NCBI GenBank assembly: GCA_009746045.1
Contig: RPFO01000213.1
Location: 10,691,853 to 10,755,852, forward strand
Origin: Mesostigma viride
Lineage: Eukaryota > Streptophyta > Mesostigmatophyceae > Mesostigmatales > Mesostigmataceae
Reading direction: 5' to 3'
Length of the DNA stretch: 64,000 nt
Below the pieces are notes generated by a model. The model made no database searches, had not been told where the DNA came from, and saw only the letters and a list, made by a program, of their open reading frames with translations. The position numbers and the translations under genes were made by a program. Positions 1 through 64,000 of this stretch are shown here, in pieces. Position 1 is the first letter of the stretch. Every line of letters begins with the position of its first letter.

Positions 1-1787
1 TGTGCTTACCAGGGGTGAGGATATCCTCTGAGGAGCTAGCATTAGAAGGGCAGGGCCGCCTTCCCTTGCAGAGATATCGCTACTCCCAGGGTCTTAGTGT
101 GGCTGTAAGGGCTGTGAGGGGTCTAGAGGCAGAGGGTCCTGATACAAAGGAGCCCATTGCTGGGGACCTGCTGATCCTCCCTACTACGTTTGACCCACGT
201 GAGTTGGGTGTGCAGAGGTACCAGATCCCAGGAACGAGTCCTGTACCTTGGCGCAAGCTAGTGGAGATGATGCAAAGCCCCAAGATGGCTAAGGCATGGA
301 CTCTTGGCTTTGTTGCTTCTGGGCATGAGTGGATAGTTGCCAACTGTGCAGAGCCTGTGGATGTCCTCCCTGAGGATCACCAGCTGCTCAGATTGATGTT
401 TGTCCTCAAGCTCAAGGAGTAGATGGCGTGCAGGTGCCACATGTTAGACCAGTTGTGACTGAGTACCATGGCACTGGACAGTTAGCAGATGAGGAGCTTT
501 ACACACCAGGGATGCTGCATGATACATGGAGGATTTTGTTGTGCATTTATTTGTCTTTTCTGCAGAAGGGGATACCCTATAGCTCTGTGTTGGTAGATTT
601 CAAGAGGGCTTTTCTTAAGGGTGATCAGCAGGAAGCACAGGATACTTGGCGCACAATACCCCCTTTCTTTGTTAAGGTGCCTGCAGTGTGGAGGGCAGAG
701 CTGAAGACGAGGTATTTGAGGATTCTCAAAGGCGTGGAAGGCCTTAGATCGAGTCCCATCATCTGGAGGAAGAGCTTGGAGAAGTACCTCAGGTCTGTCT
801 GTGGTCTCTCAGTCTCTCCAGTTGATCCTTGTCTGTTTCAGGGTAGCTATGAGGGGCTGCCAGCGTTTGCCTCCCTGCATGGTGATGATCTGCATCTCCT
901 GGGCCATCCCACTTGGCAAGAGTTGACTCTGGCCAGGATCCAGAAACGGTTTGAACTGGGTAAGATCCAGTACATGGTTGAGAATGAGCCCATGGTGTTT
1001 TGTGGAATGCAGGCGACCTTGGTCCAAGCAGGGTACATGGTCCATCCAGCTGGAGGGTGGTAAGGATTATCCTCAGCAGATCATAGATGCCTTGCAGGAG
1101 CCCATCACCCAGGCCAGATGTGCAACAATACGAGGTATGTTGGCATGGCTGGCCAGCATTTGTGCTCCTGACCTGTTGGTACTGAGTCGGTTGACCGATT
1201 CCCAACTGGTTGAGGTGGGTGCTGAGAGAGTGGTAGAGGCTGTTCGCATGTCTCCCCCTCTCATGCTGGGTCCTTTGGATTTGTACAGGCCTTTTGACAT
1301 GATGCTCTATGTGGACAGTTCTATGGATAGTAGGAAGGTCACAGAGGTCAGGGGCCGTGCAGCAGCATTAATATCCCTGGTGCAGGAACAGTCCTCTCTG
1401 GTCTGCTGGTACAGTCGGTTGCAGAACAGGGTAACTCCCAGCAGTGACATTGCTGAGTGCAGGGCAATCTGTGAAGGGCTTCATACTGCTCTTTACTTGA
1501 GGGAGCTATTTTACCAGCTATGTCAAGTGGCTTCCTGTCGGTTGCAGATGCACACACTGGTAAGAACTGACAGCATGGGCATGGTGCAGTTTGTGCACAG
1601 GCAGCTGGCCAGGAGCAGGGACCTTGATTATTTGTTGCTCAAGGAAATGTCTTGCTTAGCTAACATTGAACATGTGGCTGGCGTGGACAACCCTGCAGAT
1701 GCTCTCACCAAGCTGGAGGAGAAGGCTGAGCTGCAATACCCTTTGCTTCGTGGGCTCATGGCCTCCAAGGGGGGAGGGCCAGAGTAG
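1..1787 (+). pseudogene. pol: CopA1 pol fragment: protease end, RT and RNase H
   Basis: Divergent Ty1/copia RT and RNase H, read in three pieces: 15-422, 428-1063 and about 1030-1787. The RT shows a first catalytic Asp in LVDFKRAFLKGD and the catalytic box as HGDD at 878-889 in place of YVDD. RNase H shows four acidic sites in YVDSSMDSR, AECRAICEG, TDSMGMVQF and NPADALTK. A one-base deletion near 420 (GAG-TAG where relatives read GAG-GTA-GAT) and a second shift near 1025-1035 break the frame. The extreme left contains the end of the retropepsin-like domain that precedes RT in this clade. It is non-functional as read. Sequencing error in single bases is a possible alternative to true decay. 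Confidence 0.85.
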
Positions 1788-2062
1788 ACCAAACAGCCTT
1801 GCTCTAGGTGGGAGGCATCCCAGTGGGCTGGGCAGCCACGTGGTGGCTGACAGCAGGTCCTTCAGAGTTCAGACACACTCTGCTGGACAGGGGTCAGGGT
1901 GGAGTCACTCCCCTGGCTGAGAATTTCGCCTGGCTCTGTCATGGAGCTGCAGAAGAGTCTTAAGGACTTTGTAATGGGCCTTGGGTCTTCATGGAATGGA
2001 CCCTGCAAGGGCAGCCCAAGTGTTGGCTCTAACAGGTTGCTGTACATTTGTATATATTCTCT

Positions 2063-2855
2063 ATTTGCCCCGCAGCCTCTTGTTCCGGCCGGGCGGCCTT
2101 GTGGTAGCTGTGGGCAGCCGCTGGATCCCACGGGGACTCACTACCTTGCCTGCATGGGGGGCCAACAGAATCAGAATTGGTATTTGTATTTGCACACTGT
2201 CCTCCTGACGGTGGTGCTCGCCATGATTCGGTCGGTTTTCCCCCACGCGAACATCCGGTCCGAGGATGCGGATGGCGCTGCCTTCTATTCCCCCAACCAC
2301 CGGCCTGACATCGTGGTGCTGGACTTTGAGGGGGGTGGCCGGCATCTGCTTATTGACGTTTCGGTGGCGCGGCCCTTGGCTCTTAGCCACGTGGCTGGGG
2401 CCTCCCTCACGGCAGGTTACACGGCGGACCGGGCGGAGCGGGCCAAGCTCCTGGCCTACGGCGACGTCGGGCACCATCGTGTGGTGCCCTTTGTCCTGGA
2501 GGAGTTTGGGGCCATGGGGCCCCTGACCTCCGCCTTCTTCAAGGAGTGTTGCCGGCTCCGGGAGGATCGGCTGGACCTGGAGGGCCAGCGGGCCCCATGG
2601 TCGGCGCGGACCTGGACGTCATATTGGCGTCAGCGCTTGTCGGTGGCGCTGACTCGGGCCATGGCTGACATCATGCTCCGCCGTACGCGGGCTGATTTTG
2701 CGGTGCAGCAGGGCTATTAGGTTCCTCCCGTTAGGCGTTTCCATTGGTCTTATCGTAGTATAGAGCTTTGACATGGCTCTGTATATAGGTTTATAGCTGG
2801 GCGTTTGCTTTGGTTTGAGTGATTTCACTCTGCTGTAAGTAATTATATTTTTAAT
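2063..2855 (+). mobile_element. 5'-truncated LINE insertion, copy 1
   Basis: This 0.79 kb insertion in the CopA1 3' noncoding region is flanked by an 11 bp duplication, ATATATTCTCT, at 2052-2062 and 2856-2866. CopA2 keeps the uninterrupted site (minus strand near 35120), which confirms the borders. The body carries the 3' end of a LINE ORF, a GAGTGATTTCACTC hairpin near 2817-2830 and an AT-rich 3' end. The 5' end is cut at CCCCGCAGCC, within 5 bases of the cut in copy 2 at 11104-11893. Long duplications and 5' truncation are typical of target-primed reverse transcription. Confidence 0.85.
2064..2720 (+). pseudogene. LINE ORF C-terminus: zinc knuckle plus restriction-like endonuclease
   Basis: About 218 codons remain of the C-terminal part of a non-LTR retrotransposon ORF. 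A CX2CX9HX3C zinc knuckle (CGSCGQPL...THYLAC) is followed by a PD-(D/E)XK-type core, RPDIVV then LLIDVSV, as in the restriction-like endonuclease of R2-type LINEs, which nicks the target DNA. The RT domain is missing because of 5' truncation. The reading frame is open upstream into CopA1 noncoding DNA, but that part is fortuitous. The protein appears identical to that of the second copy, so both inserted recently or from the same source. Confidence 0.75.
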
Positions 2856-3045
2856 ATATATTCTCTGTAACCAACCTGTTGCATGCTAATAAAATCCCTG
2901 GTTGTGTGACCATGTTGGACATGGTTGCCAGGGGCCTCACTATGGGTTATACTCCTTTATAATAAAACATACTCTTGTTATTGTCATGTTTTGTTGTTTG
3001 TGATGCTCAGTTCCAGGAGCTGATCCAAACCTGGAGGATATGGGG

Positions 3046-3062
3046 TGGGGTTCGATTCCCCA
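3046..3062 (+). other. T-arm-like hairpin in CopA1 3' noncoding region
   Basis: TGGGGTTCGATTCCCCA forms a perfect 5 bp stem with the 7-base loop TTCGATT, the geometry of a tRNA T-arm and a match to the pol III B box. No acceptor stem, D-arm or A box is recognisable around it. The same element occurs between RNase H and 3' LTR in CopA2, CopB and CopD. Confidence 0.7.
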
Positions 3063-3526
3063 GCTGACCTCAGCCTGGCATGTATGAATCCTGAGTGAGA
3101 CTCAGTGAGGACATGGGCTCCCCATGTGTTGGCTAACATTTGTCAGGGCTCTCTCAGTCTTTGGAAGGATTTAAAAGATAAAGGAGGCTCCGTGGCGGGC
3201 GCCATATGAACGGGCGCCTGTGATAACTGGATGACCAGGAACTCACAATAGTACGTTCATGGACTCCTCTATCCAAACTCCTCTGACTAAGTGAAGACCT
3301 AACTTTAATCTACACCAGGTTCCCAAAGAAAGGGTTGGGATGTCATGTGGGTCAGAGGGCAACCTTTGAACCAATGAGCAGGCCTAGCTAATATTTGGAG
3401 GCACCTCAGGTTCCAAAAGAAAAGGCAGGTCTGGTCTCTGGGAGGGATCAGATGTCTGAAGGCTTGTGGGGACAGTGGCTGATAGGTTCTCAGGCTGGTC
3501 CAAGCTCCAAAACAAGAAAGGGTTGG

Positions 3527-4180
3527 AGTTAGCATATTGGGGCACCAATGTGCTAGATGGATGCAGGTTGAGGAGACCTTTCCAACGCCGTGTCAACCGC
3601 CTAGAACAGACAAGGGACGAGAAAGTTATCAAGTCCCGAAGTACTGCCGACCGGTGGGCGAGGGCGGTGCACACTCAGGGCATAGTGGACAGGACACGTG
3701 GCAGGCCGTGCCTGCACAGGCTTAGCCTGGACTCTCACGTGACTGGGACACAGTGTACTGAGGGCTCAACGGTACTGTGGCTAGTAGAAGCCAGTAACCA
3801 GCCAGCAGGTCTGCAAGGATATAAGTCCTTGCAGGACTGTGGCAGGTCCTGTGCTGTCCTAGACACAGGATAGCCAGAGATTCCTGTATGCTGCCTGCAA
3901 CGAGGATGCAAGGCAGCGATACGAGGCTCTGGCAATGTAGCGTTGCCCAGCGTTGCTCATGACCGAGGAACAAGGATGGAACGAGGTTGCATATAGCTCG
4001 AGGCTCAACGAGGCAACGAGCGTCTTCACACACGAACCTTAGTCGTCACGACGAGTGGCGAGCCTATCGAGGGTCGTAGGCCTGGTGTGAGGATAAAGGT
4101 TGCTAGCCAGCAGCCTAGGGTCATTCCAGCCGGCAAGGACCAGGAGCTCACAAGCTCTGCTGACGAGTTGCTGCGCAAAT
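3527..4180 (+). repeat. CopA1 3' LTR
   Basis: It starts AGTTAGCATATTGG directly after a purine-rich tract (AACAAGAAAGGGTTGG), matching the LTR starts of CopA2 and CopA3. The first bases can fold back (TTAGCATATTGG with CCAATGTGCTAG). The LTR shares blocks with the other CopA LTRs, including GGACAGGACACGTGGCAGGC and GACCAGGAGCTCAC near its end. The right border is estimated from length (CopA2 LTR is 665 bp) and from the start of Penelope-like coding sequence; no duplication can be checked. Confidence 0.7.
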
Positions 4181-6851
4181 ATATTGGCCGCCCTGCCGCC
4201 AACGACGACACCCCCCTACATGGCGCCATGGCCCAATACGGGTGGTGGGATTGGCGAGTCGTCCCCTTGGAACATGTCCCCGGCACCTTTACCGGCGCCG
4301 CTTTTCGCAAAGCCGCAGGGCATCGGGAAACGTTTTGGAAACGAATGTTACATGCATTTCTGCCCCACGGTTTTTGCATTGAAGGCAAGAGTTTCAAAGC
4401 TCGGTCTCGCCGCCGCCCGCCTCCCCTCCGTCCCCGCCCTCTTATGTTCATCCGTGCCTGGCGTCTGAAGCACAATCTCCACCCATATCGCCCCTATCCC
4501 CCCAGCGTCACCCCGGCCCCTCCACCTTCCACACATGTGTCCACCGATCCTTCCCTTTACTCCACCAGTCTCCGTTGCTTACGTCACATGTCTCGGCTTA
4601 TGCAACGCGGCAACTTTCATGCATCCTATCTCGAAGCCTGCAGCTTGAAGAAGCTTACCAGCTTACACATTGCCGTCGGGTCGTGCTCCCCAGCTGATCT
4701 GCAAGTCCCCCGCTCCCATGCCACTAGTCTGCGAGGCCTTCTCTCACGTATCATTCGGCACCGTGTCAATGGGAATGCAGATGCACTGCGTCCGCGCCGT
4801 TTACTGATCTCACCTTTCATTCATGCTGCGATGGATGCGCTGTGTTTGCCACACATTCTGCATTTGCCGCAAGTGCAGGCTGCGATGCCGCTCGTGGTGC
4901 GCAACACTTTCGGCACTCCCATTGCCGCCTGGCATTACTCTCCCATGCACCTTGGGACAAATGGTTTTCAGCAACGGGAAGGTCAGCCGCGATACAACGC
5001 CCACCGAGCTGGCCACCATCTTGGCAGGGCCCTGCCCCTGCCAACAACAACGGTATTTCAAGTACCTTGATCCCACCTCACAGCACGTCATGACCGCTGA
5101 CCTCAGCATCCTGCCGAGCCACACGCTTGTAGACCTTTTTGCCAAAGGCACCAAGTTTCGGCCGTGGGTCCAGCGCACATGTGCCAAAGAGGTGAATGCA
5201 CTGCTCTCCACATCACTACGCAAATTCTGCAATGCCATGAGCACGGACCTACAGCTTGCTCCCCTTGCCATGGAACCGTGGTTTCGCGCCGTCATGCACG
5301 AATGCAATGCACGTCTCACCAGGCTTGATTACCGTCTCCAGCAGGTCCACCGCACCACCTGGCTCAACACCACAGATAAAGCACTTCTTGACCACTTCAA
5401 GCAGGACTTTATCATCACGTGTGTTGACAAGAGTGCCAACAACTTTGCTTTTATATGCAAGAAGCACTACCTTGCTACTTTGCAACACGAGTTGGCGTCC
5501 AGCCCTACCTATGTTCAGCGTGCACAGTCCACCGCCAGTATCACTGCTGCTCATCGGGCTTTTCTGCACAGCCAAAACATTTTTGCTCGGGCATTCCTTA
5601 AGCGGCAGCGACGCGCCACCACCACTACGTTCCCATATCTGTATCTCACTCTTAAGCTGCACAAAACTCCTGTTGCTTTGCGCACCATTGCTGCGTCGCA
5701 TTCAGCCCCATGCACTGATGCCTCTCTCGAAACTCATCTGCCATGCTTTGAATGCTCTTCTCCCCGAAGCCAATGCATTATGGGTGGAGGTGCTGTCGAA
5801 TGCCGGGTATGAATGCGCTGGTAGTTGGATCGTCATAGACTCAGCCCAAGTACGCCTACGCCTTGCCGCCCTTAGCCGTTCTAAGACAGCAGCAGAGAAA
5901 CGTATACCTATGCCCATAGCCACCTATGATTTCACCACTCTATATACCACACTAGATTTGCACGATTTGAAAGCTCGTTTAGATAGCCTCCTTACTCGTC
6001 TGTATGCACGTAGGCCTCACGGGCGCAACCACCTGCACGTGCGTGTTTCTCAGACCAAGCCCACGGCAACGTGGCTCTCAGGGATCGCGGCAGGTGCTAT
6101 CGTGCGGGATGGTTATAATTATATTATCACGAAGGCTGACCTTGTTCATTGGATCTCTTATCTTGTTGATAACACCTTCATCTGTTTTGCGGGCGATGTA
6201 TACCAACAAGCTATCGGCATCCCTATGGGCACTAACTGTCCCGGGCTCCTTGCAAACCTCTATCTATACACTTATGAGCTTGCATTCATGGAGAATCTCA
6301 TTGCCTCAAACGATGATGTTCTCATCAGGCGTTTTATCCATACATGTCGATACATTGATGATGTCATCGCTTTCGACAACCCTGATTTCGCAACCCATTT
6401 GTATATCACCGCTGGTCTGCCTGGCATCTACCCGCAAGCGTCCCTCACATTAAAGCTCACGTCGGAGGATACTCATTGCAATTACCTCGATCTTAACATT
6501 ACCCATAACAAGAAGGGCTGGCGTACGGCTGTCTATGATAAGCGCAAGGATCCTAAATAGCAGCAAATTCCTTTTATTCGTTACCCCGATATTCACAGTC
6601 TCCTTTCCCACACAGCAAAATATGGTGTTGTTCTTTCTCAGTTACATCGTTTTTCCCGTCTTTGTTCTTATCGTGTTGATTTCATCACGACTCTTGTTGA
6701 ACTCTTGCAGCGTTTATTGGTCAAAGACTATGACCGAGCCATTATGCTCCGTCAAGTGGCCGATGTTTTTTGCAACGTCACCCACATCTGTTCGGTGCTG
6801 CCCCTTGGCACAAGCTCTACAAACAGGTCGTGGACCGGCTGGATCGCATAG
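4180..6851 (+). pseudogene. Penelope-like retroelement: N-terminal GIY-YIG remnant and RT
   Basis: A decayed single-ORF retroelement read in three frames: 4180-about 4955, about 4940-5710 and about 5705-6557, then a TAG at 6558-6560 after which the frame continues to 6851. The start keeps KYIGR, probably the YIG half of a GIY-YIG nuclease, followed by FWKRML and PHGF, as in related nuclease-RT proteins. A CPC zinc-like motif (GPCPCQQ) and a DP..QHVMTADL block follow. The RT region has LTLKLHKTP, YDFTTLYTTL, GIPMGTNC and the catalytic CRYIDDV. Nuclease before RT is the permuted order known for the Chlamys/Naiad group of Penelope-like elements. The 5' end is missing at the CopA1 LTR. Not functional as read. 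Confidence 0.75.
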
Positions 6852-7011
6852 TATCTCCGCACATCTGAACCCTGTGATGCCAGATCTCCTTTGCGGCCGT
6901 TCCGAGCTTGGCACTGGATTCGTTGTCCACATCGTCGCGTCGCTGCCGCAACACGATGTTTTCTGGCATCCGCGGGCGTTTGGTTCCCGCCGCACATTTG
7001 AAATTAAGTGC

Positions 7012-7666
7012 TGTCCTCCGGCTTTTTGCCTTTGCACCGTGTGCAGTTTCTTGGACGTTTGGAATCATGGCATGGCTAACGTGATGACTGACTAGCTAGA
7101 CCTTTTCAGTGGTTTTCCATTTGCGGGTATTTCCTCGTAAATGGTGGGAGAGCGATCGCAGCAATGGTGCTCACCACTAGACACTCCCGGCCAGTTAGGC
7201 TCGAAACACACGCCCTGATCAAGCATGCTGTTTCCGGCCCCACCGTCTAGGTCATCTAGTCGCTCCACACGTAAGCCAGCCATAATTTCAATGCACAAGG
7301 ATACACATTTCCATCACCATTCATCTTCATCATCCTGAACGACTCGAAAACGCGGAAAAGATAACGGCAGGCTCGAGCTACCATGGTCCGGATTCTCCCG
7401 ATTTCTGGCCTGCGCTGGTTGTCTCTTTGATATTTTTTTATCACAAAATTTCACTTTTGTGACATTTTGTGATAAAAAAATGATAAAACGTGACCAAATG
7501 TGATAAAACTGTGACAAATTGCATGTGATCGAGACATGTCATGCATGATTGTGACAAAACGTGACAAACGTGATAAAACCAGCATATTTTGTGATAACGT
7601 CACTATCACAAAATGTCAAAGTGTCACAAAATGTCACAAACTCACAGAAATGTTAGCGCTACCACG
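7012..7666. repeat. Noncoding repeat shared with the CACTA element, plus TGTGAYAAAA-rich tract
   Basis: Bases 7012-7310 match 44877-45180 inside the CACTA transposon, and about 7180-7435 match 44225-43995 in inverted orientation. From about 7440 to 7660 the sequence is filled with short repeats of TGTGACAAAA, TGATAAAA and their complements, the kind of subterminal repeats seen in DNA transposons. No coding capacity is visible. It is probably the left part of a non-autonomous DNA element interrupted by the element at 7667-9406. Confidence 0.55.
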
Positions 7667-9406
7667 GTCCTTAATTTAGGACAAAGTCCTAAATTAAGGA
7701 CCAATTTACTATAACCGAGGTACCGGGGGGGGGGGGTTCACTATATGGACCGTACCCCATGTGGACCGTACCCGGCATGATGTACCCGACCCGTGGTACC
7801 GGCACATGGTACCCGGATTCCGTACCCGGGTACCTGGCATAATGGCGGGAAAGTAGGTACCTCGACCAAAAATATAACCGATTTTGGAGCGAAAAAGTGG
7901 GTGCGGGAATGATCTGAGGTGGATATGGCGACCTGACAATCGTGGCCGGCGTTTTCACGTGCTTTTATCATTTCGGGCGCCCAGTAGCAAAAACGAAAGG
8001 TCGTTAGTTATGCTTAAAGGCTGTGAAATTTTCTGCGCAAGTTTTAATATGTAGCGCTGTAGCACAGCGGCACAACACAAATGGGTCGCAGATCGCCTGC
8101 TCGCGGAGGGTTGATTTTGGCACAAACATGTTAGTGTATTAGCAATGGTGGTGCGAATCAAGCCAGGAAATTTTTGTGGACGATTTTGATTATAGTCTGG
8201 AGCTTAGAAACGGAGTATTTGACATGGGAGCGCCTGGGCCGTGATATTCTTGCCCGATTTCCATTGTCGACCATGTTTTAGGGACATTCAGGCTGGGCAG
8301 CGAGCGCACCTTATAGGTCTTCACTTTCGGTATTTCTTGGACCTAGAACGCAGCACAAGCGTGGTAATTTATATCATTTTCGAACCGGTTGGCCAGCTTT
8401 GGTGCGCTCAGCTCTCGGAAAGCTGACCTCGCTGCGGATTTCAGCGACTTTTTTGCAACCATCTGGAATGAGGCGACGTAAGTAGCAGGTACGTGCCGGG
8501 GTGCACTAGATCATGAGTGTAACTGGCAACGCTGTCGTGGTGTTTTGAGTCAGCCAGCTATGCCTAAAAAGAGGGGACGCTCTCTGTGCACATAACTGTC
8601 ACACATAGTTGGTTTACGTCATACAATTTTTTACGTCTCTATCTTCGTCGTCCGCTGCAGCTAAAACACACATGCGTAAGAGCAGTTTTACTCATGTGTT
8701 AGTTATAAACCATGGTCCTATTGCCTGCAGTCGTTCAGGGTGTTCTCAGACAGTATATACAGTATGGTTTACGTGTTACATGCACCCTGAATTCGCTCAT
8801 AAAGCGTTGCATGTTAGCACAACGTTGTTCTGTAACTTGATTTGGCTGCATTCATGTGTTAGTTGCAATGCAAATGCATTGTTTTTTCATCGCTGGGTGG
8901 TGGCCAGCATGTCGGTGATGTCAAAGAAGGTTTGGCATATGCTTAGAGAAAGTTTACCGCAAGGGGTGGGCCATGTTCAAGCCGGGCAACCTCAGCAACC
9001 ATGCAACCGTATATTGCATTACCTGCACCATCTGTGACACCGTTAAGCACGCGTATATATAGAGGCAGCCACAGCAGGGTATGGCCTTGTTATACGCTGC
9101 CCCGCCATCCCAAGGCCTCGTAGGGTCCCCTAGCGCTTGTAAGATGCTCAAGGGACCGTGTGGATAGCATGGTCATGCGTTGACACTAATTGGTCCTATT
9201 GGTCCTAAATTCTCATTTTTATTAAATTCGCGGTTTGAGGCCTGCCATGGGCCAGGGTCCATTCAGGCACTAAATGTAATTATTTGAACCCAGGTTTTTG
9301 TCCAAAATTCAAAAAGTGTGTTATCTGTCAGTGGTAAAAATGCCAGGGTCAAAGTTTGATGTTTGCACATATATTTTTTAATTCAAACTGGTCCTAAAAT
9401 AAGGAC
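7667..9406 (+). mobile_element. Palindrome-ended non-autonomous DNA element, copy 1
   Basis: This 1740 bp element begins with two 16 bp palindrome-like units (GTCCTTAATTTAGGAC at 7667-7682 and GTCCTAAATTAAGGAC at 7686-7701) and ends with GTCCTAAAATAAGGAC at 9391-9406. A second copy of almost the same length lies inverted at 48545-50285; the two share sequence over the ends and the middle. Near the left end are a 12-base G run and a series of GTACCC/GGTACC motifs. A 142-codon ORF at 8609-9037 is not conserved in the other copy, so I do not call a gene. No clear target duplication is seen, and the superfamily is unknown. Confidence 0.7.
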
Positions 9407-11021
9407 TTTTCTTGGTAACATGGACAGAAAAACAAAATGTGACAAGGTGATAAATCACAACCACTCAGGGGAAGTGATATATCACAAAGCACGCATAATG
9501 CACATCCGCAGCAAGGAAGTGCGTGCCGCAGCAGAGACTGAGAAGGAAAAGGCCAAGGTGGGACACGACAAGGTGGCAATGCCAGGAGAGACAACACGTG
9601 CAGCGGTACGTACGGGGCAAGCGTACTGAAAGGAACTGACAAAACAAGCTGGAAACACTCTCAGGTGCATGATAAAATGCACCACAATGTCATGAGCCGT
9701 GGGAGACATGGTTTATTGCAAAAATATCGACTGGGATGTTAAGAAAAACACCAATATTGAACATTCAGGGCAATGATTCGTCATGACGGTCATCAAGTGT
9801 CAACCTCCGACCCATCGCTGGCCAAGCATCCATCATATGCTGATCCGGCAAAGGTGGCATCGTCAATATCTACGCTGAATCACAACACTGCATCATGCAT
9901 CCATTGCTCTGAGCTCACAACACTAGTATGATAAACTGGCAACGGGGAGTGAACATATTCAGCAGATGGCATGCAACAACCCGATGAAATGGCACAACTG
10001 ATCAAATACGAACACAAACTGTACTGATACACACACAAGGAACGGTGCACTCAAGCATGGCTGTGGGTGGTGTGCAAAATGGACACCCACATTGAATCAT
10101 CTCACAAATGCAATATAAAATCTGTTGACCGACAAGCACAACGGGGCTCAACATCCCTCGTCATCAAAGTCATCATCCTCATCATCTGACACTGAAACTG
10201 TCACGAGGGCTGTCCCAGCCACCATTGCTGAAATAACTGGATGACTCTCTAGAAACAATCACAGGACACTGTCGAGTGCTACGGCAATGTGACCAACGCT
10301 CAGAGCCTACAAAATCTGCATCCGCATGTGGCCTCTCGCCGTGTTGGACTGACGGATGTGCCCAGCCCGACTGTGTTAGGTATATTGCCTGCATGCGAGA
10401 CAAAAATACATCATCCGGCAAAGCACGCGTCGGTACACACAAAAATTTGTTAGTGAGATGAACGCTACGCGCTAAACGTGCCAACAACTTTGCATGACTT
10501 CAGTTCACTTGTATGTAAGGATGCGGGGGAGATCGCAGCAGTTGCGTGGCTATCTATCAGTACTGGCCTAGTTTTAGGACAAAGAAAGGTGAGATACTGG
10601 GCCAAGAGAGAGACAGGGGTGCTCGAGAAAAAAATTGGCCATGAATGTTCACCTAAATTGTATCTACATGCCTCACAAGTTGTAGGGAATTGCACAAAAA
10701 TCCTGGAGTCGCAAAGGTTCCCTAACATGCCAAGAGGCCTCACAATCTACTTCATTGCAATCTCTGTATGGTTAATACGGCAATAAGAAAGAAACGCCTG
10801 ATTAGTGCCAAGAAAATGCAAGGCCAATCAACCAACAATATGCCCCATTACAGGTAGGATGAACTTTAACGAGGCTGAAGGCTCTACGTCAGTTAACGTT
10901 TTTAAACGCAATGTATAGGATATGGTTGCAATGCAGCAATAATGTGTGAATATGGTTGGAACGGAGCTTTGTTAAAAATTGGATAATGTTACAGCGCTCA
11001 CACGCTTGAGGCTTGTGCACG
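9407..11021. other. 1.6 kb noncoding stretch, origin unclear
   Basis: No ORF with recognisable or conserved content. The first part (about 9425-9500) again has GTGACA, GTGATA and TATCAC words like those left of the palindrome-ended element, so it may be the right half of the element starting near 7012. The rest, to the CopD LTR, shows no strong repeat or gene. Confidence 0.4.
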
Positions 11022-11103
11022 AGTTTGCCAAGTCAAGGCAACACACGTGAGGCGGGCTCGCAAGAGATCTGCCCAATTGGCACTGGCCTATTCTTTATAT
11101 ACT

Positions 11104-11893
11104 ATATTAAAAATATAATTACTTACAGCAGAGTGAAATCACTCAAACCAAAGGAAACGCCCAGCTATAAACCTATATACAGAGCCATGTCAAAGCTCTA
11201 TACTACGATAAGACCAATGGAAACGCCTAACGGGAGGAACCTAATAGCCCTGCTGCACCGCAAAATCAGCCCGCGTACGGCGGAGCATGATGTCAGCCAT
11301 GGCCCGAGTCAGCGCCACCGACAAGCGCTGACGCCAATATGACGTCCAGGTCCGCGCCGACCATGGGGCCCGCTGGCCCTCCAGGTCCAGCCGGTCCTCC
11401 CGGAGCCGGCAACACTCCTTGAAGAAGGCGGAGGTCAGGGGCCCCATGGCCCCAAACTCCTCCAGGACAAAGGGCACCACACGATGGTGCCCGACGTCGC
11501 CGTAGGCCAGGAGCTTGGCCCGCTCCGCCCGGTCCGCCGTGTAACCTGCCGTGAGGGAGGCCCCAGCCACGTGGCTAAGAGCCAAGGGCCGCGCCACCGA
11601 AACGTCAATAAGCAGATGCCGGCCACCCCCCTCAAAGTCCAGCACCACGATGTCAGGCCGGTGGTTGGGGGAATAGAAGGCAGCGCCATCCGCATCCTCG
11701 GACCGGATGTTCGCGTGGGGGAAAACCGACCGAATCATGGCGAGCACCACCGTCAGGAGGACAGTGTGCAAATACAAATACCAATTCTGATTCTGTTGGC
11801 CCCCCATGCAGGCAAGGTAGTGAGTCCCCGTGGGATCCAGCGGCTGCCCACAGCTACCACAAGGCCGCCCGGCCGGAACAAGAGGCTGCGGGG
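11104..11893 (-). mobile_element. 5'-truncated LINE insertion, copy 2
   Basis: Inverted copy of 2063-2855, inserted in the CopD LTR and flanked by the 11 bp duplication CTTTATATACT at 11093-11103 and 11894-11904. Both target sites are AT-rich and end in a similar TAT..CT pattern. The 5' end is CCCCGCAGCC, almost the same truncation point as copy 1. Confidence 0.85.
11241..11893 (-). pseudogene. LINE ORF C-terminus: zinc knuckle plus restriction-like endonuclease
   Basis: Second copy of the R2-type LINE tail, with the same CX2CX9HX3C knuckle, RPDIVV...LLIDVSV endonuclease core and stop codon as at 2064-2720. The protein looks unchanged over its whole length. No RT domain and no start codon of its own are present. 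The ORF could begin at an internal Met (11807), but this is a truncated retrocopy and expression is not implied. Confidence 0.75.
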
Positions 11894-12395
11894 CTTTATA
11901 TACTTGTGCACTGTGCTTTGCTAGTCCTGAGTAGCCTAGGAGGCCTGCTCAGTAATAACACTCCCGGTACAGTATTCACTACCTGTACAGCGCCCAGTTC
12001 CTATACAGTAGGTCTGCCATACAGGAGTTACAGTGACCACAGAGCACAGTCCACAGTGACTATTGCGTCTGCACAGCTAGAAGTCCAGGACTAAGCCTGC
12101 GGTACCAACAGACCACAGGTTAAGGTTCCTATTTCCTGCGTACGACGTATTAATCCAATACCGTCGTAGGTTCAGCACCTAATTCCTGTCAGCCCCGGAA
12201 TTACTGTCGACCCCATATGTCGTCGGCAAATATTCACGTCCGACTTAGAAGAACAGCCGGCTCGCGCTCGCGCGCGACCGGGAAGTCGGAACGCCATAAC
12301 TTTCTGGATACTTGTCGGAATGAACTCGTTCCGGTGCCGCTGGAATCGCAGAGATATGCCGAATCAGGTACACGCCAATGCGCTTGGCGTTAACT

Positions 12396-13147
12396 CCAAT
12401 CCTTTCTTTTCTTGAGCTGTAGCAGCTCACACAAGTCTACATACAAACACACACAATGGGTACTGGACATCCTCCCCGACTACAAGTCACAACCCACTGG
12501 GCATGACAGTCAGCTTGGATTCCTTATTATATGTACATAGCACCCATACTGGTTCAGGAGCACAAACAAATTACAATGAGTCCCTATCCCTTCCCGGGAG
12601 GCTCGTTGTGTTACCCATGTACAAGAGGTTGGCCAACTGTGGCAGCCCATAGGTGTTCAGTGAAGAACTTGAGAAGTATGTACAACCTTCAGGACCTTAG
12701 GCGAAACCCCACAGATCACCCACAACAGCTCATCAGAAAACATTGCTGACCCCCAGACGGGAGTCGGCGCCGGTCTGCTGCCCCGGCCTTATTGAACCAG
12801 ACACAACATCTACGCGAAGCACATGCAAAACACAAGCTCCTATACTCATTCCAACCGTGGAAAATCAGGGGACCTGTCGCCACCTCACCAGCGTGGTGGA
12901 TGGGTCAGCCAGTCCGTGAAACTCCGCCTTAAGACGGCACCAGGGAATCGAACCCCGCTCACAAACCACAGATCTGGGGAAACCTCAGACTGAGATGAAA
13001 ACCCCAGATAGACATCTCTCCATCAGAGACAACGTCAGACATTCCCACACCAGAGACATGTCTCACCCCTCAAGGTGTGCTCAGGATTATGTACAATCAA
13101 GCTCCCAAGCCTGATATCCAGAGACTTAAGCACCCAGCTCTCAGCTT
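12396..13147 (-). other. CopD 3' noncoding region with T-arm-like hairpin
   Basis: Noncoding DNA between the RNase H stop and the 3' LTR. The only distinct item is the hairpin at 12941-12957 (minus strand CGGGGTTCGATTCCCTG), matching the one in CopB and close to those in CopA copies. It also ends with the polypurine tract next to the LTR. Confidence 0.6.
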
Positions 13148-13965
13148 TTAGACAGATAGACCGACTTGACAGTCAGCATTCATGAGCTTCAACTGCTTCC
13201 TCAGTACATTGTACTGGGCTGGGGCCTTGTGTGGCAGCTTGGTCAATGCATCAGCAGGGTTCTCCTCGCCAGGGATATGCTTCAAGTCAACCAAACTGGC
13301 CAACTCCTTTAGCAACAAATAATCCAGGTCCCGGCTTCTGGCCAGCTGCTTGTGAACAAACTGGGCCATACCCATGCTGTCTGTTAGCAACAACGTCTCC
13401 ATCTGCAAGGTCCAAGGGGTAACTGAAGCCAGCTCCAGCATTAACTCCTTTATGTACAAGCTGGACTGGATCCCCTCGCATATTATGGCCCTGCATTCTG
13501 CCACATCTGAACTGATACAGACCCTCTTCTGCAGTCTGCTGTACCAGCTGAACAAACTTGCCCTGCTCTGATAAAAAGCAAACAGAGCAGCAGATCTCCC
13601 CCTGACCTTGGTAACCTGGCGAGCATCCATGGAACTGCCAACAAAGATCTCCAAGGTGATAGGCTGGGCAAAGTCAATCCCAGACAAAATCAGATCAGGG
13701 GTACTCTCCACCAATCGGGCTATGACTCGAGGCTTCTCATCCTCAAGCACCTCATCAGGCATTCTGCTATGGACCATCAAAGACGGACCACAGATGCTGG
13801 CAAACCAGGCCCACATGCCTCTCAACTCAGGTCCTGCAGCCTGGGTGATCTTCTCTGGCAAGGCCTTCACAATGGTCTGTTTATAATCTCCTCCAGCCTG
13901 AAGCCTGATACTCCACTCCCCATCCCTCCTGAACAGGGTAGCCTGCATTCCACAGAACACCACAG
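13148..13965 (-). pseudogene. pol: CopD RT end and RNase H
   Basis: A 271-codon open segment beginning at the VFCGMQATL box just after the RT core and ending at the natural stop. RNase H motifs are present as AECRAII, TDSMGMAQF and ENPADALTK, but the first acidic site reads FVGSSMD where relatives have YVDSSMD, so the first metal-binding Asp is replaced by Gly. Together with the elF-1 insertion upstream, this marks a dead copy. Confidence 0.8.
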
Positions 13966-14375
13966 TGTTACGTCGCGTAACAATTCGTTGTAGTTACGGA
14001 CGTAAATTAGGCCTTTTGCCTCGGTCGTTCCTAGGTTTACGTGTAGTTCCAACTGGGACACTGTTGTCCTCGTAACAGTACTGTGGTGCAATGGGTGCTT
14101 TTGGGCGTCGCGCCGCGTACTTTATTAGTGGTCCTTATCCTTTGGTAGAATGTAGCGGACCAGCGTGCATCTGTGCATCTGTCTGTGCATCTGTAGGCGA
14201 GGGCCAGGTCGGCCCGAGCATGCTGGACCGTTGGTGACCATTTATGCACGTTCTACCCCTCGTGTGGTTACTCGGCGTGTGTTAAATGAATTAACACATA
14301 TAGGCTTGGGTCACGGCAGTGTAGTGTGTTTCCTTCCTCTATTCCTGGAATAAACGGGTTCGGGTAAATGGTTGT

Positions 14376-14678
14376 ATGGCGTATTATAGCAACACATACG
14401 TGAATGCATTGAGATCAGCTCCGTCTCGTTCGTCTTTCGCTAGGGGTTTGAGTAGAGGAGGCCTGACCAATTTAGGTAGTATCAGGCCCAGTAGAGGTAG
14501 AGGTGGAGGTAGAAGTTTAGGACGTAACAATGGTTCCGGAGGAACTTTCGTAGGTAGAGAACGAGACGACGGTCCTTTGTCACATACGCCTTTGCAAGAA
14601 CCCTTCCGCGTCCAGGGATACGAAGACGACACTTTCTTGACAGGTAATGGGCGGGTCGCCGTCAAGCTGGGAGAGTAG
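14376..14678 (+). CDS. elF-1 ORFa: small Gly/Arg-rich protein
   Basis: 100 codons. The start is chosen because the similarity with elF-2 ORFa (63101-63430) begins at this Met (MAYYSNTYVNALRS). It is basic, with a Ser/Arg segment and a run of Arg-Gly repeats at about residues 40-65, then an acidic stretch (EDDTFLTGNGRVA) conserved in both copies. RG-rich segments often bind RNA; the role here is inferred only. The two copies differ at many places but keep the frame until near the end, where elF-2 runs on 11 codons. I do not recognise the family. Upstream, a 10-base word (TGCATCTGT) is repeated three times in elF-1 but once in elF-2. Confidence 0.55.
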   Translation: MAYYSNTYVNALRSAPSRSSFARGLSRGGLTNLGSIRPSRGRGGGRSLGRNNGSGGTFVGRERDDGPLSHTPLQEPFRVQGYEDDTFLTGNGRVAVKLGE

Positions 14679-15069
14679 TGCTGCCCGGTTCGGGACACGA
14701 TCTGCCTAGATGCTAGACCTGCTCGTAGCGGATAAACCCTTTCTTAGATAGCTCCTTCGCTTTGTTTTCCTGCGCATGTTTTCTTCCTGTCGTAGATAGA
14801 GGATAATTGTCTTCCTGTCGTAGATAGAGGATAATTGTTTGGTTCGGCAACAGTGAGACGAGTAGCGTCGTGGTAGACTATACCTTTTCCTTCGTGCTGC
14901 TGTTTTATTAGACGGCCGCACCCGCAGAGGGACTGGTCGCTGATTTTAGGACGAGCGCTGGACTATTGCCGCCCTCGTGCTGCGTTCGGTGCTCCAGATC
15001 AACCAGATAAGTCGCCTATACTCCTCCTACTGCTAGCGTGACGTCACAAGACCCACCAGGTGCGTTACC
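14679..15069 (+). other. elF-1 spacer between ORFa and ORFb
   Basis: No ORF. It holds a 28 bp direct duplication (CTTCCTGTCGTAGATAGAGG units at about 14781-14837) that is single in elF-2. Confidence 0.5.
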
Positions 15070-15141
15070 ATGAGCCAGCGTCGTGCTTTTACTGCTCCTT
15101 CCCATTCTTCCAGCGATAATAGCTTAGCCAAATATTACGTA
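15070..15141 (+). pseudogene. elF-1 ORFb, N-terminal part (cut by DIRS)
   Basis: The first 24 codons (MSQRRAFTAPSHSSS...KYYV) of ORFb. The frame resumes exactly at 54461 on the other side of the DIRS insertion, with no duplicated bases. The intact counterpart starts at 63780 in elF-2. See the entry at 54461-54781 for the domain. Confidence 0.75.
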
Positions 15142-15338
15142 ATCCATTTCTGGCCTTGCCTTGCTTTGCATGCATCACCACAAAACATCAAATTTATTAC
15201 AATATGTGTGCTAGCTCTATACGGTGGAATAACACAGACATGTCTACCAGATGGCAACACGGCCATCTGTATGCTAGGGTGAGCACACTATGTGAATGTG
15301 CAGGGCCAGCCCACAGCAGCTGTGCCCCTGCTCTACCC
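15142..15338 (-). repeat. DIRS split repeat B2
   Basis: 197 bp, near-identical to B1 (15572-15770, 199 bp; a two-base difference near CTATAGGG). It forms the 3' end of the element. A 28 bp G-rich spacer separates it from A2. Confidence 0.85.
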
Positions 15339-15366
15339 CTTTTGCCAGGGTGGGTGGGTGGGAGGT

Positions 15367-15571
15367 CAAAAGAAACAACCTGCTTCCCTAGAATGGAAGC
15401 CCACTCTTTATAGCAACCACCTCTCCAGCCAACCCCTACCTGGGTGGCTGGAGTACGGGTGCCAGCACAAAAAATATTTTTTCTAAAATTATTATTTTCT
15501 TTTGGTGCTATACGGCGTTGCATTCTCCGCTCAGCAGGTTAGTCATAGATAAAATGAGCATAGCTCACCAA
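15367..15571 (-). repeat. DIRS split repeat A2
   Basis: 205 bp, same orientation and almost the same sequence as A1 (54256-54460). It lies between the two B copies, as expected for the internal copy used to rebuild the ends. Confidence 0.85.
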
Positions 15572-15770
15572 ATCCATTTCTGGCCTTGCCTTGCTTTGCA
15601 TGCATCACCACAAAACATCAAATTTATTACAATATGTGTGCTAGCTCTATACGGTGGAATAACACAGACATGTCTACCAGATGGCAACACGGCCATCTGT
15701 ATGCTATAGGGTGAGCACACTATGTGAATGTGCAGGGCCAGCCCACAGCAGCTGTGCCCCTGCTCTACCC
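15572..15770 (-). repeat. DIRS split repeat B1
   Basis: 199 bp copy of B2, directly abutting A2. Its inner side faces the 3' noncoding end of the pol ORF; the 198 bases from 15771 to 15968 contain no further feature that I recognise. Confidence 0.8.
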
Positions 15771-15968
15771 ACATCTCCTTACTACATGGCTAACAGCCGA
15801 AAATACGTAGGACATGCAAAAAAGAAAACTTAAACTACCTAGCTATGGGGGTACTTTGTCCCAACCCAGGTTCACCCTCGGGTTAGTTAAACCATTTCCC
15901 CCCTGACCTCCCACACAAGGGTGAGGTCAGTTGATAGCTAAAAGACGAGAGGTAAAAACAGGAGGACG

Positions 15969-18902
15969 TCAAAACTCGACGCCACCGAAGTGGCGCCGGA
16001 AAGCCGCTGGGTCAAAACCCAGGGCCTGAGCCCAGAGGGCGGGTGGGATGTCGCGCCCCAGGAGGCTGCGGTGGAGGCCAATGTAGCGCGTGACCGAGAG
16101 GGCCGAAGCCCACCGGCCGCGCAGCTGGATGGCCTCCGGCGACTCGCCAGCGATGGCGTCGTGCGTCGCCCCCCCATGCCGGAGGCTGTGAAAAGAAAAC
16201 ATCCCTGGGATGCCCATGCGGGCCTGCACAGCCTCCCACTGCTGCCTAGCCTGGCTGTACGTTAAGCCTCGAAAGAGGAGTGCATCCGGGGGCTGGCCAG
16301 CCGTCAGACGTCGCAGGAGCCACAAAGAAAGTGGATCCCGGACGAGGACGTGCTGGGCCGCCCCCTGCGCAGTTTTGGGGTTGCGCAGCACAAGGGCACC
16401 GACCATGGGCCCTGGCTCGAGAAGGGGGTGGCCGGGATGAGCCACATCCCGAACCCGCAGCCCTAGCGCCTCGCTAATGCGTAAATACTGCTGGAAAGCA
16501 ATAATAATCAACGCACTCAAATGCACCTGTCGACGTGAAACTAGCAACAGGGCAGTGAAATAGCAAAGGCGCCAGGGCATAGGCGGAGGGCTGACAGCCG
16601 GAACAAGCCGCTGCCAACCTGCTAGCAGGCGGTCCGCCAGTACCCAATTCCGAACAATGTCGGGGTAGTACAGGTGCAGACAGGCCTTGGCATGCTGGCA
16701 TAAGGTACGCCCCCGCCCGCCTCTGGCATGGTAGACAGCAGAAATCCACTCACAGAAAATGGCTTCGGCGTCAGCTGGGTCGACAGGGCCAGGTGGCGCC
16801 CACGCCACGTAGACAGCCGCCGCACGCCGGTACGCTGGCAAGGTAGACACAGGGTTGACTGTGCCCTCCAAAAGTGCCAAGTCCCGAGGGCGTCGCGCCC
16901 CCTCAGGCCCAGGGTTGGGATGCACGTCACCACACCGGGTCAAGTCAGGAACCCAAGCGCCACGCCGACTGGCCTTGTCAGCTGGGTTGTGGTCGGTAGC
17001 CACCCAGACCCAGTGGCTCTGCATGTCGCCAGCCAGTGACAGAGCGCAGTAGCGCCGAACCAGCTGGTTGAGACGGTAGGAAGACGACCGCCCTCTGACA
17101 AACGCCCCCACCACAGCACTGGAGTCTACGAGCCGGACGACTCGCTTACCCCGACACGCCTTGGTCCGGCACGACCACTCGACCCCCTGTGTCGCAGCAA
17201 TCGCCTCCTTGACGTTGATGTGGTTAGGCTGCCCCCGCCACCGGTAGGACAGTGCCGTACGCCAGTGGCCACTATCCAGCAGGCTGTAGTCCCCCTCCTC
17301 CATGCGCTCCAGGTCCCAGTCCTCCCCAGACGTTAAAGCTGTCGTCCGCCACCCCCGCGCTTCGCGCCGGGTCGCCAGCCGGGCACAATCGGCCCCAGGC
17401 AGGTCCCTGTAGACCACCCCACCGCCGGAGCCGCTCGCATCACTTGCGACGACCCGGTCAGAAAGGGGCCGGGCCCTGGCCGCCCTCAAAAAGGGGGCCA
17501 GGTCGATCGCCGCCTGAAGCTCCTGGCGGGCCCCCGCAGGGAGGCGCCAGCGGCGCCCAGGCAGGGAGGCATTCATGGCTGCTAGCAGCCGGTACGTCTC
17601 AGACCACACCGAAAGCATGGGGCGGCACAGCAGATGCATCCACACCCACTTCCCAAGCACAGAACTAAGTTCGCGGTAGTATGTAAACCCGCGATCTAAG
17701 ATTCTATGAGTAGCGGCGATAACTGCCACCACACGCTCAGGAACAGGCACCACGTCACCATCCCTTTGGTGAATGACCCCCACCGCCTGCACACCAGTCT
17801 GCTCTGCTGTCGCCCGTACCACCTTGTCAGACTTCTGCACCAGCCCAACAGCGGCGTAGGCAGCCTGAACACGATCTAGCTGCTGATTCACCCCATCCAC
17901 CGACGCACAGTGGGTGAAATGGAGGTCATCGATCGTCACAGCATGCATACCTTCCAGATCCTGCCGAGATTCGAAGCACGGCGAGGGCGCCAAGGGCGCA
18001 GCAGGGTCCTCCTCCAGCCTCAGCCGGACGGTCTCCCCCGCCTCGTTGGCCTCCGCCACCAGGATCAGCGCGGACATGTTGATGCTCAGCCCACGACTAG
18101 CCTCCAACGGCGGCTTGGGGCCACAGCGGTACAACACAGACTGATGCACACACTGGGCCACCGCGACGGCCAGCTTGTTGCCCATTGGCCAGCACAACAT
18201 CCACGGCCACACCTTCCGACGAGCCCCACTCAGGCCCACCAGATCCGACCACACCGGCATCCACGCACAGTACCGCCGCATCCAAACTGGCAGGCGGAGT
18301 CTGTTGTAGTACGAATCCAAATCTGATACGCCCCCAAAAACATCCTCCCCAGCGCGCGTGGGCAAATCGCAAATCACGCCAAGGTGTGGTAAAAAAGCGG
18401 GCATAGGATCTGGTAGTGGCATGTTGCCACGCCGGTTGTCCACAATCAGCCGTATACGGCCGTCGGGCTTTCCGACCCCAAAAGTACCGTTCACCATAGG
18501 CGGCTCCTCCTCAAAAAATCCACCCAAAATCCCCCTCTCCACACACACCGTGCAAACCCGCGCGAACTCCTCCATGCTACACCCCCGCGAGATCCGCATC
18601 GACTTCTGCAAGATCCGCTCTGCTGGGCTCAGCGTCCGTACCATCCTAATCTCATGATCATTCAAAATTGCTCCCCAAGAGGGGGGTGGTAAGTTCAGCA
18701 CATCCACTTGGCCACCTTCCCCCGGACCAGGCAAAGCCAAGCGTGCGGCCACTAACGGTTCGTAAGGGGCTCCTTCAGCATAGTCACCCCCATCCACTAC
18801 AGATCCTGCCATTGCCGCTACGGAACCACCGTTCCGGCGGACAAAGGACCTGCAAGCATCATCGATCCCATCTAGGGCCGCCTGCTGCAGAGGCCCGGGC
18901 AC
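15969..18902 (-). CDS. pol: DIRS polyprotein: RT, RNase H, tyrosine recombinase
   Basis: An intact 977-codon ORF. The Met at 18902 is the first after an in-frame TAG just upstream. RT spans roughly residues 60-400 (IRLIVDNRRGNMPLPDP, GVSDLDSYYNRL, and the catalytic VTIDDLH at 17922-17933). RNase H spans roughly 490-660 (VVASDASGSGGG, NVKEAIAA, LVDSSAVVGAF, DHNPADKASR). After a 2A-like motif (16905-16931) comes a tyrosine recombinase with the catalytic Arg in YLRISEAL, HSLRHGG (16170-16190) and a Tyr in TRYIGLH (about 16083). The recombinase would integrate a circular cDNA. No methyltransferase-like domain is seen. This is the longest and best preserved coding region of the window; it lacks only the upstream part displaced by CopB. 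Confidence 0.93.
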   Translation of the reverse strand: MPGPLQQAALDGIDDACRSFVRRNGGSVAAMAGSVVDGGDYAEGAPYEPLVAARLALPGPGEGGQVDVLNLPPPSWGAILNDHEIRMVRTLSPAERILQKSMRISRGCSMEEFARVCTVCVERGILGGFFEEEPPMVNGTFGVGKPDGRIRLIVDNRRGNMPLPDPMPAFLPHLGVICDLPTRAGEDVFGGVSDLDSYYNRLRLPVWMRRYCAWMPVWSDLVGLSGARRKVWPWMLCWPMGNKLAVAVAQCVHQSVLYRCGPKPPLEASRGLSINMSALILVAEANEAGETVRLRLEEDPAAPLAPSPCFESRQDLEGMHAVTIDDLHFTHCASVDGVNQQLDRVQAAYAAVGLVQKSDKVVRATAEQTGVQAVGVIHQRDGDVVPVPERVVAVIAATHRILDRGFTYYRELSSVLGKWVWMHLLCRPMLSVWSETYRLLAAMNASLPGRRWRLPAGARQELQAAIDLAPFLRAARARPLSDRVVASDASGSGGGVVYRDLPGADCARLATRREARGWRTTALTSGEDWDLERMEEGDYSLLDSGHWRTALSYRWRGQPNHINVKEAIAATQGVEWSCRTKACRGKRVVRLVDSSAVVGAFVRGRSSSYRLNQLVRRYCALSLAGDMQSHWVWVATDHNPADKASRRGAWVPDLTRCGDVHPNPGPEGARRPRDLALLEGTVNPVSTLPAYRRAAAVYVAWAPPGPVDPADAEAIFCEWISAVYHARGGRGRTLCQHAKACLHLYYPDIVRNWVLADRLLAGWQRLVPAVSPPPMPWRLCYFTALLLVSRRQVHLSALIIIAFQQYLRISEALGLRVRDVAHPGHPLLEPGPMVGALVLRNPKTAQGAAQHVLVRDPLSLWLLRRLTAGQPPDALLFRGLTYSQARQQWEAVQARMGIPGMFSFHSLRHGGATHDAIAGESPEAIQLRGRWASALSVTRYIGLHRSLLGRDIPPALWAQALGFDPAAFRRHFGGVEF
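16905..16931 (-). other. 2A-like translational skipping motif GDVHPNPGP
   Basis: It lies in the DIRS polyprotein between RNase H and recombinase. The 2A consensus is D(V/I)ExNPGP; here His replaces Glu while NPGP is intact. Skipping between G and P would give products of 665 and 312 residues, separating RT-RNase H from the recombinase. Activity of the H variant is not established by the sequence. Confidence 0.7.
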
Positions 18903-18934
18903 ACGGGCTGAATCTACAGCAGGCGGGTCTCGCC

Positions 18935-19553
18935 AGTTGCGAGAGAGTTGCCCTGAATTCCGCCATGGTTCTTGCAGGAATGTTGCCTTTATTAAGAATA
19001 AGGAACACAGACGTAAGTCACGTCACTTCCAAGACTGCACGCAGCACAGGCGACAGGGTCGCAGTGCCAAGAGAACGTGCACGCAAGAACTGGCGTCCTA
19101 GAGCTACCTTGGAAGTCACACATATAGGTTGCTAGGGACGCGTCCAAGTATTCAGCTGCACTGTCACAGCTGAACTGTCAATCAATTGATTACACAGACT
19201 CTGGCACGCCTTTGGCGCGCAGATCTATCAATTGTCCATACGGCTAGTCCTGTGGACCTATCCGTACACTGCTCAGCATCAATTGTCTCATAGGTCCTGG
19301 CGCGCTACAGCGCGCCTACCTATCAATTGACCATCAAGTCCTGTACAAGTCCTGTCAACGTCCTGCGGACTATCAAAGTGACACTTGTACATCCTGTGTC
19401 CGTACGCGCCCACAGTGGCGCGCCGGGTACTGTCGGCACAACCTAGGAAACGTCATAACTTTTACGTTCCTTGGCCAAAATGAGGTGTTCAAGGTGCCGT
19501 TGGAAAGAGCGTAACAATCTCTATCCATCTAACGTAAATCCTTTACGTTAACT
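18935..19553 (-). repeat. CopB 3' LTR
   Basis: 619 bp. On the minus strand it begins AGTTAACG and ends GCAACT, so the ends are short inverted repeats AGTT..AACT rather than TG..CA. An AATAAAGG signal lies about 50 bases from its 3' end on that strand. The match to 52275-52892 is nearly complete. Confidence 0.9.
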
Positions 19554-20485
19554 CCATTCACATCACCTGCCAGGGACCCTTGAAGTAGCTTGAAATGTCC
19601 TTCACTCCAGCTTGAAGCTTGAACAGATGTCTTTAATGGCCATTGCCATTCCCCCAGCCTTTTCTTTTAAAGAACTGGAAAAGAAACAGATCTGCCACAG
19701 GGAAAACCATTCCATGAGAAATGGATAAAAACCTATGGAAGTGGCATTACAGAGTACCACCAGATATTAGAAACACACAAAATTAAATACATACAGGTTA
19801 ATTCTATGAGGTCTTCTTCAGGAATTAATCCCATCACCTCGGTAGAGCCTCCAGTACAATGACCTTCTGGCGGTGAGTTACATTAATCCCAGATACTAAT
19901 CTCATAAAACCCAGTACATATTCAATATAATACAATAAATCCATGACAATTAAAATACCACTTGACAAAGTAAGGCGTATTACAATAGTTTGCCTGTCAT
20001 TCTCTCAACAGGGGTCTATTGGCGCCCGTCTTACGGCGCCCGTCTACTTGCCAGATGGTAAACTGCCACAGCAAACAAATGACAAAATGAAACACATAGG
20101 CAACAATTAAATCCTGCCCTGGGGAACTAGGGAAGTCTGAACAGGCAAACACCTGAACAGGCCAGCTTGTAGAAACATAATACCAGGGAATCGAACCCCG
20201 CCTTATAAACCCCAGTATGAAGGTTCCCAGACCATTGTGAGAAGTATGTACAGATATACATTTCTTTTAAAATAGAATACATGGTCTGTAATGGACCTGT
20301 GAACCTTGTGTAGTCAACAGCAAGAACTCCAGCCAAAACCTGGCTGTATCCTGAATAAAATCAGAGTGAGTGTACCATGGTCCATGAGCCTTAGTACAGA
20401 CTAAAATACAGGTATTATTATGCCAGTCACAATGCTGACACTACCACACAATCTGCTCTCCAATGCCCTATAACCAGGCACCAGC
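19554..20485 (-). other. CopB 3' noncoding region with T-arm-like hairpin
   Basis: No ORF. The hairpin at 20184-20200 (minus strand CGGGGTTCGATTCCCTG) is identical in its core to that of CopD. The remaining sequence shows nothing I recognise. Confidence 0.6.
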
Positions 20486-23400
20486 TTAGACAGCTTGCTG
20501 AGATGGGTCCATCAGAGACTGAAGAACCTTGTATTGCACTGCTGCCTTCTGCACTAGCTTGGTCAAAGCATCAGCAGGATTGTCAACCCCAGGGATATGC
20601 TCAATATTGGCCAAGGAGGACAACTCCTTAAGAAGGAGATAATCCAAGTCCCTACTTCTGGCCATCTGCCTGTGCACAAACTGCACCATCCCCATGGAGT
20701 CTGTTTTGAGAAGAGTGGTAACCTGAAGTGGCCAAGGAGTGTTAGAAGTCATCTGATGAAGCAACTCCTTCAGATAAAGGCTTGTGTGAATGCCTTCACA
20801 AATAGCCCTGCATTCTGCCACATCACTGCTGACAGCCACCCGTTTGTGCAGGGGACTAAACCAGCTCACCAAACTCCCCAGGCCTTCCTGTCTGAGCACA
20901 AAGAGCCCTGCAGCCCTGCCCCTGACCTTGGAGACCTGCCTGCTGTCCATTGAGCTATCCACATACAGCTCCATGCAAATGGGTTGTGATAAATCCACTG
21001 CAGACAACAGAATGCCAGATGAAGCCCTGACCTGATCAGCCACCTTGGCAGACCCTAGCTCCATCAGCATGTCATCAGGCAACCTGGCTATGACCATAAG
21101 GTCTGGCCTGGAAATGCCTGCCACCCAAGCAACCATGCCCCTCACCATGGGACACAGTGCCTGTGTGATGACTGGAGGAAGCTTGCTAATGAGGGTCTCT
21201 TGATAATCATTGCCCCCCACCAGCAGCATACGCCACTCCCCCCCCTTCTTCACCAGTGTGGCCTCCATGCCCACATTAACAGCAGAGGCTCATTCTCCAC
21301 CTGCCATTGCTCCCTACCCAGAGGAAACTTGGACTTAATGATGGAGACCAGCCACGACGTGGGAGCCAGCAGGTGCAGGTCGTCCCCGTGCAGCGAAGCA
21401 TACACTGGTAGGCCTTCCCATTGCCCCAGAAACAGACAGGGGTCTACAGGAGAGACCTTCAAGTTGCAATGCTCCTTCAGGAAACGGTTGAGAGTCTCCC
21501 TCCAGATTATTGGACTTGACCTCAGGCCCTCCAGGCCCTTGAGGATTTTAAGGAACTCAGTGTGAATGTCCCTTTTCCATACAGCAGGCACCCTGACATA
21601 GAAAGGCGTCTTGCCCTCCCACTTTTCCTGTGCCACATCTGCATCCCCCTCCAGAAATGCCCTCTTGAAGTCTACCACCACTGAGCCATAGTCCAAGCCC
21701 TTGTTGAGAAGGCCTAGAAATACACACAGCAGCAGCCTCCAAGTGTCATGCAGCATGCCAGGGGTATACAACTCCTCATCAGTGCACTCACCAGTACCCT
21801 TGAACTCATTCAGCACTGGCCTGATATGTGGTACCTTGACCCCGTCCACCTCCTTCATCTTGATGACAAACTTGAGCTTGAGTAGACGTCGTGCAGGAGG
21901 CAGGTCATTGACAGGTTCCACGCATTTCTTGGAGATCCAATCCCCCCCAGATTTAATCAGACCCAGTGTGACCTGGGGACACATAATGGGAGAGGACATG
22001 AGCTTCACCAGGCCTTGGTAGTTGATAGGGCTGTGTCCAGCAAGTGAGTGAGGACCAATGCCCAAACTGCTTGGATGACTAGCAGCTGGCAATATGAGGT
22101 CATCTACCAAGGGTTCCTGCCCCTGGCACACTTGCACACGCTTAACCGTCCTGGTTACTGCACGTGATAGGTGAGTGGTCCTGAAATTAATCAGTGGGAC
22201 CTGACCAGCCCCTTCCTTAGTCAGGAGAGAGGACGTGATCACTACCCCATCCTGGCATAGGAAATTCTGCCCCAGAAGAGCAGGTCCCTGATAGCCCTCC
22301 AAGACACAAAATGCAGTGTCCTGTCCAAGGATAGGAATAGATACCTCACCCAGTACCTTCACGTGTACCCCGCCACTGAAGTCAGACACAAACTGATAGC
22401 TGGGCTCAGTCATGCTGTACCCTGCTGCAGCTCTGGTCCCAATGATGGAAACCTGAGAATTAGTGTCTACCTCTAAGGCAGTGTCCAGCCCCAGATTGCC
22501 ATGCCACCTGAGCTTGGCTACCTTGGGCTGCTTCTTGGCCCTTTGCAGAGCCCCAATCAATCCAGCCAAACTTGTCCCCCTGGGCTTGGTTAGAGCCTTG
22601 GGCTTGACAGTTGACTCCCCAGCTGTTGACCTTGCAGCCTGTTCAACAGGTACCTCTGCAACCTGGCCAGGGCTGACAGATTCCCCTGCAACAGATGTGG
22701 TCGTTGCGTCAGTGATGTCACTTGGGACCTGAAAATCCTGCAGATCCTGTGAGCCTTGTGCCTGACTGCCCTCATTCATCAGGTTAGGCTTGACATATGA
22801 CCAACTCAGCCGGTGCACATGCTTTGGTTCGTCCTCCATGCTGACCAAGCATGCGTGGCTAGCTTCATCAACCTGGGTAACCACCCCAGGACTCCAGCTA
22901 CCACGTTTGCCATACAGGCTCGGTTCCTTCCAAGCTAATACCCTCTGACCCACTGTTGGCTCCAGCATCTTCCAACCCCGGTCCTTCTCCCTCAGCTTGG
23001 CAAAGGTGACAGGTGCAGCATGTTTCCAGCCCTCCAGCACATGTGGGGGGCACAGGCCATGATATAGGCCCATTGGGCTGACAGCAACTCCATCATAGTA
23101 GAAATTGACCCTGCTGTTCAGCTGCTGCTCCACGTTCCTCAACCATGCACTCCTGACAAGTGCAAGTGCAGACAAGGGTACCCAGTCTTCAGAGATGATC
23201 AATTTCTTGACCTCCTGGATTGCCCTCTCTATAGCACCCTGCTGCCAATGAGCCTCCCTAGGTGTAACCAGCAACTCAGGAAGGGTGGGATCACCCTTGA
23301 GATGCTGAAACTGCATGTCCACCTGGATCCTTGTGGTAGGAAACTTGGCTCTTACATTCTGCAGGGCAGCCAGCAAGTACCTGTTCTTCATAGAAGGTAA

Positions 23401-23964
23401 ATGCTATAGCACCTTGTACTTTGTGTACCTGTCCACGCACACCAACAGTTGCATGCCCCTGATGTGTTGGATATCACACTGCAGATCACCAATGCTCTGA
23501 GGTAGAGCTTTGGCATGTGATTTCCTGGGCTTGTTGGAGGACAACTGGCACTTACACCGTGAGGCAGCTTGCTGACACGCCTTGAGAAGGGGTGCCCTGC
23601 CCATACGGAAGGCAAAGTTGTTTGACAGAGAAGTGGCATGCCCAAACATGTTGTGGATTCGGGCACCCAACTCCTGGTACACGGAGGAAGCAGTCCCTGG
23701 CACAGTCAGGACTGTGCTGTCAGGTTGTCCAGCATCACCATGCTGACTTCCATCCTGTTCTGACTCAGAGCTTGAGTCACCCTGCTCATGCCCAACACCT
23801 GGACCGCCAGCAGGGACCACATGCACACCACCAGAGGCCTTCACACCCCTCTGTGGTTGTACATTGGTTTCTCTCATAATGAGAGGTCCACCCTCGTGCC
23901 CAGCACGAGGATGCATGGGGTCAGACATTCTTACAGCTGCACCAGCTGTCAAGGACGTCTTCAT
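20486..23964 (-). pseudogene. pol: CopB pol: INT, retropepsin-like, RT, RNase H
   Basis: One reading frame from 23964 to about 21270, broken by a TAG at 23404-23406, then a frameshift near 21270 into the frame ending at 20486. INT: zinc-finger His pair near MFGH, first Asp in CDIQHIRG, second in VDMQFQHL, Glu in GAIERAIQ, and a C-terminal domain (RVNFYYDGVAVSP, EPSLYGKRGSW). Then the retropepsin-like domain with DTNSQVSII (22453-22467) and LLGQNFL. RT has VVDFKRAFLEGD and HGDD (21379-21390). RNase H has YVDSSMDSR, AECRAICEG, TDSMGMVQF and NPADALTK. The protease lying between INT and RT is visible within the single ORF 23391-21250, so the order is not an artefact of rearrangement. Confidence 0.9.
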
Positions 23965-24105
23965 AGGAACCTGTACCTCTCCAGGTGACCTGGGGCCATC
24001 CTGAACCTGGAGATCACCCTCTTGTTGCCCAGATATAAAATCTGCATTGGAGCACCTGGCCCCCCCCTTGGGTGAATTCAGGTGTGTAGGGGTTGCCTCA
24101 GACAG

Positions 24106-24698
24106 TCATTGCTCCTTGTTGTCTTCTTGTTGACTGCCCTTTGAAGGCTGGCCTGCCTGGGACTTGTTGTTGTTTTTGTTGTTGTTATTCTTGTTGCTGC
24201 CCTGGCCCTGGGTCTTCTTGAAGCTGGGACACTCCTTCTTGATGTGCCCCCACCCCTTGCACAGGTAGCACTGGATCTTTGACTTGCCCTGGCCTCCTCC
24301 CCCGTTGTCAGGCGCGTTACCCTGCCTGGGCTTGCCACCCACCCTCCTGAACACCGACTTGGCATGTGATTGCCCGTCAGGGTCGGGTGAATGGTTGGCC
24401 TTCCGCTTGTTGTGGTTGCCCCCACGCCTTCCTTGGCTTCTGTCAGCCTCAGACGCCTTGGAGCCCCCCTGGGCACGCCCACCTGCGTGGGTAGCCTTCA
24501 CAGCTGGCACTCCACCCTCAAACAGCTCCTCTGCCTCGAGTGCTTGTTTGATTATGACCTTGTAGGCCTTGAGGGTAGAGTGTGGGGCACACATGACCTT
24601 TAAAGAGCCACGTGTAGCCTTGTCCAGCCCAGAAACCTTAAGCCAGTTTGTCAGGGCTATGTTGTCAGCAACATTGAAGCCATGAGCCCTGCCCTCCT
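24106..24698 (-). pseudogene. gag: CopB gag, C-terminal part with zinc knuckle
   Basis: The nucleocapsid part carries a CX2CX4HX4C knuckle (CYLCKGWGHIKKEC) and a Lys/Asn-rich tail. It ends in TGA (24106-24108) followed by CTG; the INT frame continues in phase beyond this stop. At the upstream end the frame is cut by the CopC LTR at 24699 and resumes at 33166, restoring a continuous phase across the duplication CTCCT. Confidence 0.85.
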
Positions 24699-25156
24699 AG
24701 TTGGATGGAGACTAGCGACGACGAACAACTGCTGAAGCTGAAAGCGAATGATGATTGTATTAGCAATAATACAATGAGAGAGCAATGGAAGCTGAGGGCT
24801 CAGAATGGAACGTCTGGGCAAACTCGGGTGCTGCGGCACTCCCCAGTGCTACGCCTATATGCCTATGGCGGTGCTACCTGCAGCACCGACCAGTGGACAA
24901 CTGTACACTGCAATGCCATGCGACCACGTCACTAGCAACCAGCTAAGACTCGGCCCGTCAGGCCCGGCTACACCGGACCTGGCGGGTCGAGCTAGCACCT
25001 AGGAACAGTCTGGCACTAACCGCACATCGGTCCACATGACACCTCAGTACCGTACACCCTGCCGTACTGTACTGAGGTGTCCCGCTCAGCCGCGGTAGGC
25101 AATACGCGGCGCGCAGGCCGGAAATCCGTGTGTCAGCCTAAGCATCTCATCTAACT
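24699..25156 (-). repeat. CopC 3' LTR
   Basis: 458 bp. On the minus strand it begins AGTTAGATG after a purine-rich GGAAAACATAATGGG and ends CATCCAACT, an inverted repeat of the start with one mismatch. Copy at 32705-33161. Confidence 0.88.
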
Positions 25157-26216
25157 CCCATTATGTTTTCCTTTCAGGTTGAAGGCTAGCGACTTCAAGC
25201 CTGACCCTGCCCAGCTAGGAGACTGACTCCAAGCTGACTGAGGTGCTGAGCAACTGACACCCATACTGCAACATCTGGACTGAAAAAGATGGGCCCCAGA
25301 ACTCGTGCAATACTTGTGATGGCATCACGTTTAGCTCAACATGCCCGGGGAGTTCCTCCTCCTCGCGAGCTCACAAGGGAGATAGCTATGCCTGTCTGCC
25401 TATCCAGGGAGTGCATCACCAGCCAAGAGAGCCATTGTAAAAATGCCAAGGTAACCGTTTAAGAGGTTCCATGTTGTTCCATCATCATCGCCCACTCAGA
25501 GAAAAATACCCAGCCAGGCTGGGTCAACTGAGCTCAGGTTACCTGCAACCTGAGGAGTGACAGTGGACAGGTTTATTGCACCCTGCACTGTCCATGTTGT
25601 ACCTGCACAACATGTGAGGACCAGCCACCCCTGCCCTGCACAGAGGGGGCTGAAGTCCGAGTGACAGGTGACAGGACTATGACATCCTGGACCTGGCCAC
25701 ATTGCACCTGCACAACGTGTGAGACCAGCCACCCCTGCCCTGCACATGGGTGACTGAAGTCCTGGTGACAGGTGACAGGAATATTTCATCCTGCACCTGT
25801 GCTGAGCACGTTGTACTAGACAACATGACAGCACCCATGCCTTACTGCCACTGAACAGTAAGGCCAGGTGGCCCAGGATATCCACAGTGAACTGGGGTCC
25901 TGGGTAACCACCTGTCAAGGGAGCTTTGACCCTCCACTTGAATGGGGGCACCTGAGCCACTGAGCTCAAGGCCAATCCACCAAGGCATACGCCCTAGGGA
26001 AAAAGGTGTGAGATACATCCCATGCCCACCTATGAAGGTGTGCATAACGAAATTCCATGGTGTTGAAAAAATCAAAACAGATTTTATTGGGCATAGGGCA
26101 CGCAGATGTATGAAAACAGACTCCAACCAACCCCCTTGCTGGAAGCCACAACCTACCCCTTGGACCTGCCCAAGGGGTACTGGGTGACCTAGGCGGCCCT
26201 GGTGAACAGGACCCTG
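25157..26216 (-). other. CopC 3' noncoding region with tandem duplication
   Basis: No ORF of note. A 105 bp unit is repeated in tandem at 25601-25705 and 25706-25809 (shared words ACCAGCCACCCCTGCCCTGC and GTGACAGGTGACAGGA). I find no T-arm-like hairpin here, unlike the other copies. Confidence 0.6.
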
Positions 26217-28006
26217 CTAGGCGTCCCCCCTATGGGGCAGGGTTGCCTGCTTGCCATAGGGGTTCATCAAGTGGTACAACAGCTGATATTGTTCAGCTGC
26301 CTGCTGAGGCACTTTAGTGAGTGCATCAGCAGCGTTGTGTTTGTCCTCCACGTGACGGGTGGACTCCCAGTAGGTGGACTCCTGTTTCAGGACCACCCAG
26401 TCAAGATCAGTGTGCACAGCATAGGGGTTAGCAAGGAAACTGAGGACTGACTGACTGTCAGTGAGCAAGTGTGCCACCACCCCAGCATTGCTGCCTGCTT
26501 GCATCTGCAACCAAACCAGCACATGATTCAAGTACCTGGCATGAAGCACTGCTGACACCACTGCCCTGCACTCAGCAGCATTGCTGCTGACAGCCTTGCG
26601 TCTATGCAACCGGCTGTACCATGAAATGAGAGACAAGGGTGCATCATCATTCTGCACAAAATACAAGCCTGACTCCCTTGCCTGCAACTTGGTAATCTGC
26701 CTGGACTCCATGGAACTATCCATCATAGCTTGGATGTGAATGGTTTTGTGGAGATCCAAGGAGTGCAAGATAAGGGGAGGGCCTTCCTGGAGAGTTTTGG
26801 TGATGGCTTTGTGACCTACTTGCATCAAGACATCATCATCAACTCTGCTAACCACAGCCAGGTGAGGTGCACACGTTGAGCACAACCACCCCAGCTTGCC
26901 TCTAATGGTAGGACAGGCTCCAGGTTTGATTTTTGTTTGCAAAACCTCCAAGCAGCTGTGCATGTAATCATTGGGAGAGTAGAGTGCACACACCCACTGG
27001 TTTTGATGCTGCTGGAGTTGTAACATTGTGCCACAAAATTTTATGGCAGTGGTGCCCAGCTCTACTTGCTTGCCAATCTCAAAATGCTGTGACACTTGTT
27101 GAATAAAATCATCCACAGCACGCCTTGGCCCAGCAATCAGCTGATCATCCCCATGCCACACAAAGGTGAGAATGCCATGAGGGTGTGGGACCACAAAGAA
27201 GCAAGGGTCTATGTCATCATATCTAGCCCCTAGCTTTTCAAACACAGCCTGAGCTGACATCCTGAAAATGCGAGGAGCTGATTGCAGCCCTTCAACACCT
27301 ATGTTAGCTTTCAGGTACTGCTGAGGGATGTGTTTTGCCCAAACTCTGGGAGTGGAGACTACATACACCTGACCATGCCACACTTGTTGTGCTATCTCAG
27401 GTGAGCCTTTCAGGAAAGCCCTTTTAATGTCTGTAGCCTTACATACATAGTCATCCCCATCATTGAGATGACCCACAAAGACAGACAGCAAGATTTTTAG
27501 GGATGTTTGCTGAATGCCTGGCGTGTACAACTCTGCCTCTGTCAGATCAGTGGTGCCCTTGAACTCTGTCACACAAGGTCTAGCATGAAAATGACTGACC
27601 CATCTGCTGCTGGCTTATGTTTACACACAAACTTCAGGCGCAAGTGCTTGCACCCTGCAGGCTTTTTGTCAATAGGTGTGACAGGTGGAGTATGAGAAGG
27701 ACTAAGAGGATCTGGCACTACCCATTCTTCCCTGGCCTTGTTAAAGGCCTCCACCCATTTTAGGAATCCTATGTGTGTGCGACAGTCTTGCTCTATCTGT
27801 TCATAAGAAAGAGGAGACATTTTAGCCACATCATGCTTGCCCAATCCAAATGAGTTGGGATGAAGTTTTTGGTTGTGAACCAAGTCTGCCACACAGGGTT
27901 CTTGCCCTGGGGCATACTTGGGTGTAGCAAATTTTACAGAAGCAATGTTGGTGTTAAGAAGTTTTTCAAGAGAAATTTTGAAATGATTCAGATCAACACC
28001 ACCCAT
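26217..28006 (-). pseudogene. pol: CopC RT and RNase H
   Basis: Two open segments, 28006-27569 and 27572-26217, joined by a one-base shift where the first ends (VIFMLDLV) and the second begins (MTEFKGTTD). RT motifs: ATDIKRAFLKG, the LQSAPRIF box, DPCFFV and WHGDDQLI (HGDD at 27144-27155). RNase H: MDSSMESR, AECRAVVS, TDSQSVLSF and HNAADALTK. The C-terminal segment is intact for 451 codons. The similarity to CopA/CopB is moderate throughout, which makes the shared HGDD and the shared domain order informative. Confidence 0.87.
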
Positions 28007-28686
28007 GTCCTGGATGGATAGTCTATCACTGGAGATATGACACCAGGGTAACAGAGAAAAGGATCCCCCAACAAAGCATTCCCTTTATAACCTTCCAATA
28101 CCTGAAAAGGAGTGGGGATACCGAGTATAGTCAACATGACCTGACCTAATACCTTGAGGGATGACTGCCCTGAGAAATCAGCCACATGGTGCCAGGGTGA
28201 AGGTTCCAAAGGCAAATGGGGCACAGCCAGGGCACTGATAATGCTGACCTGGGCTTGTGTGTCCACTGCAACCATAAATGGGCTATTGTCATTCTGCCCA
28301 ACCTTCCCCACCTTAGCTGATCCTGCAGCAGTTTGAGCTTTGGCTCTATGAGCTGCTTGTAAAATGCGAACAGCGTCTGCTAGGCTGCGTTTGGAAGGTG
28401 CAGCTAGTGGCTGAGCTATGTTCACACTTGAAGAGGTGATAGGTTGCTGATCACCTGTTTTGCCAATGTGACCCTCTGCTGCAGGGGGCCAAGCCTGCAG
28501 TGACTGCCTGCAATCATCAAGGGTGACCTGGGTGTCACAGTGGGTGTGGCTCTCACACTCACCAGTGGGTGTTCCAAACAACCACTCACTGGGCAACGCT
28601 GGGATGCCAGGCAACTGTACAGGGCTGTCGGCCAACAGCTCTTCCTCCTCTGCCACGTCTGACACAGTTGGAAAATACAATTTCAT
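27988..28686 (-). CDS. CopC retropepsin-like domain ORF
   Basis: 232 codons. The second half is the aspartic-protease-like domain: DTQAQVSII (28249-28263), VADFSGQSSLKVLGQV, then EGYKGNALLGDPFLC, the equivalent of the ILG..FL flap-distal motif. The active-site triplet D-T-G is replaced by D-T-Q. The ORF starts with an ATG overlapping the stop of the gag-INT ORF (ATGA), and its 3' end overlaps the next segment. In CopA and CopB the same domain is fused in frame after INT, so the separate ORF may reflect a frameshift, natural or mutational. Confidence 0.7.
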   Translation of the reverse strand: MKLYFPTVSDVAEEEELLADSPVQLPGIPALPSEWLFGTPTGECESHTHCDTQVTLDDCRQSLQAWPPAAEGHIGKTGDQQPITSSSVNIAQPLAAPSKRSLADAVRILQAAHRAKAQTAAGSAKVGKVGQNDNSPFMVAVDTQAQVSIISALAVPHLPLEPSPWHHVADFSGQSSLKVLGQVMLTILGIPTPFQVLEGYKGNALLGDPFLCYPGVISPVIDYPSRTWVVLI

Positions 28687-29978
28687 CCTGTGAGGTGAAC
28701 ACCTGTGAATTTTCCCGTGTCATTGTGTTTAACTAACACTGTCCTGCCAGTGGTGTTAAACTTTAGGATGGTGGCTGGCCCATGCCAGGTACCCACCTTG
28801 CCTAGTCCCGACTCCTTGTAGAATAGGACCTGATCCCCTTCTCTGAAGGTGGGACGTGGATGCTTTGCATCCTTGACAGCTAACCTGCTAGCTGTCTGTG
28901 CTCGCTGTGCGTTGTATAGGGCTAGTACCTCAGGTGGATAAATGCCTGCATGCAATCCATCTGGTGTAATGACCACCCCTTGTGGGGTTTTCATGAGTGG
29001 CCTCCTGTTGAGGACTTGGCACAACCTGGTGGACCACAGAGCTCTGTCAGCATATGACCCACTGTCAGCCAGCAGATTGCCATCTTCTTTGGCTACAAGG
29101 GTTTTAATGGACCTGATGGCCCTTTCAATAATGCCTTGCCTCTCATGATCTTCTAGCCCAGCCAGATCAATAGCCTCACACCCTGGTTCATTGGCAAGAC
29201 ACGTGAACTGCTGATCCAGTAACAATGCCTCCACAGGGTAGTACCTGGCCTGAGCAATCAAGAGAGCCCTGAGCAACTGTGTCTTGTCCATTCCAGGTAA
29301 TGGTTCAATGGTTGTGTACCTTGACCATGCATCTTTAAGTGCCAAGTAAGATTGTCCTTTGATATGAAAGACATCTCCTACCACCCTGCCCTTGCTCTTA
29401 GGTGGGGTAGCTACATGCCACTTAGGGGGTTTGGGTGCATTGAACTGACAATGCTGGCAGTGGGATCTGACCACCTGGCATGCACGTCTGAGTGCTGCCC
29501 CCCCTATTGCTGCTGCCACCACCTCTGCACTCACTTCATGCCCATAAAGGAAATGCAACTGCAAAGCAAGCTCCTGAAAACTGATATGAGCATCCTCTGC
29601 TGGGGACACTCTGCACACCTTGGGAACCATAGATGTGAAGGTTGGTTTAGAGACATAATCTTCTGAAACCAGCTGTAGCACCTTTCCAGAACTGCTCACT
29701 GCTCTGACAGTGGGGCATGCAGATGAAAGAGGTGAAGCAGGCACACTCAAGCCAGCATGAGAGGGAGACTCACACTTCTTGCCGTAAGGAGGCCGCTTGC
29801 AGTCCTTGGGGTCACCGTGGGGCGGCCCGTGGCACTTGTGGCACAGGACGTCCAAATGCCCCAGCTCGTCCACGTTCTTGCGGCAGGTGGGCCGCAGGTG
29901 GTACTTCATGCCACAGCGGGTGCACCGCTGAGAAGACTTGTCCTCCTTGTCCTGCTTCTTGTTGTTGTTGTTGTTGTT

Positions 29979-30044
<66 letters not shown>

Positions 30045-30341
30045 GCTGGAGCTGCCCCCCTTGGAGGGAGACTGCCCCTTACCCTTGCCCTTGCCCCAGC
30101 CCCTGCCCTTGCCCTTGCCCTTGCCCTTGCCCTTGCCCTTAAACATTTGTCCCAGCAGGGACTTGACTTCTGCCATAGTGACAGGTCTCTTGCTCCTGTC
30201 TTCCCTCTCCCTATCCTCCTCCTCCCTCTCTTCCCCCCTGACCCTCTTTACAGAGGTGCCCATGGCCCCCTGGCTAAGGGGAGCCAAGGCCAGCTTGATA
30301 TAATCCAATGCCTCCTTCATGTCCTCCCAGTACTTTGCCAT
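28683..30341 (-). CDS. CopC gag C-terminus and integrase
   Basis: 552 codons. Order: coiled/charged segment, a (GK)n run, about 30 consecutive Asn (29960-30044), two CCHC-like knuckles (CTRCGMKYHLRPTC and CHKCHGPPHGDPKDC), an INT HHCC finger (HFLYGH ... CQHC), then the INT core with first Asp in GDVFHIKG, second in LLLDQQFTC and Glu in GIIERAIRS. The C-terminal INT domain is GDQVLFYKESGLGKVGTWHG. INT inserts cDNA into the genome. No protease lies between knuckles and INT. It is continuous with gag upstream through a one-base frameshift near 30340. Confidence 0.85.
29960..30044 (-). repeat. (AAC)n microsatellite encoding poly-Asn
   Basis: About 28 nearly perfect GTT triplets on the plus strand, in the Asn frame of CopC gag. 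Adjacent at about 30080-30145 is a TTGCCC hexamer array coding Gly-Lys repeats. Both are low-complexity slippage tracts within a coding region. Confidence 0.9.
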
Positions 30342-31079
30342 TCCTGTGCAAGCATAGCGTAGGTGTTTTTGTCAAGTTTGAGTTTCTCAAGGAAGAACGC
30401 AGCAAGAACTTGTGATCTAGCTGCTGGACATCAGGACGTGCTTTGATGGCTAGCTCATATTTCTTTGTCTCAGCCACATAGTCCACTGATGTGACCCTGT
30501 ATTCCTCTACCCACCTGAATGCCCCATATATGTCCACAGATGAGGGGGTGGAGAGGAGGTCAGTTAGCTCCTTCATGAAAGCCTCCCAAACTGCCCTAGC
30601 CTGCGTGTCCTGCCACTTGGGATACCTACGCTGGAAGACAAGAATGAGATTCTGAATCTGAGAGGAGGACTGATGGTAAAATCCCCCTGCATGAGAGATC
30701 CAAACCAATTCTTGACATTCAGTTCCTCCCTAGCCAGCTGCAGAGAGAGAAGTGCATGATTCCCCTGCTCCCTAGTATACCCCTCAGGCAGCCCCCTGAC
30801 ATTAATCCTATCCACAGGACGGTTTTCATTGTAAGTGGGCAACCTAGAGGGGGATGCAGGGGGAGAGGGAGAAGATGGTGTTGCTGCTGCAGCATTCACA
30901 GGAGAGACATGCTGAGAGGGAAGTGCTACTTGAGTGAGCTGAGCAGGATGGGCAAACATGGGCTGTGTAGGAGGGTTAGACAACATAGGGGTGGGCTGGG
31001 TGGGGGTGTGAGTGTGTGTCACTTCCCGCCTCCTGCTGCGGGCCTCCTCCCAATCATGGAAGGTGGGAGAGAGGGACAC
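30274..31079 (-). pseudogene. gag: CopC gag, N-terminal part
   Basis: Two overlapping segments, 31079-30573 and 30708-30274, with a frameshift near 30690. The first has a Pro/Ser/Thr-rich head and a helical start of the capsid-like region (LLSLQLAREELNVKNWFG). The second continues the helical capsid-like part (WQDTQARAVWEAFMKELTDLL, FRWVEEYRVTSVDY). The layout resembles CopA gag, but similarity is weak. The product would coat the particle. Confidence 0.6.
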
Positions 31080-31131
31080 TTCATCGTCAGTAGGGTTAGT
31101 AAGATCATGATGCAGCCAGGTAGGCAGCCAC

Positions 31132-31782
31132 CTACCCGCCCCTCAGGATGGCGTTGTGCAGGAGCTCCAGACGCACCAGACGCACCCTGCTGCCCTGCAC
31201 CCTCCTCCCTGAGAGGAGAGCCTGCAGGGCAGGCAGCAGGTCGTCGCACACCCTGCGTGTGCCCTCTTGGAGGTTGGGCAAGCCCAGGATGTGCGTGATG
31301 ATTGCACACACCAGGCTGCCCGCCTCCGCGACGTGCATCTGCTGGCTCCTGTCGGCCAGCCCACGGAAGGAGGCTGTGGCTGTCTGTATGGCACGCCACA
31401 CGGCCTCATCACCCAGGGTGATGAAGTCCGACCTTCCAGGTCGCCCTCCAGCAGTGCTGGTTGCTGCCCAGCTGGTGGGACCCTGAGGCCCCTCCGGCCC
31501 TGCCAGGGACTTGTCCTTGTTGCGGCTAGAGGGGGCCTGCCCCCCAGAGCCGCTGGAGGTGCCCGTGACACCCTCCATGGGGGCTGCATCCCCCGCCAGC
31601 GCCGGAGGCGCCGGCGTCGCTGCCGGGGTCCCTGCGACCCCGGGCGCTTGTGTCGCCGCCGGGGTCCCTGCGACCCCGGTGGCCTCCTCAGCCACCTGGC
31701 CCCCCACGCTGGGCGGGGGAGCCTGCGGCTGAGGTTGGACCCTCTGACCTGCCAGAGGGTCCTGGGTGGCTTCACCACCCAT
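31132..31782 (-). CDS. CopC ORF upstream of gag, unknown function
   Basis: 216 codons, start at 31782 (MGGEATQDPL). The N-terminal two thirds is Pro/Ala/Gly/Thr-rich with a repeated GVAGTPAAT unit. The C-terminal third looks folded and helical (DEAVWRAIQTATASFRGLADRS, ITHILGLPNLQEGTRRVCDDLLPALQALL). It is separated from gag by about 50 bases. I do not recognise a family. It may correspond to the gag N-terminal head of CopA2 or to the extra ORF of this clade. Confidence 0.5.
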   Translation of the reverse strand: MGGEATQDPLAGQRVQPQPQAPPPSVGGQVAEEATGVAGTPAATQAPGVAGTPAATPAPPALAGDAAPMEGVTGTSSGSGGQAPSSRNKDKSLAGPEGPQGPTSWAATSTAGGRPGRSDFITLGDEAVWRAIQTATASFRGLADRSQQMHVAEAGSLVCAIITHILGLPNLQEGTRRVCDDLLPALQALLSGRRVQGSRVRLVRLELLHNAILRGG

Positions 31783-32058
31783 GGGCGTGTTGGGGCGTCT
31801 GCCGCCCCGCGCTCCGTCGCAGGCGGCATCGCAGCCGCCTCACGCCTATCCGGGCCCCAGCCAACTGGCGTGACTTGGGGCCACGGCCCAACGGAGTCAG
31901 CGGATCTCCTGTCTGGCGACCACGCGCAGCGCCTCTCTCTGGCGCTGCCTGGACGCCCACTGATCAACAGTGCCGGGTTGTGCCTCGGCCGATTGGCGAA
32001 ACAGTACAGCCAAACTGCCACCTGAACCAGGGGAACTGCATCCTCAGACGCCCCTCGA

Positions 32059-32664
32059 TCAGCGTTGCACCCGATGAACCTCTATCGCGTGATCCTCATC
32101 TGGAAGCAGCTGAAAACGTTGATGTATGATCCGGCCGTTCACCGAAATGAACGCCGGGATGTCGTCCTCCCCAATGGGGAGAAAATGGGGTGGGCGCCCG
32201 AACGCGACCGGGGGCGGAACATGTTCCCCATACCGGTCAATGTCCATGATGGCCATCTGTCGGCCCACGGAAAGGTTACCAGACGTCGCAGGTGTCTGTG
32301 ACGAAATCTCGAGCGAAGGCCGACCTCGCAGGCTGCACCTCCCATCCTCCTCGAGGAATCACTCCGCTCACGACCCCCGTCACCTGCGACGGGGGAATTA
32401 CGTGCCCGGGGGACCTGCCCCCCAGGTGCCATGGCGGACGAACCGCCAGTGGCAAACGGACGACCGCTCGCCATCCCCGGGCGCCGGGCCCCACCTGCGG
32501 GCCCCGACGCCTGGGTGGTCAGCGACCACCGTGCGGAAGGTGACGTTGGGCGTCACCCTCGCATCGTTGGTGGAGGGCGTGCCCTCCGGCGAAAGTCGGG
32601 GTGAGGTGCGCCTGGCAGGCGCCTTCCCCTTGTTGTTGTTGTTGTTGCCGTTGTTGGAAGCCAT
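32059..32664 (-). pseudogene. CopC ORF next to 5' LTR, broken
   Basis: A start Met at 32664 (MASNNGNNNNNKGKAP), 40 bases inside the 5' LTR, opens a basic Asn/Pro-rich head. Coherent-looking sequence continues in other frames and ends with VNGRIIHQRFQLLPDEDHAIEVH before a stop at 32059. At least two frameshifts would be needed. The position is that of the extra ORF in CopA and CopB. The function is unknown and the extent uncertain. Confidence 0.4.
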
Positions 32665-32704
32665 ATTTTTTTTTTGCGAAAAAAATAAAGAACTTTTCAG
32701 TCCA

Positions 32705-33161
32705 AGTTGGATGGAGACTAGGGACGACGAACAACTGCTGAAGCTGAAGCGAATGATGATTGTATTACAATAATACAATGAGAGAGCAATGGAAGCTGAG
32801 GGCTCAGAATGGAACGTCTGGGCAAACTCGGGTGCTGCGGCACTCCCCAGTGCTACGCCTATATGCCTATGGCGGTGCTACCTGCAGCACCGCCAGTGGA
32901 CAACTGTACACTGCAATGCCATGCGACCACGTCACTAGCAACCAGCTAAGACTCGGCCCGTCAGGCCCGGCTACACCGGACCTGGCGGGTCGATCTAGCA
33001 CCTAGGAACAGTCTGGCACTAACTGCACGTCAGTCCACCTGACGCCTCAGTACCGTACGCCCTGCCGTACAGTACTGAGGTGTCCCGCTCAGCCGCGGTA
33101 GGCAATACGCGGCGCGCAGGCCGGAAATCCGTGTGTCAGCCTAAGCATCTCATCTAACCGT
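32705..33161 (-). repeat. CopC 5' LTR
   Basis: About 455 bp, matching 24699-25156 with about ten substitutions and indels. On the minus strand the shared sequence begins at GTTAGATG; three extra bases (ACG) precede it if the duplication is CTCCT. Confidence 0.85.
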
Positions 33162-33166
33162 CTCCT

Positions 33167-33688
33167 CAACCATTTTACAATTGTTGAGGAAGTTTTGGAT
33201 AAGGTCTCCTTTCACCTCCCACCCCTGGTATTTATCCTGCCAATGGATCCCCACTTTCTTCCGTTGATCCTCTAGCAGCTCCCTTAGTTCTGCCACGTAG
33301 AGTGCCCAGGCCTTGTTGGCCTTCTTGCACTCTCTAGTGAGGTCCTTTATCTGATCTGTACACTTGCCAAAAGTCTGGCTGCCTATCCAGATCTGATAAT
33401 AGTTTGTACCATGCACCGTACAAGCTTGGAAACCCCTCTAGCCCCTCCACAAACTCCTCAGCCTGCTTTGGCTTTGAGTCTGACGTGACAGGTTGCAGTT
33501 GATTAACAATAAGTAGCCCCTGGGTGGTGAGATCATATCCAGAGACAGCATGTGTATTATTATTAATTAATAGGTACATTGGTAATCTCGCCGGTAACCC
33601 CCACGTCATCTACGTGGGCGGTTCCACTACCTGCACCTCCATTATTACCACTGGCTGGAGCACCCCTGCTACGGCGCCCGTCCGCCAT
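33167..33688 (-). pseudogene. gag: CopB gag, N-terminal part
   Basis: It starts MADGRRSRGAPASGN at 33688. An extra T in ATTAATTAATAATAAT (about 33565) shifts the frame into three stops; the frame then continues as NNNNTHAVSGYD. A second shift lies at about 33340-33420. The downstream segment (ECKKANKAWALYVAELRELLED, QNFLNNCKMVEE) is helical and capsid-like. Its last codons continue in phase into 24698 on the other side of CopC. Confidence 0.7.
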
Positions 33689-33787
33689 GATGTACAACAA
33701 GCTGTCTTAGCAAACACCTGAGTAAAGCAGCAAAAGAAAGTATGTACAACTGTCGACTAATGCCGCCTGCACCGGTGTCGCCGCCGC

Positions 33788-34452
33788 ATTTAGCGACTCC
33801 GGCCAGGCAGCTGCCGTGAGCTCCTGGTCCTTGTCGCGACTGTTAGGACCTAGGTCGCGTAGCTTGCAACCTTTGCTCCTCGCCCCAGGTAACGCTCTCG
33901 CTGGCTTGCTCACTCCAAGTGACAACCACGGTGCGTCGGCAAAGAACTGCCTTGACCTGCCTTAGGCCATAGCTTTATGTTACCTCATTTCCATCGTGCC
34001 CTAAGGCATCGCCCATCGGCTTCGCACAGTGCACCGCTACCTTGCCAGAGCTCTTCTTACCGCTACCTTGCATCCTTGCTGCAGGCAGCGTTAAGGATCT
34101 CTGACATTCCGCGACTAGGTATCACCAGTTCCTGTCACAGCTCTGCACGGATGCGCATCCTTGCAGAGCCCGCGACTGGCCTACTGGTCTCTACTTAGTC
34201 GCCGGACCGTTGCGCCCTCAGCCTCCATGGACCTGAGTCACGTGCTGGTCCAGGCTAAGCCTGTGCAGGCCCTGCCTGCCACGTGTCCTGTCCACTGCGG
34301 CCTCGGTGTGCACTGCCGCCGCCGCCGGTCGGCAGGACTTCGGGACCTGATAACTCTCACGTCCCTTGTCTGTTTCAGGCAGTCAGCACGGCGTTAGAAA
34401 GGTCTCCTCATCCTGCATCCAACTAGCACATTGGTGCCCCAATATGCTAACT
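33788..34452 (-). repeat. CopA2 3' LTR
   Basis: 665 bp. On the minus strand it starts AGTTAGCATATTGG after the purine tract AACAAGAAAGGGTTGG and ends GTCGCTAAAT; the ends are imperfect inverted repeats A(G/T)TTAGC..GCTAA(C/A)T. It is essentially identical to 50765-51429. Confidence 0.93.
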
Positions 34453-35347
34453 CCAACCCTTTCTTGTTTTGGAGGCTGGACCAGCCTGAGATTCCAATCA
34501 GCCATGCTCACTCATGCCACAGACTCCTGACCTCTCCCAGAGGCCAGGGCTGCCCTTCTTTTGGAACTTGAGGTTTTACCCGAAGATTAGTCCAGAGCCA
34601 ACATTGGTTCCAAGGCCCAGCCCTGACCCAGATGTCAGCCCCCAACCCTTTCTTTTGGGAACCTGGTTGAGGAGAAAAGTGAGGTCTCTACATCCAGGCA
34701 GCTGAAGTTGGACAGAGGAAGTTATGATACGTATTATTGTGAGTTCCTGGTCCTTTCCAGTTATCACAGGCGCCCGTATCAGAGGCGCCCGCTCACAACC
34801 ATTCCCCTTCCTTTTCATTCAACAGACACGGATAGAGCCCAGTTAATGCTTGCCAAGCTGGGGAGCCCATGTCCTCACTGAGGGATAAACTCAGGATTCA
34901 CACATGCCAGGCTGTGGTCAGCTGGGGAATCGAACCCCACCCCATATCCTCCAGGTTTGGAACAGCTCCTGGAACTGTACATTACAAACAAACATGACAT
35001 ATGGAGATAACATGATTATGTTTTATTAATATAGAGAAAATAACCCATAATGAGGCTCCCTGGCAACCACGTCCAACATGGTCACACAACCAGGGTTTTA
35101 TTAGCATGCAACAGGTTGGTTACAGAGAATATAAACAAATGTACAGCAACCTGTAAGAGCCAACATTTGGGCTGCCCTTTCAGGGTCCATTCCATGAAGA
35201 CCCAAGGCCGGTTACAAGGTCCTTAAGACCCTGCTGCAACCCCATGACAGGGCCAGGCGATATTCTCAGCCAGGGGAGTGACTCCACCCTGACCCCTGTT
35301 CAGCAGGGTGTACGAACCCTGAAGAACCTGCTGTCAGCCATTTCTGG
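34453..35347 (-). other. CopA2 3' noncoding region with T-arm-like hairpin
   Basis: The hairpin lies at 34923-34939 (minus strand TGGGGTTCGATTCCCCA, as in CopA1). Near 35100-35130 the sequence preserves the uninterrupted LINE target site and an AATAAAA signal. No ORF. Confidence 0.65.
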
Positions 35348-38300
35348 CTACCCAGCCCACCGGGACACATCCCACCTCAGAGCAAGGCGTTGGTCTCCGT
35401 AGCACCCCACCATGGGGCCCATGAGCCCACGGAGCAGAGGGTACTGCTGCACGGCCTTCTCCTCAAGCTTGGTGAGAGCATCTGCAGGGTTATCCAGGCC
35501 AGCCACATGTTCAATGTCAGCTAAGCAGGACATTTCCTTGAGCAACAGATAATCAAGGTCCCTGCTTCTGGCCAGCTGTCTGTGCACGAACTGCACCATG
35601 CCCATGCTGTCAGTTTTCACCAGTGTGTGCATCTGCAACCGACAGGAAGCTACCTTACATAGCTGGTAGAAAAGCTCCCTCAAGTAAAGGGCTGTGTGCA
35701 GCCCCTCACAGATTGCCCTGCACTCAGCAATGTCACTGCTGGGGGTTACCCTATTCTGCAACCGACTGTACCAGCAGACCAGAGAGGACTGTTCCTGCAC
35801 CAGGGTGATTAATGCTGCTGCCCGCCCCCTGACCTCTGTGACCTTCCTACTATCCATAGAACTGTCCACATAGAGAACCATGTCAAAGGGCCTGTACAAA
35901 TCCAAAGGACCCAAGATGAGAGGTGGAGACAATGATCCTCACAGATTGCATCACACTCTCAGCACCCACCTCGACCAGCTGGAAATCTGTCAACCGACTC
36001 AAGACCAGCAGGTCAGGCGCACAAATGCTAGCCAACCATGCCAACATACCGCGTATGGAAGCACACCTTGGCTGGGTAATGGGCTCCCGCAGGGCATCAA
36101 GGATCTGCTGAGGATAATTGTTACCACCCTCCAGCCTGATGACCCAAGAACCCTGTTGTTTAATCAGTGTCGCCTGCATCCCACAAAACACCATGGGCTC
36201 ATCCTCGACCATGTGCTGGATCTTACCCAGCTCAAACCGTTTCTGGATCCTGGACAAAGTCTTCTCAATCCAGGAGGGAGGACCCATGAGATGCATATCA
36301 TCACCATGTAGGGAGGCAAATACAGGCAGGCCACCATCGCTAGCCTGGAACAAGCAAGGATCAACTGGGGAAACAGTCAAGCCACAGACAGTTTTGAGAA
36401 ACTTCTCTAGGCTCTTCCTCCAGATGATGGGACTGGACCTAAGACCCTCAACACCCTTGAGAATCCTTAGGTACCTTGCCTTGATTTCTGCCCTCCACAC
36501 AGCAGGCACACTGACAAAGAAAGGTGGTATCGTTCGCCATGTCTCCCTATAGCCTCTTCCTGGTCACCCTTGAGAAAAGCCCTCTTGAAATCTATCAAAG
36601 CAGAGCCATAGGCAATGCCTTTGACCAGGAAGGATAAGAAAACACACAACAACATTCTCCACGTGTCATGCAGCATCCCTGGTGTATAGAGCTCCTCATC
36701 TGCTAACTGTCCAGTGCCATGGTACTCGGTTACAACTGGTCTGACATGTGGCACCTCGACACAATCTACCTGTTTGAGCTTGAGGACAAACATCAATCTG
36801 AGCAGCTGGCCGGTGATCCTCTGGGAGGACATCTACAGGCTCTGCACAGTTGGCAATCATCCACTCATGCCCAGAAGCAATGAAGCCAAGAGTCCATGCC
36901 TTAGCCATCTTGGGGCTTTGCATCATCTCCACTAGCTTGTGCCAAGGTACAGGACTCGTTCCAGGGATCTGGTACCTCTGCACCCCCAACTGGCGTGGGT
37001 CAAACGTAGTTGGGATGATCAGCAGGTCCTGAGCAATGGGCTCCTTAGAATCAGGCCCCTCCACTGCAACACCCTTCACCGCCCTTACAGCCACACTAAG
37101 TCCCTGGGAGTAGCGATATCTCTGGAGGGGTAAACTACCCTGCCCTTCTAGTGCCAATTCCTCAGAGGTTATCGTCACCCCCGGCTGGCATAAGAAATTC
37201 TGCCCCAGTATGGCTGGACCCTCATAGCCCTCTACCACACAGAACACAGTGGGCACCCCCAGAATAGGCACACTCACCTCCCCCAGAACTTTCATGGACA
37301 CATTCCCCGAGAAATCAGACACGGCTGGGCAACCGGCTACAGACATCCGCAACCCTGCAGCATCCTCAGCCCTCAGAATGGACACCTGCGAGTTGGTATC
37401 CACCTCTTATGTTGCTGCCCAGCATGACCCCCACCCCGTGAGCTTAGATACCTTGGGATCACGCTTGCCGCTCATCAGTGCCCGGATGACGTCCGCCATG
37501 AGGAGCCCCTTGGGCTTTGGTCCAGCCCTGGCCCCCACTGGCCTTGTGACAGTTGCTGCAGCAGATTCCAGCTCACCCTCGTCCATCCAGGACAGACCAT
37601 CATCCAAGCATGGAGGGTTAGCATCTACTGCCTGGCTCTCCTCCTGAGCCTCAACCTCCAAGGGAGGCTCAGGGCCGTCTACAGGCCAGATTGCACATGG
37701 CCTCTTCTCTCGGATGTGAGCCCAGGACAACCTGTACACGCGCCTAGGATCCTTGTCCAAGGCTACCAGACAAGAATGGTTGGCCTCATCCAACTGGGTT
37801 ACCAGCCCATCCTGCCACTTGCCACGCTTGCCTGGTATTGATGGCTCCTTCCACATCCTGACCCCCATTCCCACATGGGGCCTCAGCATTTTCCAGCCCT
37901 TGTCCTTGCGCCTCAGCCGAGCAAACACTCTATCTGCCTTTCTCAGGCAGGCACCCACTACCTCTGTGGTAAACAACCCAAACTGCGCTGCTAAGGGAGA
38001 GACGGCCACACCATCATAGTAATAGTTTACCCTGTGGTTAAGCTGTTCCTCAATCCCCTTGCACCAGGCTGCCTTTTCCAAAGCAGATGCTACCACTGGC
38101 ACAGTCTTTGCTGCTAGCACCACTGTCTTTACCTCACGGATAGATCTCTCTACAGCCCCCTGCTGCCCATGACTCTCTCTAGGGACCACTACCAGCTTAC
38201 ACGGAAGCTGATCAGCATGCTTTCTCAAGCAGTCAAACTGCAAGTCAGCTTGCACCAAGGTGTACACCCCAAAGCATGGCAACAAAGACTGGAGACCCAA

Positions 38301-38643
38301 CAACAAGTGATGCTCATCCATGCCAGGCAGGATGGTCAACAGCCTATACCGGCTGAACCTATCCACCCCCACCAACAGATACAAACCACGAATGTGCTGT
38401 ATATCTACTTGGATATCTCCCCGCCCTCTAGCAGGCTCTCTAGCGTGGGACCGTGGTGGGTGAATCTGATTCTCCTGACAGACACAGTTCTCAGCAGCTG
38501 CAGTGCAGGCCTCCAACAGAGGCTGCTTACCTAGCTTCCAAGCAAACATTTCTGCCTGTTTAGAGTGCCCAAATACATGGTGTAGAGTATGCCCAGCGGC
38601 TGCATAGCTCAACCCCCTAGCAGTCTCACTGCATAAGGAGGAA
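35348..38643 (-). pseudogene. pol: CopA2 pol: INT, retropepsin-like, RT, RNase H
   Basis: Frame from 38643 downwards with a TAA at 37404-37406 (relatives read TTA), then shifts near 36815, 36540 and 35935. INT: HHCC finger (LHHVFGHS ... CTAAAENCVC), Asp in VDIQHIRG, Asp in QADLQFDC, Glu in GAVERSIRE, then the C-terminal domain (RMWKEPSIPGKRGKW). Retropepsin-like domain: DTNSQVSIL (37386-37400), VSDFSGNVSMKVLGEV, ILGQNFL. RT: LIDFKRAFLKGD and HGDD at 36297-36308. RNase H: YVDSSMDSR, AECRAICEG, TDSMGMVQF, NPADALTK. Before the LTR element inserted, this frame was continuous with gag: the phases match after removing the insertion and one CTAGG. Confidence 0.9.
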
Positions 38644-38648
38644 CTAGG

Positions 38649-39276
38649 TGTCAAAAATGTCATGCTGTGACCATGGGAGGTTGTTGATATTACATTAATA
38701 ATGATGACCTCATTTACGACTTTGTCATGATGGAAATATTTTGTCAACCACCATGGCTGAAAGGTGCCATTTTCTAGAACAGTGGTGGTCAGAGAAGATG
38801 TCTGGCGTGTAGCCCAGCCACCACCTATATGGCTGGTCGGCAGGACCACAACATAATTAACTTAACATGACAGCTAGGCAACACTTAACCAGTGCTATCT
38901 AGATGCTGCCTGCTGGCAAATCATGGTTGTACCATGGCAGACAGAATTAGGTACGCCTAGCTGACGGTCCAGGTGCCACGAATTGAATTATTGGCGCCTG
39001 TCCTATATGGGCCATGCGCCACATGACACGACATGGATTGTACTACAGTGCCGTATAGTGACCAGGCACATATATATGAAAAGACTCATAACTTTCTACC
39101 TAGTGGCACTAGAGCTCAGATCAAGGTGATTCTAGTGGCAAAGTTGTAGCCAAACATGAGCTCTACGCAGTCATACTGGCGTTGTAGGTTGTTCTGACTT
39201 AACTACGGACTACCCGAACTTTATCTAGATTAGTAAGTGCTAGACTTGTCAGGCATATTGGGGCATATTCCTGACA
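38649..39276 (-). repeat. LARD-like element, LTR 1
   Basis: 628 bp, TGTCAAAAATG ... TATTCCTGACA. It preserves the uninterrupted target sites of both insertions found in LTR 2: AGGCACATATATATG near 39064 and GCAGTCATACTGG near 39170. A few small indels separate it from LTR 2. Confidence 0.9.
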
Positions 39277-40753
39277 TGCCCCTTGCACCAAATGCCGTAT
39301 ACAAGCTCACCCCCCCTGGCAAGTAACACATGGATAGTGAGGGTAGTCGGGTATAAAGAAACCCAAGCTCTCCCCCCCTTACACGGCTAACCCGGTCATG
39401 CTGAAAGGAGAAATAGGCAAGAGTAGCAGTTGGAGCTAAGGGTCACATGGCCCCCAAGTGGCCCTGGGAGTGCGCCAGGTGAAGAACAGGGTGCCCCAGG
39501 TCACGTAGAAATACTGGGAAAAAAAAAAAAAACAAGGACTGGATCCAGCTCGGCCCCGTGTGTAGATGCCCCTGGAAGGGTGCCCCCCTTGGAGTAATAA
39601 TCAGCAGAAATCGTGGACGTAAAAGCTGGTAATGGCAGGAGTCGCTCTGGAATCATTTATCAGGAGCTGGCGACGACCGCAGTGGGTGTGAGCAGCTACA
39701 GGCACCTAGCTGCAGTGACTACTAACCGCTGACTAGACGGCTGCGTACTGCTGGCTGGTGGCATTGATGCTGGTCTGAAGTGGCGATTTGGCTGGCAGGT
39801 ACGTGCAGCTGGCTGCAACTACTACTAAGAGCTGATCAGGCTGCTGTGTGTTGCTGGCTGCTGCGACTGTGTGCTGCCATGCTGATGGGGTGCTGGTAGG
39901 TATCTGCAGCTGGTTGCAACAACTACCACAAGCGAGTCAGGCTGTGGTGTGTGGCTGACTGCTGCTACTATATCCTATCATGCTGTATGGCGCGTGCTGG
40001 GTACTGCACTACGGCTGCGTGCGGCAGTTGGCTGTCACTGGCCACTTAACTAATGACGGCTGCTGCGGCTGGCGAGCGGCATTTAAACGAGCTGTTTCCC
40101 ATTGAAGAAAAGCCAAGGGTGCGAGAGGAGAACCAGGTGGATGCTGCAAGATTTCCCCGCACCGACGTGGGATGGAGCATTGTAGTTGATGCCGTTGTAG
40201 TGGTCCGTGCATAGCTGCTCATGTACGATGGTGCTTCCAAACCATGGCGACTGGCAAAAAATCTGAATAATGCTTGGCTGGAACTAGGAAAAAGAAACCC
40301 CATGTCGCCTGGAAGGTGGCCCACCGTTTAAAACATTTGTGGTCGCTTTATATAGGCGCCATCAAGCTCGTTGTATTCTCAGAAGAACAAAGGGGTCTTG
40401 GGCTTTGCAAGACTGGTCACGGCTGGCAACCGGTAGTCACCCAGGGTAATAAAATAAAGCGTGAACCGCTGCGCCCAAGTGCCGACAATGTAGAAATCTG
40501 AATGTTTAGTGAAGCTCATGCAAGAGGTCGTTGAAGGTCGAAATTCGGAGCAAACAGGGCCTGCCGCAAGAAAATTCGTAGCCGACGCAATACTCCACGG
40601 AATGACGCCGGACTTGGTTCAATATGATGCTGATTCCGTGGACATGTTGAGTGGCACCAACGGATTAGAATTCCGAAAGTTCTTGCCGAAATGCTGCCCA
40701 GGCAAAAATTTGCCCGATTTGGAAAGATCACAACCCCCCTCATTCCGATGCCA
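39277..40753 (-). other. Internal region of LARD-like element, noncoding
   Basis: No ORF with recognisable motifs on either strand. A 14-base A run is near 39518-39531, and there are repeated GCAGCTGG/GCTGCTG words between about 39660 and 40020 (TAGGTA.CTGCAGCTGG-type units). Nothing further is recognised. Confidence 0.6.
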
Positions 40754-41176
40754 TGTCAAAAATGTCATGCTGTGACCATGGGAGGTTGTTGATATTACAT
40801 TAATAATGATGACCTCATTTACGACTTTGTCATGATGGAAATATTTTGTCAACCACCATGGCTGAAAGGTGCCATTTTCTAGAACAGTGGTGGTCAGAGA
40901 AGATGTCTGGCGTGTAGCCCAGCCACCACCTATATGGCTGGTCGGCAGGACCACAACATAATTAACTTAACACATTGACAGCTAGGCAACACTTAACCAG
41001 TGCTAGATGCTGCCTGCTGGCAAATCATGGTTGTACCATGGCAGACAGAATTAGGTACGCCTAGCTGACGGTCCAGGTGCCACGAATTGAATTATTGGCG
41101 CCTGTCCTATATGGGCCATGCGCCACATGACACGACATGGATTGTACTACAGTGCCGTATAGTGACCAGGCACATA

Positions 41177-41837
41177 TTCTGATCAGACACTCCGCAAAGG
41201 TGAAAACCTTTGCGTTCAGTGCCGGGCCGCGGAAAACGCGGAAAACGCGATCTACAAATGAATCCGACCTGAATCGAACTGGGGACCTCTCGCACCAAAT
41301 TTTGCTGACAATAGGACGGACGTCTCCGGTTACCATGGCATCGCCAACTTACACCTACAGTCATCCGCAAAATTTCTCCTGTCCGGGGAGTGATGCAAGC
41401 CTTTCGGATTTGGTACTAGATAAATCACTCGAGATCTGTGTGTAGGAGTACTACACACGTGTCTGCACGCGAGACTTGTTCAGTCTCGCACCGTGAGACG
41501 GGCTGAACACGGCTGAATCCTTGTTTAGAAGGGGGCGTAGCCGGTACTATCGAAATCAGCCAAGCGTATATTCTGATCAGACACTCCGCAAAGGTGAAAA
41601 CCTTTGCGTTCAGTGCCGGGCCGCGGAAAACGCGGAAAACGCGATCTACAAATGAATCCGACCTGAATCGAACTGGGGACCTCTCGCACCAAATTTTGCT
41701 GACAATAGGACGGACGTCTCCGGTTACCATGGCATCGCCAACTTACACCTACAGTCATCCGCAAAATTTCTCCTGTCCGGGGAGTGATGCAAGCCTTTCG
41801 GATTTGGTACTAGATAAATCACTCGAGATCTGTGTGT
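41177..41837. mobile_element. TRIM-like or dimeric tRNA-related insertion
   Basis: 661 bp flanked by the 9 bp duplication AGGCACATA (41168-41176 and 41838-41846); LTR 1 shows the empty site. It consists of two 267 bp direct repeats (41177-41443 and 41571-41837) that I read as identical, around a 127 bp middle. Each repeat holds, on the minus strand, GGTAACCGGAGACG and about 45 bases later AGTTCGATTCAGG, loosely like pol III A and B boxes. Ends are not TG..CA. Either a miniature LTR element or a dimeric SINE would fit. Confidence 0.65.
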
Positions 41838-43170
41838 AGGCACATATATATGAAAAGACTCATAACTTTCTACCTAGAGCTCAGATCAAGGTGATTCTAG
41901 TGGCAAAGTTGTAGCCAAACATGAGCTCTACGCAGTCACACTAGGAAGTCAGGATTGAGAAAACTGAGAAACCCTGAGAAAAATTGAGAAAAACCTGAGA
42001 AGAGCCGAGAAAAACTGAGAAGTAACTGAGAAGAGCTGAGAAGTAACTGAGAAGAGCTGAGAAAAACTGAGAATCACCTGAGAAAAGGGGGTGAGAAAAA
42101 TTGAGAAGAGCTGAGAAGAAATTGAGAATTTGAAAATCTGAGAAAAGTGAGACTTCACTCGGACTGAGAAAAGTGAGAAATCACAAGAACTGAGAAAAAT
42201 GAAAAACCACGAGAGAGTGAAAAACAGATTATGATAGCAGCAAGCACTGCCAACATAATTTCAGCAAGGCAATCAAGGCAACAGGTTTTTTTTATTAAAA
42301 CATAATTTATTTACGTATGAAAGCCGTCCTTTTGTGCATGTATTTCTTGACATGGCCCTGCCATAAACTCGTCTAATTCTCTAGCTTGCTGGAAATTTTT
42401 CAAAGAAGATGGCTACAACTATGTTGCCATGGCTGTCTTTCACAAGGCCGCTTGCATAGCTTGATGCCCCAAATTGAAGATGTCGGTGCCGTTTGTATGC
42501 GCCACAAACTGAAAAGAATGCAAAACAAAAGCAGAACACAGGAATGGAAAATCAGCACCATACATAAGAAAGCATTTTATGTGCAGTCACAGAAGCCACA
42601 ACTTGAAAAAATACCGGCACGACATCCACCTAGGTCTGACTACATGGTGGCGTTAAACGGCCAGACCAGCACTGTGGTGCACATCACAAGATGAACATGC
42701 ATTTGAAATCCACATCTCAAAACATACCTTAATGAGTCGCTTGACGCATTGCCGGTGTCCTGTACTTCTGCAAAAAAAAGAATCCGTTGTGCAACCAGAA
42801 CATGCATGAAATAGCATAAGGCTAGGTGACTGTACTAGATTTATAAAGCCGTCAATAACCCATTGATTCATACTGACCATTCAGCGGCGGTTCTGAAATT
42901 GTAACCATTGATCATTTAATGAATACTATACAACACTGTTATGGCTTTATGACACATCTGTCATTGCCTTTCATCAAATACGATGACAGCTGGTTAACAA
43001 AGCTGGTCGCTTGCTAGGGCATCATGCTGGCCGCTCCCATTTCATTCTATTGGTGCTTGCAAGAATCCAAGCAACCCGCGACACAATATGCAAGAGAAAA
43101 AAAAGATATCAGATCCTTGACATAGACCTCACCATTCTACAAGGAAGAGCTCACCAGCACCTAACCGTCC

Positions 43171-43908
43171 ATGCAGCAAATGTGTAGAACACGATTTATG
43201 ACCCAATACTCACTTTTATGGCAAAGCAGCCCATACACATGAATCACACCATGCACCAGATGTCACACGAGCAAGCCACAACATGGTCGTCGGATCAGAA
43301 AGCAACAAACGTGAAAACGATAGCGGCCCGAATCTGAGATTCCGCGGCACACAGAAAATAAGAAGGCTCAGAAGCTACCAGCAAGGGATCGAACATAGGA
43401 CCTTAGGCATGATTTCATGCAGCAAATGTGTAGAACACGATTTATGACCCAACACTCACTCTTATGGCAAAGCAGCCCATACACATGAATCACACCATGC
43501 ACCAGATGTCACACGAGCAAGCCACGACATTGTCGTCGGATCAGAAAGCAATAAACGTGAAAACGATAGCGGCCCAAATCTGAGGTTCCGCGGAACACAG
43601 AAAATAAGAAAGCTCAGAAGCTACCAGCAAGGGATCGAACATAGGACCTTAGGCATGATTTCATGCAGCGAATGTGTAGAACACGATTCATGACCCAACA
43701 CTCACTCTTATGGCAGAGCAACCCATACACATGAACAACACCATGCACCAGATGTCACACGAGCAAGCCACGACATTGTCGTCGGATCAGAAAGCAATAA
43801 ACGTGAAAACGATAGCGGCCCAAATCTGAGATTCCGCGGAACACAGAAAATAAGAAAGCTCAGAAGCTACCAGCAAGGGATCGAACATAGGACCTTTGGC
43901 ATGATTTC
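43171..43908. repeat. Three tandem 246 bp repeats inside the CACTA element
   Basis: Units start at 43171, 43417 and 43663 (ATGCAGC.AATGTGTAGAAC). Each contains AGGGATCGAACATAGGACC, whose complement GTTCGATCCCT resembles a pol III B box. A partial inverted copy lies at about 44740-44850. Confidence 0.85.
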
Positions 43909-43989
43909 GCGGCTGTGTGAGTCTCCAGATCCGAAGGCATCTCACTTAATTAACGTTTCGAAACAGCCAAACTGCGAAAAACCTCTTAC

Positions 43990-45180
43990 CGGAGGGAGTC
44001 GCCAATATCAAGGAGACAACCAGCGCAGGCCAGAAATCGGGAGAATCCGGACCATGGTAGCTCGAGCCTGCCGTTATCTTGTCCGCGTTTTCGAGTCGTG
44101 CAGGATTATGAATATGAATGGAGATGGAAATGTGTAGGCTTGTGCATTGAAATTATGGCTGGCTGACGTGTAGAGCGACGAGATGACCTAGACGGTGGGG
44201 CCGGAAACAGCTTGCTTGATTGTGTTTCTCGTGGGGAACGAGTCCAACGACTACTTTCTCTGGGCGGCAAACTGCGGCAAATTGAACGCAAGCCTCATCT
44301 TGAAATCTTGACCGTCGAAATGTAACGATCCGACGACTTCTGCAGTATGCCGCAATATTTTTCTGTTGCGGAAGAGCCGTTGGGCCGGTTCCCGACGCGG
44401 GCGACCAGTGGTTTGCATTAAGTTAACTTACCTGAAGTTCTCCAACAGAAATGACCCAAGCCGCATGATGGCACTCATCGACGGCCTCAGTTCGGCCCGA
44501 TTTTGGCGGCACCCAATTTGACCCCAACGGCACCTACCGACAAATACATACGTTTCATGCGCACCACGACCCCTTTGAGCTCTGCTATGGCGGTGGTGCT
44601 GTGGGGCCCGCATCAGACTGGGGGCCCTTATCTGCTATGGCGGTGCTGCCGTTGAGCCCGCATCAGACTGCAGGCCCTTTATGCAGGCGGGCCCTTAATG
44701 CATGTTACTTATTTATTCTTGTGCATACAAATATGAAGCAATGAAGTCCTATGTTCGATTCCTTGCTGGTAGCTTCTAGGCTTTCTTACTTTCTGTGCTC
44801 CGCGGAATCTCAGATTTGGGCAGCTAGCGTTTTCACGTTTGTTGCTTTCTGACGACAATGAAGCAATGAAGTCGTGTCCTCCGGATTTTTGCATTTGGAC
44901 CGTGTGCAGTTCTTGGAAACATGCATGGCATATGGCTAATGTAATGACTGACTAGCTAGACCGTTTCAGTGGTTTTTCATTTGCGGGTATTTCCTCGTAA
45001 ATGGTGGGAAAGCGATCGCAGAAATCGTTCTCACCACTAGACACTCCCGGCCAGTGAAGCTCGAAAAACACGCCCTGATCAAGCAAGCTGTTTCCGGCCC
45101 CACTGTACAGGTCATCTTACAGTCGCTCTTTGCGTAAGCCAGCCATAATTTCAAGGAACAAGGCTACACATTTGCATACG
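43990..45180. repeat. Inverted and direct segments shared with 7012-7435
   Basis: 43995-44225 is the inverse of about 7180-7435, while 44877-45180 matches 7012-7310 directly. The CACTA interior therefore contains two overlapping portions of one sequence in opposite orientation, which could form a long hairpin. Confidence 0.65.
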
Positions 45181-46100
45181 CTTTTCTTGGTTATCGGTGT
45201 TCCTCTGTTTGAATGCAGGGGGGATCGCTGTGCCGACACAACGCGTTCAACGTGCTGGGCATCAAATGAGGGATCTGGGCGACCACCAGTGCGCGACTAG
45301 TGTCGCCACTTCTTTCCGGACCTGAGGGCGAGGCTGCAGCCGGAGCTGCAGACGTACTTTCAGGGCTTAGCGCAGCTGCCAGGCTGCGTTGCGTCGAGGA
45401 GCGTTTGCTCGTCATATATTGCGCAATAGCTTCGGAAAAGTATATCAGCGTGTGCGTCTTAGAAAGACGAAGTGATTGTGATATTCACAGCCGAATTGGG
45501 TGCCCAAACGTGAAAGTTATGAGCTCCGTTGTCAGCCATGGCTACCTCGTGGCTCGTGGCTTGGATGGTACATTGGCTATATTGTATGATAACCCTATAT
45601 TTTTCACATTCCATCTCTACCATGCTCACCGCTTGCAATGTGATGCGTTTGTATCAAGTGTGTGAATCTCCGCGTTCTCAGTCCTTGTGGTTTTCTCTGC
45701 TTTCTCAGTTCTTGCGGTTTTCTCAGTTGTGGCCTTGGACTTGTTTGAGAAAATTGAGAATGATTCTCAATTCTTCTCAGCACTTCTCAGGCCATTTCTC
45801 AGGTTTCGTGAAAATTTTCTCAAAAACTGAGACCAATCTGAGAATTTTCTCAGTTCTTCTCAATCGTCCTGAGAAAAACTGAGATTTTTCTCAGTTCTGC
45901 TCAATTTGCTGAGAAAATTCTCAGAAAAACGCCCAAATTGAGAAAAACTGAGAAAAAAGTGAGAAATTTCTCAACCCCCTCTTCCTAGTGCATACTGGCG
46001 TTGTAGGTTGTTCTGACTTAACTACGGACTACCCGAACTTTATCTAGATTAGTAAGTGCTAGACTTGTCAGGCATATTGGGGCATATTCCTGACACTAGG

Positions 46101-47798
46101 ACCTGGCTGTGTGCGCGGGACCGCACGACCCACCTCCTGCTCCTTGGAATCAGGGACCTCCACAGCTTGACTCCCAGAGCCAACAGTGGTTCCCTCGGCG
46201 CCAGCAGGACTTTCCAGCTGAGCTGCTTGACTCCCAGAGCCAACACTCACTGAAGACCCTGTACCTGCCACAGGCCCAGGGAATTGCACTGCTGCAGCAG
46301 CGACATTGCAATCATGTGGAAGAACAAGCCCATCAGTATTCCCAACCCCCTGCTGCTGAACAGGAGGTGCACCCCTATCATCCATATTTACAAGTGCCAC
46401 CTGCCCCACCTGGGGTGGCTGACTATTTACATGGGGCACTGCACTAAGTCGCGGCTTCCTGGACTGACCACCTGCTCCTGCAGCATTGGCCAGATCAGGG
46501 CAATCACGGCGCCAGTGACCTGTCTTACCACAGCCAAAGCACTTATCCTCCTTCCCAGCCTGGGCCTTCCTCTGACTCCCCTGGTTCTGGTTGCCTGGCT
46601 TATTCTGGTTGCCTTGGCCCTGGCTCTTGCCTTGCCCTTGGCTACCTCCCCCCTGTTGTCCCCCTTGGTGACCACCAGCCTGCTTCTGGCCCTTGTTCTG
46701 AGCCCCTTGCTGCTGGCCCTTGCCACCTTGGTTCCCACCCCCCCTGCGCCTCCCAGCCCTCTGACGCCTGCTAGGACGAGGACCTCCCTGGGCTGCCTGC
46801 CCTGGGGCATCCCCCTGCACCTGGCTAGCGGAGGCTGAAGCACCTGAGGTCTGAATGGTTTTACAAGCAGGGGCAGATGGGCGAATGCTCAAGACTACCC
46901 TCTCTAAGGCAGCCAGCGACCCATCTGTCTGATCTGCAAACAGCCTAGCTGCATTGCGACCATCCACACTGAGCCCCATACGATCCATGAAATAATCCAC
47001 CACAGCCCTGATGGGGATCTTGAAGCCCTGGCTAGACCCCTTCTCCACAATGCGAAGGAGCCTCTGCCATTCCTCAGCTATGGTGCCCCTGATCTCAAAC
47101 GTATCATAGGCCAGCTTGTAGTGATTAGTGAGGTTGAGGACTTTGTCAGAAAACTCTTGACGCAGGCCCAGGAGAAACTGCTCCCAAGAGAGCTTATCCT
47201 TCACTGCAGACCTGGCTTTGTCCCTCACACGCTCAGAAGAATCCCTATTCACTGAGGAAGCATGGAACACCTGGACGAGATTGACAGTGGGATCTACGGA
47301 GTAGGTGACTAGCTCCATATCCTCTAACCACTTGTCTAACTCCTCCTGACTCACGGGTGGCTTCAGAGGCTTCTGGCCGTTCATCACGGCTACAGCACTC
47401 ATGTGGGGTCTAGTTCCTGGCAACGCGCGAGCATCACTACCCACAGCAGAAGCCCCAGCACCCCCAGCCATAGCGTCTACAGAAACATGAGGAGGAACGA
47501 CTGCCTCGGCCACACGGGCCGTCTTACCACCGTTGGCCTGCAGCCCCTCCCCTTGGCCTTCTCCAGTCAGCTCAATGCTGTCCGTTGGCCCTTCTGCGCG
47601 CTCCTTCCCCCGAGCTTCCTCCTTTCGCTTCCGGTACCGCGTCCTTTGCCCCGCCACGCCCTCCATCGTGGGAATCGCCTCCCCTTCTGGCTGGCCGACT
47701 GCTGGCACTGACGCTCCCGCCTCTCCACCCTCCATCGCAACCGCCTTGCTCCCGCCGCCGACCCCGTTCTTGCCCTTAAGCATTATGGGCACAGACAC
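46101..47798 (-). pseudogene. gag: CopA2 gag
   Basis: Start Met at 47798 (MSVPIMLKGKNG). A disordered, charged head of about 140 residues precedes a conserved capsid-like part (PHMSAVAVMNGQKPLKPPVS, KWLEDMEL, YSVDPTVNLVQVFHASS, DRMGLSVDGRNAARLF), a basic Gly/Gln/Lys-rich stretch, a CCHC knuckle (CFGCGKTGHWRRDC) and about 110 residues of linker. The same blocks are in CopA3 gag. Where CopA3 has TGA after the knuckle, this copy reads CGA-CTT, so gag and pol are fused in phase. The ORF is cut by the LARD-like element. Confidence 0.88.
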
Positions 47799-47880
47799 AA
47801 GATGGCAGCAATGAAAGCAACACCCTCACGAAGCCTCCCCACCTGGCTCGGCCTCCTGGCTCAGCCTGGCTTGTTTGGAC

Positions 47881-48544
47881 TCATGCACGCTCCTGCTGCT
47901 CTCTCACGCCCGCAGGTTCTGCAACCGGTGTAACAGGACGACGCGCGACTGCCAAGTCCGCGTTGAAGACACCGTAGACGCACCCCACCGGTCGCTGGCT
48001 GTCTTGTTGACGTTCCACAGCGACCCTGGGCTCACTAGGATTCCGGAACCACTGCTGGTTCCTCACCCACCGCGTGTCTCCGTTAGCGAGCTGGTTCTGC
48101 TCACCTCGCCCCGCCCGATCGTATTCGTGCACTGAATCCCTAGGAAGGTTTAGCTCTGAGCCCTGCTCAGCCTCGCGGATCTGCTGCGCTGTCCTCACCA
48201 CTATCCCCCTCGGGCGATCAGTGTAGGTATGGAAGATGTTATCTGGCGACCTCGCAGCCCCGGCCTCAATCGTTACCGACAGACCTGGTGCCGATGCCGC
48301 CCTCGCGCGTCGAGGAGTATCCAAAAATGTGAAGATTCCAGGTGGGTTGGTGGTGATCACAAACCTGTCTGCCTGCCCCCTTGCCTCTTGCAAAAGCACA
48401 GCAACTAAATTCTCAACAGTTTGCGAAAACACTTCAGCCGATACCCACGGATTGATCTCCTCACGTCTCCTCGCTTCCCGGATCTCGTCTGTCTCTGGAA
48501 TTCCCTCGCCCAGCACCGCCGTAGTGTCCAAAAGCCTGCAAAAA
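47881..48544 (-). pseudogene. CopA2 extra ORF, C-terminal part
   Basis: About 217 codons continuing the ORF that starts at 50731. Matches CopA3 ORF1 (58694-59584) at LLQEARGQADRFVITTNPPG, DTPR, RPRGIV..TAQQI and RWVRN.QW. The family is unknown. It is separated from its N-terminal part by the palindrome-ended DNA element and ends about 80 bases before gag. Confidence 0.7.
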
Positions 48545-50285
48545 GTCCTAAATTTAGGACGCTGGGGAATGCGTATTTAATCATGTAAACAGTAACATTT
48601 GACCCTGCCATTTGTGCCACTGAGAAATAATATAGTTTTTTAATTTCTATCAAAGACCTAGGTTCAAATTACGACGTTTAGTACCAAAACTGGCCCTGCC
48701 CCATGGTAGACCTCGAACGAAAAAAATGGCCCAAAATTGAAACTAGGACTTTTTAGGACCACCATGTATATCACCCATCACCACGCCACCCACGCAGTCC
48801 CATGAGCTTCTTACCAATCCTCAGGGCCCCACGGGACCCTACGCGGCCTTGGGGAGGTGGGGCAGCGTATAACAAGGCCGTACCGTGCTGTGGCTGCACG
48901 TATATATACGTGTGCCTAACGGTGTCACAGATGGGGCAGATCATGCAATATAAGGGTGTATGGTTGCTGAGGTTGCCTGGCTTGAACATGACCCACCCCT
49001 TACGGCAAACTCTCTCCAAGCATATACCATAGCTTGTTTAACGTCACGGGCATGCTGGCCACCACCCAGGAAGGAGAGGACACCACATTTGTATGGCAAC
49101 TTACACAGGATAGCAGCCAGATGAAGTTGTTAAAGGGCACTGTCCAACATGCCACACTTTGCATGCATTCTAGGGGGGGGGGGGGCTGTAAAAGCATCAC
49201 ATATAGGCAGCATAAGAACAGCTAGAACAACTGCAAGCGATGGGCCCATGGCTGATAATGAACGCAACCGTAACATAGCTGGGAAGCATGCGTAACTTAG
49301 CAGCAGCGAACAAGGAAGCTTGCGACGATAGAAGGTACATGCTGTAAACCAACTACGTAAGCCATGTACATGCACAGAAACTGTCCTGTCTTTCAGGCAT
49401 AGCCGGCTGACACTTACTGCTACGACTACGCTACCCCTTACACCTAACCACAGAGAGAACCCGGCACAAAACTGCTTGTTACGTCGCCACGTCCAGGTGG
49501 ATGCATTAAGAATCGCGGATATCCGCAGCCAGCCAGCTTTCCGGCACAAGAACGCAGCCAAACTTACAAAATGGTTCGAAAGTAACGTAAGACACGCCGG
49601 AGCATTGTTCTAGGCCCAAGAGAGATAAAAAGACAAGTCCTGTCACGTGCGCTCGCTACCCAGCCTTGACGTTCTGTAAAATGGTCGACAGTAAACTTCG
49701 GGCAAGAACACCCAGGCCCGGGCGCTCCCTTGTCAGATATACCGTTTCCAAACTCTATACTACGATCAAAATCAAGCGCAAAAACTGCCTGGCCTGGTGC
49801 GGGCAACGTTTCCTCACGCACTGACATGTTTGTGCTCAAAATCGACCGTCCGGGCGCAGGCGATCTGTGACCTACTCATGTTGAGCAGCCGTGCTACACA
49901 TGCAAACGCAAATAATTTCGTAACCAAATTCAGACCCTTTAAGCATAAGTACCAAGCTTTCGTTCTTGCTACTGGGCGCCCAAAACGATAAGCTCACGTG
50001 AAAATGCCGCCCATATTTGTCAGGTCGCCATATCCGCCGCACATCATTCCCGCACCCACTTTTTTGGCCCAAAATCTCTATATTTTTGGTCGAGGTACGT
50101 ACATTCCCGCGCATCTACCCGGTACCCGGTACGGAATCCGGGTACGATGTACCGGTATCACGGGTAGAGTACATCTTGGAGGTCACGGTCCACTAGGGGT
50201 ATGGACCATATAGTGACCCCCCCTGCCCGGTACCTCAGTTATAGTGACCTTAGGACTTTTTAGGACGAAGTCCTAAATTTAGGAC
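48545..50285 (-). mobile_element. Palindrome-ended non-autonomous DNA element, copy 2
   Basis: 1741 bp, inverted relative to 7667-9406. Both ends carry GTCCTAAATTTAGGAC (48545-48560 and 50270-50285). Homology with copy 1 covers the GTACCC-rich end, the central part around 48800-49030 (CCGTTA..GCACACGTATATATA) and the low end. It interrupts the CopA2 extra ORF, for which CopA3 shows the uninterrupted form. No obvious direct duplication is found. A 143-codon minus-strand ORF (49561-49130) lacks a counterpart in copy 1. Confidence 0.75.
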
Positions 50286-50731
50286 GGCCGGCTGATTAAC
50301 AGTAGCCACCCAGTGGTTATAATAAGGCGCGTGCTTCCCAAGGCTATAGCCACAATCTGGCTACACGCTTCTCTCGCAAGGTCAAGGCTTGCTGGCGTAA
50401 TATGACCCCCCTGATACGCCACCTCAACGCCGCTAGCTGTGATAGCCAACGCGTCGCGTAGCCGCACCAGTTCTTCAATGGCCACCCGCCCAGCTTCCCC
50501 TGGCGCGCTTGTCACGCGGGCCCTTTGCACTATAGGATCCGCTGCAGCCGCCCGGTTGCCCCCACCCGAAACTGCGACCCAACCCTCGTCGGCAAGCCCT
50601 CTCGCAATGTATGCCGCCTGCACAAACGTAGGCTCACTTGCTGGCTGCCGGTATGGGTAAAAAGGAGCTTCTTGCGAGCTCTGACCTTCGTCTCCCGCGG
50701 CTGGATGGCCCGTAGACGATGCGCCAGACAT
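50286..50731 (-). pseudogene. CopA2 extra ORF, N-terminal part
   Basis: Start chosen at 50731 (MSGASSTGHPAAG), 34 bases inside the LTR, because the CopA3 ORF1 start aligns there. An apparent in-frame extension into the LTR is not conserved as coding. Blocks shared with CopA3: FYPY.QPASEPTFVQAAY.ARGLA.EGWVAV and VEVAYQGGHIT..SLDLARE. No known domain is recognised. Its position between LTR and gag is unusual for copia elements. Cut by the DNA element at 50285. Confidence 0.7.
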
Positions 50732-50764
50732 GAAATGGCAGGAAATCACGAAACCAATAATACG

Positions 50765-51429
50765 ATTTAGCGACTCCGGCCAGGCAGCTGCCGTGAGCTC
50801 CTGGTCCTTGTCGCGACTGTTAGGACCTAGGTAGCGTAGCTTGCAACCTTTGCTCCTCGCCCCAGGTAACGCTCTCGCTGGCTTGCTCACTCCAAGTGAC
50901 AACCACGGTGCGTCGGCAAAGAACTGCCTTGACCTGCCTTAGGCCATAGCTTTATGTTACCTCATTTCCATCGTGCCCTAAGGCATCGCCCATCGGCTTC
51001 GCACAGTGCACCGCTACCTTGCCAGAGCTCTTCTTACCGCTACCTTGCATCCTTGCTGCAGGCAGCGTTAAGGATCTCTGACATTCCGCGACTAGGTATC
51101 ACCAGTTCCTGTCACAGCTCTGCACGGATGCGCATCCTTGCAGAGCCCGCGACTGGCCTACTGGTCTCTACTTAGTCGCCGGACCGTTGCGCCCTCAGCC
51201 TCCATGGACCTGAGTCACGTGCTGGTCCAGGCTAAGCCTGTGCAGGCCCTGCCTGCCACGTGTCCTGTCCACTGCGGCCTCGGTGTGCACTGCCGCCGCC
51301 GCCGGTCGGCAGGACTTCGGGACCTGATAACTCTCACGTCCCTTGTCTGTTTCAGGCAGTCAGCACGGCGTTAGAAAGGTCTCCTCATCCTGCATCCAAC
51401 TAGCACATTGGTGCCCCAATATGCTAACT
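50765..51429 (-). repeat. CopA2 5' LTR
   Basis: 665 bp, same length as the 3' LTR with one visible difference. Its downstream (minus-strand) border GCTAAAT is followed by CGTATTATTGG, also seen after the CopA3 LTR (CGTATTATTGC), a possible primer-binding region that does not begin with the usual TGG. Confidence 0.92.
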
Positions 51430-51500
51430 GCCGCCCCCCGCGAAACGCCGTTGAAAAGTTGACTAAACGCCGACGAGCACTGGAAGAATGGCCGACTTAT

Positions 51501-52250
51501 TCAGTAGTCGAGGCCGCGAAAATCACAGTACTCATATGCGAACTCAGGATCCTCCATTTCCGGCGTGTGAGCCGGACCTGCACCGGTATGGATCAAAACC
51601 GGTGTATTCGCCGAGTTTTGCGTCGGGTCAAAAATTGCAATTCGCCGACGCGCGACGAGGCGCAGAGGATGAGTAAAAATGGAAAGAAGCTCCCAGCCCG
51701 CTGGGATCCACTCTCGCAAGGCTGCGAGAAATGCGACCAGGTTGATGAGGACCTGTCGCTCTCGAGTGCGAACGCCGCGTGTAAGCAGCGACAGCAATGC
51801 GAGGTCTTGAAATAAATTTGTAGTGACCACCGGCGCGCCCCCCGTGCGCGTCGAGGCCCAGTTTTGCCAGTTGCGCTGGTACCCGGTGAGCGAGGAAATT
51901 GCGTTGTCCACCTCCTCAATGGCGGTGGTGACTTCGTTCACCGAACGCAGGCCGCCTCGGACCTGAACCGTAAAAGCCGAAAGAATATTTCGGATTTGGT
52001 CTAATGGCCCACGAATGGCCGGCACCAGCTGCGGCAGGCGGGGGTCCTCGGGAAAATCGCCGAGCAATGGGAGTGCTGCTCGCTGACGACGATGTAATTC
52101 GTCGAGGGAAATCGTGACTTCGTCAAGCAGAGCTTGCCACGATGGAGCAGCCGGCGTTGGCTCACGCCGACGCGGAGTCGGTAACGGATCAGCCGGCGGA
52201 GCAGCTACCTCCTCATCCCGGGGAATGCGGAATTCTTCGGAATTTGGCAT
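51501..52250 (-). CDS. CopB extra ORF between 5' LTR and gag
   Basis: An intact 249-codon ORF starting 24 bases inside the CopB 5' LTR and ending before the point where CopA2 inserted. The N-terminal 40 residues are Pro/Glu-rich; then come helical segments (SWQALLDEVTISLDELHRRQRAAL region, IRGPLDQIRNILSAFTVQVRGGL, SVNEVTTAIEEVDNAISSLTG) and a hydrophobic stretch near INLVAFLAALREWIPAGWEL; the tail is acidic/aromatic (FAYEYCDFRGLDY). I see no similarity to CopA extra ORF beyond position and no known family. A capsid or accessory role is possible but unproven. Confidence 0.65.
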   Translation of the reverse strand: MPNSEEFRIPRDEEVAAPPADPLPTPRRREPTPAAPSWQALLDEVTISLDELHRRQRAALPLLGDFPEDPRLPQLVPAIRGPLDQIRNILSAFTVQVRGGLRSVNEVTTAIEEVDNAISSLTGYQRNWQNWASTRTGGAPVVTTNLFQDLALLSLLTRGVRTRERQVLINLVAFLAALREWIPAGWELLSIFTHPLRLVARRRIAIFDPTQNSANTPVLIHTGAGPAHTPEMEDPEFAYEYCDFRGLDY

Positions 52251-52274
52251 GTTCGTGAAAAGGCGAGTAATACG

Positions 52275-52892
52275 AGTTGCGAGAGAGTTGCCCTGAATTC
52301 CGCCATGGTTCTTGCAGGAATGTTGCCTTTATTAAGAATAAGGAACACAGACGTAAGTCACGTCACTTCCAAGACTGTACGCAGCACAGGCGACAGGGTC
52401 GCAGTGCCAAGAGAACGTGCACGCAAGAACTGGCGTCCTAGAGCTACCAAGTCACACATATAGGTTGCTAGGGACGCGTCCAAGTATTCAGCTGCACTGT
52501 CACAGCTGAACTGTCAATCAATTGATTACACAGACTCTGGCACGCCTTTGGCGCGCAGATCTATCAATTGTCCATACGGCTAGTCCTGTGGACCTATCCG
52601 TACACTGCTCAGCATCAATTGTCTCATAGGTCCTGGCGCGCTACAGCGCGCCTACCTATCAATTGACCATCAAGTCCTGTACAAGTCCTGTCAACGTCCT
52701 GCGGACTATCAAAGTGACACTTGTACATCCTGTGTCCGTACGCGCCCACAGTGGCGCGCCGGGTACCGACTGTCGGCACAACCTAGGAAACGTCATAACT
52801 TTTACGTTCCTTGGCCAAATGAGGTGTTCAAGGTGCCGTTGGAAAGAGCGTAACAATCTCTATCCATCTAACGTAAATCCTTCACGTTAACT
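52275..52892 (-). repeat. CopB 5' LTR
   Basis: 618 bp, pair of 18935-19553, with a few small differences (for example GGGTACCGACTG versus GGGTACTG). Its outer side abuts the duplication TCGCC and a poly-C tract of the DIRS element. Confidence 0.9.
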
Positions 52893-52893
52893 T

Positions 52894-52926
52894 CGCCCCC
52901 CCCCCCCCCCCCCCTCCCCCCCCCCC
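52894..52926. repeat. Poly-C tract in DIRS element
   Basis: A run of about 30 C interrupted by one or two other bases, directly beside the CopB duplication. It could promote polymerase slippage or assembly error; the exact length is doubtful. Confidence 0.8.
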
Positions 52927-53080
52927 ATCCAGTTTAACGCCCTAACCGTCTGACAGGCTAGTGTGCGAGCATTAAAAGCCCGACTCATCCTATCGCGCCT
53001 ACGGCCTGAGCGTACCTGCTGCCACCAGTCACGAGGTGGCAGGGGTGCTGGAAGAGGTAGTGGAAGAAGGCACCGCTCCC

Positions 53081-54185
53081 TCACTTGTTGTTGTTGGACG
53101 GGCCGCCCTGCCCCTTCTTGCCGGGACCCTGCTCCAGCTTGTGCTGCAGCTTCCCCATGCTCATCGCTGCCCGCACCGCCGGAGACGCCAGCATTGCTCC
53201 ACCCTCCTGGAATGGCAGCATTGCCGACGGCGTCCCCTTCCACCCCGTCGACCCCACATCCACCAGCTGGCATGCAGTGATCAGCTTTGCCAGGTACTCG
53301 GCTGCTGCCAGCTCCCGAGAATTACTTCGGAGCGTGGCGTGGCCCAGTAGCCAAATTCTGTCACCATCGTGTCCAGAATTCTTGCCATCTGCAGGAGCAG
53401 CATCCGCCTCTCCCCGCTGGCTGAGCTGCCGTGCATCGTCAGCATTAACGATGCACGGATGGACTTCCCCCCACGCTCTCCGCGTAGTCCAGCATTCCCG
53501 GCAGCACCGCCTCCAGCATGTTGCTCACCAGCACCGGCACTGCATGCCCACTCAGCGCCACCCCCTTCGTGCGCGACAGCCTGCCAGCAGTCGTCGCTGC
53601 GGCTGGGCTTGCAGCTGCTGGAGTCTTTGCCTGGTCCAGCAGCTTCGACATGGCCGATATCAGGTCGCCAATATCTCCGCCAGTGCGGGCGTTGCCCGGC
53701 CGGGATGGAAGCCCTCCAGCTGGCGTTGCATAGCCCGTCTCGGTCCCCAGCAGCCGACCTAGGTTTCGGTCCAGGTCCGCCACAGCCTGGTCGATCGCCC
53801 CAAGAGCGCCATCGTCCTCCCCAGCGCCCGCTCCACCATGCCCCGCCCCTCCGCTTCCACCTGCCGAAGGGGGAACACCCCCCGTTCCCACCGCACCTGC
53901 TGACACTGGTGGATCCGGCTCCGCAATAGCCTCCCCCAGTTGCGCTGCTAGCACATCGGCCAGGGCCTCCTCCCCATCCCAGTCGCTGACAAACCCCCTT
54001 TCCTCCAGTACGTCCATGACGTTCTTGGCACGCCCCGGAGTGAGCTTCTGGATCCGCTCTAGCCAGTTCCCCTCCCCTAGGATCTTCTGGACCGCAGTGG
54101 CGGCCTCCTTTGGGGTGCATCCCTCCTTGGCTGCCTGCTTGAGTTTCGCTAGGAAATTCCGGTCTGGGGCTGTCACTGTGGTCAT
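53081..54185 (-). pseudogene. DIRS gag-like ORF
   Basis: The Met at 54185 (MTTVTAPDRNFLAKL) opens 246 codons; beyond about 53470 the coherent sequence moves to another frame (LMLTMHGSSASGERRMLLLQ) and then to a third that ends GPGKKGQGGPSNNNK at 53081. Total about 365 residues: an N-terminal helical part, a Gly/Ala/Pro linker, a second helical part and a basic tail, suitable for a nucleic-acid-binding structural protein. No zinc knuckle is seen. Position upstream of RT in the DIRS element supports the gag call. Two shifts make it inactive as read. Confidence 0.6.
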
Positions 54186-54255
54186 GGTGGGTTATACTGC
54201 TTGATGTGTTATCTTGCGTTTTGTTTTTTGTGATGTTCGTGAGGTTCTCATCAGG

Positions 54256-54460
54256 CAAAAGAAACAACCTGCTTCCCTAGAATGGAAGCCCACCCTTTAT
54301 AGCAACCACCTCTCCAGCCAACCCCTACCTGGGTGGCTGGGGTACGGGTGCCAGCACAAAAAATATTTTTTCTAAAATTATTTTTTTCTTTTGGTGCTAT
54401 ACGGCGTTGCATTCTCCGCTCAGCAGGTTAGTCATAGATAAAATGAGCATAGCTCACCAA
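54256..54460 (-). repeat. DIRS split repeat A1 (5' end)
   Basis: 205 bp, near-identical to A2 at 15367-15571, differing by single bases. It marks the 5' terminus of the DIRS element on the minus strand; elF-1 ORFb resumes at 54461. Confidence 0.88.
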
Positions 54461-54781
54461 GTGATTACGCCTCAATGGTCCGCCATTTTCCTTTCTTGGT
54501 CCGACGCTAGGAAGATAGTTCAGAACCGTGTATACAACGTAATTAGGTATAAGAAATTTGTGACCTTTGAAGAAGCTCAGCAGTTCCTTATAGACCATAG
54601 TGAATCAGATTTAGGCCTACATGTGCGCTCTATCCCTCATGGTCGTCCTCCAGTGGAATCTCTAGTCTTTGCTACCCCTCCTTCTTCTCCCCCTAAACGG
54701 GCTGCATCCTCATCTAGCTCAGATACTCCTCTCACCTTAGAGTTTGGTTCCCTATCCATTACTGTGGTTAAAAAGGATTGA
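54461..54781 (+). pseudogene. elF-1 ORFb, C-terminal part: viroplasmin/RNase H1 N-terminal-like
   Basis: Continues ORFb from 15141; total would be 130 residues. Residues about 21-72 resemble the hybrid-binding (Cauli_VI/viroplasmin) domain found at the N-terminus of RNase H1 and in some retroelements: KYYV, W..IFLSWSDARK, YKKFVTFEEAQQFL. This small fold binds RNA/DNA hybrids or dsRNA. The C-terminal half is Ser/Pro-rich. elF-2 carries the same ORF uninterrupted from 63780, with many conservative changes, which suggests it was maintained as coding. Confidence 0.7.
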
Positions 54782-54865
54782 TTTTAATTGTTTCTTTGCT
54801 TAAGACATTCAAGGTTTTTCCTTTTTCCTTTATTGCTTCCATTTAGATTCCTATTTCTTTCTTAA

Positions 54866-56789
54866 GGGGACTCGGCGCGGCGAATATTTTCCGCGCCAAA
54901 AAAATTCCGCGGTACCCTCCGTACCGTGAAAAGTGGGTGCACGGTGCGCGCACCCCTTGCGGAAGTGGCCATGGCGACTGCTTTTAGACGAAACGTGACA
55001 AATCTGGCTCGCGGAAAGCAGAAAAAATGCTCGATTCTTGGAGAAAATTAGTTACTGATTCTAATTTATGGTGGGATAGTTGCGATCTATAATGTCGCGG
55101 GCTCTTTTTCTTTACCATCGACAGGGGGGGTACCGGCCTGAATTTCTGTCGGGATGAATAAAGTATAATTGATGCCTGCAGGTGTGTCAGATTGTCGATT
55201 GTTGCCAGTTTTGATGGTCCTAATGGAAGCTAGTTTAATGATGTTTCTAAAGCCGTAAAAATTCCCGCTGCTATCTTTACCTTTCCCGTCATTTTGCGGT
55301 AAGAGAACATTAGGCCTGCGCGATGCGCGCCCGACAGCTCTCCATGAAAGGGTGGCCTTTCTTGTGCGCCTGGGCACGAATAAATGCCCGTTATGGTACG
55401 TTCTTGTATTAAACGTCCTAAGATAGCGCTTTCCTGCTTTCTTAGCTCGTGGAGCGTAAGCTTTTTGCCTTCTTTCCGGCCAGATGCAGCCATGAAGTTG
55501 CGGGTCCTGGCGCTGCATCGCTGGATTCCTGGATGTTTTTTAGCAAGTTCGTCTGTGACGTGGCTGGCTTGCTGCAGCGCGTGGCCCACAACCTGTCGGG
55601 AAGGTGTAATGCTTTTATTTCCATGCTTCTCTGAAATTTCTTTTGCTTTATAGACAGTTGTGTTCGAGGAAATTCACGCGGTCTTCCTAAGCAGCGGCAT
55701 CATTTTCCCCAGACACTGACGAGCTGGCACCTGTCTCCTAAAGAAAGTGGCTCGTGCTTGTTAGAAAGGAGGCAGTGTGCATTTTGCGGGACACAATGCT
55801 TTGGTGGCACATGCGTCAGGTAGGTTGTTCCAATGGTCTCTTCACCTTTCCCACTGAGTAAATGATAGCCTTTGTCATGCTAACCAGAGCAGCTAGCCAC
55901 AGGTTGGCTGGATAAAAAGTCAGCTTATTTTCTCTTTATATACTGCGTGTGTGGTCCTCCACATGTCCGGCTTGTTGGGCATTTTGGAAGAGGGTTTTTA
56001 ATGTGTTGTTGGGTGGAACAACTTGGTTGTTGGCACAAAATCACACATTATTAGCCTGAGATAGGCATGACATATGCTGCTCAGCAGGCGTGTCGTCCTA
56101 CCAGCCTTGTTGTTAAGGGTAGACTCACAAGGCTGGCTGTGACGATGGAGGGGTGGGGCGTATGACGCTCCGGACATCCTCCTCACACTCCGTGATCAAA
56201 GTGGGCATGTTTTTGGGTGTCTAGGGTAGCAAAACAGATGTCATTTTGGCTCAGCACTAGCTCAATTCTCTTTTAGCGTCTACCCATGCAGGTGGCATCA
56301 CAGGAAAATCAATAATAACTTGAGCTACGCTTGTCAGAATGAGCTCAAACTTTGGGGTTGTGTTTCCCCCCACTCAGTATAATTTAAAATGTATGGATGA
56401 CCCAATCTGATGTGTTAATGATTTGATTTATTTTTTCTGGCTCAAAAAAGTACCCATTTTGCGGGAAAATTAATAACTCAAACAAATGTGACCATTTTGG
56501 CCATGTAAATAGCCCAGCTTTTTAAAAAGTGGGGGAACTTTGCAGAAATGTATGGGCAGGTCATTTGGATAAGTGGTTTGTCTTGGGCAAAATATCTCAT
56601 AAATAGCGTCTTTTTCTATTTTTAGCTCGCCACCGGTGCGTGGTTGGGCGTAGTACCCCCAACAAGTGGTGGCATGAATGTCCAAACATCATATTTATGG
56701 TACTCAATCATCACTAGATGGTTCCCGAGTGCATTGGAACTGAAATTCATTAAAGTCAGTTTTTCAGGCTTTTGGACGTGCGAGTCCCC
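54866..56789. mobile_element. TTAA-flanked DNA element (piggyBac-like?)
   Basis: 1924 bp bounded by TTAA (54862-54865 and 56790-56793) with terminal inverted repeats GGGGACTCG ... CGAGTCCCC. Exact TTAA flanks are characteristic of piggyBac-type transposition, but the repeats are short and no transposase is encoded, so the assignment is tentative. The interior contains no recognisable ORF. Confidence 0.65.
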
Positions 56790-56832
56790 TTAAGGCAACG
56801 TTTGTTGTTTTCTTTACTTTACTTAATTAAAG

Positions 56833-57011
56833 ATGGATCCAGTGGGTGGAGATATTTCGCCTATACCTACCAATACTACTACTACTACTAATAATACTAC
56901 TACTAATAACAATAACAATACTCGTGGTAACCGACGGGACTCCTTGGAAACGGTGCACCATCTCACTCCTCAAGGTAATCTACGTACCTCACCTCCTTCC
57001 CCTGTTACTGG
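56833..57011 (+). pseudogene. elF-1 ORFc, N-terminal part
   Basis: Starts MDPVGGDISPIP and runs through an Asn/Thr tract encoded by ACT/AAT/AAC triplets, then a Pro/Ser/Thr-rich segment, before CopA3 interrupts it at 57012. An AT-rich leader follows the TTAA element. It could be the head of a gag-like or other protein; no domain is visible. Confidence 0.45.
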
Positions 57012-57658
57012 AGTTAGCATTTTGGGCAACCAATATGCTAAGTTGATGCAGTTTGGAAAGACCTTTCCAACGCCGTGCTGACCGCCCGAAACAGACAAGG
57101 GACGAGAAAGATATGAGGTCCCGAAGTCCTGGCCGTCCGTGGCCGACTAAGGTGCAGTCCTCTGGTATAGTGGACAGGACACGTGGCAGGCCGTGCCTGC
57201 ACAGGCTTAGCCTGATTATCACGTGACTGTGGTCCACGTAGGCCAGAGGTGCAGCAGCCTGTGACTGGTGGAATACTGGAGCTGGCACAGGGCTGCAAGG
57301 ATACTAGGCCTTGCAGGCTTGTGACAGGTCCTGTACTTCCTAGGTTGCAGAGTCTAGGCAAATCCAGTTCGTCCTGGCTCTGCACTGATGCCAGTGGACG
57401 TTGAGGATTTACCTGTCCGCCTGCACGTGCCTCGTCACGCCGATGGGAACGAGGAACAACACAAAGGATATAGCTTGGTCATGGGGGATGACCAGCTATC
57501 TTGGCAAGCACGAACCGAGGCTCCCACATTGGACGTGGAAACGCTCACCGTGGTCGTGGCTTGGTGCACGGGTTAAAAGGTTGCTGCCTTGCAACTTTGG
57601 CTCATCCCGTTGTGCGCGTGAAAGACCAGGAGCTCACAGCTCGGGCTGGTCGCTAACT
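57012..57658 (+). repeat. CopA3 5' LTR
   Basis: 647 bp from AGTTAGC to GCTAACT, a perfect 7 bp inverted repeat at the ends. The first 30 bases form a hairpin (TTAGCAT ... ATGCTAA). It shares the blocks AGACCTTTCCAACGCCGTG, GGACAGGACACGTGGCAGGC and GACCAGGAGCTCACAGC with CopA1. Confidence 0.8.
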
Positions 57659-57689
57659 CGTATTATTGCATTCCTGTTTGCGGGGTTTC

Positions 57690-59584
57690 ATGTCGGCCGA
57701 GGCTCGGGTTGAAACACCTGAGTCGTCTCCCAGGCGCGAAGCAGCACCAGAGTTGCCGGCGCGCGAGAACGCCTTCTATCCCTATACCCACCAATCCAAC
57801 GCTTCCACCTTTGTGCAAGCTGCCTACGTTGCGCGGGGCCTTGCGGAGGGCGGTTGGGTAGCTGTGTTTGGTAACGCAGCAGGGCCGTCGGCGAACGACC
57901 CCGTGGTGATGAGGATCCGGGCGACGACGTCGCCAGGAGAAACAGCATTACAATTCGTTCAAGTGGCCCGCCGGAGCGGCTGTACAATTTTTCCCAGTGA
58001 GCGCGCTGCCAAGTGTACTTGTGGGCAAATTTTTAGGTGCCCTGTCACTTCGAGGTACTAAAAATTAGGCTACGGTACGAATTCAGCGAATTTCAGCGAA
58101 TTTTCAGTCGAACCAAAGGAAGTGACGCCAACTACCAAAAAGTTTCCGTTACGAATTTTCATCCCAACACTCGCGCAAAATGAAGTGACGGCAACTACCA
58201 AAAAGTTTCCGTTACGAATTTTCACTCCCACACGTTTGCACAAGAGGAAGTGACGGCAACTACCAAAAAGTTTCCGTTACGAATTTTCAGTCCCACACTT
58301 CGCGCAAATTTTAGTAGGGCTGCACGCAAGCTACCTTTCAAAATTTTGCGCTAGTATGGAACGCATTTCATTCGTCTGGAGGAACGCTGCCCGCCAACTA
58401 CCCCCGTTCAGAAAGTTCTGCCGAAATTTACTTGAGATTTGGAAATCTGAACGTCCGCGCAAATTTTAGTAGGGCTGCACGCAAGCTACCTTTCAAAATT
58501 TTGCGCAAGTATGGAACGCAATTCATTCGTCCGGAGGAATGCTGCTCGTCAACTGCCCCCGTTCAGAAAGTTGCGCCGAACTTTACTTGAGATTTGGAAA
58601 TCTGAACGTGCGGTTGGAGTTTCGCGGGGAAACCCAAGTTCCCCAGTAATTCACCAATGACGCGCTTCGAACACTTGGCTTCAAACAGGGAGGGTGTGCA
58701 CGGAGCGTCTCGTTGCCATACGAGACGAGATAGCTTCGTTGATCTACAGTTTAGAAGTTGCGTACCAGGGCGGGCACGTAACCATCCAGGCGCTTGACTT
58801 AGCGCGAGAGACGCTGGGCCAGCTGGTGGCCATCTGCTTAGGTGGAACCAGGTTGTATAATAATCACTGGGTGGCGACAAGCTCGCTGGGGGAGGGGACC
58901 GACGCATCGCACATCATTCGGGACGCGCAGACGCGCGAAGCGGATAGCCCGTGGGATTCCGCCGAGGTGGTTGCTCAAACTTGTGAGCATTTGGTTAACA
59001 TTCTGATCCAGGAGTCGCGTGGTCACGCGGATCACTGGGTTATCACTACACGTCCGCCAGGCATCTGGTCGACCTTGGACACGCCGAGGTTACAGAGCAG
59101 GCCAGGGGCGACTGGGCCAACGGTGACGGTAATCACCGGTCGGGAGGTCACCGACGAAGACTTCCACGAGCAATTCGTGGACAGACCGACGGGCATCATA
59201 GCCAGGTCGTCACAGCAGATTGACGAGGGTGACGGCACGAACGAGGGGTACTCAGCTCGGCGCAGAGCAGAGTTGCACATTCCGTTTGAGCCAGAACACG
59301 ACTTTGCTGAAATCGGTCGGGGGTCTCGCAACGATCGGCGAGGTGGTGGTAGCAGGTGGGTCAGGAACCTTCAGTGGTATCGCCGTGGCAGTGCGGCCAG
59401 ACTGCCGGCAGAGCAGACAGCAGCCGGGAGGCCGGTGAGCCGTGTGCTAGGTCCTTACAACGCCGAGGAGGTCCGCTCAGTTCCACGAGTGGGGACACCG
59501 GTGGCACGCACAGCGCAGGAGCGTGAGGAGGAGGCAGCAGCTGGAGAGCAGCCAGCGGCTTCTTCAGGCAGCACCAGCGCTTGA
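57690..59584 (+). pseudogene. CopA3 extra ORF (ORF1) between LTR and gag
   Basis: Start at 57690 (MSAEARVETPES), aligned with CopA2. The frame is open to about 57957, is interrupted by a 0.74 kb repeat-rich insertion, and resumes near 58702 to the stop at 59584. About 380 residues without the insertion. Conserved with CopA2: FVQAAYVARGLAEGGWVAV, LEVAYQGGHVT, LDLARE.LGQLVAICLGGTRL, LIQESRGHADHWVITTRPPG, RPTGIIARSSQQI, RWVRNLQWYR. The end is Arg-rich then acidic. No known domain is recognised. The distance from LTR (31 bases) and to gag (about 60 bases) is tight. Confidence 0.7.
57957..58701. mobile_element. Repeat-rich insertion in CopA3 ORF1
   Basis: Absent from the CopA2 counterpart. It contains three 63-65 bp units (58117-58300; AGTGACGGCAACTACCAAAA, TTTCCGTTACGAATTTTCA) and two 155 bp units (58301-58455 and 58456-58612; CGCGCAAATTTTAGTAGGGC). 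Borders are inferred from the loss of ORF similarity; no inverted repeats or duplication are evident, so the class is unknown. Confidence 0.5.
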
Positions 59585-59644
59585 GCCTGTTCTTCCTTGT
59601 CTATCGCCTGTTTTGTTTTGCCATCCCACTGTATATAATGCCTC

Positions 59645-61006
59645 GTGGCAAACCGGGCGGGAGACGGCGACAAGGGCGAGATGGAGGCACCGGCTGGGGC
59701 AAGCCAGGAGCCTCGGCAGGACAAGGAGCAACTGGTGGGGGAGGCAATCCCTGCCAGCGACGGCGATGGGGGAAAGCGACCAGGCAGCAAGAGGCGGCAC
59801 GAAGACTCGGTGGAGGAGGCGCGCAAGGTGCGGGCGACAGGGCCATCTGATGCAATAACGGTGGCGAATGGGCAACCAGCCGTGGAGAAGCGTAAGAGGG
59901 ACACCTCCGCTGACGGCAATGGTAAGAGGCCTCATGTGGATGTGCTCTCCCCTAGCTGTGCCTGCTGGCCCAAGTGGCGTTGTTGCTGTGACACCCACTA
60001 TGGTGGAGCCGGTGAAGGCGCTGCCAGGGTCGAGGCCTCACATGAGTGCAGTCACTCTTATGAATGGACAAAAGCCTCTTAACCCACCACTAGCACAGGA
60101 GGCTCTAGACAAGTGGCTAGAGGACATGGAGCTGGTTGTACTCTCCGTGGACCCCACTGTCAACCTATAGTGCAAGTGTTTCACTCGTCCACGTGCAACA
60201 GGGACTCATCAGAGCGTGTCAGGGAAAAGGCTAGGACTGGGGTCAAGGATAAGCTAACCTGGGCACAGTTCCTGGATGGTTTGAGGGAGGAGTTCTCTGA
60301 CAAGGTTCTCAACCTCACCAACTACTATAAACATCAGTATGACACCTTTGAGATAGTGGGTCCTGTGGCAGAGGAATGGGCTAGGCTCAACCGTATCAGG
60401 GACAAGGGGGCCAAGTATGGCTTCCTGGTCACAGATAGGGCCTTCTTGGCAGACTATTTCCTGGACCGTATGGGTTTGAGTGTGGATGGGAGGAACAGTG
60501 CCCGCATGTTTCTTAACCAGACTGATGGCTCCTTGCGTGCTCTGGAGCTTGTAATCCTCAGCATAAGGAAGCCAGATCCTGCCTGCAAGGCTATCCAGTC
60601 CCATGGCAGCAATGCCACCTCCGCTGTGCAGGGCCAAGGAGATGTCCCCGGGTACCCAGCCCGTGATGGGGCAAGGCCCAACAAGCGTAAGCGCTTCAGG
60701 CGCCAGAGGCAGGGGGCTCAGGGTGGCAAGGGTGCAGGTTCCCAAGGAGGGATTGGGAGCCAGCAAGCTGGTGGTCAGCAGGGTAAGGGTGGCCAAGGGC
60801 AAGGCAAGGGCCAAGCTCAAGGCAACCAGGGCAAGCAGGGTGGGCAGTCTCAGGGAGGCCAGGGGAAGCCTGGCAAGGGTGGGGCTGGGTCTGGGAAGAA
60901 GGGTGGAGCATGCTTTGTGTGTGGCAAGGAAGGTCACTGGCGTCGTGAGTGTCCTGACAAGAAGGCCAAGCCTGCTGGGGCAGGGGGCCAGTCTGGGCAG
61001 CCGTGA
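59645..61006 (+). pseudogene. gag: CopA3 gag
   Basis: Start Met at 59645 (MANRAGDGDKGEMEA). Frameshifts lie near 59970 and at about 60168, where CTATAGTG replaces CTAGTG. Blocks: RPHMSAVTLMNGQKPLNPP, KWLEDMEL, VFHSSTCNRDSSERV, DRMGLSVDGRNSARMF, then a Gly/Gln/Lys-rich basic region and the knuckle CFVCGKEGHWRREC. The ORF ends with TGA followed by CTAG, after which the same frame stays open into the INT region. Structural protein of the particle. Confidence 0.85.
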
Positions 61007-62159
61007 CTAGCTAAACCATCCCCTGTAAATAGTCAATCACCCCTTCTTGGGGAAGGTGTGCTGGATGTACATAAGGACGGGGGTGTGCCCCTTGTGCAGC
61101 ACCAAGGGTGTAAAGATGTTGTTCTTCCACTGGATTGCAATAACAATGCTGCAGCTGAATTCCCTATGCCTCATGCAGGTGGTGGGTCTCCAGCAGGTGC
61201 TGGCCTGGAGGGCCAAGGAACCTTGCTGGAAGGGCCTGGAGCGGTCCAGGGTGCAGGGCCTGACTTGGGGCGTCAGGATGGCCTTCAGGGAAGCCCTGGA
61301 ACATCAGGAGTGGATCATGTGTCCCCACACACGGTTCAGACGTCTCGCCAGGTCAGTACTGAAAGGGTGCTGAGCTATGCTGAGGCTGGCCATAGGTTGC
61401 ATCACATGTTTGGTCATTCTGGGCAGGCAGCAATGTTTGCTTGGAGGCTAGGTAGGGAGCCTTTGTGGGAGGCTTGCCAGGCTGCTGCTGAGCAGAGTCA
61501 GTGCCACTTGTGACATCTGCCTTAGAGAGGGCAGCCTGGTGTAAGGGGATAGAAGAGCAGCTGAACCACAGGGTTAACTATTACTTTGATGGGGTGGCTG
61601 TCTCTCCCCTGGCCCTGCAGTATAGCTTACTACCTGAGAACGTGGTGCAGGCCAGTCTTAGGAAGGCAGACAGGTTGTTTGCCCAGCTGAGACGTAAGGA
61701 CAAGAACTGGAATGTGCTGAGGCCTCAGGTGGGGCTGAAGGTCAGGATGTGGAAGGAACCATCTATTCCAGGCAAGCGGGGGAAGTGGCAGGATGGGGTT
61801 GTCACTCGTGTGGAGGAAGCTAACAGATCTTGCCTGGTGGCTTTGGAAAAGGATCCAAGGCACGTGTACAGGTTGTCCTGGGCTCATGTCAAGGAAAGAA
61901 GGCCACATGCAATCTGGCCTGCAGACGGGCCGGGCCCTCCCAGCTGGGTTGAGGAGCCAAGCCAGAGCCAGGCAGCAGCAGCTAACAATCCTCTGGTGGT
62001 GGATGATGGTCTGTCCCTGCTGGAAGATGACGAGCAGGAGGAGGCTGCTGAAGCAACTGTCACAAGGCCAGAGGGGACGGGGCAGCCACCTAAGGCCCGG
62101 GGGCCTCTCATGGCGGACGTCATCCGAGCACTCATGCGCAGCAAACATGATCCCAAGGT
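61007..62159 (+). pseudogene. pol: CopA3 INT remnant (zinc finger and C-terminal domain)
   Basis: In phase with gag after the TGA: a linker, then the HHCC finger region (LHHMFGHSGQ, EACQAAAEQSQC) up to about 61500. The catalytic core with its two Asp and Glu is missing; the sequence jumps to the INT C-terminal domain (HRVNYYFDGVAVSP, RMWKEPSIPGKRGKW, VYRLSWAHVKE) and the linker before the protease (LMADVIRALMRSKHDPKV), where CopE interrupts. Integration-defective. Confidence 0.85.
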
Positions 62160-62711
62160 AGTTATGGCACTCGTGCAATGGATGCGAACGTGTGTTGGAT
62201 TATGCAATGGCTGGCATAATATCAACCCATGCAAGCTTGCCAAGCTGGATTGCATGGGCACGTAGGTTAGGGTAACCTAGCTGTCCTGCACTAGTGCTAA
62301 CCAATGAGATGCTGGCTCCGTCCAGCTAGATCTACTCCAGCTAGGACTGATACGATGCCCACAGGCACAGACTGCCTAACAGCACTACGTGGATGGTCCT
62401 GGACCTCCCCTAGGACCTCCGTACAGGACTAGCACTGCAACCACCTTGTGGTCTGCATCACAGCTCATGAACCCTACCACGTGAATACCCACGTGCGTGT
62501 GCCCTACATATCTCAGTGCTAATATCTAGCACCCACGTGCCCAATATGGCACGTGCGGATCTAAACCCTAGTAGAGATATGTCCAGTGTACTACACCACC
62601 GTCCATGTCCGTATCCCACTTGGGAGACGGGGACAACGCCACGTGTACTGATAGTCTAGGCCTGAAGTCCTAGAATAACTCCCATTATTACTTTTCTTTG
62701 GGGAGTGAGGG
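62160..62711 (-). mobile_element. CopE: 3' LTR and polypurine tract of another copia-like element
   Basis: LTR 62160-62680 on the minus strand starts AGTTATTC after AAAGAAAAGTAATAATGGG and ends CCATAACT; terminal inverted repeats AGTTAT..ATAACT. The body would continue to higher coordinates but is interrupted by elF-2 at 62712. AAGGT (62155-62159) is the likely duplication; its partner is not in the window. The sequence of this LTR is unlike those of CopA, B, C and D. Confidence 0.65.
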
Positions 62712-63100
62712 TGTTACGTCGCGTAACAATTCGTTGTAGTTACGGACGTAAATTAGGTCTTTTGCCTCGGTTGTCCCTAGGTTTACGTGTAGTTCCTACC
62801 GGGACATTATTGTCCTCGTAACAGTACTGTGGTACATTGGGTGCCTTTGGGCGCCGCGCCGCGTACTTTATTAGTGGTCCTCATCCTTTGGTAGAATGTA
62901 GTGGACCAGCGTGCATCTGTAGGCGAGGGCCAGGTCGGCCCGAGCGTGTTGGACCGTTGGTGACCATTTATGCACGTTCCACCCCTCGTGTGTGCACTCG
63001 GCGTGTGTTAAATGAATTAACACATATAGGCTTGGGTCACGGCAGTGTAGTTGTGTTTCCTTCCTCTATTCCTGGAGTAAACGGGTTGTGTAAATGGCTT

Positions 63101-63430
63101 ATGGCGTATTATAGTAACACTTACGTTAATGCATTGAGATCTGGATCGTCTCGTTCGTCTTTCGCTAGGGGTTTAACTAGAGGTGGCTTGACTAGTTTAG
63201 GTAGCATCAGGCCAGGTAGAGGTAGAGGTAGTGGTAGATACCCGCGGCGTAACAATGGACTCGGAGGAATTTTAGGTAGAGAACCAGACGACGATCCCCT
63301 GCAACATACGTCATTGAATCAACCCTTCCGCGTCCGGGAAAATGAAGACGACACCTACTTGACAGGTAATGGGCGGGTCGCCTGCAAGCTGGGGGGTAGT
63401 GCTGCCCGATTCGGGACACGCCCTGCCTAG
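63101..63430 (+). CDS. elF-2 ORFa: small Gly/Arg-rich protein
   Basis: 109 codons from MAYYSNTYVNALRSG. It parallels elF-1 ORFa, with the RG repeats (RPGRGRGSGRYP) and the conserved EDDTYLTGNGRVA block, then runs on past the elF-1 stop (KLGGSAARFGTRPA). The frame is open far upstream, but similarity to elF-1 as protein starts at this Met. Function unknown; nucleic-acid binding is suggested only by composition. Confidence 0.55.
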   Translation: MAYYSNTYVNALRSGSSRSSFARGLTRGGLTSLGSIRPGRGRGSGRYPRRNNGLGGILGREPDDDPLQHTSLNQPFRVRENEDDTYLTGNGRVACKLGGSAARFGTRPA

Positions 63431-63779
63431 AAGATAGACCTGCTCGAAGCGGAAAATCCTTTTATAGATAGCTCCTTTTCCTCGTTTTGTTTTCTGAGAC
63501 ATGTGGCCTACTGTCGTAGATAGGTGATGGTTTTGGTTCTACGTTAGAGAGACGACTAGCGTCTCGTAGATTACACTTTTCTGCATTCTTGCCTGCGTTG
63601 TATTTAGACGACCCATCGCCAGACGCAGAATTCTTGAAACCGGATACTTACGACCACCTGGCGCTGGAAACCTCGTCCCTGCGTGCGTCGTCAATCTGGT
63701 TCGGTTTCAGACACCCGAGATAAGTCGCCTTCCCTCGTTCTCCTTATTTGACTACTCAAGACCTACCAGGTGCGTTAAC
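63431..63779 (+). other. elF-2 spacer between ORFa and ORFb
   Basis: About 350 bases without an ORF of note; it aligns loosely with 14679-15069 of elF-1. Confidence 0.5.
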
Positions 63780-64000
63780 ATGAGCCAGCGACGTCCTTTT
63801 CCTGCTCCTTCTCATTCGACTAGTAATAATAGTTTAGCAAAGTATTACGTTGTTATTACCCCTCAATGGGCATCTATTTTCTTATCGTGGGCCGATGCTA
63901 GGAAGTTCGTTCAGTCACGTGCTTATAACGTCTCCAAATATAAGAAGTTTATGTCCTTTGAAGAAGCTCAGACCTACCTCTTAAAGCATAGTGAATCAGA
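63780..64000 (+). CDS. elF-2 ORFb: viroplasmin/RNase H1 N-terminal-like, partial
   Basis: 73 codons to the window end, starting MSQRRPFPAPSHSTS. Uninterrupted homologue of the ORF that the DIRS element split in elF-1. KYYVVITPQWASIFLSWADARK and YKKFMSFEEAQTYL fit the hybrid-binding fold: conserved YY, W, and a K-F..F.EAQ.YL end. The 3' part is beyond the window. Confidence 0.7.
   Translation, partial: MSQRRPFPAPSHSTSNNSLAKYYVVITPQWASIFLSWADARKFVQSRAYNVSKYKKFMSFEEAQTYLLKHSES

Follow-up and report, generated by a model that had tools for sequence, protein, structure and literature searches.

The order of the pol domains is a main criterion in the classification of LTR retroelements. Ty1/copia elements (Pseudoviridae) are arranged as GAG-PROT-INT-RT-RH, with the protease between gag and integrase (INT), and Ty3/gypsy elements and retroviruses as PR-RT-RH-INT. 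PMC2774666 describes a precedent for an altered pol order in the Gmr1 lineage of Ty3/gypsy, where INT takes the copia position. One large survey (PMC6317226) discarded elements of unexpected order as likely mispredictions, and because of such filtering clades with an odd order may be discarded.

Here, we analysed a 64-kb window (the whole stretch of DNA under study) of the Mesostigma viride genome, for which an original prediction had claimed the order GAG-INT-PR-RT-RH in three elements, CopA, CopB and CopC. We find this order in all three, the PR being only retropepsin-like, and its recurrence within 264 kb of the genome is supported by a census of domain copies. Among the titles listed by a limited literature search, none describes it. 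The elements share with Ty1/copia an RVT_2-type RT, an INT upstream of RT, a copia-like RNase H (judged by eye) and, in CopA, two LTRs; they differ in that the retropepsin-like domain lies between INT and RT and that the pieces scanned yielded no protease between gag and INT. With Ty3/gypsy elements and retroviruses they share a protease-like domain ahead of RT, but INT stands ahead of this domain and upstream, not downstream, of RT/RH, and RT is an RVT_2 match. They also differ from Gmr1: there, INT is shifted in a gypsy element, whereas these copia-type elements carry a protease-like domain behind INT. We favour, with a probability of about 0.7, a copia-superfamily LTR clade of the order Gag(CCHC)-INT-retropepsin-like-RT-RNase H that would carry a working D-T-[N/Q] protease and, in its B- and C-type elements, make Gag-Pol by readthrough. 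Window copies were located by a tblastn map, and CopB and CopA comprise the following features:

20486-24696, minus strand: CopB element (tblastn map)
33150-33437, minus strand: CopB gag, likely N-terminal continuation beyond CopA (20% identity over 81 aa to CopC gag, E 2.8e-7)
24106-24696, minus strand: CopB gag C-terminal part with CCHC knuckle (zf-CCHC E 0.0014, 19.0 bits, just below the cut-off of 20.8)
23404-24105, minus strand: CopB pol start with low-complexity linker, INT HHCC motif and first catalytic Asp region (alignment; its profile matches integrases)
21250-23403, minus strand: CopB single ORF with INT core (D, E), INT C-terminal part, retropepsin-like domain and RT (RVT_2 E 1.3e-5, residues 499-680)
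22210-22542, minus strand: CopB retropepsin-like domain (motif VDTNSQVSII at 22441-22470; profile match)
20486-21289, minus strand: CopB RT C-terminal part and RNase H (similarity to other copies; no Pfam match of its own)
24695-33158, minus strand: CopA element (tblastn map, LTR pair)
32701-33158, minus strand: CopA 5' LTR (pair of 24695-25155)
24695-25155, minus strand: CopA 3' LTR (97.2% identical to 32701-33158 over 461 columns)
28683-30371, minus strand: CopA gag C-terminal part and INT in one ORF (rve E 0.011; two CCHC-like patterns)
28018-28320, minus strand: CopA retropepsin-like domain (PF13975 E 0.1 in the ORF; motif VDTQAQVSII at 28237-28266)
26217-27614, minus strand: CopA RT and RNase H (RVT_2 E 7.1e-7)

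CopA appears to be inserted within the gag of CopB, because the ORF past CopA (33150-33437) matches CopC gag. The only possible target site duplication of CopA is the 5-base CTCCT, a few bases away from the LTR ends, and a repeat search recognised no LTRs for CopB or CopC. The coding parts of CopA are scattered across several frames, and its CCHC-like knuckles are pattern matches with no Pfam zf-CCHC match. CopB gag stops at an in-frame TGA (24106-24108) followed by CTG. The single CopB ORF predicted to hold INT core, PR and RT does so, the INT core there consisting of the second D and the E; the HHCC motif and first catalytic D immediately precede this ORF, in frame with it but separated by an in-frame stop. 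The CopA ORFs of INT and PR overlap by ~36 nt, and a programmed frameshift between them was rejected as a trait of the clade, since one frame holds both domains in CopB, CopC and the copy in stretch L012. The remaining copies are:

46068-47825, minus strand: CopC gag with CCHC knuckle (zf-CCHC E 4.6e-5)
37407-38612, minus strand: CopC INT (rve E 0.018)
37143-37406, minus strand: CopC retropepsin-like domain (motif VDTNSQVSIL at 37374-37403; profile match)
35348-36832, minus strand: CopC RT and RNase H in three frames (RVT_2 E 8.9e-4, RVT_3 E 0.0096)
3-1832, plus strand: fourth copy, of the C family, truncated at the window's left edge, with RT/RH (tblastn map)
60015-62160, plus strand: C-family copy with gag and knuckle, TGA-CTA at 61004-61009, and INT (zf-CCHC E 2.4e-6)
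13178-13966, minus strand: RT/RH fragment of the CopA/CopB/CopC clade (tblastn map)

The gag and pol of CopC are separated by ~38649-46095, a stretch with repeats of its own (D4, D6, D8) that is apparently a nested insertion, and the CopC retropepsin-like domain starts directly past an in-frame stop. Stretch L012, to the left of the window, carries the gag, INT and retropepsin-like domain of the fourth copy; there, a gag with knuckle is followed by a 741-aa ORF (L012:5550-7772) of the order HHCC, INT core, INT C-terminal part, retropepsin-like domain and RT start. The match of the 60015-62160 copy stops short of the retropepsin-like domain. An INT alignment profile gave 95 PDB matches (best E 1.7e-4), and the best 60 of the 95 are all integrase, Pol or integrase fusion. 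The last Asp and the Glu of INT are 29 residues apart in CopA and CopB and 31 in CopC; the usual spacing is 35. The RVT_2 matches of CopA, CopB and CopC all fall under the curated cut-off of 31.6 bits, and Pfam found no RVT_1 match in the window copies.

We extended the census to one 264-kb stretch (264,000 bases; 20 stretches plus the window) around the window. The profile of the retropepsin-like domain returned 11 rows, of which two were discarded as noise (domain E-values 4500 and 4700) and nine kept. Within 2 kb on the same strand, copia-type RT/RNase H lies downstream of all nine domains; INT lies within 2 kb upstream of eight and gag of five. Sequence identity sorts the nine copies into about four groups, with 32-66% identity between groups; they are not nine independent cases, because several closely resemble one another (99% identity between L025:7457 and L027:6960). 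Local rearrangement, a chimera or an assembly artefact could be suspected from the nesting of the copies and their broken frames, but diverged copies across 264 kb and on both strands agree in order, and INT, PR and RT share single ORFs in CopB and L012, which makes such an origin very improbable. The earlier argument that agreement among diverged subfamilies speaks against local rearrangement is thereby borne out, the CopA, CopB and CopC domains being 51-68% identical pairwise over 77 aa.

A second alternative retains the canonical order: the true protease, highly diverged, would sit within gag or the linker to INT, and what lies between INT and RT would be something else. Outside the knuckle, gag and an extra ORF upstream of gag are without a credible Pfam match, and the homology of the domain between INT and RT is sub-threshold in every test. 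Against this, among window open frames of at least 25 aa the three-domain profile matches exactly the CopA, CopB and CopC domains, with no copy between gag knuckle and INT, and a Pfam scan of gag and linker pieces, the linkers being other than those of L025, L027, L028 and L031, yielded neither a protease nor a Pol_BBD match, as had been predicted. Nor did the scanned pieces of the clade give a match to gag_pre-integrs, SH3_retrovirus or Pol_BBD. The linkers look low-complexity, and D-[ST]-G-[ASTC] occurs only twice in five gag-to-INT spans, both times in stop-broken frames (at 33762-33785, outside the gag ORFs, and in the 60-kb copy). In the genome (439,911,974 bases in 2243 contigs), where 150 of 1981 RVT_2 candidates were scored, we read three copia ORFs (L009, L010, L011), chosen for long open frames, as controls. 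All three have the order Pol_BBD-gag_pre-integrs-rve-SH3_retrovirus-RVT_2, L009 with an additional Retrotran_gag_2, and Pol_BBD matches at E 2e-9 or better. In our reading Pol_BBD is the protease barrel of copia elements; its Pfam name says only beta-barrel domain. The three control ORFs thus show that usual-order copia elements coexist in this genome and that the Pfam scan detects their usual domain, which stands against a canonical order in the new clade and renders it improbable.

Kinship of the domain to retropepsins was assessed by profile, Pfam and fold comparison. Retropepsins account for 28 of the 43 matches of the domain profile (best E 0.0036, sub-threshold), whereas the reversed-profile control matches proteins unrelated to retropepsins. 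Pfam gives a sub-threshold protease-family match in 6/9 domain copies, and Foldseek matches of low-confidence models lean to retropepsins; a viral fold library gave mixed matches, and PDB searches with single sequences gave matches that look like chance. The three lines agree, each below threshold, and lean towards the retropepsin fold that had been predicted. The prediction had overlooked the catalytic motif: the best profile and fold matches, the retropepsins of HIV, ASPRV1 and Ddi1, carry D-T/S-G, whereas all nine domain copies carry D-T-[N/Q] (D-T-N in six, D-T-Q in three) and never the Gly. The domain thus lacks the D-T/S-G catalytic motif of clan AA and, because Asn or Gln replaces Gly in 9/9 copies, we term it only retropepsin-like and its protease function putative. 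The motif reads D-T-N-S-Q in 5/9, D-T-Q-A-Q in 3/9 and D-T-N-A-Q in 1/9 copies, and its D, T, Q, V and S are invariant. As D-T-x-A/S-Q-V-S-I, it looks nearer to the DTGAQVSxI type of Ty3/gypsy and retroviruses than to the copia DSGA type.

Between CopA and CopB or CopC, the domain is 51-52% identical, compared with 31-35% for the RT palm, 35-39% for RH and 38-44% for the INT core (~40 aa). Between CopB and CopC it reaches 68%, level with RT and RH (67-71%). A plant survey (PMC6317226) reports RT, RH and INT as less variable than GAG and protease, which makes the conservation between CopA and CopB or CopC unusual. It could reflect strong constraint or, alternatively, domain exchange between subfamilies. 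Synonymous sites are near saturation and pN/pS therefore carries no weight here.

The missing Gly and the weak matches of curated protease models are also what a pseudoprotease would show, a fold kept because it helps to assemble the particle or binds RT or INT, with polyprotein processing left to a host protease or absent. The invariant Asp-Thr and Q-V-S of all nine copies would be needless in a dead enzyme, and the pieces scanned hold no alternative protease candidate; we regard a pseudoprotease as a serious possibility that falls short of an even chance.

In three of seven junctions, gag ends at an in-frame TGA-CTN and pol continues in frame, with TGA-CTT in L012, TGA-CTA in the 60-kb copy and TGA-CTG in CopB. 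CopC has CGA-CTT at the corresponding site and the CopA junction has no stop. A copy with knuckle at contig position 10,804,737 retains the letters TGACTAGCTA in a different frame, and a copy near 10,814,600 has no TGA-CTN-like site in its broken frames. The TGA-CTN at the end of gag suggests readthrough into pol; among stop contexts, UGA-CUA is known to allow it.

In the favoured reading of a working protease, Gag of B- and C-type elements would terminate at UGA-CUN, with a minority of ribosomes reading through to give Gag-Pol. The retropepsin-like domain, by analogy with retropepsins, would dimerise inside the particle and free Gag, INT and RT/RH from the polyprotein, the invariant Asp presumably acting as catalytic residue with Asn or Gln in place of the usual Gly. 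Lying ahead of RT as in gypsy elements and retroviruses, the domain may stay joined to RT. Conceivable routes to this order are (i) entry of INT between gag and PR, (ii) movement of PR or (iii) replacement of PR. On a bolder reading, which we consider possible but less likely than not, the clade would represent a third stable arrangement of pol among LTR retroelements, its retropepsin having a D-T-[Asn/Gln] site in place of D-T/S-G and its Gag-Pol arising by UGA-CUN readthrough. On this reading PR adjoining RT with INT in front suggests that INT joined this lineage at a point unlike that of canonical copia elements, and the position of INT would have been fixed more than once.

A protease-like domain before RT with INT in front bears on the origin of the copia and gypsy orders. 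The retention of Asp-Thr, and never of Gly, in nine copies tests the strictness of the aspartic-protease motif, to which the better conservation of the domain than of RT between CopA and CopB or CopC adds. A displaced domain without the hallmark Gly is a good test case for element assembly and processing.

We further searched for relatives in other data. The CopB ORF alone retrieved no protein, and scans of viral contigs and prokaryote genomes gave no relative. An RT/RH alignment retrieved ten proteins, six from EukProt, two (P0006 and P0010) from two other sources and two being the window's own; an INT-PR alignment retrieved one, from EukProt. No protein retrieved by these two alignments spans INT-PR-RT. 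The EukProt relatives are assigned to Mesostigma viride (P0001, P0003), Prorocentrum lima (P0002, P0004, P0005) and Lingulodinium polyedra (P0007, P0011). With Mesostigma viride as the host, the matches in dinoflagellates would have to stem from contamination or from horizontal transfer; P0002 is 95-100% identical, piecewise, to the copy at the window's left edge, and P0011 is 96.5% identical to CopB INT.

The last Asp-Glu gap of the integrase spans 31 residues in CopC (37407-38612 (-)) and 29 in both CopA (28683-30371 (-)) and CopB (21250-23403 (-)), three copia-type LTR retrotransposon copies, and is shorter than the usual 35 residues. In the gag of CopA, encoded within the same interval as its integrase, a long poly-Asn run precedes zinc-knuckle patterns.

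Three copies of the C-family (that of CopC) carry an extra ORF upstream of gag, and these ORFs resemble one another by eye:
47881-48576 (-), extra ORF
58661-59584 (+), extra ORF
L012:3702-4145, extra ORF in a stretch to the left of the window

A Pfam scan of the first two returned no credible match. Between gag and pol of CopC, a 246-bp unit is repeated three times in tandem (43170-43907; copies 94-100% alike).

Two further ORFs were found:
1851-2720 (+), ORF likened by eye to the end of a LINE that carries a restriction-like endonuclease
15969-18902 (-), ORF of 977 aa that matches Phage_integrase (tyrosine recombinase) at E 5e-7

The former, whose motif we take to be that of such an endonuclease end, gave no credible match in a Pfam scan; the latter perhaps represents a Crypton- or DIRS-like element.

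Within RT/RNase H of the copy cut by the left edge, the protein match at 285-1223 is 95-100% identical to a EukProt entry labelled Prorocentrum lima, and that at 22885-23316, in the CopB integrase, is 96.5% identical to one labelled Lingulodinium polyedra. This near-identity may reflect contamination or horizontal transfer.
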